A stretch of DNA of 64,000 nucleotides from Clavelina lepadiformis (Eukaryota > Chordata > Ascidiacea > Aplousobranchia > Clavelinidae): contig NC_135247.1 of assembly GCF_947623445.1 (NCBI RefSeq), positions 498,501 through 562,500 on the forward strand, read 5' to 3'. Position numbers and translations under genes: made by a program. Below are positions 1-64,000 of this stretch, one piece after another. Position 1 is the stretch's first letter, and every line of letters starts with the position of its first letter. Under the pieces are notes generated by a model, which was not told the DNA's origin, searched no databases, and was given only the letters and a program-made list of their open reading frames with translations.

Positions 1-1875
1 TTGTTGGCAGAGAAGTTTCAATTTGCTATTGAGGCCATTCTGTCAAAATCGCCTCACACCAAAGCCCAGTTATCACAATGCGCTAATAAATCCCTGGACG
101 CGAACTTGCGCTACACTTTGTGGAAAGCGAAGTTAGAAAACCCACAAGTCCGACAAAGTTACTTGAAGCTGGTTGAAAATTCGCCAAAGAAACTCGTCTC
201 CAAATTTGATTTAGAGATTTCTCAGAAGTGCCAGTCTTTGTTGAGAGACGATGACAGCTTAAAGCCTCTGCAAGTGCTGAAGCCTTCATCGTCAGTGTTG
301 CGTCATGTGTTGTCCTATCACCACGCCCAGTCAATGTCGAAGAGCAGTCTGACCGACGTCGAATACTTGCTTGCGGTGCCTCTTGTCTATTGCACCTTGG
401 CCAAGTTTTCATCCGGGAAAAATTTAAAGAAACCAGAAACGCTTACTCGGGCGGCGATGGCGACGTTGATCGAACAATTCGAACTATTTTGGGAGAAAAG
501 ACCGGATTTCGCGAAATCGCCCGAACCTGGACGAAGCATGAACGCGTTTGCGATGGAAGCGATTGAGGCGTTGAAAGAAATGGACACAAACCTCATGACG
601 TCAATCAGCGAAGTTTATGGGAAAACGTTCAAGGTTACCGAGAATGTCGCGGTAAGGGCGATTGCCATTCTGTTCCAACCGCTTCTGAGAACATTTTTCG
701 TCGGATATCTACCGCTCGTCACAGTCATGTTCATCTGGGATCAGATTATTGTCGGCTATGACGTCAAAGAATACAACCCTCTGCCAGTCGTTTGCGCTGT
801 GCTGTTGTATTTGGCGAGGGAGAGCATTGAGGAGTGTTCGTCTTGGAGAGCTTTGGAAAATAACTTTAAATCTTGTCTGAAAACTCAAGACTTGGCCCCC
901 GTGCGCGGTACACTCGCCCAGAATAACTTCGACACGAAATTGGAAGACGTTCTAGATCGCGAAAATTCACTTCACCGTCACTATCCTGTTCCCACGGCAA
1001 CAGCTTTGAAGTCGCTGCCGGCGTGGCGGTGTTGGTATAGCGACAAGTTGGTGGCGCACTTCAGCGAGAAGCGGGCTACGAAGCGGGCTCATTTCACCGC
1101 CATACAGGAGGCCCCGGAGACGGAAGACGTCGAATCCACCAAATCCCTCCGGAATTTTCGCGGCGAACGCGAGCATCTGATCGAGGAGTTAAACCTGATG
1201 AAGGAAGAACTGATGGAAGCGAGGAAGCAGATCGCTGAAAGATCGCGAGAAAAGGAAGAATTAGAAGATAGAGCGGAGACCGAGATCGAACGTCTGAAGA
1301 AAAAATTGGATCTTTACCGGAAGCGACGATCTACAGTGGTGACGTCACATGATGCTCAGTTGTTTGGACTCTCTCGACCTGATTACGAGGAAAGTGAAAG
1401 CTCCAGTCTCGCAGGGGGAATACCTCCACCCCCGTCTATTGCAACAGCCCCAAAAAGTCCCGCAGCAAGTCCCGTCACCCCATCACCCAGCAAGCCCGCC
1501 TCCGTTCGAGAACCGACCCCGGTAAAGGTCAGCGAGATAGAGACCCCTCCTGTGACGCAAGAGGAGGCGGAAAGATCGACAGTGGAAGATTCGAACGAGA
1601 AAGCGAAGGAGGTGATGAAAGATTTGGTCCGGAGCATTATGCAGGGCATTGACAGGTTGGCGCATGGAACTGGGGCCGAGAGAGAGACTTTGAACGCGCA
1701 AACGCGCAGTGATTTAAACGTGGTCAGGGCCGCTTACGAAGACGCGAAGACGAAGGTTTTTGGGAAGCCAACTACAGATGAGGAGCTTGCTGGAATCGAA
1801 GAAGAAGAGAGACAAAACAAGATTTCGAAGGTTAGCGATGAAACGCGCGCTCAGCTGAAGAAGAGGTTGAAATAG
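1..1875 (+). CDS. TBC-like, coiled-coil protein (3' part of gene)
   Basis: The frame is open from base 1 to a TAG at 1873-1875 (624 codons) with no intron. It starts on TTG, so the true start lies outside the window. Residues about 35-60 (LRYTLWKAKLENPQVR) and about 225-285 (FFVGYLPLVTVMFIWDQI, then a hydrophobic helix) resemble the first and last helices of a TBC (Rab-GAP) domain. I see no clear arginine-finger or glutamine-finger motif between them, so GAP activity is not supported. Residues about 390-445 are strongly charged with heptad spacing (coiled coil). Residues about 470-525 are Pro/Ser/Thr-rich, and the C-terminus is acidic and helical. A cytoplasmic scaffold or membrane-traffic role is possible, but I do not recognise an orthologue. 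The codon use and uninterrupted length make the coding call firm; the family call is weak. Confidence 0.72.
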   Translation: MLAEKFQFAIEAILSKSPHTKAQLSQCANKSLDANLRYTLWKAKLENPQVRQSYLKLVENSPKKLVSKFDLEISQKCQSLLRDDDSLKPLQVLKPSSSVLRHVLSYHHAQSMSKSSLTDVEYLLAVPLVYCTLAKFSSGKNLKKPETLTRAAMATLIEQFELFWEKRPDFAKSPEPGRSMNAFAMEAIEALKEMDTNLMTSISEVYGKTFKVTENVAVRAIAILFQPLLRTFFVGYLPLVTVMFIWDQIIVGYDVKEYNPLPVVCAVLLYLARESIEECSSWRALENNFKSCLKTQDLAPVRGTLAQNNFDTKLEDVLDRENSLHRHYPVPTATALKSLPAWRCWYSDKLVAHFSEKRATKRAHFTAIQEAPETEDVESTKSLRNFRGEREHLIEELNLMKEELMEARKQIAERSREKEELEDRAETEIERLKKKLDLYRKRRSTVVTSHDAQLFGLSRPDYEESESSSLAGGIPPPPSIATAPKSPAASPVTPSPSKPASVREPTPVKVSEIETPPVTQEEAERSTVEDSNEKAKEVMKDLVRSIMQGIDRLAHGTGAERETLNAQTRSDLNVVRAAYEDAKTKVFGKPTTDEELAGIEEEERQNKISKVSDETRAQLKKRLK

Positions 1876-2269
1876 GCGGCAGAAGCCAACGTGTTTGCTC
1901 TGGTTCGAAGGCGGCGGTTGGAGGGAAATTGCCACCGCGATAAAATTTATCGATTTCTGGGAAAAAACTTTGCTCCGGTGACTTCGGTCACGTCGTGTGC
2001 GCGAGAACCGATACCGTGTTGCATCCATGTTGTGTTGTATTTGGACTGGCATTTGTTTCATATGTACATTGCTATGCAGTATATTGTGACGGTTTTAAAG
2101 AAAAGTTCGCCATGTTTTATTCATTGTATTGAGCCCTTTTCCGTCTTTTCCATCAGTTATTCCATAACCATGCTTTGTACTTATTTTAACAGATTTTTAA
2201 GATCCAGAGTGGAACATAAGTTGTGAAGTAACTTTGTCATCTCATTTTGCTAACTTGTTTCATCATCAA
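1876..2269. other. Short spacer between two + strand genes
   Basis: This stretch must hold the 3' UTR of the upstream gene and the promoter/5' UTR of the zinc-finger gene. I see no AATAAA and no TATA box. An open frame here (1891-2226) lacks coding character and splice sites. Confidence 0.5.
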
Positions 2270-4576
2270 ATGTACTGTGACGAAAAGAACATGGCGGATG
2301 CCGTTATGACGTCATCACCCTTGTCGCACAGAATTTTCAACAATGGAAGCGACCAAACAATACAGAACAGCGATACCTCCGGTGAAAATTCCGCCGTATC
2401 GAGCGGTGACGAGATGATGACGTGCACACACTGTGATTACGTATCTAATTCGTCATCAGAAATGACACGTCACCGCTGGGATGTGCATCCCCTACTAACA
2501 CGACGTAAGCAGCATTTGATGAGGTCACAGGGGAGAAAACGACCCAATTCTGAGTCTGCGGAAGAACCCAAGATAAGCGATGACATTTGTGACGTCATGG
2601 CGAAGAAACGGTCGTCGTCTGATGACGTGGTTAAGGAGACCAGTGGAAGATCGAGCGACTTGGCGGTTCGCGAACCCCCAGCTCAGATTAGGAGGGTCAA
2701 CTCGGCAGAAATGGGGGAACGAACCCATGTCAAGGTGAGTTGAATTATGACGTAACGAGGCGTTATTGTGACATTTTAACACGTCATATTCAATCACTCA
2801 AATTGCTGTTTCTTTCTTCTCTGCAGGCAATCGTAGAATGCCACCGCAAGACTAACAGTTTAGGTAAGCGACTGCGTCATCTAGTGCAAAGTAAACTTCA
2901 ACAACCTCGTACCTACGTCATAATAACTCTCTTTATGTTGCAACAGGCGACGCGTCCGCGTTCAAGCGTGAAAACGAAAAAAGAAACGAGGCGCGGTCGT
3001 GCAGTCTGTCACTGATCAATGGCATCGCAGCCGCGCCACTGGCGGATATGTGTAGTGAGCAGACGGCAGACTGTATCAAGGCAAGGTAGGTTCAAAGCAA
3101 TTCGCCATTTGTAACCTTCTAGCTTGGACGCGTGTTTGAGCCTCACCGCAAACGCTGATGCCCTTATCCTATCTCACGACCCACAATTCTATCTACAGGG
3201 TGCTGAACCCCACTGGCCCTCTCGCATCGCCTGCGGTCACCACTCAGCCGGGTCTCAACACTCTCGCCAAAGCGGCCGTGACTGTGTCGTCTCAAGGTCA
3301 TCCGGTTGCCATGGATACGTCTGTGGCGGAAACAAGAGAGGCCAAGCAGCCAAGGATGATTTCACCTCCACCAGCAGCATGGAGCAATCTTATCCCGGCC
3401 GCTAGTGGGAGCCTTAACGACGTGCTTGCTGAAGGACAGAAAATGTCGCACGGATACACGTTGTCGCCCGCGGGTGCCCCGATCTGTCCCAGCAATGTGT
3501 CCCCGATACCAAATATGGGCACAATGATAGCTCAGCACCCCCTGCAAGCCTTTCTCCCTCAAGCGGCATTCTACAACCAATATGCCCTGGAGAAGGGTCT
3601 CCCGCTGGCGGCCGGGGGCGTGTTTTTACACAACCCTTACGTCAGTGGTTTGTTGCCCAACCCGATGTTCCCAATGCCTACGTCATTCTATCCCGGACTG
3701 TCGTTCCCTGTCCCTGAGAACACCAAACCACAACCTTATGATGCAGAAGGGTCTCGCCACCTCAACCTCACAACTTTGTCTGACGTCGCCACAAGTATTT
3801 TAAGCGTCGAAACCCAGAACAGGAAGGAGAGGAGCCAGTCGCCGCCGAAGCGAAGTCTGGAAGCCGTCAGCTCCCCCCCAACATCCTGCGCTCCGAGCAA
3901 GCGACGATCCGTTGCGGAATTTCTCCCTTCCAGTCCCGCAACGCCCTCTAGTGGTACTCAGATAAAGTCATCAAAAGCGGACCAGAAGGCTTTGACGTCA
4001 AAACCGTCGCCGCCAACTCAGCGCAAGCAGCAACAACTAAACAACAAGTTCTCTCAACTCGAAAGCAGACCGGCAGCCAAGGTGATCTCTCAGCGCCAAC
4101 CAGCGGTGACACAATCCATGGACGGTGACCGTCTGAGGTCACTAGAGCAAGCTATACGCGATACAGATTGTTGCGATCCAAACGAACGAAGCAATGTCCT
4201 CCCGTTTTGCTGCCCGGATGGAAAGTGGCGCATGGTGCGTTCCAAGCGCATTGGTGGCGCCTGGCTTGTGCAGATGCCAGGATCCGATACGCCAGCTTTG
4301 TACGTGCCAAAACAAAGCGAGCCAGCCAACACAGACACTCTGAATGAATGGCTCAAGTCAAAACTCACCGTCACTGGAGAACCATCCGCGAGAAATCCTC
4401 ACACCAAGAAGACACCAGGTGTCAATATGGCAAATGGCAGGCAGGCTTGTCAACGCCAGGTCAGAGAAACCAAAGCGCTAGGTCGATATGCAAAGGACCA
4501 GAAGAGAGGTATGAAGGACATGGTGTCTAGTGACGCCATTCGTAACTTGCTCCTGCAAAAAACTGCTCTTGCTTGA
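2270..4576 (+). CDS. Single C2H2 zinc-finger, proline-rich nuclear-type protein
   Basis: Four exons join in frame: 2270-2734, 2827-2863, 2947-3085 and 3199-4576 (TGA 4574-4576), giving 672 aa. Donors are GTGAGT, GTAAGC and GTAGGT; acceptors are CTGCAG, CAACAG and CTACAG. The ATG at 2270 is the first in frame. A C2H2 finger lies at residues 52-73 (C52, C55, H68, H73; spacing 2-12-4). Basic runs follow (KKR, KRR), then a long Pro/Ala/Ser-rich middle (about 215-500), as in transcription regulators. Around residues 535-600 is a compact, better-ordered block with paired cysteines (DCCDPN, FCCPDGKWRMV, GGAWLVQMPG) that is probably a conserved domain I cannot name. DNA or chromatin binding in the nucleus is inferred from the finger. 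The second exon is only 37 nt. No orthologue recognised. Confidence 0.8.
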
Positions 4577-6326
4577 CGATGACGTCACAGATGGCATGCC
4601 TTCGTCAGAGAGTTATTTATTACTTGTTATTCGCTTTGATATTTAAACGCTTTTTCCCGCGCTTTGTCTTCATAGTCACAGGCTGGGGTGTTTGCTTCTG
4701 GTTCAAAGTTTTCAGCGAGTTTTATGCCCAACCTTTTATCGCCATTTTATTGTTACGTCATAATTGTGCTATCTGTTATTCACGAGCGAAATTTTTCCTA
4801 CCATGCCATAACAGCGCTTTATAATTAGCATAAGTGGTACGTATTGTTACGTGATGACTGTGTAATAATCACCTGTGTGCAATACCACCAGCAGCATGAT
4901 CTACTTCTGTTCCTAGCAGTCAGTTTTTGTACTACGTGATAGGAGGCATGATACTTGATAGCAGGCATGAAGCTAGGTTTCAAAAGGTTACGTGACAATT
5001 AACTTTCCTGTGTCATGGCCTCAGGTTATAAGACATAGGTGATTGCTAAGTAAATCATGAAATGCTCCAAAACTTCGTCAATGAAAAGTCTGCAACCAAA
5101 ACTACTTACTAATAGGCAGTGATGGCTTCAGGTTTTGGGGTGCCCGAGTCGAGGTATGGTGCAACTTAAGTTTGGGGCCTTAAAAATACGCGAGACGTAA
5201 CGATCCATCCTAGATCGCGGGTCCTGGGGCATGGTCCCCTGGAAAATTTTGAATTTACATGATGGTCGAAAATACGTAAAATTTTGTTTTTCTTTCAAAA
5301 AATAAACTGCCCAAGATTTTTTCAGGATTTCTTCTCAGTTTTTAGCTGAATAAATTTTACTCTCTGGCGCCCATGATGTCACCATTTCTTTGTTGCTATC
5401 GAGCTTCTAATATCTAAGGTTTGCAGCAGAACACGACTTTTTTTTTATCTTGGCAAGATGTCTTGGATCACGCTAGTGCTTGAGCATCAAGTCATATGAA
5501 AGTAACCTCAAACCAGTAGGTCCCCATTGACAAGGAGGTTCGATTTACGCAACTTTCCTCAAATACTGTTCCATGCACAGTTCAACGAGTGCACAATAAT
5601 ACTCGCAATGTTCGATTTCTGAGAACGCGTATAAACAAACAGGGGGACCCTTGGAGGGGGTAGAGGCGATCGCCAACCACCCTAAAACCACTGCTGCACA
5701 TACGATTCAAGAAAGCATTCATGGGCATAATATTAGAAGTTATCATAGAATATACTTCCCTGATACCCAGTTCATAGAAGAGCGGCATCTTTCTTTTTAT
5801 ATCAGGAACAATTTATGTTTAATGACTGGAATAAAAAGAATAATTTTATTTAATGAATAACTGCAGCATCTTTTGTAAACTGAACTAAATTTGCTTTGGG
5901 TCTTATTTGATTCGATGGAGGTGTTAATGCGGTTTTTGTCATGTGATATAAACCATTTTAATGTGCACCAATTCCTGATCTAGTAACCTGCATTTGTAAT
6001 GATTTATCGATACCACCACCTTGTGGAAAACGAAGACATTGGACCCTAACCACTATGTGGCGTATTAAGCCAACGACTGGCTACATTCCTTGCCATTAAA
6101 ACTACAAAACCAATGGTGTGATAGAGTTAATTGTTTGGCCTAGGAATTCAAAATTTGCTATTACTGTTACTGCGCCTATCAGGAACAAGCCTCAGCATTT
6201 TAACGCAAAAACCACTAACGGTTACTTTGAACCAGTCAAGAATCATTTGAAAGTGAAAGTGGACGGGACCAACATCACTGCATCTGCACAAGAGACACGC
6301 AAGACTCTGGTGAAATACGAGTTCAT
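4577..6326. other. Spacer between convergent genes
   Basis: This spacer separates the + strand zinc-finger gene from the - strand RPL18 gene, so it should contain both 3' ends. An AATAAA near 5303 is the nearest candidate poly(A) signal for the zinc-finger gene. About 5116-5270 looks like a worn interspersed repeat. I see no splice-compatible coding exons; short open frames here lack conserved features. Confidence 0.5.
5116..5270. repeat. Degenerate interspersed repeat (possible MITE remnant)
   Basis: The left edge (CAGTGATGGCTTCAGG) resembles the CAGTGGCGGATCCAGG terminus common to many animal MITEs. It is followed by a GGGGCATGGTCCCCTGG block typical of such repeats. No matching right terminus or target duplication is visible, so this is at most a worn fragment. 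Confidence 0.3.
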
Positions 6327-6332
6327 TTTATT
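6327..6332 (-). terminator. Poly(A) signal of RPL18
   Basis: AATAAA on the - strand, 27 bases past the RPL18 stop codon: the short 3' UTR usual for ribosomal protein genes. Confidence 0.85.
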
Positions 6333-6358
6333 GAGTCGCAGAAATGAGCAGTTTATCC

Positions 6359-8968
6359 TCAGTTCTTGTAACCACGGCTTGCCCGCCTTCCTCTGGCGCG
6401 TTCAAACTTACGGCCCTTCGAGCGAACATAGGGCTTTGTGCTGCTGTGGGGCACGCCAGGTGCAAGACCGAAGTGACGGTATACCTTGCGTGCCTTTCTT
6501 GGTCCTATGACGTACAACAAACATTTCTATTTCGTAAGTGGAACCAAATAAGTTTTTTCAGCAGCTAACATCAGCTTATTCAAGCAGAAGGTCAATTAAG
6601 AACAAGTGGTGAGCAATGTTCCCTCTAATTTTTCACGAGTCTGAGCAAACACACTAACTCCCTGAGCGGTCCCTTGGACCACTGTGAGCAACATCAGACG
6701 TGCCACGTGCGCACTGTGGCCATTATTATGCGTTTATTCTATTTTAATTCAGGTTGGCTTATTTTCTTGTGCGCAACACAGATTTTCTGTGCGCGGAGAC
6801 CGTGTAAGCAGTGCGCATTTGCGCACGCGCGCAGCTTAGAGGGAACATTGGTGGTGAGACGTCAAACACTAAATAAACAACACAGACATCACATACCTTG
6901 CATGAGGCAAGTGTTCTGTCCCTTCGGTGCCTGCTGTGCAAGTTGATCAAATGTGATGATATTTCCACCAGATTCGAGGATGCGTGCTCGAGCACCCTTC
7001 GTCACGTGCAAGGCGCACACCTGCACGCACAAATGATTTGACTCGGATGAGTTTCAATTATTGCATAACCGATATTATTTCAATCATCAAATAAAACTAC
7101 AACAAACTCGCTGCAACATTCGAAGCCACTGCTCTAAATATACAAAAAAACATTGACAACTTTGCAGCATAACAACAACATGTGCAAGGGAAAACGATAA
7201 CTTACTTTAGAACAATTTTTAAGCTACATCAAATCCTTGAATTCATTTAAAAGTGCTTAATCTTTACACCAAGTGATATAATACAACTCAATTCACTTTG
7301 ATTTAAACCTGGTATTGCTTGGCTCGTGATGCTTTGTATATTTGAAAATTGGTTATACAGGAATTATCCAGAATGAGTGTCCTTACATAAAAACGTTTTT
7401 AGAAAGATAAAATTACCAGCCTTCAAATTGCCATAATTTATGAAACATGGATGTTTTGATCACAAATGAGTTTCATCTCTCGCACTTAGTGCATTTGTTG
7501 GTGCACTTGCGAACCCAAACGATCTCTCAAAAACTTATACTTCTGCAACTGCAGCAGAGAATTAGCAGAACTGGTAGCAGCTGTTGCTTAAAACTTCTTA
7601 ACGTTCGCCAAAGTCAAACTCAAAAACCTGCTCACATTAAGCTTTGGTATTTTGAAGATCCTCTTGTCATCTGTGATGGTGCCAACCACGACCGCAGTCT
7701 TATCTTCGCGACCTTTCTTGTTCATGTTTCTCACCTGGTCATGAAAATCAATATAATTTAATCTGTTGCTTAAATTCCCACCTTCGCTTGACTTTGTCTG
7801 ATAGATCATCGGCTGCATATTTGATTTTGCTCGAAAGCAATGACAATAAGACTGACCAATCTGGCAACAGACAGCGGTGGGCGATTGGATCGACTCATGA
7901 ACAATCGCTTCAAGATGATCTTGTTGAAATTAGAGTTTGTCCGACGAGCAAGGAAGCGATAAAGCTGCAAAATGACAATATAGTCAGCTCGATAAAAGCA
8001 AAGAAAGCTAAAAGTATTGCTAAGTTTGAAAACGTTATCTAATTGGTGATCATGAGGTTGCACCAAGCAAAATGTTTGCGGAAAATGACAATATAGTCAG
8101 CTCGATGCTCTTTAACTTGTTTAATTTTAGTTATTATCTTGGCCTGATTAAAATTTGAAATTAAAATAAAAAGTTTTTAAACTTTCAATTATGTAAATTT
8201 TACGTGAGTGCAATTCTAAGAAAACCAGTCGAATTATGCTGATACCTTGACAAGAAGTTTGACGTAGATGTCATCACTTCTCGTCGACTTCCTAACAATC
8301 TTTCGGTCTTTGTTGTGGCGAATGTCAACTCCCTGTAAAAAATAAGACATCAACCGAAGCAAGCTTAGTGTACATATGTTTACTACTGTATGTGGTCAAA
8401 ACAATCGAAAAGCATGATCTTTGCTAAGTGGAGCAACAGACATCTTTAAAGAATCAAATACAATGTGCAAATAACTCAACATTATAACCTCTTGCACGTG
8501 GTTTAGAGATAAAAATTTGAATGTATTTGCCATACGTGGCACACAACAAACGGAACCTGGCACTTTTGAACAATTTCATGGAACATACAAACACGCCCAA
8601 GCACAAAGTGTAAGTTCATGATTTAGACTAATTTCTGTAAACATAGTTATCTAAATCCAAGAGACTTGCGAGCCCTGGTTTAGTAATTTTAGGGCTACAG
8701 AGCGGTTTGAACAACTTGACGAAAGCAGATTAAAGCTAAAGTTACAGACTGAAAATTGTGTCATAAGTCAGATACCGGTATTTTAAGCAAAATATACCTT
8801 AGCCTAGGCCCTAGAGCAAGCCATTCCACTAAATATTCCACAAAATAGAAACAACGCCATTCAGAAGCAAGTAAACAACAAAAAATGCAACAAAAAATTC
8901 ACCCCGCAAGCTAATTAAAAGCAAATAAACAACCATAAACTTGTAAAGTTAGCAGCACTACCCACCAT
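6359..8968 (-). CDS. rpl18: 60S ribosomal protein L18 (eL18)
   Basis: A complete gene on the - strand that six-frame reading misses because it is split. Exons in transcript order: 8966-8968 (ATG only), 8246-8332, 7857-7964, 7636-7734, 6897-7020, 6359-6504 (TGA at 6359-6361). All introns are GT/AG and the joined frame gives 188 aa, the same length as human RPL18. Recognised landmarks: [11 protein letters not shown] at the start, [71 protein letters not shown] and the C-terminus RASRGYKN. It is a structural protein of the large ribosomal subunit. The ATG closes exon 1 exactly at the splice site. A 5'TOP tract starts the transcript, so growth-dependent translation control is expected. The last intron carries a hAT-type MITE. 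Confidence 0.97.
6614..6850. mobile_element. hAT-type MITE in the last intron of RPL18
   Basis: A 237-bp element with perfect 15-bp terminal inverted repeats (CAATGTTCCCTCTAA at 6614-6628 and its complement at 6836-6850). It is flanked by a perfect 8-bp target duplication, GTGGTGAG, at 6606-6613 and 6851-6858. The duplication fits the hAT consensus nTnnnnAn. The interior is GC-rich with GTGCGC/GCGCAC words and codes for nothing, so it is non-autonomous. Perfect ends suggest a fairly recent insertion. Confidence 0.93.
7969..8106. repeat. 25-bp direct repeat pair in RPL18 intron 2
   Basis: An identical 25-base word occurs at 7969-7993 and 8082-8106, 113 bp apart, inside the intron upstream of the exon at 7857-7964. 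On the gene strand the repeat contains GCTGAC, a good branch-point match, and runs into the T tract of the real acceptor. The branch-point region therefore seems to have been duplicated. Confidence 0.8.
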
Positions 8969-8984
8969 ATTCGCACGCCTGTCA

Positions 8985-8994
8985 GAAAAGAAAG
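8985..8994 (-). promoter_or_regulatory. rpl18: 5'TOP tract / start site of RPL18
   Basis: Reads CTTTCTTTTC on the - strand, 16 bases before the ATG at 8966-8968. A C followed by pyrimidines just ahead of a very short 5' UTR is the hallmark of terminal oligopyrimidine mRNAs, which include ribosomal protein genes. The start site is inferred at 8994. Confidence 0.75.
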
Positions 8995-11900
8995 ATGCTA
9001 GCCTCGCGCTCCAACATGCAGCCGAAACATGAAAATGACGTAGATAAATCATAGACATCAAATTAAACAAACTTACCCAAAGCGAGGATTGAAACCACAG
9101 TGTGTGTTTTAGCGTTTAAATTAAAACCATGTTTCTAAATTTTAGGTAATTCTAATTATTTTGAACTAAAAAGTACAATAGAAGTACTACTTGATAACAA
9201 GAACAATTGTACGATGTGGGGTTCAAAGTTAGCAGAAAGTTACCACTTGCATTTACAGACTAACATGTAGGTACTGCTCGTATTAAACTACAGATGCGAC
9301 TTTTAACGCTGCGTTGTAATAGCAATAAACCTCACTTGAATTTAAACTTTTCATTAAGAATAACGATTTTTCTTGCTATTGCATATCTCATATTATATGT
9401 ACTGTATTGTAATTGTATTGTATTGCATCTCATATTATATATAATCAATAAAAACTCATATTTTTGATTGATTACATCACTGCGAATACAATCAAACACA
9501 TTTGACTTGTCGGGATTAGTTACTAAGCTTTACCGGTGAGTTAATATTAATTTTTCATTGTACCTGACAATTTGATGAAAATTGTCCTTGAGTGAAAGCG
9601 GAAGGAATGAAGCGTTAACAAACCTGCCGCTACTTAGCGGGCAAAGTTATGAGAGAAGCCCGCACACCAGGTGAACCAAAGACATTTCAATGTCTACGAG
9701 GCAGGTAGGCACAGAATAAGGCTGACTATAGACATGGATTTCCCGTGAGGTAGGAGAAAGTATTAAACAAAAAATATTTAACAAACAATCCTGGACGTTT
9801 ATCAGTTGTCGGCGCAGTGCTCATGCGTTGGCTCATGCAATTTCCCACAAGTACAGTTTTTATTGCTGGCCCACGCAGAAAGTTATAGTAAAAGAATTAA
9901 ACGTTTACAAAAATAATAAGACACCAAAAATGTCTGACCAGTTTTTTGGGTTTTATTACACAGAAGTAGGTTAAAAATATAAGCTGCACAAATCTAATGA
10001 CTCATGTCCGCAGCTACAAAGCAAAAGACGTGTCAACGGTCCTATTTCTCTCACTAATTATAATTCACATAATGACGATGGGCGTAAGTCAGATTGCAAA
10101 AATCTTGGAAAGTGTCCGACCTGACTTGCAATTCAAGCAGTAAACTGTGTTGTGCAATAAGCAGACTATTTTCAATTCGATTGACCTACAAACTGCGTTA
10201 TAAGCCTACTTGCATCTTAATAATTATGTTTTAAAATAATTCAGAATTGCTCTGTCATTGAACATGTTGGTATTTAACGATTTTAAATAAGATGTCTATG
10301 TTTTCATAACCTTTTTTTGTCGCAAAATTTATATTTACTATTCAACGTCAAAAAATTTAATGGAACCCGATCTATTGCTGTAATTAATTGTGGTTTAAAA
10401 TTGGCAGTTTTGTTGATTTTTTTTGATAATTTTAGACTTTGAAAAAAAGCTATATACTTGAGTAAGCACATGAATAACTAACGTACGTGCGCAACTTTGA
10501 TTGTTAAAATGTCTCGATATTTAATTTTTAACACATCAACTATCACGTTTTCAAAAACATTGTGAGATGCTATTTATAACATGCGAAAACGGAACACGAG
10601 ATTAATTTGGGGGTTGACGTACGTAAGATTTCACGCAAGCCTTCACAGGCAGAGACACGCACGACGCAAGTTATTTAAAGAAATGTGGTTTCAAATCTCA
10701 CGTTTCAGACGACGGGCGCTGCCAAAGTGTTTTTTTAAACACTCCTTTTTAACGAGATTGCTGGTGACATTTCTGTGAGTTATAATGTCAATAAAAACGA
10801 CTAATTAAACAAAGCGTTGATCATTTCTCTAGCACAACATCGTTTGAGACAGTTTCTCGATCCAAAGGAGAATTGGCCGGTATTGAAATCCAAGAATGAA
10901 ATGGGGGTCGGAGTATCTATTGATCCTGAAATAAAATTTCGGAAAATCTGGGGATTATCACTCCAATGAGTTCTCATACAAACCAAACCAGAGCAATCTG
11001 CAAATAGAGGAAAGTGACTGTGATCGACCCTACCCAAGAATTTCAATGAAATTTTATTCAAACCAACATTCTCATTTGAAAAGTCCCCGAGTCATTCCTT
11101 GGTTTCATAATTCTCAGAACTAAAATCGACAAGTTTATAGGAATCGTCTGATGGCTTTGGAGAATATTTCGATTTATGACTTTGCAAAAATTCCCCAAAT
11201 ATAGCACTTCTCGTAATCGACAGCACTTGCTCGAGCGAAGTTATCCCGAAAATCACGTTTATACGATGTTTATTGAAGCTGCCGGATATGCCCGGAAATA
11301 TCATTATTTGGAATTAAGTACGTTGTTGTGTGAAAATTAAAAACTGTAAATCTGGAACGGTCGTGGAAATCCGGGAGTAGAAGGTTGAAAAGACCCGGAT
11401 TGTGACGTAAAACGTTGCAAGCCAATAACGGGCGAGGATACCACAGGCAGAGTACGCAGCAACAATTTTAGAATCACATCAACATACATTTGACTTCAAA
11501 TTTTTGAAATTCTCAAATGACGTTACAAGATACTCCCAAATTGCGTTACTGGCGAGGAATGTGACATCACACTGGCTGGACATTTCTTATATCAACAGGG
11601 TTCATGAATCCAGAAACAGCAGTCCGTCATAACAGACTCCGCCTACACACATTGATATCAACCTCTACCGATTACATTTGATTTCTTATCAATGCTCTCC
11701 ACACACCAGCAGCAGGAGAGCGACGTTTCCATTTCCATGACGCAATGACATCATCGTTGGTATAAGTTCAAAATTATCCGAATGATCCCATCAATGCAAA
11801 CGATTTCATATATGTTTACACTTAACTAAATCATCGGTCGTGCAAAACTTTATCGGTCCCAGGATAATGGTCGTACCAAGCCTGCACAGTACTCGCCATA

Positions 11901-12583
11901 ACATTCCTGGCTTGATCTCATACTGTCCGGGGGAAAACTTGGCCTTATTTTAGTGTTCTTGGTTTAGTTCTTACGAGTTTGAGGAAATTAGTGTGAGCAT
12001 GTTTATAGCTGGCTGATAAAATAGTTCGGGTTTTCACCCAGACCTGCAGAATTTGAACACTTGGACTTGTCTGAACAGGCTCTCGTCTCCACTCTAAGTC
12101 CTACGAAACATCTTGAGCGCACTTACATTCCACCCAAGATAGCATTTTGAGGACAATAAGACCGGACGGGCATCACATACGACCTGACACTATATCAGGT
12201 ATGAAACGTTGGCGCAGAAGAGGACAAATAATTTTGTTAAAAGGGTTTATTGAGCAATGCAATGATCACGGCATTAACTTTCACAAATAAGTTATAATGT
12301 CTTCTCAAATATTGACAAAAACCCATAAAAAAATTAATATCTCGCTCGGTGACCGCTTGCTGAGTTGTTTCAAGAAACTTGCCTCAATTCGAGCGAAGGA
12401 AAATTAAAGAATCGAGAGTGGTTTGAAACAGACTCTGAATAAAAATTCGAGACGAAAAGATATGAGCTCTATGGCAGCTTTCGATCACATAAACCACAGA
12501 CATGTGACCAACCCTGCATTTGGCAGCCCACCAATCACGAGCGTCGACGATCAACAACTAGAAAAAATGCTTCGAGTCGCGGG
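8995..12583. other. Spacer between divergent RPL18 and lectin/CA genes
   Basis: This AT-rich spacer holds the RPL18 promoter at its left end and the lectin/CA promoter at its right end. Near 9379-9443 an AT-rich phrase ending in CTCATATTATAT is partly repeated. Two adjacent - strand open frames (10801-11061 and 11092-11304) show no recognisable domain. Nothing else supported. Confidence 0.5.
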
Positions 12584-12593
12584 TATATATAAA
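12584..12593 (+). promoter_or_regulatory. TATA box of the lectin/CA gene
   Basis: TATATATAAA within GC-richer flanks, 81 bases before the ATG at 12674. This places the start site near 12615-12620 with a 5' UTR of about 55 bases. Confidence 0.7.
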
Positions 12594-12673
12594 GCGGCGC
12601 CTGACTCAGTTCTGGTAAAACCTATTATCTGGTTCACAAGCGACATATCGAGATTCAAGAAGCAAATCCCATC

Positions 12674-15600
12674 ATGGAAGTCAGGAATTTTATGACGTCA
12701 TTTCTTCTCTTGGTTTGTTTGACAAGTTTGGGAAAATCAGCAGATAAAGTGAGAAGGATGAACACGCACAGAGGTCAAGGTAAGAAACAAGTTTTACACG
12801 AACTATGACGAAATACTTACTCGGGGTCGCACGAGTGCGAGTTATGGCTGTGGCAGGTGACGACGATCGATCTTAATCAATGTGTTTACTTCTCGACGAA
12901 CTCTGGTTTAAAATAATTTTTTTTTTCCGAGAAATATTTTCAAACCATTTCGTCTAACTATTTCCAACTTTACTTGCTCGCACCTGAACGCATGTATTGA
13001 GACAAGCGCATAGTGTGACATCACAATTATTCGGGCGAGTTAACCGTTCAACTAACAATTTCGATAATGACCTTCGCTAGCTTGTAATTTTAAAGACATT
13101 TTAACAGCCAGATAATAATCGTGACCTTCTCATAGCATCAAAACACATGAAAGGCCTTAGTTGCATTTTGCTGCGGGCGACTCAATTACTCGGCTATCTC
13201 GATATCATCGGTGGAGGCTGTTTGGCAATTTCCTTGTAAATTAACCTCGCTTATGAAAATCGTGACATTAAAGCAGCAGTTTTTGAAAGTGAATAACGTT
13301 TTGAGCGCGCGCGAAATATTAACACGAGCAATTTGTTGTGACTGCATTCTGCGAAGCCATAAAATAAGCTCAAAATAAAGATGATTCCAGGATTTTTTTC
13401 ATAGCGTTTTACAACTTTTCAATTACATTTTCTGCTTAGAATGTTTCGGCAAATCGTCTATGATTATAAACGGGAAGGAATACCAACTCTTCAACGAAAA
13501 GGCGAATTACGACGAAGCCAAAGTAAAGTGTGAGAAGTGGGGAGCAAAATGGATGAGCGCACGGGCATCACTGGCCACTATACCGGATCAGGAGACGCAA
13601 GAGTGTTTGAGCGACATGATCCGAAGCCCGGGGAATTATCAACCAAAGGATTGGAGAAGACAACCCCCCTTTGAGATCGGGTACACGATCGGAGGCACCG
13701 ACCAACGGGAGGGGAGCTGGAAATGGGCGACCGGGGATCCCATCCACACTAGGGGAAAGGTACAGATATATCTATGAAATCTTCTTAATGTCAAGGCTTT
13801 ATCGCATTATGACCTCACAATCATGTTTTGAGCGGCAACAACAAACAAGTGATTTTCGCGACATCGCGATACAGTTTCTTTACCGGACCTTATAAGTCGT
13901 CCGATAAGTGGTCAGGCACTCAGGGTCAGATCAAAACAACAACTTGTGTGTGTTTCTGCAACAAATTCCTAGCATTTTGTGGCACTTTTGCCGCATAATT
14001 TGGCTTGTATGACGTCATAAGACTTGATTACATAACACTGATGTCTGATTTGCTTCACGAAATGACAAGAGATTGCCCCAGATAAGTTGTCGCATATTGT
14101 TATGTAATAACATAGTGATTGTAAACCTCATAATAATGCGATTATGTTGGCAAAATGAACAAGTTTGGTTCAAGTCATAACTTGTCGTTCATAATGCCAA
14201 CACCTTATAAGGACCATTATACACTTTGGCATGTGTTTGTGACGTCACATAAATAATGTTAAAGGAAATGTGTCAAAGTCAAGCAACATGAAAACAGGAT
14301 ATGAGAAGAGTTGAAGAAAATTTGTTGAAGCAAACTTGCTCACGTCACCAGCTTCATCCGCACTAATCAGCGGATATTTTTGTGGCGTCACAATCATACT
14401 CCTTTAAAAACTCGTGATTTGACAAAAAAGGATTTCATAAATATTTGTCAAGTTTTCTGCAAAAAAACGTGAAAACAAAAAATTGATCAACAAACTGTTT
14501 CTAGAAACCCGGCTACAGCAATTGGGGTCGCTTCGAACCGAACGACTGGCGGCGGTTCAGTGGGGAGGGGGAGGATTGCATGTCCATGTTGCTCCGGGGA
14601 GTCCCCGGCTTGATTGGGTACGAGCGAGGCAAGTGGATTGACCACCTCTGTAGCGTCAAAATGTTCTTTATTTGCGAGAGAGGTGAGTTGATAATTGACA
14701 CACTCCGGAGTTTGTGATGTAATAATGGCAAATCACGACTGCATTTAATAGTTTAATGCGAATGAGGATAATCACATTCCTGACTAATTAGAACGAATAT
14801 AAACATTCCAGTGTTTAATAAACAAACGTTCGTGTTGTTTGCCTTAGATCTGCCTGACAGTGACTTCGGCTGGGGATTCCCGAACAACGCTCATACACGT
14901 GAGTTAAAACAAGTCAGTTTTGATGATTTTCTCCTTTGGACTAGTTTCAGTGATGTCGTTGCCTTTTCAGTGCTGCCCAGCGATTGGCCGAACAAGTACG
15001 TGACGTGCGGTGGAAGTCACCAATCACCGGTCGACGTGGACATCACGACCAATCGATTCTGCAGCAATGACCTTTCAACTGTGACCTCTTGGGGGACTGA
15101 GCACAGCGAGGAAGTTCAATGGGTCGTCCACAACACCGGAAGAAATCGTAAGTTCAACTTTAACAACTCGTCATCAGGGGACCTGACGGTTTCGACACGC
15201 TTGAGTAATCAGCCAAGGACAACAAAGCTTGTTTATTACGTAACGGAGAGCGTTTGTTCATTTTCAGTTGAAATTCGACTCCAACCTGAGCGGTCTCTCT
15301 ACTCGACCTTCCACGGAAGTGACGTAAAGCATTACGTCGAAAAAATCCATATAAAGTTCGGAGACAGCGGATACAGAGGATCCGAGCACTCGATTGGCGG
15401 GAAAGTTTACGCGGGAGAGGTGAGGACCTAAAACTGTGTCAAAGATTTCGCTTTTTCAAACATAACCCAGAGGAATTCATGATATCCCAAACACAAGCAC
15501 CCCCGGGCGGTTCTAAAAACTTCGGCGAGATGATGAACCAGTCACGTCTGGTCGGGTTTAACAATTTTATCCTTCTCGCTTTCTTTCAACATAAACATTG

Positions 15601-17655
15601 ATGTTTATCAAGAAAGGTCGCGACATCGCGATTTTTGTGATCGTCGATAAAGACACGAACCCGTGCTTAATTCGTCGGAGAATATTTCCCAGTACTATCG
15701 ATAACTGTATAAATTATAAGAAGAATATTTATAATTTGGTCGCGTGACCTCATTTCTAGTGAACGATTGAGGTCGAGAGCAAATAGAGCGCGAGATTTTT
15801 AAAGAATTTCGTGTCCAACTTCCAGATCACGCGCGTTAATGTCGCTTTTTTGTCGCTCCTGCTGCTGTTTTATTCCCGCTGCGTCATAAAGAAAATGGAA
15901 ATTGTTCTTTGTGATTCTATTTCGATTGAAAACTTTCCACTGCGCCACGTGACCATCGAAATTCCCTAATGGTTAAAAAACGCGAAGTCATTTTGAAATA
16001 TGTTAATTGATTGAAAGTGAAATTTCAAATCGGCTGCTGACAACAAATCACGTGATCACAAGGGACACGTTTCTGCACGTGACGTAACAATATAATGGAA
16101 CAGATTAAAGATGCCGGCAATTTAAATTCTTTTTTTTACAGTTGCAGATCTTCCACCATCCCGCGGAGGAGACAGAAGAGCGACACGCGCTGTCCTTTAT
16201 GCTCCAGGTAAGTGTCAATTGTGACGTAACAATCAATCAACCAAACCGACAAATGTAACAGAATCACAATCTCACATGATAAGATCTAAAGAGTTCGGTT
16301 ACTTTCGCTGTTTTAAAAATTTTCGATGTTTTTGAACGGAGCGATTGTTCAATCATAATCGCAGCAAGTAATGTAACAATCGGTGTCGTTTGTCAATTCT
16401 GTGACGTTCGCAAAACAGCGATTCCAAATACTCGTCTTAATGGCTGTTTGTTCAATCTAAATTGGCGACTGACGCATATTTTGTGGTAAACTTTAACGAC
16501 GTTTGGATGAGAAACTCTTGAATCGAAATATCAACGAGCATATTTGAGAACACGGCCACCGGTACAAAAGACCCGAACTAATTTAGAAATAAAAGTCGTT
16601 AAAACAGCGACGAAAATGTTGACATTTCAGTAAAAAATCGGGTTAACTTTGAGATGCAACAAACGACGGTCAAGAGAAATATTCGCGCGATCAACCGCAA
16701 AGTTAACGAACCCCCCAAATCACGAACGATTTTCAGGTAAACCAGAAATAGCTTCGTGCTTTGCTCAAAACCGCTTTAATTGATCAGTAAAGTCACGACC
16801 ATGGCGCGGTCGCATCATATCAACGCATCTATCTCGAGTTATTTTTGTTCTTGCGTCAATGTTGCAGGTTGATATATAGTTGAGGGCCATCGCTGAATCA
16901 TCGGATAACTTCTCAGAACAATAACGATGTTGACGGTCATTCTCCGGATTTAAAAACTTTATTTTTTCCAGGAACGTTACTTTCAACCAAACCGACGTTG
17001 GTCCAAGCTACTTCGTCACATTAATACGGTCCAGGAGGCAGATATGACGTCAGTAATGAAGTCACCGGAAGGACATTTTAAATAGTAAGTGGAAATATTT
17101 TTCTGCACGCATCGAAATTTGGCAGACTACGAATATTAATTGTTATGACGTTCGGATACCGGAGTATTTGAAACAATCTCAAAACTAAAAAACGACTTTG
17201 GCGTCCTGCGACTATATTTAGAATAATTTCTTTGAAAACGATCGAAACTTTCGTCTCTTTCAAGCGTCCAATTCTTTCCACATTTTCAAACTGTCACAAA
17301 CTGTTTTTCTTGTTTTTTCCAGTCTGCTTGGCGACACCGCAAGATCGAACGACTACCGGTCCGAAGAATACGTCACTGGAGCTGCGGTTCGTTACAGGGG
17401 TTCTTTGACCCAGCCCCCGTGTACTGATGACGTCATATGGACAGTGTATCCCAGAGCGATCACTCTGTCGTTCGCACAGGTGAGGTGGATTGAATCGGGT
17501 GACAATGGAATAATTTTAAAGTATTTTAACATTGTTTTGTTTCATCACAGTTCTCCGTGTTACGTCATCTTAACATGGAAGGCGGTCAGCCGATGAAGGG
17601 GAATACCCGTCCCTTACAGCCTCGAAGCGACGACCACTGCATTGTGCTCTCGTGA
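12674..17655 (+). CDS. Secreted C-type lectin / carbonic anhydrase-like fusion protein
   Basis: Ten GT/AG exons join in frame to 474 aa: 12674-12779, 13440-13759, 14505-14682, 14848-14898, 14971-15147, 15268-15419, 16142-16207, 16972-17084, 17323-17479, 17551-17655. Residues 1-22 are a signal peptide (FLLLVCLTSLG core). Residues 36-201 form a C-type lectin domain: ECFG start, sugar/calcium motif E153-P154-N155, C167, GKWID at 184-188 (WID in place of WND), and FICE end. Residues about 205-474 are an alpha-carbonic anhydrase fold: CGGSHQSPVDV, KIHIKFG, GSEHSIGGK, GSLTQPPCTDDVIW and NTRPLQP. Of the three zinc histidines only H305 remains; the second is K307 and the third Q330, so it is very probably inactive, as in CA-related proteins and the CA domains of receptor phosphatases. 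There is no C-terminal helix or GPI-type tail, so it is likely secreted. A glycan- or protein-binding role is inferred. Confidence 0.92.
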
Positions 17656-20600
17656 CTTGGGCCGGGAAAGATTCTTGAACTTGACCACAAGCACGAGTCA
17701 TGAAATGTGGAATTAATATCAGTTGTTGTGCGCGCGACTACAACGCTCTATTACACACTCACCCTGTCCTCTGTTACTTTCCTGCTTTAACACTGTTGCG
17801 TCACTCATTAAGCACTGTGACATTACAAAGCTATTTTGTGAGATATCTCCCCGCAGTAACGTTCAGCATAGGAGAGTAAAGCAGCAAAAGATTGAACCCA
17901 AGTGGAGACAGAGAGAGAGAGACGTGATGCAAGATTGGGACGAATCGTGACTCCGCAGCTGTTTCATAAACACGAGCGGCGGTCGACGAGCAGCAAATCT
18001 TGCAAAATTGCGTCAAAACATGACAAACATTTGCGCGAAATAGCGGCACGCATGGGAGATCCCCCGAGTTGATATTTTGAGAAATATTGAGGGGTGAGGT
18101 CCAATTATCCATCGTTAAATTTCCCGGAAGCTCCGGCCATGAAACACGATGAAAAGTTATTTTCGTTGCAACTTTGTTCTAATTATGCTTCCACAATTAT
18201 TAGGGATTTTGTAACGACCATTGCAAAAATGCAACGTCACAATCAACCAGGGGTCACTCCAGTTTATCAAAGTCAAGCAAGCTCATTCAAAACTTCGCAA
18301 AATCACATTAAATCAAGCAACGGCGCATGAGGGCGTAATTTACACGACAAATCTATAAATGCATCAATAAATTTTGCAATAATCTAAATGACGTAATAAA
18401 GCACGGAATATAGAGGCAACGGATACAAGAGCTACATTGATGAACTGTCAAATAACCCTCCTTTATTCATGTATATTGATGTGAATTAAACGTCACAAAG
18501 CGATGATAATGATGAATAATGTTTTTCATAATCAGATTAAAAAATATTGATTTACAAAAAATGAATTCGAAACAAGAAAGAAACTCCATTCAAGGAACTC
18601 GGCATAACACAGATGGCAAATCAGGCTTTGGCTTGTGGTGAAAAGTCATGTGACTGCATACGTTGTGGAAAGACCGTCCGCTTCGACAAATATTCTGAAC
18701 GTTAAGGATAAATGTCGCGAAACACTGAACAAAATACATGAACTCGAGACCATGTTCTACGTAAATGAGCCGAGTTATCAGAACTTTATCAGACTCTGTT
18801 TGGTACAGACCAATATTTTGGGCAGTCAACAGGGCGAAGTTATTTGGTTTCCTTCAACCATTGGCATGCAAGCGAATCTCTACAACGTGGGAACATGGTT
18901 TAGCCATTTACTGTCGTGCACTCCATTATCTGATAATGAAGTGTGGAGGAGAAATGTGGACAACAAACAACTTGCAAAAGTTAAGTCATCGGTTGAGTCA
19001 ACAATTCGATCGATAATTCAAAGTAAATGCAGAAGCCAAGTTCATAGACCGTGTCGCGATTTCACCGACGTCTATAAACCCTCCCTATCGGCCAAAATAC
19101 ACCGCCCAGAGATCACACAATTGCATCCACTTCGCCCTCTCCCACGCATTTTGGTCTCCTCTCGAGCATGAATCTGATTATTTTGCGTGAACGTTACGTC
19201 ATTTCTGTATTGATCGTGAACTTCCAGTCACAGCCTCATTCAAACAAACTTGAATTCGACTTTGTTAATCTACTGGACACTTTGTCTGGGAGAAAGCTCC
19301 TCAAGAACTCAGCTAAAAATACAAAAACTTCCCAACACATTAATCCTGACAAAGTGAAGCTCTAACGGGGATTGATCGACACCAGGCATCCTCCCACAGG
19401 AACATCTGCTTGTGGCCGCTTAAACACAACTCGGAGTCTAAAGTCTCAGTAAACTGGACAGAGATCGTCACTGGTCGTTGTCGTCGTGGCTTTGAAGTGG
19501 TCCGCGACATTCAATATACATTTGCTGTGCAGAGGTAGCGCCAACATTGCTTGTGGTTCACTTCTCGAACTCTGCTTGCTTTCAACTTACAGCAAATTCA
19601 TGTCGCCGTGATGTTACCAGGCAGATGTGGAACATGTTTAGGTCTTATCTGTGTTCGTTCTGTTTTAGGTTGATCTTGTGAACGAAGTTGAACCGCGTTA
19701 ATTTATGCAAAGCAGGGAAGTCTCAGGTTAAAAATGCTGAGATGCGGTTTCACCGCGGGAACTACAAATAACTACAACCCTGGATGTAGCAGCTGACGAA
19801 TTCTCCTTTCAACGAAATAATGAAAAGAAATTCCAATTCGCACAAGAAAGTGAGACTTGATCAACAGTTCGACCAAATTAGGACGCGAGGTGATAAGTCT
19901 CATTGAAGGATTAATTCGATCCATTTGCCATTTGCCAGAAGCCACGCCCCAAGCACGAGTGATTGAAGGGCGCCCGCCTTGCGCGTCACGTCACGAGAAC
20001 TCTTTCTCTGGGTTTACCGTGACGTCTTTTTAGGCTGGGGTATCTTACGTCAGCTTTGTGTTGGTATACATTGCTGGGTGCGACAGATTAACAATGGGCA
20101 ATTTATAACTTTTCATGGAATGATTAATCCTGAGAACGCTTTGACCAAATAAGGTTAAATGTTGAGCCTGGCTGGAAAACAACAACTATTTGGCGCAAAT
20201 TTATGGGAATTTCAATTTAAATCTGACGGCGATGTACAATAACTCGGGTCCAACCGAGCACTCTCCCGTTACGAGAAGTTTTGATTAAAGAGCTCGGAGT
20301 TTGCGCAAATCGAACAGAAAAATATCAATCCGCCACCTTCTGAGCAAAAATTGTTGGAATGCTTTGCACGTGGTAGCACTACAGAGCTTCGCGGATTCAA
20401 ATTTCTTGACAACTTGTACGTTACGAAATTAGAAGAAGTTGTGAGGAGAACATTGAACGGAATCATCGCGTTTGGCTGGCGTGGCTGGGCGCCAGTTGCT
20501 CTTATGAAGCCATTTTCTTGGCAACGCCACACGTTCCAATTTACAACTTTGTGTGACTTCTTAGAACAAGTCGTTGAGAAGGAATTCACAGTCGCATGGG

Positions 20601-23600
20601 ATTCAACAACATTGCTGTAGCTAATTAGTATGAAGTAATTATGAAAGTGAATTGATAAAGAAGCTTCTTCATACGTCCTACTTCGTAATCAAAGCATTTA
20701 TTGTCGCCCCATGTGGGTCGGGTCGGTCACGAGCAAACGCAGCGTCTGAGAATCTTGTGCAGAATCTTCTGCTGTATTGTTTATTTTTCACCACTGGCTG
20801 TTGGGAGCGAAAAATATAGAGCTAACCTCATTATAGACTGGTCAAAGAAGAAGCTCACTGAAAACGAATGGAAAAAGCGTCAAAGTCCGAAAGCTTGATC
20901 ATTAACTAAAACAAAAGTTAATTGTTAATTACAACAAAAAATATTTAAACCACTTAGCACCAATAAAAAACACCAACAAACACCAACAATTTGAACTCAA
21001 CGATGTCTCAGCATATCGGGCCACAAACTGTGAGTTTGTTCAAGCGCAGATAGTTGCAACCACTCGGATACTTTTCCCAGATTGAGTGCGTGTTAGAAAT
21101 ATTTCCTGCACAATAAGAAAAATTTGTAATCGGAATGAAAAACATTTTAGAACCCGGGTCATCGCCTGAGCGTAAGTGAAAAGAACTTCATGTGGATAGC
21201 TCTAGAACGCCAACTTGCGGCATTGTAATTACGCACATGACGAGAGAGATATGTTTGTAAATGGGATATTTCTACCTTGTTAGAAAGTTTGAGCATCAGA
21301 AATTCTGTAATTGTAAGGAACTAACTTTAATAAAATATTATGCCAACAAAAAATAAAATTTGGCAAAACATTTCGAAACAAACTTTTCTACGAAAATTGA
21401 AGGTTTGCTTTTGCGAGAAAGATCTCAGTTTTCATAAAATAAATAATTCGACTTAAAAGCTCTGACATTAAAATCACATTTTAAAACTTTTCAAAAGCTA
21501 GGAAAATAAGGATTAAGTCTGTGAAGTGGTTTGTGTCAAACTTTTAAAAATCAACCAAACATTGGCGCGACTTCTAAGAACTTTCACTACAAAGGTCTTT
21601 CATACAACGTCATTGTCAATGTTACTTGTGTTGTTTTAGGTAAGAAAGTATTTATTATATCAAATAACTACAATGGGGCCAAAACGAAAGTGATTTAAAT
21701 AAATGTTATTTTTAGGACCAAGTGCGACAAACATATTCAAAGTAGAATTAAACTAATCTATGGGACGAAACTCAGCATATTTGCACTGGGTTCGCACAAA
21801 CATTAACGCGTTTGTCAAAAGTTCCATCCCATTAGGTTTGATCCCTGCGACGTTCGGCCTAAATCCTACTTTCTCTTCACAGCTACCTTCGTGTTCCGCC
21901 ACTTGTTTTCTCAAGCTACAAATCTTTCTCTGATTTTGGTGTTTAAGCAAACGTCACAGGGGAATTTCCGAAAGGCGAGCGGCAATTCTCTCGCTCGCTG
22001 TAATTTTCCACTGCGACTTACAGGTCGGACGGGCGAAAATACAATCACGTCTAAGCTGTTTCAACACAAAGCTTTACACAAAAGGGCTGTAATTTCAAAA
22101 TGAAAGTGTAAAGAGTTTTACTAACGCGCAATAAATTTCGCAATAAAAATCTGTTTTTTATAACTTTCGTCGATCCTAAAATTGTGCTGCAGTTTGCTGC
22201 AAAGTTTCCTGCAACTTGCCAAAAACGTTCTCTTCAGCAACCACACCAAGATATTAGCAGAATATTGCGTCTTTATTGGCAGATACTAAACGTATTGAAA
22301 ACTATTAAAAGCCCATTTGAACTTTGTTTGGTGAAACATTGCGGAAATGCGCAGATATTTGACCTCATATACAAGTCAGGATCTTAGATCGACCTATTTT
22401 GAGTCGAATCGAATTGCTGAGGTGGTCGTTTTTGTGCCTCATTGTTTTGGCAAATGGTTAAAACTTCGTTGAAAAACACCTCGACAACAAATATAGAAAT
22501 ATGCAAAACGCAAGAAATTTGAGTCCTTTCGAGTAAGAAAATATTTCACTGCTGAAAGCGTCTCTTAAGTTGTCGCTTGGACATAGGTGTAATGACGTCG
22601 TTGTTTCAATCGACAAAGAGATAAGACGCTTCGACTGTAATATGAAGTTTCAGTTACAATGAAAATCCGACATGCTCAGATATTTTGTTGTCTCTATAAC
22701 TTGGATTCATATTTGAAAAGCGATGACGTCTTAACCTTTGCTCGCGGCTTGTTCAAGCGGTGTCAGTTACACATTTAACTCAAAATAACATTTACTGAGA
22801 TGTCGATTATTAACGAACAATTGCAACAGAATTCAAACAAATGACTTATGTAGATTCATGCTTTCAAAAAGGTTCATTAAAAAGTTTGCGGTGCAATGTC
22901 CACAAACAAGATCAACCTGAGCACAACTGCTGAAAGAGGAACCGCAATCAGCCGCTTGACTTGGGCGCTAACAAAGATTTTTTGTTTAAACAGGATCTTA
23001 AACAAAATAGCACAGCAAGCAAACAAAATAAGACAGGCTAAGAAAGCAGGTCAGAATAATCTCTCTCTAAGCAAAGAGGGAAATATCGCAGGAGTTAGGG
23101 CAAAGAAACGAGACAAAGAAAAAAAGCGAAAGGTTGTTTACGAGCTTCGTGGTTTCATTGCAGCGTTGCACCGGGCTTAGCTCGCTTAGCTTAGTGACTT
23201 GTCTGATACCCAACTGTGTTTAGCTCTGATACAGGTTTAAGCGAGCGTGAACAACTAGCGGTGATATTTTGTCTTACTTAGCGTTTATTCGGCGAGCATG
23301 GAGACTAGGGCTGGGGTTAAGGCTTGTTCGCTGTTGTCGCAAGCCCAGATGTATTATGCAAGGAACATAAAGATAGATAGAAAGCTGGTTGTCTGATTCG
23401 GTGCAATGATAAGAAAAGAAATTTAATGTTTTACTCATTATCAACCACAGTTGAAACATGTTAGTTTTTTAATGTCTGGTTGGAACAATAAGTGTAGAGT
23501 TTTACACCGAGTTATAAACCCTGGCAATAATCACGAGGAAAATTTCACATCATATCAATTATTTTATTTACATCAGGGTCATAGCTTTGGTTGCGAGCAG

Positions 23601-23659
23601 ATATCATCATGTAAATACTAACGTTGCCTGCTGACTGCGCATTGCCCCAGTTAGGAAAA
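17656..23659. other. 6-kb spacer, no supported gene
   Basis: The longest open frame (18635-19171, + strand) begins on GTG, has no recognisable domain and no splice context. Around 19930-20000 there is a GC-richer patch with CCACGCCCC and CACGTCACG words that could be regulatory. Other open frames (20269-20589, 22896-23180) are compositionally ordinary. I see no tRNA or snRNA. Confidence 0.5.
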
Positions 23660-26550
23660 ATGCGCTGTGACGTGATTTGCAAGATTGTCATTCTAAAGCA
23701 CGTGCTAGCTACGGTGGTGTTGGAAGTCTGGTTCGTCCAACTCAGCATCCAAGCTCCAGTGAGATGCGCAGAGGGAAAAAGTCACAAAAAGTGAGATAAG
23801 ATGTTTGTTTCTTCATAAATCATCCTGGTTATTGCAACCAATCAGCATCGAGTTTACTTTGCAAAACAACCTTTGAATCATAACCTGCTGATTTATATTT
23901 GCTTGAGTTAAACTTGAGCAATCATTTATAAGTTACGACGACGATCAAATACTCCGAAGCTGCGATGTTTGTATTGGCTCACTTCACCATGGGCGTCGTC
24001 TCTCATTTAAAACAATCACCATAGTTTCGTCATAAAATGTCATATAATTAATACATCTGGTTGCTGTGGTGGAAACCAACTCATATTATCTTCTTCAGTT
24101 GCTCTGTGAAATGGCGAGACATGAGCATGTGGTGCGACGACTCCAACCTGGTTGCCGTGCCCCACCCAATGGACAAGCACACGAGCAAGCTCATCAAGTC
24201 CCAGGCTCCACCTAGCAGCGCAAAGATCATGCATTTCAACAGCAGTTGTCTGATGTCTATAGACCCAGGTAAAACCTATCAAGTGAAACTGGAGCATTTT
24301 TTGCGAAAGTATATTTTTTCCGTTTTTTGTTTTCCTTCCGTGTTAGAAAGTTTTGCTTCGCATCACGGGCTTCCAATATGTGGTTTATTACGTCGTTAAC
24401 ATGCGTGGGCGTCTACCACGTGACAAGTCTATTAAACAATTCTCGAATCTTGGCAAACAAACTTAACTACTTCATGTGATAAGTGCATTGCGCCATGAAG
24501 TAAACTCTTCGATGTAAACATCTGTCTCGACATAGCTTGTACACAGGGAGCTTGTAAAGCATCAGTAACTTATCTTGAAAAACTTATCAATGATATTTTG
24601 ATGACTTCGCAGCAACCATGAGCCACTACTCAAAGCTAAGGACGTTCAACGCGGACAACAACGACCTTGCGACCATCGACGCGAACACGTTCAAGAAATG
24701 CAGGAGACTTGGTGAGGTCGTTTTGTCCCGGAACAAAATCTCGACTCTGGACAACGATGCGTTCGCAGGTTGGTTGATGTCAGATCGGACTCTGTGATCA
24801 AACAAAAGGTTTCTACAAATTTCAAATTTCCCGCCCTTTTCTGTTCAGGCTTAGCGGATCTCCGAGTCCTCAATTTAAGTGGAAACTCACTGACTGAGAT
24901 TAATGAGGACGTTTTTGCTCCTCTGAGTCACCTTGAGGTTCTGGATCTTTCCAACAACAACATCGCGGAGTTGAGCGAAAAAGCTTTTCGCAAATTGACT
25001 CTGCTCCAGACTTTGATCTTATCAGGCAATCAGCTGACCGAGGTTACTTCAAGGCATTTCATCAACCTCAACGAATTGCAGTGAGTTATTGCATTGTGAC
25101 GACACAGATCAACTTAAATAAACAAAGCAACTAAACTTTAGTTAACTGTGATTGGGTGAATGTTTAATTGTTGTGTACTCAGTTAGTTCCGCGCAAATCG
25201 CTGACCATGGGCGATAATACGCGCGATACAAGGTACGCGCCTCATATGCGCCCCAAGAACCTTAAAGTCTGAAACAACCGGGATGAAAAGCGATTGATGA
25301 GTTTATATTTTCACAGAACTTTAGACTTGAGCGGAAATTCTATCTCGCTGCTGGATGAAGACTTTTTAGTGCCTTTGGAAAAACTCGAGTCCATAAATTT
25401 GAGTCACAATAATCTCTCCTGTCTAGATAAAGTCTTCTTTAAGGATAACACGTAAGGGGACGTGACGTGTGTTTTACACCAACCACTTACGATGACGTCA
25501 CGAGTTGACTCCCTTGTTTTTGCGCAGTCACTTGACTCGGATCCAGTTGAACGACAACCAGCTCAAGCAACCGAAGGAAGATTGGTTTCGAGATCTGATC
25601 AAACGCCAGCCCCGACCTGGAAAGAATGCAGTTTCGCTTTCGGGGAATCCCTGGCTGTGCGATTGCAACAGCCACAAATACGAGGTGAGATTGACGTCGC
25701 TTTACCTGTTTGTTGTCAACGAATTATGATTATGACATCATTTCAGGACTTCCTTAATGAGCAAATTGACGACGATGAATGGGAGGAAATGCTCGACATC
25801 TGGTGCTCGCCTCCTGACGCGAAAGAAATAAAAAAAATGTCCTCCCTCATCGGGAAGTTCGCTGCGTGTCCGGCAGAGTCCAGCAAAGAGTGCCCCGGAC
25901 AAATAAACAAAACTCCTCCCGATGAAGACTCCAGCGATCCGATAGTCAAAGATGTTGGCGCCGAGGATGACCTAGCTCCGTCTACCCGTCCCTACGTCAC
26001 CACCACATCCACGAAATCGTCAAGCACAGCAACTTTATCGACAACAACTCCGCAAACTCCAGAGGATCAACCGCTGTTCCAGGGCCCGCCAACAGGGGGA
26101 CTTTCCCTGAATAACGTTGTGATCATTTCTGGAGGAATAGTCGTCTGTGTTTTCTGCATCCTGTTAACCGGAGGCTACGTCACTCGCAGATCTAAAGGTA
26201 AAGAAAGAAAAAGAAACAGTTCCGGAAATGACGATAACGACAGTGGATTTGGGGACCAACCAGGAGCAAGATCTTCTCTGACGTCACAAACGGGAACAGA
26301 TTCGGCGCGAAGTTCATCTATGTCATCACAAACTACGCTCATCGACCATACCCGCCCCAAATTGCCGTGGGGGAGATCGCGGATGGACAGCGGGACATTC
26401 AGCTACTCCTCCGAAGAGCAGCCCCCCAACAATATGGACGCGATATCGGAGGAAAGTTTCGGCCCCTCCGAGGGCAAGCATCACGTCCACTGCGAGTTCC
26501 AGGACTCGTCATACTGCCAGCTGCCATTCAAAAGCGTCACTTCGGTGTGA
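23660..26550 (+). CDS. LRR-1: single-pass leucine-rich repeat membrane receptor-like protein
   Basis: Seven exons, 594 aa: 23660-23790, 24099-24268, 24613-24768, 24849-25080, 25317-25451, 25528-25684, 25747-26550. Exon 1 was found by phase: it ends in phase 2 at AA|GTGAGA and encodes a hydrophobic leader followed by RCAEG, as in the paralogues. It is the least certain part. The cap exon has CSVKWRDMSMWCDDS and NSSC and is 18 nt longer than in the copies with a 152-nt cap exon. LRRs follow to about residue 310, with typical LxxLxLSxNxL units (LRVLNLSGNSLTEI). The C-cap is NPWLCDC, then CSPP and CP. A Thr/Ser stalk (TTTSTKSSS) precedes the membrane helix at about 449-472. The tail of about 120 aa is Ser-rich, with DSGFGD, SYSSEE and SYCQL. 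The nearest poly(A) signal is 27244-27249. It is the most divergent member of the cluster; function unknown. Confidence 0.9.
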
Positions 26551-29500
26551 ACTGTTGACCCCGTACATGACGTTTTTGTTATGACGTCACTAAACATGTA
26601 GAGTCCGAGGTTGGATAGACCAAGTCCACGTCACACAGGGTATTATGACATTAAATGTTTTAAAATTCCAGGTTATGTCTTGTATATGCCAACCATGCAC
26701 TTTTCTAACTTCTCCTCGCGCTAAATGTGCCAAAATCAAGTTCAAACTACTTTGAAGCTTTAATCAAAATCTGTCTTTGTTCGGTAAAAGATTGTGACAA
26801 GGTGATGACGTATCGTACTGTAAACGCGAAGGACAAATGGCAAATAAAGAGTGAAGCTGTTACGTCATCAATGACGTATAAGGTTTTCGCCAAATGTGTG
26901 TTGAGAACATGGTGCTATTTTATATTTTACCTTTGTTGAAAAGTTCCGAATGTGCAGTTGCTAATTATCCGTGAATGCGATTCTCTTCATATATTGTGTT
27001 GGTTAAACGTAACGATCAAAAAATACCAATGAAAGTTGAATATTACACCGAGATTTTTATGTTTTCTATGCCCTAACCAGCATTAACTGAATGCTAACAA
27101 ATGCCTTGATTTTACAACGACCTTTTAACGCTTCCAGCTGTTTTTATTTTTATAACTTGTTTGTTTGTATTTTCTTTTATTTCTAATCCAATCCATGCGC
27201 AATCCACAGCATTTTCGATTACGATGTCTTCCTAACAATGCTCAATAAAATAAAATTCAGTTTTAAATTGTGGCGTATTCTGTTTCTGGATTATCAGAAG
27301 TTTGACGATTTTATGAATTTCGTTTTACGGTTTTTTCCAGTTTTACTTAATCTGGTTAATTTTTAAGGAAAATCAACAACAGGCCGTGGACTGAGCTCAG
27401 CTGACGTCATACCCGCCACAAAATTATTCAAAAGAACCCGGATGACCAAGTTTCATCGGGTGCTGGTACCCAGTTAAAATGTGCTCAATTGAAACAAAAC
27501 TAAATTTACGACAAAGCTAAGAAAAGGATTTGAACATTGCGACGTTATAAAAAGCTCCTGATATTTTATAGCATTTTCAAAGTATCAAATTTATACGCAA
27601 ATTCTCATCGATATTAAAATTGTAGCAAGTTTTAAACTTTCACCAAAGTGCGATTTGCGAGGTTGCATAAGACAAGAAATTCCCGTTGTCATAGTTTTTG
27701 GTGAATGCTATTTGTAACTCGTGGCCCTTCTTACTGCTATGAAAGGAAACTTCTGCCAATGAACTGAGTAATATCTTGAATTCCTCACAGATCCGATGAA
27801 TAACATTCACATAATCAGGACCATTAACAACAACTGTTTCGCCATCGGCTTTATTAGGACAAGAGCTTCGAGATTATGAGACAAAAACAGGACCAGCCAC
27901 TTCGCTTGAAAATATTTGCTTTGGCTTGGAGCAATAAAATATAATCTGCTCTTGCATGAAAATATGCGGCCTCAGTTGAGGGCTTACCACATTCTAGAAC
28001 TTTGTTCAGTGAAACGGACATTTTCATGCCTGGAATACGAAGATATGCAGAAGCGTTGATCTAAAATATTTGCCTTGAACTTGAACCGAAAATCGCAGCT
28101 TTAGTTTCGTTTCGCTTGAGCGGACCCGCCATGGCAAGCTCTCCATACTTGACCCTACAATCCTACATGAACCCTCATGACCATTGTTAGCTCACAAACC
28201 ATATCGAAGTTGATATCAAGTTCATTATCCAAGTGTCGCATTGCCGCCTTACTGTCACAAAAAGCATCTTTGTCGGGTCAAAAGTGGTGACGAAAACTAG
28301 CTGATGACGTAATACGATTTAGGAAGAGTTGCTTCCAGCTCGCACATTTGTAATGAGATGAATATCCGGAAACCGTTATCTCATAATAAACTCGTTGGCG
28401 ACCACTAGCGTGTCGTGATAAGAGTTCGATCAGGTTGAGACTTGTGCATTTGATCTTAAGCATTTGAGCATTATGACGTTGCACAGCAGAAACTGACATT
28501 TTTTGGCAAAAAATAGAATGCGCTCATGTGATCAAGACTTGTAAGGGATCAGAAATAGCATTCCGGTGATAGGGAGCGGATATGACGCCAAAAGAATTGA
28601 CAGGTATTCTTCTATTTCAATCAATACGTAGTAAAACAAAACGCGGAACATTGGATGGCGCTCTATAGCAGTAGCTTTTATTTGTAATTTTTCTGCGCCA
28701 ACTCTTCCAAAGTTTCTTGGTTAAAGTCTGCTTGGAAACAATAAACGCAATAGTGACGTCATACTACACTAACAGCGAAAGCTTGTGTATAGATTTTAAA
28801 AATAATAGTTAACCCTAGAGTGTTATTCTATATTCGGCTTTTTGTTTTACAATATCCTGGGTTACCGCGGTTCGACCACCAGCGGCGTATTTCAATGGAT
28901 GTTGACGTTTGGTTCCTGATTTTCAGTTTCCAGAAAAAAACATTTTCGCTCGTGATGAGAACAATCGAGCAACAATCTCGAATGAAGTTAATTTAAAAAT
29001 CGCCAAATAAGCTTTTTACTTTCTTGCTATGAGCAGGTGCTCAGTGACGTCATTTCAATTCTCGACCACGGGGTGTCAAATGAGGACATCGATAACAGCA
29101 AAGTAGTTGCGCTATGATGTCATAATGCTTTCCAAGAAAAAACAATAAATATCTTGAAATAACCATCAATAGGTTATAGAAGCGTTATTAATTTATTATT
29201 AACTAGCGATAAAAGATCTTATTAATTCATATATTTGCGTGAACAGAACTTGATCGTAGATAAATAACAAAGAGAAAGTTCAGCCTTAATAACAATGAAA
29301 TACGTTATAGGGTAGAGAAGTCATATTGTCAAGTATATCTATTCACAAATAATAAGGTGATGATTACGTCACAATGGCAGAGTAAACTTTCTGCTTCAGT
29401 TTCCTTTAAATATTTACCATCAGTTGAAAAGCGAGTTTGATTGTTCGGATTAATTCGTGACTTTTTCAACGTTGGCGAAATAATCCAGTCAAGTTTCTTT

Positions 29501-32182
29501 GTATTTCAAGACCCCCCCACTGCAGGTCACAAAGTTGACTCCAAGTTCCCCATAGAAGGCAACCTTCAAAAGAATTGTGTAAATAAAAGTTTATAGAACC
29601 CAGTCTGCCTAGAAACTGCCACTTATAGTAAAACATGACGTCATATCATATAAGGGGATTTTCGTGGGCTCTATAAATATCTAAACAAACAGTGGAGTTA
29701 AAATTCTAAGAACTGCTGGTACATATTTGAGCAAAAGAAAACGTAATAAATGAACAAAAAATAATGTTTTCTTTTGTCAGTTCAAGGCTTAAATTCATAT
29801 TTCAAAGAACTTAGACCTATTTAAATGAGCAAACAACGTTATCAAAATAAACAACGATTTCAAGCGACCAAATACGCAGGAGTAAGTCCCAAGTTGCTTA
29901 TTAATTATAACTATCAGCATAGAGTAAATATATAAACATAATCCGGCCTCTGTCTTGTTTTAACGAAGCAATTAGTCTATGTCGTAAACAATTCGATAAT
30001 TAACTAACAAAGATGTTTGACCTTCCGTGAAATTTCAGCAACAATTCCACATCCTAGTAAGAAGTGTGAGTATTAGTTAATGATCAACTTTGGCTCGTTA
30101 TCACTTCCCTTCTACAACCAAAGGATATTATCATGGAGATGTGGAGTTAGAATTGACAGTTATATTTGCAAATTATTTGACAGTCGCAATAAAGTTATTT
30201 TAAAATTTATCAATTACAGAATCGTGAAAACTTCTTCAAATTACGTCGTCTCAACCGCTTTTATCGATCGGATTGTAGTAGCACCAGGGGACTTCCCCCA
30301 CTGAAGGTAGCGTCAGTTGCCGTTTATGCAGCGAAGTGTTTAATTCGGAATTATCGTCGCGTATATCGCTTCGCTTGCCTATTGTTGGCACAACTTGAGT
30401 TCGAAAGAAACCCCCCATTGTTGGTAGAGATTCGGGGAAAGACAAGACGCGCATTCAAGGTGGAAAGAATCATTTTTGCGCAGTCGCCTTTGCTCTGCAT
30501 CTGAAAGCAATCGGGCTTTGGCGGCAATCACTCAGCTTTAAAGCTTGCCGTTGTCCAACGTGTACAATCATCGAAATCTTAAACATGTAATATATAGCGA
30601 CAGACTTTAGTGTAGTTGGTTTGATAAGAATTTAGCATTTAGGTAATAATTAACTGAATATGAATCCTTAACACTGGCGATCTCAACGTGATTCGAACCC
30701 TGACTTACGACCAAAAAAACACCTCTAATATACATATAGGATTAGTTCTGTTGTATTATGACGTCACAGAGCTAAATTTAGGCGCGTTAAAAGTCCCGCT
30801 ATAGCAAAGAGAAACGACGAAAGACAATCCCCTAGCAATAGCGGAACCAAAGTTTCGATGAAGCGGAACAGATGCGAAATTTAAGTATCGACGCGCTAAG
30901 CCAAGTCGCTATTTGGCTGATTAACTCCGAATTAAACATTGTTTTAGAAACGGCGGTTTAGTTCAACAGAAGTAACTCCAACTACAGGTAAGACAGTCAA
31001 TTATAGCTTGGTTTGAATGTTGCTTTGAGCGATAAATATTACCTAGATTGACATTACACGCGTCAAAAGTCGCCAATCGCGCAAATTATGCAGAGTTTGT
31101 ATCGCTCAAAAGAGAATTGTGACTCTTCAATAAAAGTTACGTGAAATCACCGGCGGTTACTCACAGTCGTAGTTAATGAGTGTGCTTGACGTGACTTGAA
31201 CGCGTCTGAGAGCGCGTGAGTTTGTCGGTAAATTCATTCAAAATAAAAAGAGAATTTTAAGGGGAAAAGCTCGTTTCTACATGGTCGTTGCGATCTTTTC
31301 CTCTTTCGTCGCTGAGTAATATGACATCACAATGGTCGTCGCGCACTTCACACAGTCGCCTACTACAGCGTAGGAAACCCTTAGGCGGGTTATTTAAGAA
31401 CAAACAACAAGTGATTAGTGAAGTTGTTCCAGTGAGTTGACTGGTGCCGACGAAACGTGAGATTGCGCAAACATTTCACCACAGTTGATGCGGGAGCTGT
31501 GGCAGGAAAACACAAATTGTGGAAATTTTATGAAGAATTTGTGGCGCGGTGGAGACATCGGCAGCGATGCGTCTCACAGATGTGGTGGCGATTGCGAGTC
31601 TGAAATGAGGAAGAAACTGCAAAGTTAATCCCAGAAAGTGGAAAGTATAGAAACGAGCTCGATAAGTGACAGCTCACACAACCCAAGCTTGTTTGACGAT
31701 GAACAACTTGTTGCACTAAACGAGACGCACGACGTCATAGAAACTCGCCGAAGTAAAACTTCTTCGTGTTAAAAGGTCGACAAAAGGGGAAGCACCAAGG
31801 GGCCAAGATCGTAAATATAAGAAATACATTTCGTCGAAGACTTTATTAAGACAGGATACGAAGCCGTTAGCATTGTCCTTCCACGTTGTCGACGATAAGC
31901 CAAACTATTAGTTGTATTTCGATTTATTGTCATTTCGTTGAATTAAGTTCCCTTGAAAGTGCAGCTTATTCTCAGAGTAAACGACTAATTGACCCTGTAG
32001 TTAAAATTAAACCGAAATCAACTCGCATCAAGCTCAATGCAAAGTTACTGAATTTTCCCGCTGGTGTAGATTTTTTATTCGAAATTGACCCGATTTCTGC
32101 TGTTAAAGAAACAAATGTACAGGGACGACAAGTATATGTCGGTTGACAAAACCATTTCTATGAGAACACATTCGACAGATTA
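26551..32182. other. 5.6-kb spacer between LRR-1 and the TTA transposon
   Basis: Contains the LRR-1 3' UTR with AATAAA at 27244-27249. The rest is AT-rich with scattered TGACGTCA words (for example near 29637) and no exon-like frames. No further LRR cap or repeat exon was seen. Confidence 0.5.
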
Positions 32183-33826
32183 CACTGGACAACAATTTAC
32201 AACTTATTTTTTATTCCTCGCTCATTTCAAGTTTACCTAGACTAATTTTGCAATGCTGAATCCAAATCTGGTCTTAGATTTTTTCTAACACGTCACGTTT
32301 TTGAGATATGATATATGCTCACGACAACCCATAACTGTGATTTTGGCTAATTTTGGCTGAGCGGAACAAAACATTACATGTAATCAACCCAGTAATTTCT
32401 ATTGAAAATAACAGCATTATCATACTGCACAATTTAACACAACCCAGGATAATTAAATCAGACAAAAATAACATTATATTCCCTCAAAAGTGCTTTATAC
32501 ACTTGCTCTTTCGAGTATGTTCAGTGTCAGTTTCACGCTGAAGAAACCAGCAGTAGTCCCCCATCATGTTTGGGTTAAATCGACTTCTATACCGCGATTC
32601 CATCACAGAGATGTCTTGGTGAAATCTTTCCCCATGCTCGTCGCTCACATCACCCAGGTTTGGCGGGAAAAATTCCAAGTGTGAATGAAGAAAATGCAGT
32701 TTAACCGACATTCTGCAGCCCATTTCGCGGTATGATTCCAGCAAATTGTCCACTAGTTCCGAGTAATTTTCTGCCCTGTACTTCCCAAGAAAATTTTGTA
32801 CAATCTGTACAAATGCATTCCAGGCTTTTAATTCAATTGAATTAAGCTTGGATGGAAATACTGGGTCACGGATCAAATCACGTATTTGGGGGCCAACAAA
32901 TATTCCAGCTCTCAGTTTAGCATCACTTAGTATTGCACCAAATTTTTCTTTTATATGCAGGAATCCATCTCCATTGAAATCCATTGCCTTCACAAATTGT
33001 TTGATCAGGCCCAGTTTAATGTGAAGTGGTGGCAAGTACACTTTGCTCGGATCAATTAGGGGTTGGCACTTAACATTATATCTTCCAACAATGTAGTCCG
33101 TTCTCATTGGCCATTCAGTTGTGTCATAGTGGTTTGCATCGTCTCGACTGTCCCACAAACAGAGAAAGTACATATGCTTGGTGTAACCCAACTGCAATCT
33201 GAGAAAAAGTGACACAACTTTAAGGTCTCCACATATGTTCCAGTTATAAGCCCGGTAGTTAATGACCCGTAGGATGGTTTCCATAGACTCGTACGTCTCC
33301 TTCAAATCGACAGCATGAGCAATAGGGACAGAAGGCTTTTCATTCCCATTGTGCAGTAGGACAGCTTTCAAACTAGCTTTGCTAGAATCAATGAACAGTC
33401 TCCACTCAGTGCTGATGTGTTGGTGGCCAAGCTCATACATGAGTGAATCAACATCAGTGCAAAAACACACAGAGTCTTCGATTTTACCCCCCCTCTATAG
33501 TCATGGCCAAGAACATTCAAGAATGCATTAATTGTGAAAAGATAGAACATTGCATTTACAAAATAATGTCAATATTAATCTTACATAACATGCATTGTGA
33601 CATAATATGACCAACAATTCGCTGGGAAAGAAAATTGCACAATACCTTGTACTGTAGAACCTTATAATATAGTGCCAATCAATGCAAAATCCGAATTTCG
33701 TGAATTTTCATATCTTGAAAACCTGACGTGATAGACCAATTCTGATTTCAGATTTGGAATCAGCGTCCCAAAGTTAGTCTAGGCAGTTTATTTTCATTTG
33801 AGGAATAATTTTGCTGTTGTCCAGTG
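32183..33826 (-). mobile_element. DNA transposon with long inverted repeats and TTA target duplication
   Basis: A 1,644-bp element bounded by CACTGGACAACA at 32183 and its complement ending at 33826. Flanking TTA is at 32180-32182 and 33827-33829. The inverted repeats extend inward imperfectly to about 32321 and 33709, sharing words such as CCTAGACTAA, TTCCTC, TCCAAATCTG and GAGATATGA or close variants. They enclose a 328-codon transposase-like frame on the - strand. A 3-bp TWA target is known for PIF/Harbinger-type and Zator elements, but the encoded protein did not let me assign a superfamily. Confidence 0.82.
32484..33470 (-). CDS. Transposase-like protein of the TTA element
   Basis: An uninterrupted 328-codon frame ending in KCIKHF. 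The annotated first codon is GTG (33468-33470); the frame stays open upstream to an AG at about 33500, so an earlier start or exon is likely and the N-terminus is uncertain. The C-terminal block (SDEHGERFHQDI, then NPNMMGDYCWFL) and WRLFIDSSKASLKAVLLHNG are, as I recall, shared with many uncharacterised, high-copy proteins in cnidarian and insect genomes. Acidic residues D28 (FIDSS), D82 (CGDLK) and the DEHGE group near 277-281 are spaced plausibly for an RNase H-fold DD(E) core; that is inference. The intact frame implies limited decay since insertion. Confidence 0.75.
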   Translation of the reverse strand: MCFCTDVDSLMYELGHQHISTEWRLFIDSSKASLKAVLLHNGNEKPSVPIAHAVDLKETYESMETILRVINYRAYNWNICGDLKVVSLFLRLQLGYTKHMYFLCLWDSRDDANHYDTTEWPMRTDYIVGRYNVKCQPLIDPSKVYLPPLHIKLGLIKQFVKAMDFNGDGFLHIKEKFGAILSDAKLRAGIFVGPQIRDLIRDPVFPSKLNSIELKAWNAFVQIVQNFLGKYRAENYSELVDNLLESYREMGCRMSVKLHFLHSHLEFFPPNLGDVSDEHGERFHQDISVMESRYRSRFNPNMMGDYCWFLQRETDTEHTRKSKCIKHF

Positions 33827-34791
33827 TTATTAACGAGTCGAAGTTGTTTACTTGAAAATTCGTCGTTTTAAAACATTCATGGAGTAGAAACTGAATTCTC
33901 GCTGAAATCTTTCAACATGAGAGAAAACGTTTTCGCCGCGAACAAAGTTAACGATCTGTGGGGAGTGAACAAGACAAATACTTATACGGGGTCCATTTAA
34001 TATTTTCATCCAGAAGATACGAGTCTTTGCAGCATAGCATGTTGCTATCGTGAAATGAAGCTGAATTGCTGACGGGGTTCTAGTTTTGATTTGCAAAAAT
34101 GTTACTAAAAGTTAATATTTACTTTTATTCGAAGGATACGCAACAGGCGGCTGACTGTTATCAAACTGTTGACATATTTGATAAAGATCAAACAAAGCTC
34201 CACCAACCGCATATTAATGCGCTCAATAACATAAGCGGTATAATAAGCGACATCGGCTAAAAATAACGTCGTGGACTTTTTTGCCGCCTCTACTGCCAGT
34301 TACTTTTCCTTGAGTAACAACCAGACCGCCAATGATGTATTTACGCTTTCTGCGCCAGAGATAGATGTAACAGCAGCTAATAACTAAGTATTATTGCCTC
34401 ATTAGTGTTGTTGTAAACTTAACAGATAATTCGAATCAAATCACGAGAAATTGCAAATCATAAGAAATTCCAAAATCCATTAATAACGAACAGTTGAATC
34501 TCTGTGGCGCTGAAAGAGATGAGATATTTCAAAGTACCTGCAACTTTGAGAAAAATTTGAGAAAGAAAATTGAGATTAAACTTGGATATAGATTGAAATC
34601 AGTCGGACAATAATGTCATTGTTGACGTAAATGCCAGCTTAGAAGAAACCGACACGTAACAGAATGACGTCATCGTATTTTAGGCAGAAGCGAAACTTGT
34701 TTGTTAATTCATTTAAAGCTTCTCGCAACCATCTGGTTCTTCATATGTTGCAGGATTTATCGAACACTAAAGTATTTGTGAATAATATAAG
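33827..34791. other. Spacer upstream of LRR-2
   Basis: Mostly AT-rich, non-coding; must hold the LRR-2 promoter. A TGACGTCA word lies near 34674, about 120 bases before the LRR-2 ATG. No TATA box is evident. Confidence 0.45.
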
Positions 34792-37400
34792 ATGGTGAAT
34801 GTGAGACTTTTTTGCGTGCTCTTTTTGCTCGTTGTGTGTTTACGTCACTCCACTTCTAACCCAATCAAAATCGTTTCGAAGCATTGCAACCATCGACCCA
34901 CGAGGACAGTGTATGTACAAAAACTTACAACTTTCATCTTTTTATTTAATTCTGAACTATCTACAATAAGCTTCAAATAAACGTTGTTTTCATCGACTTT
35001 TATAAATGAAAAATAAAACTTTCCACGGATGGTAAATTTTGCAACATTCGTTATTTTTATTTTTGTGTCATGAAAAATTTATAATGGAGTTCTATAACTG
35101 GCGTCTTTAGATGTAAGCTGAACCTGACCATGATGGCGTTATGGTGTGACCAGAGCAACTTTACCACAATCCCCCAACCAGAGAAAATTTTTGCACGAGC
35201 TCCTCCAGAGAAATCTTATTCTCTCTATCTCAACCAGAGCTGCGTCGATCATTTGGACAAAGGTAAATGTCAGATTGACGAGAAAATTTCTTGAAACAAA
35301 ATCTTCACAAATCCACAAACTATATTTAGAATTTGCCCATACAGAAAGTAGCTTGGAATTTTTTACGAGGCTTAAACTCGGCTAAACTAAAGTGCCACTA
35401 AGCGCAGAATGACGTATCTAAAATAACGGTGCGCTACTTTAATAATAGACATCATAGTGAAGTATATATACCTCGAGGAACTTGTGCTGAGCGAAAATTA
35501 CATCGAGGAACTTCCTAAAGAAGTCTTCATAACATTGGACAGACTCGAAAGCTTGCAACTCTCTAAGAACAAAATCAAACGTTTTGACGATTCAACACTC
35601 ACAGGTTAGCAAAAGCGTTTAATCGATATCTAATTGTTGTGTCATAAATGTAACTCTATAATAAATATGCAATTTGTCATGTTCGCCAGCAAAGGACGGC
35701 ATTTATGAACAAAAATTACTATTTTCCGTTCAAGGTCTGACCAAATTGCGGCGGCTTCACATTGACCACAATCTTCTTACCACCCTCTCTGATGACGTTT
35801 TCCATGACGTCACAAACCTGCAAATATTGAAGCTCAACAACAACCGGTTGTCCGCAATCTCCCCGCACACTTTCGCCGCCCTCACAAATCTGCTCGAGTT
35901 AGATTTGAGCGGGAACCATCTGGGCAGGTTCGATTCGTGGCAGATTAGCGGAGTGTCCAAGCTGAGGTAAGCCGAAGTTTTTGGAAGATTTTTTAGCATT
36001 TTGCGAATTTTATTAATTATAATTTGTCGAAAATAACAAGTCTGAGTTTTCATGCAGTGTCTTGAATCTGCACAACAACCAGCTCGAGTACTTTGGGGCG
36101 ACTCTGGCCAGCGTACCCCACTTGGAGGAGATCGATTTGAGCAACAACACACTTAAGTGCCTGGACGACTCCTTGTTCCGATTTAAATACAAGTAAGTTG
36201 GCCGGAAATGAAGCGCTCAAATCCCGCCAACATTGACTAGGATTCTTGATCAAATTTTACCTTGTCGCTCTGACAGGAAACTTCTCTCGCTTCTGCGCTT
36301 GAACGGGAATCAACTGGAAACCCCGAAACCTGATTGGTTCCGTGGACTCAAAGCAGACGATGACAGGCTGGATGACGTCGCCTCGCTGACGTCAGGCAAC
36401 GAATGGGTGTGCAATTGTGACGTCAAGCCATACTTGGTAAGTTTATGTTTGTGATGTTGTACGAAGTCAATTCATAAGCAAAGAGAAATCATTCAGATGT
36501 TTGTTGTAGATTTTCCTGCAAAATGAACTTCGCTCTGAACCCGAGCTCGCTTCCATCTTAAACGTCCAATGTAGCGCCCCCGCGCGGTTGAAAGGTCGAA
36601 TGTTAATGGAGTTGTCCGATAGTGACCTTTCACCCAACGGTACTTGCCCCTACATACAAAAATATCCCGAGTGCCCGAAAAAGCCGTCCCAGCAACCCCC
36701 GCCCCGGCGAACTATGGCAACCACAAGTCCCCCGCCAACCCCATCTCCTCACAATGACGTAGGTAATGACGTAGGTGATGACGAGAGTGACGGCACGATC
36801 GAAACGCTCAAATACTTCGTCAAGGAGCATTTAACTGAAACCATCTTCATCAGCATCGTAGCGGTTGCTTTGATCGTCAGCATAGCAGCGGTTTGCTGCA
36901 GGATGAAGACGAACAAACGGGTCGAGAGACCGGATCGAGACTCCTCGATTAAGCGTTTGAGTGAGAGGACCGCCAGCACAACCCTCTCAGACGACAACTT
37001 GAACCAGGCCAGCTCACGCGATGACGTCATCACCCCTGGCAGCGTGTGCAAGAGATGCAGCGGGAGTTTGTATTTGGATGAGCATCATCCGAGGATGATA
37101 CCTGACGGGTCCTCGAATTTTCATCAAGGCTCGTTTGGAGACGGAGCGTCCAACCGGAACTCCGTAGATTCAACGATTTCTCCGCACGAAACATTCCCCA
37201 AAAGTCCCAAACATTGTGTTACGCCTCCGCCCAACAACCAACCCCACAGAAGCACTGCCAGCCAATCAAATTTGTGCAACGATTATGAGAGCATAAACCC
37301 GCAGGAGATGACGTCACCGCTCACGACAACATTTTTACCCCAGGGAAGTGACGTTGAAAGAACGCCAAACGCATTGTGTTCAACGGAAACCACGTCATGA
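34792..37400 (+). CDS. LRR-2: single-pass leucine-rich repeat membrane receptor-like protein
   Basis: Seven exons, 611 aa: 34792-34910, 35111-35262, 35458-35604, 35735-35966, 36058-36192, 36277-36436, 36510-37400. The signal peptide is LFCVLFLLVVCL. The cap has CKLNLTMMALWCDQS, APPEKSYSLYLNQSC. LRRs run to about residue 300 (LQILKLNNNRLSAI, LLELDLSGNHLGRF). The C-cap is NEWVCNC, then CSAPARLKG and CP. The stalk is Pro/Thr-rich and includes an in-frame 12-bp tandem repeat encoding NDVG (about 36754-36777). The membrane helix is at about 426-448. The tail of about 163 aa is rich in Ser, Asn and Pro, with CKRCSG and NDYESI. Its cap is closest to that of LRR-5, although two other copies lie between them. 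Ligand and role unknown. Confidence 0.94.
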
Positions 37401-40400
37401 AGAGTCGCGTGAAATATCTAAAAGATGTTCAAAGAGCTTTAAGGGCTCAAAAAGGTGAAGCGCCGTTGCATCGCCTCCAGTGGCAAAAACTGATCTGCTC
37501 TGTGAGCCCATCCCTCGTTTCTTTGCGCTCATTCCTTCTTCGAACATGACGACAAAGATGACGTGATTCATGACGTATGCGATTGTGGGGATGATTTAAC
37601 ATCACTCGTTCCAATATCGGTCAAATATACTCCCGGGAACAGGTTGAGACGGAGACAAACATGCGGGGAAGTCCCATCGTCTCATGCAAAAGTATAAAGT
37701 CAACCATCTAATGGTAAACTTGTCACTTGCCATAAATATCAGCATATTTTTCTTTATTTCAAGATTAAAACTCACTTTTTCGTAATCCCTGAAATCGCTT
37801 TGTTCGATTATAATTTCTAACTTTTTAAAGAACGCATTTACTTCGGCAAATTCATTGCGCGTGTTCAATTGTTCAATTATTGCAACTGAGTGTTTATTTT
37901 CGTGTCATGTTCTTTGTCCAGATTCACAGGTTTTTGTTCTTCGTGTTTGATTTAAATCTTTATTAAATTTTGCAACCTGGTAACTTGTGCGTTAAATAAC
38001 TAGCAACGCCATCCAACAATTCCCTAATATGGAGCTTTAAATTGCTTCCTTGTTGACCGAACCAGGTTGAGAGTAAAGTATTGCGTGATACTGCAGTATC
38101 TATGCAGGGGAATCCCCAGTTCAAAACTGTTTTCCAGCGTCGGGGAATGAACCGAAATAGGATTTTCGCGCCCTTTGTTGTTTATGCATTGTTCGTTTTT
38201 TGTGAGTTTTTGTTCGGATCCGGTGCCAAATTAACACGATGCTGCTTTTCAAGTGTTTCGCGTAATTTTTGTTCGTTGCGAATATTCCAGTAACTGCTTT
38301 TTCTTTGTATTAATTTATGCAACACTGTGCGATTGTTTTGTAATAAACATAACTTTAACCAAAGCTCTTTGATATACAATGTACACAAGTCAACAGTTGC
38401 GGTCAAAGGCCTTGACCAATCAAATACTGTCGTTACAGTCATGTGACTTACTTTCATTGCAATTGACAACTGAATATGAGAATATTGAATTTAATTTGCA
38501 TAGAAATGGACTTTATGGTTCAATATAGCAATATATCTTTATAGCAGGTTCAATTACGAGCCATGACATATAAAGAACAAACGAAGTCACTTCCTTGTGT
38601 GGTGAAAGATATTGAATGTCAAACAAATTTGAGCCAATTTTTATGAATTTGTCATAAAGCGCGGAATGTTTTATTAAAGGGTTTTATTTTTATGGTTCTA
38701 TGCATGAAAGCGGGTGCTGCTTGCTGCAAGAGCATGGAAGAAACCGCCACTCGCTCGCCACTCGCTTTGCATAATCAAGATTTTTTCTTGCTGACAACAA
38801 AACACGTTTTAAGCGTCATTATGTCTTTCACGAATTAGTTCTTTGCTAACCTTTATGTTGAGTTACATTCAACTGCGCTAAATCTTTTATACCGGGTCGG
38901 GGGCAACGGAGGTAAAAAGCCGGACAACCACTGAGTTAAACGTGAAGAGAACTCGAACAAACTTTTAAATCGGGGAAATTTAAAATAAATTTTTGTCCGC
39001 TGTTGGCAAAACAACTGAAGTTCGAGGAGTAGTGACGACAAGATCACAACAATAGCGAAAAACTTTTTGTAACTATTTCCTTGACCTTCAAACAAATTAA
39101 TTGTCAATAAAAGCGTAACGCAAGTGTTTAAATTAAAAACCGGTTATTCTCATTTTGACACCGTTCGGTGTTTTCCGCGCTGGTCCACATCTGGCGCCCG
39201 TTAAAGCGACATTAAACAAAAGCGTATCTTTTGAAGCCGTAAAATGATAAATTCCCCGCAAAATCCGTCAACAAACTACGGGTGATGTATGACGTCTGTC
39301 ATAAACAAAGCGTAATGACACGGTTGAGTGATTACGGATACAATTCACAGCGGCCGCTTTCTGTCGAAAATACAACACGTACTAATCACTGATACCGTTG
39401 CTATTTCGCGAGAATGACATTAAAAGCGCAGAACAAACGTATCAGCTCGCACATGTCGCTCATGGTGCTGGTCAAATATTCCCAATACAAGTAAAGAAAG
39501 CAATAAAAGTTGAAACTTAAACCTAAAAAACAATGTTTATTCTAAGGTCGAAGGTAGTAGGCGGAACGATAACTGATATTCATCTTCCGACCGAGGCAAG
39601 TCTTCGCACGACCAAAACCTCGTTATTGTTTGAGCAACGGTTGCCGAGCTATAGCCTTTGTGGTCTCGATCTACAAACATTTCTTTCTTGTTTGTTTCTT
39701 TTGTAAATATTTTTGCAGGAGTTGATCATTGAAGATCTTTAACGGGATAAAATAATGACGCAGTGTTTAATGTTTTTCTGCATAATTGCGAAGATTGCGC
39801 AATATTATAGCAAGTACCACGACAATATAACTACAATAATAAGAGTTATATGGTACTTTGGAATCGAAAAGTGGAGTCAATAGTTACGAGATGCAAACAG
39901 ACGTGAATTCCCTCCGCATGAGGTTTAAGGCCTCATAAGATGACAAGCGTATTGCCATGGATCGTTATAATAAGACAGCAGGGAAGTCATGGAGCTCAGT
40001 GATGTGGAACAATTATGGACGGGCGAGCACCGAATTATTCAGACAACATCAATTTATTTCTCATGCTGCAGGACTTGTGGTTGCAAACGCGCTTCTTCCA
40101 TATTTGTCGAGCAAATGCGCGAATCACTGAAGCCGCTACCCCAGTATCTACATCTGGGATTCCCCAAGCTTGAGACTTTCCCTAAATGCAGGTTAAATGA
40201 ACGCAATCACGATTCTAAGCCCTTCACCATTCATACGTTTATTACGTCATCTAAGGTTTCTTTTTAACCAACACCGATATAACTCGACGTCTTAAGTATT
40301 TTTTCTCTATTTTAACCTGGGTCTGGCAGTAATTCAACTCTGTGAAACTGCTTAACGACAAACACGCGCAAATCGCGGTCGAGACGATTGCACCAGTTGC

Positions 40401-42308
40401 ATCCAGTGCCAAGTGGAATAACATCGCTTACTCTATGTTTAGAAAAAATTTAGTCGTCACTAATGTGGCTTAACGTGCAGAATTGAAAATGAAGTTGCTT
40501 ATTCCGCGTTCATATGGTTCAGTGCACCAATCTCCCGCGGTCCTGACTCCTAATGTTGACTACTATTACGTCACTTTTATTGTGCTTTGAAAGAAACTAA
40601 AATGTCATATGGATTTAATTTGATGTGATTTTATTGCTCAAGTGGAAAGCAAAGGTAATATTTAGTGCATATTAGGGTTCCTGTTTCAAGCAGATAAATC
40701 AAAAGTTCTACGTCATTGCGTTCTTGGTCAATATTTTCCTTTACGACGAGAGCAACAACCTTCTCGTCAATTCACCGCTTGGTGCCTGATTGAAAGCTTT
40801 AAAGAGATCGAATAAATCGTCATAAACGTTTGCTTTCATGTCACCGAAAACAATACAGATGAGTAATCGACAACAAATATCATAGCTTGAAGCGATCCAG
40901 CCCTTTGTTTATCGCCCTCTAGTTGCAGCATTCCTGATTGCTGCAACGCTGCACTCCACACCGAAATATAAAAATGTTAATAAAATGTGAAATACGAAAT
41001 ATTTCCAACGACGACATATTTACGTGAAGTTACAAATAGCGCTTCCAGTAAAACTTTAAACTTTTTCGACGCAAAAGTATTTAAAGCACAAAGCACAGTT
41101 AATAACTTAATTCAGACTCCGATATATTCTTAAACGGCCGCCAGATACAATTAATAACCATCTACTACGACCCAAATCCTACAAAACGCAGCAACTCAAA
41201 CAACAAGTCTAAATTTCACACATTGACAACCAGTTTTCACCTTGAAGGAAACACGTGACAGCGTTGCACAGATGCAAACCTCACAGGCGGTATCTGGGCG
41301 AAAAGACCTGACAAAACTATTGTGATTATTTGGCTGCCAGCTGTGTGGGAGGGAAAACAAACCAAAGACATGTTAAGCCAAGGCATGGAAGGTTTTTAGT
41401 TTCAAAGTATTTGGATAACGCAGGAGCAGAGAAAGCCTCAATTTGTTAATTTCTTCTTCTTCTGACCAACGTCCAACAATGCTTGAGCATGCAAGTGGAC
41501 ACAGCTAAGATGAACAGAAAGAACAGAACAAACAGACATGACACGGAATACTTAAGAAATTACCGCTGGCGCTTTATTACTTAAATTTATTTTGCAAGTT
41601 TTGCCGCTCAACATGTCTTGCTGTGCACGTTGTGTGGGATGATATGCGCAATAACAAATGCATTTGTGGTTGTCATGACGCCGCAGCACAACATTGACTT
41701 CTCGTGGTTATGCTTGAAGCGTTGAAAGAGTTTTTGTAGCTGTTATGGTCGCATAATACAAGTATATTAATTGCATGAAAATAAGGAACTGAAACTGAAT
41801 AACCAGATAGCAAAAATATTATGACATGTCGTAACACAGCATAGTTTCATACATTGCCCTAGCTTTATGGCTGTTTACTGCTCAAGGTAGAGCGACTAGT
41901 GCAGACAAGGCTGCAGAAATACGACTGATAAATTGAAAATATTTGCACAAGTATGGAAGGCAAACAAATATATGAGTTCGAAGTGTTGTTATTTGCTTTC
42001 TATCTTTAAAAGTGGTCAATGTTTGGTTGTGATAAGTAAGATAAGAAACATATTTTAGCAATCAGGAACAGTCTGTAACAAACTTGGCATATATGGTTAC
42101 TACAGCTACAGCAGTTTAACAAGAATTAAATTCAATTTGTATAAACAAGGCCGATTGAGCACGGATAAGCGAATTCAATACGTTCAATGACTCGAGTTCA
42201 AACAGGAAAGTTTTAGACGATTAGAATCGAGTTATGTTGATGTTGTGCATTGTGCAGATATATTCAGCTTTAGAATGTTCATGATCAATAAGCGATCATC
42301 TCAACATC
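37401..42308. other. 4.9-kb spacer between LRR-2 and LRR-3
   Basis: Contains the LRR-2 3' end (AATAAA near 38342 is a candidate) and the LRR-3 promoter. I see no cap or LRR exons, no known domain in open frames such as 39989-40267, and no element with clear ends. Confidence 0.5.
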
Positions 42309-44399
42309 ATGAAACATTCAGTTTTCGCGCTCGCTATTGTCATCATCTTCACCATCATCATACTTATCGAGGTTTCAGCGATTAAAGATGGAGAAAAATG
42401 CACAGCATCAGATCCCAGAATCATATACGAAGGGTCAGCGCATGCTTTTGTCTTCTGTGAATTGTCGTAAAGTTCTCTCTGAGTCTCTAATCATGAAATA
42501 GGATAAACTTTTCATTCTTTCAGCTGCGCACTTGACTACCGGGATATGACGTTGTGGTGTGACCTCACAAACCTCACTCAGCTTCCTCGGCCAGAGGAGA
42601 TCAAAGCACAAGCTCCTCCAAGCAAATCTGCATCGCTTTTTATGAACGACAGCTGCGTTGATCTCATAAATCCAGGTTGGAAAATTTTCTTTTATCGTAA
42701 TTTAAAAGTTTTGTCGATGATTTGGATGGTGACGTCATACTTTGCAGATGTGCTCGGTCTGTACAATCGATTGAAAATGATCAGTTTTTCAAAAAATCGA
42801 ATCAGTCATTTGGTCAACGGAACATTCGCGGAACAAACAACGTTAAAAGTCCTTGATTTGTCGAACAACATCATTTCAAAGATTAACAAAAACGCCTTTC
42901 AAGGTACCAAAGCTCATAGATCAGTTTACAATAAAAAAAATTGCAAATTATCCGTTGTTTTATGACCCCTTGTATAAATCAAGCAGCTGCAAAACATGCA
43001 TATTGGCTATAAGATTAGTTCCAACGATCACCAACATAACACTGCTTTATGGCTGCAGGAGCCATTGCACTGAAAATCCTCGACCTTTCTCATAACAACC
43101 TGTCCTCCCTGCCAACTGAAGCTTTAGCCGCTCTGCGCAATTTACAGGAACTCAACCTCGCTTCCAACAAACTGAGGACAATTGATGGCGGATGGTTTGG
43201 CCACGTCACAAGTTTAAAAGTCGTCAGTGTCGCCTATAACAAGATATCATCTTGGATGACGTCACAGCAAACTTCAAGGGAGAATGTTCCAGCCCAAAAT
43301 CAATCACCACGAATCCAATATACCCAGCATATCTCCAAGCTTGAGTGAGTATCACAGTGGAGTTGATGCGTGTTGCAATTTAAACGCAGAAGCTTCTGAT
43401 TTTTGCAGGAAATTGTCGTTACGAGGCAACGCTTTGAAGCAGCTGCCTCTTCGTGCGTTCGCTGAAAGTCAACATTTGACCTCGATTGACCTCGGTGGGA
43501 ATCGCATTAGGAAGTTACATCAGAGCATATTCAAAGACCTCTGGTGAGCGCACACTGGCTAGTAAGTGTCGAAAACAAGGTTCTTGACCACACATGAGTT
43601 GCATGGTGACGTTTTCGAATCCAAATCAAACACGCATCGTCAAAGTAAACATTTTGATTATTCCAATACAATTTGCAGTTTTCTTCATGAAGTTGTTTTA
43701 AACGACAACCGCCTCTCAATGGCTTATCGTGATTGGTTCATTAACGTCATACGTAACAATGCAGCATACTCATACCCTCCAGTTACGTCATCCGTGATGT
43801 CATACAATCGATGGATTTGTGATTGCAGAATGTACGATTATTGGGTAAGGAAACTTTGTTTTTGCTAAATAATCTTAGGTATAATCCTAAATTCACAGAG
43901 ATCAAAACAGTCGATATAAAATGCGTCATGTGCTTTGCTGCAGAAATTTCTTCACGAGTCGCGTGACAAGATTGTTTACGAAACAATGGCTATCGACCTG
44001 GTTTGCAGCTTCCCGTTGAAGCACTCAGGCAGAAATCTCACAAGTCTGAGAGAGGAGGACATCAGGTCTACGGGTGACTGTATCCTCCATGAAGAGAATG
44101 AAGAAGACAAGTCATCTACATCAATGTCTTCGACGCACAATTGTTCTAGGTATTGGTCAAAGCACACACCACTACTTGAGCATTCCACCACGAGCAACGA
44201 CGCATCACACAGAGACACGCAATCACTTTATGTGATCATGAATTTCACATTTGTTGTTGTTATCTTGTGTTTGCTTGTGATGGTAACTCTGGTTCGTTGC
44301 ATGATGCGTTCTGAGATGGCAAGCACCAAAGAGCAGTATGCGTGCAAGCATTCACAGTTAAACAACCACATCGATGAAATAAAATTTAAGGAAATATAG
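42309..44399 (+). CDS. LRR-3: short-tailed leucine-rich repeat membrane protein
   Basis: Seven exons, 491 aa: 42309-42433, 42524-42675, 42748-42903, 43059-43344, 43409-43543, 43679-43844, 43944-44399. The leader is very hydrophobic (LAIVIIFTIIILIEVSA). The exon 1 donor GTCAGC is weak, but phase and length (125 nt) match LRR-6. The cap is CALDYRDMTLWCDLTNLTQL, NDSC, nearly the same as in LRR-7. Exon 4 is 286 nt: it has lost recognisable LRR residues in its last third, which is Gln/Ser-rich (about residues 213-235). The C-cap is NRWICDC, then VCSFP. The stalk is short; the membrane helix is at about 436-459. The tail of about 32 aa lacks any signalling motif I know. A candidate poly(A) signal is at 44754-44759. 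Confidence 0.92.
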
Positions 44400-45220
44400 T
44401 CACAAAATTTGACTGCTTTGTTTCCGAAATGAGGAAACCTGTTTATGATTATTTTTGTATAAACCTACTGTGTTTTTGAATCGCAAACTGTTTTCTGTTT
44501 TTTTTTTATTAAGAGTGCAGTTTTGTATTAAGTAAATACAACATGTGTTGGAATACAACATGTGTTGGAACTTATTCTGTTTATTTCGTTAGGCCCAGTG
44601 TGTCAAATCACATCATTTCAGTTAATTATATGAGCCAGCAATTACCAAAACAAGTCGAAAGAAAGATTCGACAACTGTGCTGTACGCGTACTGTACCTTA
44701 AATCGAACATTGTAAACAATCTCTTTGTATTGACTCCTTTGTTCTACAAAGGTAATAAAGGGAGTAACAAATCAGGTTGACACATATTTGAAGAAGCTCG
44801 GTTATAGGTCGCTACGCCTGCGTTATTGGCTTCAGAGTTCTTTGTATGAGTGGTTTCAGTTCCGCTTAAAAGTGTCAGAAAAACAGTAGAAGAAAAGGGG
44901 TAACTCTGTAACTTCTTTAAAGTGTAAACGTCTGTAGTTTGAACCGTTTAACGTGAGGTATCTCAAAGGCAGATGCTTTGCTCAGCTTAATTTCCATATT
45001 CAATGTTTGCGCTATTTGTGAAAAGTTTAAGGAACAAATAAAGCGAGACCTCAGGTGAATGACAGGTAGGGTAGGTTGGAGCAAATTAACTCGATAAATG
45101 AATCAGCTTTACAAGATAGCTTATAAGTTGTAAAGTTTTGCTGGGATCAAAAGTACATCAGATTTTCATCTCCTTGACGATAATTTGGTTGAAAGGTTCT
45201 GACAGACCGAGTACTTGTCA
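44400..45220. other. Spacer between LRR-3 and LRR-4
   Basis: Holds the LRR-3 3' UTR (AATAAA at 44754-44759), a two-copy tandem repeat at 44537-44570, and the LRR-4 promoter. Nothing else seen. Confidence 0.5.
44537..44570. repeat. 17-bp tandem repeat, two perfect copies
   Basis: Two head-to-tail copies of TACAACATGTGTTGGAA in the LRR-3 3' region. Confidence 0.9.
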
Positions 45221-47500
45221 ATGCCACTTCATACTTCAAGAACGCTTTACCTTCTTGCTTTCATCTTTCTTATCTTGCGCTATGTGGGATCAGAAATTAG
45301 CGCCCAGCAGGAGAAATGTTCTCCGACTGACGAAAGAATCACATACGAAGGGTGAGATGTACCGCAAAGCATTTAACAATGCTTGTTGAAGTTTGATGGA
45401 CGGTGACAGAGTTCACGGGAGTGTCGATCTGGTTAATCAGAAAACATCAGTTTTGTTACATCACAAAACTCTGATTTTAATTTAGTTGCAACCAGGACCC
45501 TCGGAACAAGTATCTTTGGTGTGATCTGACGAATCTCCGTCAACTTCCACCTCCCGAAGAAATCCAATCTTTGACAGCACCTGGCGAAGTTCCTGTGATT
45601 TTTATGAACAACAGTTGCGTGGTCACTTTAAATCCAGGTGAGACAACTATCAAGTCTCGAGATTTTGTCAAACAAATTCAAATGCTACCAGTTCCTGTTC
45701 TACGCAAGGCACACTGAGCATCTACCCGAAGCTGGAAGTTCTAAGTTTCTCTGACAACTTGATCGAGAGAGTTGCAAGCGGAACTTTGTCGTCGCTTCAC
45801 AAACTCAGAATTTTTGATCTCTCCTACAACCACATCTCACAAATTGAAGTCAACGCATTTAAAGGTAATGTGTCCAAGCTCTCTATATACATGAATAAAA
45901 TCCGTGTTCTATGTTCCGCGGATAATATGTTCCGTGTAAACGCAGGCGCCGTTAAGCTGACGCGCCTAAATCTTTCCCACAACCGCTTGACGCGAGTGGA
46001 AGCCGCAGATTTTGCATCACTGGAAAGTTTAGAAGAACTTCTTCTAAATTATAACCAACTGACGAGTTTAGATTCCCAAATTTTCAGCTCCATGCCTAAG
46101 CTCAAAGTCCTTGGGATGTCGGACAATCAGCTCAAGCACTGGGCAGGCATTCCAGCGAGAGATCTCTCTTGTTTGATTGCCTTAAACCTGGCTGGGAACA
46201 AGATTTCCACTTTAAATGACACAACTTTCAACTTGCCTCAGTTGAGGTAAGTTTTTGCTACGACACCTTCTGATTCTCATGGATTAGTTCATCACGTGTA
46301 TGACGTATTTTTTAGGACGTTGTCATTAAAAGGAAACGACCTGACCTTCATTCACCATGGCGCTTTCAATAAGCTGGCAAATCTCACTGAACTGGAACTA
46401 AGTAACAACAAGCTAAAGACCATCGCACCAGATGCGTTCAAGGGACTAAAGTGAGGCTTTTCGTGCTTTCGTCTTAAACTAATCTCAGATCAAACAAAAA
46501 AATTGAAAAATATTCTTTTGATATTTCAGTGAACTCAGAACCTTATCGCTGGCTGGCAATGAACTGACTACAATCCCCAGCAGATGGGTCGAATACTTTT
46601 CACGAAATATTGCATTGAGTTGTCCAGAGCGAAACATCTTTGGAGACAATGCTTGGACTTGTGATTGCACCATAAAGAATTATTGGGTATAAATTCCTGG
46701 ATTTATTGAGTTGGTTCAATAAATAACTCTGCATTTGTTCTTAACAGACATTTCTGAAAAGTTTTGATAAAAATAAGCAAACGAAAAGAAAAGAATGTTT
46801 TGAGCTGGAATGCGCGTCTCCAGCTGCACTCACTGGAAGAGAGTTGAGTTCGCTTTCATCGGAAGAAATCTGTCCGAACGGGAAAGAACGAGTTGGTCGT
46901 CATCTTCATCATCCTCGGTCAAATTCTACCTCTTCCTCTTCATCATTTCAAACGTCTTCTTTAACGTCGACAAGTATCGCGGAACCAGCAAAAGTGAATG
47001 TTTCAAGTTCCAGAATTCCTCCTCCGAACGACACGGATGCTGAGGAGAGAACAATGGGAGAAGATGAATCAGGAACTCATCATGACAAGTTTCAGGAGAA
47101 ACAAAACCTGTTCATTGCTCAGAAAATAGGAATTACTCTAGGCGTGGTTGCGATGTTGATTATATTTTTCTCGATTACGATGCAGGTGCAGTACTTTATA
47201 AAGAATAAAGCAAAAGCGGCTGCGACCGCTCCTCCTAACAGATCAATCAATCACGACATAAACCAAGAACAGCGGCCAAATAGTGGACAAGCAATTGTTC
47301 GCTTCCAGGAAAGGGACGAAGAAATCGAAGCGAGTTACCCAGGTCAGAGCTTGAGCGATGGTTCAACTTACTTCAATGTGAACCGCACACCCATGACCAC
47401 AATTTACTTCAACCTGAACCGTACAACCAGGAGCGAGACACCGAAGATGCCGCTTTTGGTGAAAGGGGGGGAGATTTGTGGATATTTTAACATGGACTAA
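45221..47500 (+). CDS. LRR-4: leucine-rich repeat membrane protein with three YFN tail motifs
   Basis: Seven exons, 594 aa: 45221-45351, 45486-45637, 45709-45864, 45946-46246, 46316-46450, 46530-46686, 46748-47500. The signal peptide is LYLLAFIFLILRYV. The cap is CNQDPRNKYLWCDLTNLRQL, NNSC. Exon 4 is the 301-nt form, with one more LRR than the 232-nt form. LRRs include LTRLNLSHNRLTRV and LTELELSNNKLKTI. The C-cap is NAWTCDC, then ECASPAALTG and CP. A Ser-rich stalk precedes the membrane helix at about 471-492. The tail of about 100 aa has YFNV (Y552), YFNL (Y564) and YFNM (Y590). All three fit Y-x-N, the Grb2 SH2 docking consensus; the first two lie in a 36-bp tandem repeat. Phosphotyrosine signalling is inferred. 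A poly(A) signal is at 47975-47980. Confidence 0.94.
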
Positions 47501-50095
47501 GGTCTTTACATGCTCGAGGTCGCATTGAAGTCGATTAAAATGCGACGATAGCAGCAAAATCTTTTATCCAACTTTTAATTAGAGTTCATCCAACTTTAAC
47601 GCAATCTTAATGATTAAGAAATAAGATTAACAAGACCAACATTATGGTACGAGCACAACACAAAAGGCAGTAGCTCACTAAAACTAAACCCGTAATTCTA
47701 CTATTACACCTACACTCAAGTCCCAGCTCCGAAAATAGCTGTAGGGACAGGAACTATGACACGCTTGAAATGATAATTATAATAAGTGTCTGCAAATGTG
47801 AAGCCGAAAGCACATTTGCACATTCACACAACACGACCTTGTCTACGTCTTTCTCACTTTCTCGAACTCGGTGCTGTCCATCAAACCGTTATTATCTATC
47901 ACGTTTTGTTTAAGTTTGTCTGTTTGTAAACTAAGTGTTCGACGTATTGCGCCAATTTCTTTTTACAATTTTTTAATAAAATCTTTTTAACGCATGGTTA
48001 CTCATTTCAACTAAGAGCAAATAAAATCAAAGCAAATATTATTAAAATATATGACAAGGTTTTACTAAAGGTTGGTCAAGAACAAACTCTGTCTTCTTCA
48101 TTAAACCATTAACTCTCTGTTCATACAAATGTCCAGTCAAAGCAGTTACAGATCACAACACATTTGTCGAAATGAATAAGTTAGCGCCAAAGAGGGGAAA
48201 CACAAAACAACCTGGCCTTGACACAAGATGTCGTTATAGCTTTCATATCGTGCCGTTTATTTTTAGCCATTGACTGTAGCGAGGCGAAAATAATTGCTGC
48301 TGACCTCATTATGACAAAACATCAATGAATATCATGAACAATAAACGATCGGGGAATAATGTTAAGATCTGGAAGCTTAAAACATGTAACTTGTTAACTT
48401 AATACAATGGCGCTATAACGATGGAAGGTTAGCACGGCGACCAAATATTTGATTAATTGTTAATTTAATGGTTTATCTTAATTAGCTTAATGTAACAAAA
48501 GATTTTCGTACGTGACGTAGCAGCATGAGAACCACGAGGAGCGTAGGAGGTTTAAATTAACAGCGAAATACATACTTTGGGGGCTTTCTTATAAGGCCGG
48601 GCAGGGTTCCGCAGTTAATATTTGTTTTACGTAATAAACCGTCTTGGGCCAACACACGCTTTATAACAGCAACCAACCACTTAACATTTATGACGAAGGC
48701 GAAGTTCAATTGCAAACAACATAAAATTCCCTTATTACAGAAATCAAATTGTTTAAAATCTAACTTAAAAGTTAAGCAGTGAATTATAAATTTAAGCAAA
48801 AACGTCAAAAATATTTTTAAGATCTTAAAGATGCGACTACAGTGATGTCATCAACCACGACTTGTTTACTCAACTCAAATTTCAACCCACCGCAAGGATT
48901 CATCACGTCCTTCGATGAACGAAACATATTTAACTGAGGGTGTATTAACTATTAAGAAATCGAGCTAAATCAAGGAACAGAAGCTCACTTCAAAACAGCA
49001 ACTACAGCGCTGTAGTTACACTGGACACGGTTAAATACGAAAGCGCGCGAACTGCCGAGTTGAGTAGACACGAGTCTGCCTCGTGATGTAGGAGATTGAA
49101 ACGTTGCCTGAACACGTTTGAAGCATTATTTACAACAAGTATGCCGGTGCTATAGAGGCGGATGTTTCAAGAAAAAGCGTCTTAGTCTTCGTGAAACGAA
49201 ATCTACTAATATAAGCAATACAAGTAAACTTGAAGTAAGAAAGAACCAGCACCTGCCACAAGTGAAGAAATAACTCACAAGAAATATTTTGATCATAGTT
49301 CCTTTAAGATTTGCATAATGACGTCAGAGAATTCGACTCCAGACAAAGATGTGAGGAGAAAAGAGCGGGAAGAGATGTCTCGACATTTTTTTCAAGAGCT
49401 TGAGTTGCGAGATGTGCCAATGCTCCCGTGGTCATCAAGTTCAACTTATAGTTATTAAAGTTTTTAACATGAGTTAGTAAGAGAAGGAAAGGAATTAAGG
49501 AAAGAAACATCGCTGCAATTAAAATGTCAGGAAGCTTTATGGCTTTTACTAAACAACATTGCAAGCAAACAGTTTGGCATTTTGTCCGGCAAGAAACGCT
49601 TTGATTTGCAAAATGTTGCTGATCTAAGTTAAGCTTTGTGCGTAACTACGCTAAGAATAACCAAGCAAGGAAGAACAATGCATGTCTCAAATAACAAATA
49701 GTCGACAGAATCGCTGTCACGGTCGCTTTACGACAAAAGTTTCGCTTCTTCTATTTGTATAATCGCGAAATCTCCAAAGTTAGCTTCGCTGTCTGGCCGC
49801 GGTTCACTGAAGTTGTGTTTGTAACGTCATGTGGTCAATATTTATCCGCAGAGAGTGAGCAAAGATGTCGTGCGCGCTGATGTGAAACTCTGCTAGCTAA
49901 CACGGCAATGATTGCCTCAGGTTGTTCCAGGTTGTTGCGGAAAGTTGACAGGGTGGTGAATGTGAGCATGTTATTAACATGAATTCTGTTCGAAAAGACA
50001 CATTTAAACGAAGTTGCTTGTTTTATCTGCAGGTCAAAGTATTTAGAGTGACCTTGAAGTTTTATTTAAAAAATTAAACCTCTCAGCAGCGTAAA
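47501..50095. other. Spacer between LRR-4 and LRR-5
   Basis: Holds the LRR-4 3' UTR with AATAAA at 47975-47980 and the LRR-5 promoter. Open frames at 48557-48808 and 49304-49564 (- strand) have no recognisable features. Confidence 0.5.
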
Positions 50096-53000
50096 ATGCA
50101 CGTTCAAAGGGATTTGTGTTTGTGTTACGGATTGCTACTGCTGACGTCACTTCCGTGCATATACATGAAGCAAATGTGCAAAAGCACATCAACGAACACA
50201 AGGTAAGACGTGAAATTATAGATTAAAAATTATTATCATTTAAGTGTTGTCGTTGCAAAGTAAGATGCAACAATTGCGAAGCAGATTGTAAAACGTTTTC
50301 TGTACACGACGACTGTAGATGCTTCCAAGATACACGCCTCCACCTCATGTGTCTTGACACCAATTTTACATCGATCCCGGACCCAGGATCTTTGTCGGGC
50401 AGATTTCGTGCACCGCCAGAGAAATCTTATTCTCTTTACTTGAACGACAGCTGCGTGCGGAAAGTAAAAGAAGGTGAGATTTATTTTAGGATTACGTCAC
50501 AGATGCTGAAGATAGGCGAGGGGAAACCCGTGACACCGAAAGTTACCTTTTGTTAACGATGAAAGTTTACGGGAGAAATGTAACCAAGTTGGTAGCTAAA
50601 GCACCAAAAGTGGTTTCACTGGCTATTTCATTACTTCCTTAAACTCTATAATTTACCGGTTGAAGTCTTTAAGATGTGTCAAAACGTAATGCTGATGCCG
50701 CAACGCTAGAGCTAGCAGCAAATAATCACCGAAGTAAAACGTTTCATATTTTGCTTGTAGATGACCTCGCCAAATACACGCATCTTACCACCCTCGTGTT
50801 GAAAGGAAACCAAATCCGAAAGTTGGAAAGAAATTCCTTCGCAAGTCAGAAACATCTTCAAAAGTTGGATCTTTCCCAAAATCTCATTAAAAGTATTAAA
50901 GACGGAAGTTTTCAAGGTAAGATGACCCCCTTGTCTAGCATGTCACTAAGCAGTTGAAAACGCTTTATCTCACCATTTCGACTCTGGTTCGAGTTTGCAT
51001 TGAATGCGCGAGTTCACTTTATAGCGAATTCTGCTTCAAACGACCTTTTATATTGATTTTGTTCAATTATTAGCTTTTCATTTCTCAAGTAGCAGCATTT
51101 CCTGTAATTTAAGGAACATTTTTAGACTGATCATTTGTTAGGTTGACCTTTTTTCATTAAGAATAGACACTTTTGCTAATAACCAGAAACAAGTTTTCAA
51201 TATTTATTTTTATTTTTTTATTTTTTTACCGCACTTAACAATCGGTCACTGCCATGAAAGCTTTAACGTATTCGGGTTTTTGCTTCTTCGCCTTCAAATG
51301 TTCAAGTTTGGATTTGGTGAGTTCAGCCAAGTTAACATATTTCATCGTGGTTTGGCCGAAAATACCCGCTCAAACCAGGTTAAAGGTCAAGCGTCGGTTC
51401 TGCTTCGACGCCCTGCAACCAGGAAGTAATTCACATCGACGTCATGCTTAAATATTCACAAGGATGCACATCAATGCGTCTTCACTGAGCATGAGTTATT
51501 CGTCAAGCTCTCCAGGCTATTTCATGTGTCAATATTACAAATTTAAAGCTGGTTCAAGTTCTGTTTTTGTGGTTGTTTAGGCTTAGTGGACCTTACAGAA
51601 CTTCATCTCGGTCACAACAAGCTCGAAAGTATTTTCCAAGAAACGTTCAAAAATCTTGCCAATCTTACTGTGTTGAAGATGAACGAAAACTTGCTCGAGA
51701 AGCTACCTGAGAAGTTATTTGAAAATCTGGAAAAGCTGGAAGAACTTGATTTAAGTAGAAATCGGATCATTAACTTCAATAAATACCATTTCACCGGCCT
51801 TACCAATTTGAGGTATGTGACACTACCGGGAAACAAGGAAGTATAACCAGCTAATAACCTTGTGCATATATTGTAAATAAACCATTTGTGTTACAAATCA
51901 TCACAATGCTTGTCTAAGCCAAGTTGTTTCCAGTTATTTCCAGTTTCCTGTTATTTCAGACGAATTTATTTGCAACATAACCATCTGACAGCTTTTATCG
52001 ACGACTGGTCATATAAAAATCTTGTTGAAATTGATCTCAGAAATAATTCCCTTCGATGTTTGAAGAAATCTGTCTTTGACGCAACGTAAGTGGGGGGGGG
52101 GAAATAAAAGAGTCAACTTTAAAGCAGACGATACCATACATGCAGGGTGATAAAAAATTTACGTTTTCATTAAATTCTTAAAGTGCTATTTGAGAGCAAG
52201 AATGAACAAATTTTATGCGCAGTGAGCTTCAAATCATTCGCTTAAGCGGCAATTCACTGAAAGTGCCGCAAGCTAGTTGGTTTCGGAAGATGTACAAGAA
52301 CGACGGAAGACAGTACTTTGATCAGGAAAACTCCTCCATCACAGCAAACAACCCATGGCACTGTGACTGCAATATCATGTCGTATCAGGTAAGAAGCATC
52401 TGAAGAAACGTCAGCATCAAAATTTTATCAAGCCTCGAACTTCAGGTTTTGGTGCAAGCTTGTTTTCTTCTCCGGCATATCACAACAATGAATTCTGTGA
52501 TTTCTATGTTAGACCTTTCTATTGGAAGAACTGGAAAGCAACGAATTCTGGTCCATGACGCTCGACATAGAATGTCAGAGCCCTCTGTCGATGAAAGGGA
52601 AAAGATTACGAGAACTCGCAAAGGAAAATAGAAATCTTATTGGCATCGATGGATGTGACTTATCAAGAAATGTGGACAACTGCGAAGAAGACTCGACTCC
52701 TTCAAAAACTTCGCCAACATCTTTTAAAATTTTATCGCCAATGTCAACAACATTATCTTCAACAACTACCACACTCGCCACAACAACATCAACAGAAACC
52801 TTAACGAAGAATAAGCCTTTGCGTCACTGGATATCTGCCGATGATCTTCGTAGCCCTTCAGAGGCGGTCATGGATGACCTACCCCAGCCGCAGGAGGTCG
52901 AACAACCAGGAAGAGCAAACGGAGCCAATGAAGGGTGGACATTGGACAACACGATCATTGCAGCGCTGTCTGCGGTGCTACTTCTCTTCATAATTTTTTC

Positions 53001-53757
53001 CGTCTTTTCGTTTTGGCATTTCAGGAGAGTCAAAAAAAAGTTAAAAGCAAATCACCAGAACCTAGCCACAGCAAGCGTTGTTTCAACAAACACTTCCAGC
53101 AACAACGGCCACTCAAGGTGCGACTGCACGTTACAGCACAGCACAAGCATGCAAACGTTCGAGGCGTCATCGTACAATACGTTGACTGACACAGGTCGAT
53201 CAGTCACAAGCAGCAACTTCCAATCGACCCTGAACCACTCCAGCAGAGAGCGAAGACGTTCGAGGCCCCACTCATGGCCCTGCGGCGATGAAACGCAGCC
53301 AAAGGCGGTAGTGGCAAGCACTCATACCCGAGGCGACCCCGAGCAAACAATTCCAAAGCAAATATATAATTATGAAACAGCTCGCCCGGCTGTGCCAGGG
53401 TGTGCGCATATTAAAACAAACGCCCACGCACTTCAAGCACCAGCTTGGTCGGTTCCATCTAACCACACTTACTGCAGCATTTCAAACCATGGAGGTAACT
53501 GCAATGGTACCAATCCGAACCAACCTATAGTGATACCAGATCCAGTTGCCAGTCCATCTTTTCATGCGTGTGCTTGTGGAAACTTCTGGAGACATCCTGT
53601 GGTGACGTCCAACCAAACCATGCCGGTCAATTGGCATTGCCCGGGGCCAAGCCACAACACAGCCATAAACCACAGCAGATACCCGTCTCCGCCGCCTTCT
53701 TATCATACTCCTAGCGTGCCGGGAACATATGTGCCCAATGTACCTTGCACTACTTAG
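50096..53757 (+). CDS. LRR-5: long-tailed leucine-rich repeat membrane protein
   Basis: Seven exons, 728 aa: 50096-50202, 50319-50473, 50761-50916, 51581-51812, 51960-52085, 52223-52388, 52513-53757. The signal peptide is LCYGLLLLTSLPC. The cap has lost the tryptophan of the family motif (HLMCLD instead of TLWCDL) but keeps NDSC and the APPEKSYSLYLN stretch seen in LRR-2. Exon 5 is nine bases shorter than in the other copies. LRRs include LTELHLGHNKLESI and LEELDLSRNRIINF. The C-cap is NPWHCDC, then ECQSPLSMKG. A Thr-rich stalk (TTLSSTTTTLATTTST) precedes the membrane helix at about 461-483. The tail of about 245 aa is the longest in the cluster: Cys/His clusters (RCDCTLQH, HACACGNFW), tyrosines in YNTL and YCSI, and a C-terminal PPSY (WW-domain type) motif. 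A poly(A) signal is at 54087-54092. Confidence 0.94.
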
Positions 53758-55951
53758 CGAACAAAGTACAAGTCTAAGAATGATGGTGGCATTCTAAGGA
53801 GCTAAGTTCTCGTTGTTGTTACACAGGAAAGACGAGTTGTGTAGAATATCATCTAAACCTGACATGTTTTGTTTCTTTGTATCACGTGCCAATGTTTAAG
53901 TGCCAAAATGCATTCCATCATTATCATTATTATCATTATTCTTCCGCATTACATCAAATTTTCAACAATAAGTCTGTATGTGCGGTTAATCACTGTTATG
54001 CAAGTTGTTCTGCCAAATCTTAATCTATTTATGTTGTGAATATTTCCTTTTTCATGTTTCGTTTCTCTGTAAAGGTCACCAATAACAATAAATTTTAAAA
54101 TTGATGAGGGATCAGATTCCAAAACAAAGAACAGATCAAAACGTACTTTGCAAAAAAAGAAAAGTTTGAATGACGTCAAAGTAGTCCTCCTCAAATTTTT
54201 TGCTAACAAAGACAATTTGTTTGTAATGATTATTTCAGCGTCGCTAATAATAAGCGGGGGGGACCAGCAGCGAGTGCAGAAAGTTTGCCAGAAAATATTG
54301 AAAACGTATAAACGAAAAAAATTTTCTATTTTTCATGTTAATGATGTCCATTTGCAAATGCACAAAGATACTCATTCCCACCTCCCCTATCATTCTTGTG
54401 GAAATTCTTGCCGGCAGCATAATGTACCAGTTGTACACAGTCTACCTTCGCGCTACTTGAACAGAACATGCAATTTGGAGAGTATAGTTGGTTTTTTTGC
54501 AACCATTGCAAATTCGTTCCTGTTTTTGCGCAGCACAGGTAGCACGGATCGAAAAAGGAAGAAAATCAAAGTCTGACATTTTATGCAAATATAAGTTGTA
54601 GCATCACTGGTAATAATAATTGTTCGGGCTAAAGTCGCATCAGTTTGTTTGTTCTTGTCACCTGCCAATGTCTACATGCCATCTACCCTATTCATTGTTC
54701 TGTGCTACATCGGCATTTCAACAACTTTGTTTGTTTGTTTGTCAGCGAGTTATGCAACTTAATCTGTAAAATAATCTGCCAAAGCAAATAATAATAATAA
54801 TTAAAAAGCAACTAATAATTCTCTCATTTCACAAACAAAAATATTTGCTTTCTGCAACTTACTGTTCTTTGTTCTATGCAAAAACACTGCAGCGCATGAT
54901 TGGGGAAATGTTAATAAGGTTACTGGGAAAGGTAACTCAGCATAATTTAGTCAAATATTAATCAATCCTGGAATCAATATGTTTATAAATTGGTTAATCA
55001 CTAAATCTATTAATTATCAATGGCTCAAGCATTAAGCAGAATATTTTGCACTGAACAAAAACTTATTCTTGGTAGAAATAATCTAATTTTGTATTTACTT
55101 TCATCTGTTAGTCATCTATTACTTTGCAATAAGCTAAATAGGTGCAACAACGCAAACTGTATGACAAAGACATTCCAACTACAAAGTCACATCAAGGATA
55201 AGGTAGTTGCCGCCATAGAATTTACATCGAGCATTCTTTGCTTGTACGTTATTCCTGCAGCTGCGAAATCAACAAGTTACACTTAGTTTGCAATTTATTT
55301 AATAAGTTTTATATCATGTGACTGCAGAATGTGAACGAAGGCAGCATTGTCAAGACATTGAGAATTAAGCAAGAAGATAAAACTTGCATAAAGTAGGTAA
55401 TAACAAAAGCAAATTGTGTTATTTAGGTTTTTAAACCTAAAACAGCAATTACAATGATGCCGTGTCTGTATCATAGTGTGGTAAGTAAACTTTACAGCTA
55501 TCGCTATGGCAGACGTTAATTTAGAAAATAAAATAAACTTGTAGCTATCGCAACAAGTTGACATAGTAAAGCTGATTCAACTCAACCAGTAATTTTCCAC
55601 TCCAAATCATAAAAGACGTGACTTAAAATATAAAATATAAAAAAGAGGCGTACAATGCGTCAACATTCGGTCCCACAAGTCAAATATTGACAATCATATA
55701 ATAAACAGTGGTGCAACGGAAAGTCAACATTCTCCTATCGCAGCAGCGCACATAACATAACACACAGAGCTGGGTACAGAACATAGGTTATAGGCAAAAG
55801 ATGTTATTCGTATGTCGAGAATAATTAAATAGTTCTCCTTGGCAGAATTTTTTGTGGACGAGAATTTTAAATATTTTTACTTAAGTTTTGAAAATTGTAT
55901 AGACTTTTTAAGGTTTTCTGTATTTTTGAGCACATTGTCGTAACTGCAGCA
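53758..55951. other. Spacer between LRR-5 and LRR-6
   Basis: Holds the LRR-5 3' UTR (AATAAA at 54087-54092; a short ATTATC-rich stretch near 53918-53940). The open frame at 54148-54576 starts in that 3' region and has no conserved features. Otherwise AT-rich with no exon-like sequence. Confidence 0.5.
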
Positions 55952-58021
55952 ATGGTTGCCAAGGCAAATATAATAGCATTATTTTTACTTGCAACGTGGG
56001 AAATGTTGTGCTGCATAAAAATGTCGGTTCAAGGCCAAAAGTGCACTGGACATGATGGCAAGAAAATGTATGGCAGGTTTGTAACAAAGTGAATTAATCT
56101 GAGTTCGTACAGTCAAAGAACTCTCAGCAAAACTTAACATTGCTGTGTGGCTTGTTAGTGAACGGGTAAAATATAAACCCAAAAAAATAAGCCAAATCTT
56201 AGTTATTTATTGAAAATTATATAATTTCAGCTTTAAGATGTTGCAATTGTTTTAAAACAGTTGTTCATTGGACTATCGGGACATGACGTTGTGGTGTGAC
56301 CTGACCAATATGACGAGAGTGCCGCCACCAGAGAGCATAAACTCGCCCGCACCACCAAGCAAGTCTCATGTGTTGCTCATGAATGCCAGCTGTGTGGATT
56401 ACGTAGAACCGGGTAATTTTGCAATCATTTGTAGCTTTGTGAACTCAGAAAAGTGAAACTAAAGCTTCGTTATTACTTTACAGATGTTCTGGGCAAGTAT
56501 CAGCGGTTGAAAGTAATAAATCTTTCAGACAATTTCATCAAGAGCATACAAAATGGCACATTGACCAGGAAAGAAAAACTAAAGCAACTGGACCTTTCCA
56601 ACAATCAAATTGAACTTATAGATAAGCAAGGCTTTAAGGGTAAGAACCACAATAATAGCTGCAGGAAGCAACAACGACATTTTGTAGATTTCGAAATCCA
56701 ACTGTTTTTGATCTTTCCAGGAGCTCCGAGATTGATGTTGCTCAACCTGACAAACAACCAACTCACTTCAATTGATCCCGAAGTCTTCCAGGACATCCAT
56801 TGGTTGGAAAAGCTCTTCCTGGATCAGAATCATCTTGGATCTCTGGAGATGGGCTGGTTTGTTCCACTGCGCAAGCTAAAGGACCTCAGTGTAGCGAGGA
56901 ACAACATCAGCTCCATACAACCCTATAAGCATCGATTTCCTCGCTTGAAGGTCTTGAACCTGGACGGCAACCATCTGACTCTTATTGACTCATCCTACTT
57001 CAAAAATATGCCGGCACTAAAGTTAGTCTGCGTTTAAAAAGGTCAACAAGAGACTGGGGTTCAGAGAATTAATTGAGATCGCTTTTCCTTTGCAGGTTTT
57101 TGTCGTTGCAGAACAACAGACTATCACACATCGAAGAAAATGCATTTGAAGGGAAACAACTGATGACCTCGATTGACCTTAGGAACAATTTATTGGAGTC
57201 ACTGCCACGAAACCTTTTCACAGATTTATGGTATTGCTCTTAGAGACTCTATCTATGCATGTTGCTATGGTGACTTAACAAATATTGCTGTATACGTTTC
57301 AGCAAGTTACGGGAGTTGAAAATAAGCGGAAACAGGTTAACGACAATAGAACCCCAATTTGTGATCAATGTGATCCAAAACAACCCCAAACCAATGACGT
57401 CACTGCTGGCCAGTAACAACTGGAACTGCAGCTGCAACCTGTTTGAATACTGGGTACTTAATGAGTATTCTCAGTATTCTACCTTTCAAAGTGTTGTTTA
57501 AGTAAACTCACGTTTATTGACTTGCGCAGAAATTTCTTAAGGACATGAAAGAACGAGACAATATTCCTGACGTAGAATGCCTTTTTCCTCAACAACTTGC
57601 TGGCGTTAGGCTCTCGACCCTGTCGATAGAAGATTTCTGTCCTGGTACAACCGACGCAACAATGACACCCTCAACAAACACGTCTTCATCTTCAGTAGAA
57701 GGTAAATTTGATCCAATCGAAAGTTATTTGTCAGTCGACTGCAAGCCGTCCAGTTCATCTTTTGAAACTCTTCAAGTCGTCCAACATCCCGCGCTAAGGG
57801 CGGTGAGAGCGATACCGGCTCCGGAGACTTTTGAGAAATTAGATTTTCAAACGTCCACTGTGAAGTCAACTGACATCACAACCAGTGACGTGCCTTTAAC
57901 CATTATCATTGTTATCATAATTGTTACCACCACAATCGCAGCAGTGGTGATTGCTTATATATTCTACACAATCAAGTTTAGAGAAAAGAAAACACCTTCA
58001 AAGAGAACCGCTTCCATTTAG
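55952..58021 (+). CDS. LRR-6: short-tailed leucine-rich repeat membrane protein
   Basis: Seven exons, 503 aa: 55952-56076, 56261-56412, 56484-56639, 56721-57021, 57096-57230, 57303-57453, 57530-58021. The leader is ANIIALFLLATWEMLCC; the exon 1 donor GTTTGT is weak but in the conserved phase. The cap is CSLDYRDMTLWCDLTNMTRV, NASC. Exon 4 is the 301-nt form with the extra LRR (LKVLNLDGNHLTLI). The C-cap is NNWNCSC, then ECLFPQQLAG and CP. A Thr/Ser stalk leads to a very hydrophobic helix at about 463-487. The tail is only about 15 aa (basic, KFREKKTPSKR), with no signalling motif. Like LRR-3 it would need a partner to signal, if it signals at all. Confidence 0.93.
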
Positions 58022-58127
58022 GGTAAAAGTGTTGTACAAACTACAACAAGTTTGAATTTTGTTGCCTGTTTAAGTTTACTTCTATCAAAGATTTTATCTC
58101 ATTCCACCCAAGCAGTTGTTGAATATT

Positions 58128-58794
58128 GGCATCCAGGCCGGATAGCGACTGTCAAAACAGCGACTGTCATAATGGTGACTTCATAATAGCGACGTAATCA
58201 AGTGAGCGACATTCCAAACAGCGATTGTCTAAATACCGACCGCATTAAAACAGCGACTGTTATGATAGCGACTTAACTAGGCTTTCCATTTTTCCAAATT
58301 TTTTTGTTGTTTATCATTGCTACTACAAGGCAGAGACCTGACTCAGCGAATGAAAAGATACGTGACAATGAACACACGAATCACTGTTGTACAGCAAAAT
58401 CGAGGCCAGTATGATCTGCGGCAGTTCCTTCGAGCCCTTGCTCGCAATTTAGAAATAAACGTGTCTTGATTTTTATTGCATTTTTATTGCATTTTTATTT
58501 TATTTTATTGCTTTTTAAATCATGTGACTTCATGTGACTATGGATAGTCCAAATAAAATGTTGTTTTAAAGTCCCTTTTGGTTTCAATCTTTCACTACGC
58601 AGTATTTGCCTGTTTCTGCGTGCATACGTGTGTAGAGAGGTGTGGGGGATGGAAGTGCGTGTGCGCGTAAGCCTTGGATTTAATAAAAGAAGTGAGGTCG
58701 CTGTTGTGGCAGTCGCTGTTTTAAATGAATCGCTGTCGTGTGGTCGCTCTATTGATAGTCGCTGTTCTGACAGTCGCTATTTGGAACCCGAGCC
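58128..58794. mobile_element. Mutator-like MITE with sub-repeated inverted ends
   Basis: A 667-bp element starting about 107 bases after the LRR-6 stop. It is flanked by a perfect 9-bp duplication TTGAATATT (58119-58127 and 58795-58803), the length typical of Mutator-like elements. Both ends are arrays of a degenerate unit built on AGCGACTGTCA, in direct orientation at the left (about 58141-58270) and inverted at the right (about 58694-58783). The outer GGC/GCC matches. The middle is AT-rich with TTTTATTGCA repeats and no coding frame, so the element is non-autonomous. Confidence 0.85.
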
Positions 58795-59711
58795 TTGAAT
58801 ATTGTATACTCTGCAAAAGTTAGTAGAAGTAACAAAAACAATTGCACACTCTTTTGCTGTTGTAGCATTTTCTTTCAGGTTCATGTGCTGCTGGTCAGAA
58901 TGCGAACTTATTGTTTCACTGTAATATTTTACTACTTATCATTCCTTGTATAAATATTTTCTTTTTTGTATGATTATTTTTATTTAGACGTGTTGTTTGC
59001 ACGAGCCAATTAATAGTAATTGAGCAACTGGTAGTTGCCGTGTCGTGTTCGAAGCTGGTGACTTGTAACCTTGTTTGTGAAGCAAATAAACAAACAACAG
59101 CATCAGGCTTAACAGAACGTTGGTAGCAATGCAACCAATTTGATAAACTTTGAAAATAGAATAAAGAATAAAAAAGTTGTTGAAATCTACTTTAAAGGAT
59201 CAGAATCGAATCACACAAGTTTGTTTATTTTTGTTGACCTCAGTGGTCGACAAAGCAAAGATGACCAAGTTTTAAGCTGATAAAATCGCTTCGTCGAAAT
59301 TACTAAAAACTGTAATTATCAGTTATTCTGCAAATGAATTGTCTGGATTTTTTTTGCAAAATTCATGTTCTAAAAATATCAAAACTGTTAATAATTAATG
59401 ATATGTGAAGTTTTTAGGATTGTGCTTGCGTTGAAACTCTCAATCATTTATCAATCTAGAAATTAAGTTATTAGTATTACGTGATAATAAATTATTCCAT
59501 GGCTTAGCATTTACGACTTAGTTTGCAAAATAAACACATTTGCTTGTTTTGGAGGAATTTGTGTTAACAAAAGTTTGACTACAAAAACCAGTACATTGTA
59601 GTCAAAATCTATAACCAGAATAATTTCAAATATTGGCAGGTGATATTCTTACTTGTAAAAAAGTTGATAGTCATGAAACTAGTTTTCAAGCAACATAAAT
59701 AAATGCACTGG

Positions 59712-59759
59712 CGTGATATGAATGAAACGTGATATGAATGATACGTGATATGAATGACA
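59712..59759. repeat. 16-bp tandem repeat, three copies
   Basis: Three head-to-tail units of CGTGATATGAATGAAA with one to three changes at the last bases. Confidence 0.9.
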
Positions 59760-60090
59760 TGTTATGCTGATTCTAAAACAACAAAACTTGTGCTAGTGAC
59801 AATGGATTCTTGTAGTATGCGTTGGTCCACGTTAAAACCAGTTATTAACCAGAAAGTCGATAGCGATAAACCAAGTTAAGAGAAGCCAACAAAAGTTATC
59901 AGGAGAAATGTCAACAAATGCAGAAATGTCAACACAGTTGTTGCTGGTCGTAAACTTCAACGAAACGACAACTGACAAGATGTCTCGCTTTTTGGTGACG
60001 CGGCAAAATTGCTGCATTGATAACAATTTAGCGATAAAACCTTAACGCAAGATGAAAGCATGATGCTATTATTGCATTATGTATAATCGT

Positions 60091-60126
60091 TACATACACA
60101 TTTACATACACATTTACATACACATT
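60091..60126. repeat. 12-bp tandem repeat, three copies
   Basis: Three perfect units of TACATACACATT followed by degenerate ACATTT-type sequence to about 60170; an ordinary short-period repeat. Confidence 0.9.
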
Positions 60127-62802
60127 TACATTTACATTATACATGTACATTTACATGTGCATACATTTATACAATACTATTATTGCACGATTATTATTAT
60201 TATGCTATAGCATTATTAAGCTCTAATACTTAATTATTGGCCAGGACTGGGCTTAAATAAAGATAAGTTGACAAAAACATTTCGTCTACGTTGACAACCG
60301 AGCATTTTGCAAGGTGCCAATATAAGTTTAAATCTATAACAAGCTGTTGTTTAATAATCAGATCAAGATCAGGTTTGCGGTAATAATCATATTACGGTTT
60401 TGCAAAAACGAAATCGTAAAGCGAAGATAAATGTGAGCGTGCTGTGTGTTTGCAACAGAAAAAGAAATAAATAAATTTGGATAAAGGATAGAATTGGGTC
60501 CATTTTACTCTTTAGCGTCACCATCATCTTCAACCTTATACTATGGCATTTAGCGTGACGAAAATTGAAAAAAGATCACTCTGTGTGGGAGGAAGCAAAT
60601 ATAAAAGCCCATCTAGGACCCAAGACAGCTGATGTTGCCGACACTTTTTGGCAACGGATCCGATCGAAATATTTTCTACTAAATGGGACCATAAAGGATC
60701 TTCCAGTTTGATGCTGGCTTCCTGGTTACTTATGAACAACACGAATTTATCTGTCATGAGGATGTTTATCCAACTACTGTACTTGAAGTGGTGAAAATAC
60801 TTTTTCCAAATTAACCAAACAAGCCACTACGACTACGTTGGTATCAGTATCTGCGGTTGTTACATACCATTATGGGCAACTTGTTTGGCCAGTTGAGTTG
60901 TTTTGAAAGAAACAAAAGAGAAACGAAAAATCGTTTTAACTAAAGCAAACAGACAAAGAACAAGGATTGCGACAGGAATTCATTCAAGCTGGCTCAACCT
61001 TTGCTACCTATAAACATAACAAACGACCCATAACAAAGACGAGGAAAACCTCTATGTTTTGTCTCATGACTTTGTCTAGTTTCGGTTCCTTAAACGGTTA
61101 TTCTAAAATTAAACAAGTTTTCCTTCACTCGTGATTGCATGCTATGGTGCATCACTATGCATCACTATCACTATTGCTATGGTAAACAAGTTTCTGTAAA
61201 GTGCTTCACAGAGATCAAAATAATTGTCTCAAACTATAGCATTACACTATAGCAACTGCAGATGACGATGTTCTTGTTTGCTGCTCAGTTTATAGTCGAA
61301 TAGTAGAAGATTGTAAAAAACAACTTGATCACAAAACACTTCATGAATACGACGACGTGGCATAAAACTCGCTTTCATGTCAGGAAGTAATAAAAATTGT
61401 AAAAATCACAAAATTAAGCAGAACAGGAACAAGTCAAACGATCAACAAACACAATACAAAGATTGCTGATGAGGTTAGAAGCAACTACTTTGTACTGCGT
61501 ACACAGAAAGCGATTTATTTAGTTTGGATAGTTTTAGTTTTATGTCAATAGTTGCAGCACACAAAGACACAGCACAGCGAGAATCACGAGCACTATAAAT
61601 ACAATAATACAATACATAAGACAATACAAATACGAACACTTTACAAGCGTGATGTGAAGACGAATATGAAATTGTCAATGGTGTAGTTGATTGAATAAAT
61701 AATCTGAAGTCAAACCATATCTTATACTGAAGACATTTTCGTCATCTATATGTGGCAGTTATAGTGTTTCCACTCAGGTTATTGTGAGTTGGAACAAAAT
61801 GAGGTTTATTAAATAAATAGGATATTTCAGCTGGAAACAACAAAGGTGTCGAAAGTAACAAAACCACGAAATCTAATCCATGTACCAAAAATATGAGTCA
61901 AGTTTATCTCGCAGTTTCAAAAATGCCACCAGACTACCACACACCGGTTACAGCTTATTGCCAAAGATGAATAGGTTTGATTTTCAGCACGACCTTTATA
62001 TATATATGCTCTGCTAGGTGCTTTTTTCTCTTTATCTTCTTCATGTTTCTCTTCTATTTTCGAGCCAGACAAATTATCGACCCAAGTATTGCGCAAGTCT
62101 GTGTCTAAATGTGCCTTTGACAAATGCTGACGCGGCTCAGCGCCGTACGTTGTAAAGTCAGGGACATGGATTGTTTGTAAACAAGAAAACTACGCAACGC
62201 AGAAACTTTCCGAATATGGAACTTTAGAAGTGCAACTAACACTTTATCTGTTACGTCATAAACAGTTATTCATGACATGAAAAGGACAGAAAAAACATTT
62301 CAAAGCCTAGGCCCTAGACTGCAACAAATTAGAGCGCAATGTAAAATACGCAAAAGAACTCAGCAGCCAGTATTAAAAGCGATGGAACAAATGAAACAGC
62401 AGCTGGAGTTGGGCTTAACATATCGCTGAGCGTTGACTGTATTTACTTAGTCGATAAAAGATAGATATTATACTCAGGGAGATTAGGTTGGTGGCAATCA
62501 TACAAAATAATCGCGCGCCAACCGTTAAGATTTAAACTGTGGGTTTTGAAAGAGAAAAAGCAGAACTGAAAATACATTGGGCGAAACTCGTCTTTCGCCT
62601 GAAACGCTCCGTTAAATTTTGAAGTATTCTAATTTAAACAAGGAATACAAACAGTGATGGAACGACAAAAGCAAACCGAGCTCATATTAAATCAAACAAT
62701 GCCGCAAATTATGAAAAAACATAATTTTCTACGGAATTCTGTTCCAGCTAAAGGTTTTTATAATTTTGTTGTCGCTTCGGGATTTTTCAGCCTCAAGTTG
62801 AG

Positions 62803-64000
62803 ATGCGGCGTCTTCTCGAGTCCATGCACATTTTCATTTTTCTTCTCTTCTTCGTTGTGTGGGCCAGGGCCAGTGCTGGAGAATCGACAAAGCGAAGTCG
62901 TAAGTGCACTCCCAACGATCCAAGAATTACTTTTGAAAGGTGAGTCAATTGACACACGATACTACACCACAGACATCAAATTGAATTAAAGTCAAAGCGC
63001 GGTTTCAGGTTGCCCAGTTGACGTTTCTTTAAAAACGTTTTGTGAATTAAACGATGTTTTCAAACAAAATACTACCAGAACGTTTCACGTCATACGAGCA
63101 CATTTTAATTCGTGTCGCAATCTAACCTACCGCATTACATCATCTTCTTTTCATTCACATTCTCAAGCTTACTTTCACTTACGTGGCAATTTTTATCTCA
63201 TCGCACTTTTCGTATTTGCAGCTGCGCACTGGACTACAGAGACATGACCTTGTGGTGTGACCTCACAAACCTCACCCAGCTTCCTCGCCCTAACAAGATC
63301 AAAGCAATGGCCCCGCCGAGCAAATCCTCCTACCTCTTCATGAACGACAGTTGCGTCGCTTCCTTAGACCCAGGTGAGCTTGCAATCTTCGGCTGCTGCT
63401 CCACCAGAAAGATATTTCTGTTGATATGGCAACTAAAATTGTGCATTTAAGGAGTACTTAGGGAGTACACGCGGCTGCAATCCATAAGTTTTTCCGACAA
63501 TTTGCTCAAATTTGTTTCGGACGGAACTTTTTCTCAACATCCCAAACTGAAAGATATTGACCTTTCAATGAACAAGATCTCGTCCATTCATCCAGACGCA
63601 TTCAAAGGTCGGAAAGTAAAATGACGTTGACTATTATTGTGATGTCATAAGACACAAAAAGGTTTCCATGTTATTTTTTCATAATATTTCGTAATTACAG
63701 GATTGAAAACACTAGCGAGACTCAATCTTATGAAGAACCGGTTGACCTCGCTTGACCCGATGGTGTTTAGCAATCTCGAAAATCTTAAAGAACTCTTCCT
63801 GGATCGAAATCGCTTCCAATCGCTCGATGCAACATCCCTTCACTTCTTGAAGCGGCTTCTTCTTCTCACTCTTTCCGAGAACAAAATAAAGCGTTGGAAT
63901 AAAACTAACGGCCAATTTCGAGAAATGCAAACTTTGAACTTGAGCGGCAACAAACTTGAGGGGGTCAGCAGCGGAGATTTCAATAGAATGAGCAAACTCA
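62803..64000 (+). CDS. LRR-7: leucine-rich repeat membrane protein, 5' part only
   Basis: Four exons before the window edge: 62803-62939, 63222-63373, 63452-63607, 63701-64000 (continuing). Signal peptide MHIFIFLLFFVVWARASA, then KCTPNDPRITFER, which matches exon 1 of LRR-3 and LRR-4. The cap is CALDYRDMTLWCDLTNLTQL, NDSC, almost the same as in LRR-3. LRRs include LKDIDLSMNKISSI and LKELFLDRNRFQSL. Exon 4 already shows the extra LRR (MQTLNLSGNKLEGV) of the 301-nt form, so it should end at 64001, one base past the window. C-cap, helix and tail are not visible. The cluster therefore continues to the right. Confidence 0.92.

Follow-up and report, generated by a model that had tools for sequence, protein, structure and literature searches.

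A tandem cluster of predicted LRR receptor genes with a constrained N-cap exon and differing tails in the ascidian Clavelina lepadiformis

We examined 64,000 nucleotides of Clavelina lepadiformis chromosome 8 (bases 498501-562500, hereafter the window) and modeled a tandem cluster of leucine-rich repeat (LRR) receptor genes that begins there and comprises eight copies, g1 to g8, all on the + strand over 49 kb. Gene structure, open frames, a constrained N-cap exon common to the copies, divergent LRR bodies, differing cytoplasmic tails and a recent exchange of the cap between g3 and g8 were all computed rather than inferred. We propose that the copies are old tandem single-pass recognition receptors whose cap is common, whose LRR bodies have diverged and whose tails are modular, and which would act in innate recognition or phagocytosis, a reading to which we give a probability of roughly 0.42; by analogy only, innate recognition is ranked above adhesion and allorecognition.

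Tunicates, the sister group of vertebrates, include C. lepadiformis, which is placed in the order Aplousobranchia. It is a colonial ascidian (PMC10884593, cited from an excerpt, as are the papers below). In Ciona, SLRP1 represents a different LRR family (LRRCE paper, PMC2637281). A search of open-licence PubMed Central returned no paper pairing Clavelina with leucine-rich repeat and, among the matches listed, no title or abstract start describing such an LRR receptor family. With its two clades and its tyrosine-motif tails, this compact LRR receptor locus in Clavelinidae lends itself to studies of expression, binding and polymorphism.

The genes were modeled from open frames, splice sites and common motifs and are predictions. 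An initial sequence-only reading had described seven tandem LRR paralogues on the + strand, the last running off the window, and had called for extension of the locus to the right. Seven gene models confirm the former: seven paralogues begin in the window, and g7, cut by its end, was finished from the adjoining sequence past 64000. The extension showed that the cluster continues beyond that point with an eighth copy and an additional version of gene 7 exons 4-7. Scanning 160 kb of chromosome 8 in six frames with a profile of the cap gave eight matches above the inclusion threshold, all on the + strand, the remaining matches having E-values of 0.098 or worse; judged by this profile, the cluster ends at about 73 kb on the window scale. 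The features are as follows.

23660..26550, + strand: g1 (model), LRR type I receptor of 594 aa; exons 23660-23790, 24099-24268, 24613-24768, 24849-25080, 25317-25451, 25528-25684, 25747-26550
34792..37400, + strand: g2 (model), 614 aa; exons 34792-34910, 35111-35262, 35449-35604, 35735-35966, 36058-36192, 36277-36436, 36510-37400
42309..44399, + strand: g3 (model), 491 aa, short tail; exons 42309-42433, 42524-42675, 42748-42903, 43059-43344, 43409-43543, 43679-43844, 43944-44399
42524..42675, + strand: g3 cap exon, likely gene conversion tract, 89.5% identity with the g8 cap exon
45221..47500, + strand: g4 (model), 594 aa; exons 45221-45351, 45486-45637, 45709-45864, 45946-46246, 46316-46450, 46530-46686, 46748-47500
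47369..47497, + strand: part of the g4 tail containing the YFN motifs YFNV, YFNL and YFNM, three in all
50096..53757, + strand: g5 (model), 728 aa, longest tail; exons 50096-50202, 50319-50473, 50761-50916, 51581-51812, 51960-52085, 52223-52388, 52513-53757
55952..58021, + strand: g6 (model), 503 aa, very short tail; exons 55952-56076, 56261-56412, 56484-56639, 56721-57021, 57096-57230, 57303-57453, 57530-58021
62803-65310 (window part 62803..64000), + strand: g7 (model), 593 aa; exons 62803-62939, 63222-63373, 63452-63607, 63701-64001 and, beyond the window, 64099-64233, 64317-64470, 64564-65310
63222..63373, + strand: g7 cap exon, N-cap core with WCD
Window-scale 67487-69069: second version of gene 7 exons 4-7, beyond the window
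Window-scale 71061-73080, + strand: g8 (model), six exons, beyond the window
Chromosome 9, 321263-332879: full copy of g1, exons open

All eight models have GT-AG introns and a terminal stop only, encode 491-728 aa and, in some cases, carry a weak exon 1 donor. Seven exons with intron phases 2,1,1,2,2,0 were found in seven of the eight, including every window copy (7/7), as had been proposed for the six complete ones; the model of g8 keeps the first five phases of g1-g7 and lacks intron 6. The near-constant exon lengths initially reported held as a rule and needed refinement in detail: exon 3 measures 156 bp in all eight copies rather than 147-156, the cap exon (given as 152-170) is 152 bp in six copies, 155 in g5 and 170 in g1, and exon 5 (given as 126-135) is 135 bp in seven copies and 126 in g5.

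Simple hydropathy detected an N-terminal hydrophobic stretch and a strongly hydrophobic window preceding the tail in all eight copies and in the chromosome 9 copy. Each cluster member, like the chromosome 9 copy, yields 7-10 LRR-like pattern matches, mostly spaced by 24 residues (one of the ten in g6 lies near the helix), and a stalk separates the LRR region from the hydrophobic segment, after which comes the tail. The proposed layout of signal peptide, LRRs, stalk, helix and tail was thus recovered by hydropathy and pattern matches in 8/8. The C-cap motif NxWxCxC occurs in seven copies, namely the seven of the window (that of g7 lies beyond the window end), in agreement with the LRR C-cap originally described, and is missing from g8 together with the C-cap cysteines. 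Above cut-offs, Pfam returned LRR families only for all eight, and these matches, with the models, support an LRR membrane receptor family with one exon plan. From their sequences, we regard the copies as predicted type I extracellular LRR receptors, with no narrower family name.

Pfam matches at E up to 1 list no TIR, Ig, FN3 or sushi domain in any of the eight copies. FLRT, AMIGO, LINGO and LRIG have an FN3 or Ig domain after their LRRs, and neither is found here; the same holds for the cytoplasmic TIR of Toll-like receptors and for the sushi and Ig domains of Botryllus fester/FcoR. Against PDB sequences, the g3 ectodomain finds IGFALS first (E 1.1e-35), with LRRC32 and LRRC33 also listed, as would suit LRR proteins that hold ligands in the manner of these three. 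Nonetheless, LGR4 (1.8e-34) and TLR3 (5.5e-34) are nearly as good, and since these near-equal scores span the LRR repeats, they reflect the shared repeat rather than family kinship; we consider a ligand-holding role quite improbable.

The N-cap carries the four cysteines initially described, at matching positions in all eight copies and in the chromosome 9 copy. The accompanying WCD holds for six of the seven window copies, g5 reading MCLD. Searches of Pfam, NCBIfam and PDB sequences gave the cap exon no significant match: a single one of the eight cap exons reaches LRRNT (PF01462), at a non-significant E of 0.072, with no other Pfam family reached, LRRNT is absent from the listed Pfam matches of all eight full proteins, and the best PDB E-values, 0.72 and 1.1, are not significant. 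The family is therefore not an obvious member of a named one, and its initial description as unrecognised and unusually capped stands, save that the LRRNT touch makes the cap not wholly foreign. We read the N-cap as a probable diverged LRRNT in which the fourth cysteine falls within repeat one and is preceded by a lengthened loop, a reading based on a non-significant IGFALS alignment, from which we also infer the disulfide pairing. The predicted fold of the cap exon is of low confidence (mean pLDDT 56.6) and was judged unsuitable as a query for structural comparison.

The cap exon (exon 2) is the best conserved among exons 2-6, the range covered by this ranking: over 28 pairs, its mean amino-acid identity is 0.507, against 0.343, 0.342, 0.370 and 0.304 for exons 3-6. 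The cap exons of g3 and g8, 29 kb apart, are 89.5% identical, compared with 53% for their 40-base flanks; the synonymous difference is 0.23 in the cap against 0.81 (saturated) in exons 3-6, and shared residues use the identical codon in 34/40 cases in the cap against 27/71 in exons 3-6 (Fisher p 1.1e-6). This pair is the extreme of the 28, followed by g2-g3 (p 0.005) and g3-g7 (p 0.008), these values being before correction. A recent sequence transfer confined to about one exon, as by gene conversion, is the likely cause. Clear conversion in one pair of 28 may amount to a single event, and homogenisation of the cap across the whole family was rejected as a general claim, g3-g8 alone standing out.

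In most exon comparisons between copies, synonymous sites have reached saturation or nearly so, which indicates an old set and led us to reject a recent burst. A tree separates g1, g2 and g5, together with the chromosome 9 copy, from g3, g4, g6, g7 and g8, with support of 96/95 when the cap is included and 99/98 when it is removed; it is this two-way split, and not the order inside the latter clade, that the tree supports. Across the genome, the g3 cap found 12 places at E up to 10: the eight of the cluster, the full chromosome 9 copy and three fragments on chromosome 1. A large genome-wide family is not supported by these 12 places, with the proviso that a single 50-residue query could miss more diverged caps. 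Old copies and a constrained cap do not favour a fast-evolving repertoire. A rival reading is that of cell-adhesion or guidance receptors akin to LRRTM, FLRT, AMIGO, LINGO or SLITRK, whose copies would mark cell types and bind partners on adjacent cells in development or budding. Old copies that have stayed open, with their synonymous sites saturated, suit fixed roles outside immunity; signal, LRRs, stalk, helix and tail are arranged as in those proteins; and the VTSV terminus of g1 may bind PDZ domains. However, FN3 and Ig are missing from the Pfam matches at E up to 1 of all eight copies, although LRRTM and SLITRK also lack them, and the existence of young copies means that the family is still duplicating. 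We consider such a role possible, on balance doubtful.

The younger duplicates consist of the chromosome 9 copy of g1, three 5' fragments of g1 on chromosome 1 and the second set of gene 7 exons 4-7. Intron 4 of the chromosome 9 copy contains an insertion bearing direct repeats of 699 bp that agree at 99.7%, by which sign it is an LTR retrotransposon. Between g1 and this copy, dN/dS stands at 0.54 overall; by region it is 0.17 for the cap exon, 0.54 for the LRRs and 0.84 for helix plus tail; the C-cap value of 1.26 rests on only 2 synonymous changes, and the overall figure gives no sign of an arms race. Two of the chromosome 1 fragments retain exons 1-4, and the third stops inside exon 3 and bears a stop codon in exon 1.

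The second gene 7 cassette is 94.1% alike to gene 7 exons 4-7 over 1692 bp, with open frames and splice sites and, by the cap profile, no cap nearby. It may be a haplotype artefact, against which speak the limits of the likeness, which begins 3 bases before exon 4 and ends about 78 bases past the stop. In the ectodomain, the pair differs by 11 synonymous and 5 non-synonymous changes; in stalk, helix and tail, by 7.5 synonymous and 23.5 non-synonymous changes. The ectodomain departs from a neutral copy (P 0.002-0.007), being a subset picked after the counts were known, and the whole cassette gives P 0.05-0.29, depending on the constraint assumed for gene 7, so that neutrality is not rejected. 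Constraint on the cassette is thus suggestive, and it could, hypothetically, serve as an alternative 3' end spliced to gene 7 exons 1-3. A bolder scenario, in our view a long shot, would have the cap exon passed between receptors by conversion and gene 7 spliced to either of two nearly identical versions of exons 4-7, 3' cassettes whose tails differ, one front end yielding two outputs; the locus could then be the first colony-recognition candidate in Clavelinidae.

That the cluster copies are functionless and their frames open by chance might be suggested by the three 5' fragments on chromosome 1, one with its exon 1 stop, by the lost C-cap cysteines of g8 and by the whole second gene 7 cassette, indistinguishable from neutral; yet eight cluster models run without internal stop over 491-728 codons despite synonymous sites mostly at or near saturation, making this explanation highly improbable. 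In weighing our preferred reading of recognition receptors, we counted against it the low-confidence cap fold, the absence of an arms-race sign, cap conversion in 1/28 pairs and the compatibility of the whole second cassette with a neutral copy.

The cytoplasmic tails differ in length and in their tyrosines. The GRB2 SH2 domain binds phosphorylated YxN, YxxM is the PI3K motif, and ITIM or ITAM motifs follow [SIVL]xYxx[LIV] or paired YxxL/I. Three YxN sites occur in each of g4 (STYFNV, TIYFNL, CGYFNM) and g8 (HIYFNI, SVYFNL, PGYFNM), and none in the other six cluster tails. Three YxN[VILM] arose in 1 of 200000 shuffles for g4 and 0 of 200000 for g8, figures that are descriptive, the pattern having been picked after the tails were inspected. 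The tails of g1, g2 and g5 contain isolated YxxL/I-type sites, and that of g7 three tyrosines with neither YxN nor YxxL/I-type motifs; past the best hydropathy window, g3 has 34 aa and g6 18 aa, with one tyrosine each. Single ITIM-consistent sites, as short sequence motifs only, are seen in g1 (SSYCQL), g4 (STYFNV), g5 (SSYNTL) and g8 (SVYFNL), the g1 site being lost from the chromosome 9 copy (SSYCQP). The tyrosine-motif tails of the locus recall LAT or CD28. The shortness of the tyrosine motifs and the presence of the YFN set in just two of the eight tails were counted against the explanation that we rank first.

Under the recognition-receptor reading, the divergent LRR bodies suggest that the solenoids of different copies would bind different ligands, and the constrained cap suggests a shared partner, the N-cap being perhaps kept alike through that partner or through dimer formation. 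The contrast of long and short tails suggests signalling and non-signalling members: upon binding, tyrosines of the long tails might be phosphorylated and recruit SH2 proteins, of GRB2 and PI3K type in the case of g4 and g8 to judge from their motifs, and the short-tailed g3 and g6 could function as decoys, ligands or partners. For innate recognition or phagocytosis, we favour blood cells or epithelium as the most likely setting.

Receptors for allorecognition, governing colony fusion or self-sterility as is thought for Botryllus fester and FcoR, are another candidate. The host is colonial (PMC10884593), and the tandem set mixes long and short tails; Botryllus FcoR tails likewise contain tyrosine motifs (PMC12065747). 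Nevertheless, Clavelinidae were unstudied for fusion or allorecognition according to the excerpted part of a 2020 review (PMC7344649), and the ectodomains are LRR here but sushi and Ig in Botryllus fester/FcoR; we deem this function unlikely.

VLR genes become complete by somatic assembly, in which donor cassettes are added to an incomplete germline gene; the present copies are complete in the germline, which argues against VLR-type assembly. Lamprey VLRC is nevertheless an LRR receptor too, and its N-cap has a long low-variability loop, VLR diversity being produced by a gene conversion-like process in lymphocytes, unlike the complete germline genes described here (PMC3900441). IGFALS, LRRC15, LRRC32, LRRC33 and LRRTM2 share the same kind of LRR solenoid by sequence, but match via the repeats only, the cap exon having no significant PDB match. 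These precedents, VLRC along with FcoR, FrLRR and TLR1/TLR6, are invoked as analogies and not as evidence of membership.

Botryllus fester/FcoR are, as here, clustered tunicate surface receptors, tyrosine-motif tails being present in FcoR (PMC12065747), but their ectodomains are built of sushi and Ig rather than LRRs. In the excerpt of that Botryllus review, homologues of LAT and SLP-76 were not found in ascidian genomes, and a Grb2 homologue is expressed (PMC12065747). Amphioxus FrLRR, also a chordate LRR receptor, attaches to bacteria and works through Grb2 to promote phagocytosis (PMC10199209); it differs in having a folate-receptor domain and, by prediction, a GPI anchor, as opposed to a helix and cytoplasmic tail with YxN motifs in two of eight copies. 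The TLR1/TLR6 genes offer a parallel at the level of the locus: in these tandem type I LRR receptors, one region is kept alike by conversion and the rest diverges (PMC2077338). The part kept there spans LRR16-19, the C-cap, the helix and most of the TIR domain, a domain found in none of our eight copies, whereas the part kept in Clavelina is the N-cap exon of a single pair. The Clavelina locus may be a further instance, beside TLR1/TLR6, in which gene conversion preserves the likeness of one receptor module.

Sequences related to g1, the first of the tandem LRR receptor genes, were located on two other chromosomes of the same genome.

Chromosome 9, 322767-331494: insertion resembling an LTR retrotransposon, with direct repeats of 699 bp, lying within intron 4 of the full g1 copy
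Chromosome 1, 1.58-1.69 Mb: three fragments from the 5' part of g1, close to repeated arrays

The direct repeats of the insertion are 99.7% identical to each other. The chromosome 1 fragments probably descend from the chromosome 9 copy, judging from their sequences, since they are closer to it (~96% identity) than to g1 (~91%).

At the other end of the array, exon 6 of g8, the eighth copy, continues straight into exon 7 without the cysteines of the LRR C-terminal cap (72330-73080, in window numbering carried past its end), which is most simply explained by a deletion in which intron 6 was lost as well.

Between g1 and g2, an open frame of 336 codons (window 32484-33494, minus strand) runs opposite to both genes; a Pfam search of this frame returned nothing at E-values up to 0.01, and it is possibly derived from a mobile element. 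Upstream of g1, plus-strand matches were observed to carbonic anhydrase (14784-15428, E 2.5e-13) and, weakly and under the curated cut-off, to C-type lectin in an exon-like frame (13385-13774, E 0.0013).

Grouped LRR matches were also found elsewhere in the genome, in open frames of ~500-1000 codons.

Chromosome 3, 24.38-24.46 Mb: grouped LRR matches
Chromosome 4, 21.375-21.409 Mb: grouped LRR matches
Chromosome 5, 20.57-20.59 Mb: grouped LRR matches

These groups, recognised by their LRR matches, are perhaps further clustered families of LRR receptors.
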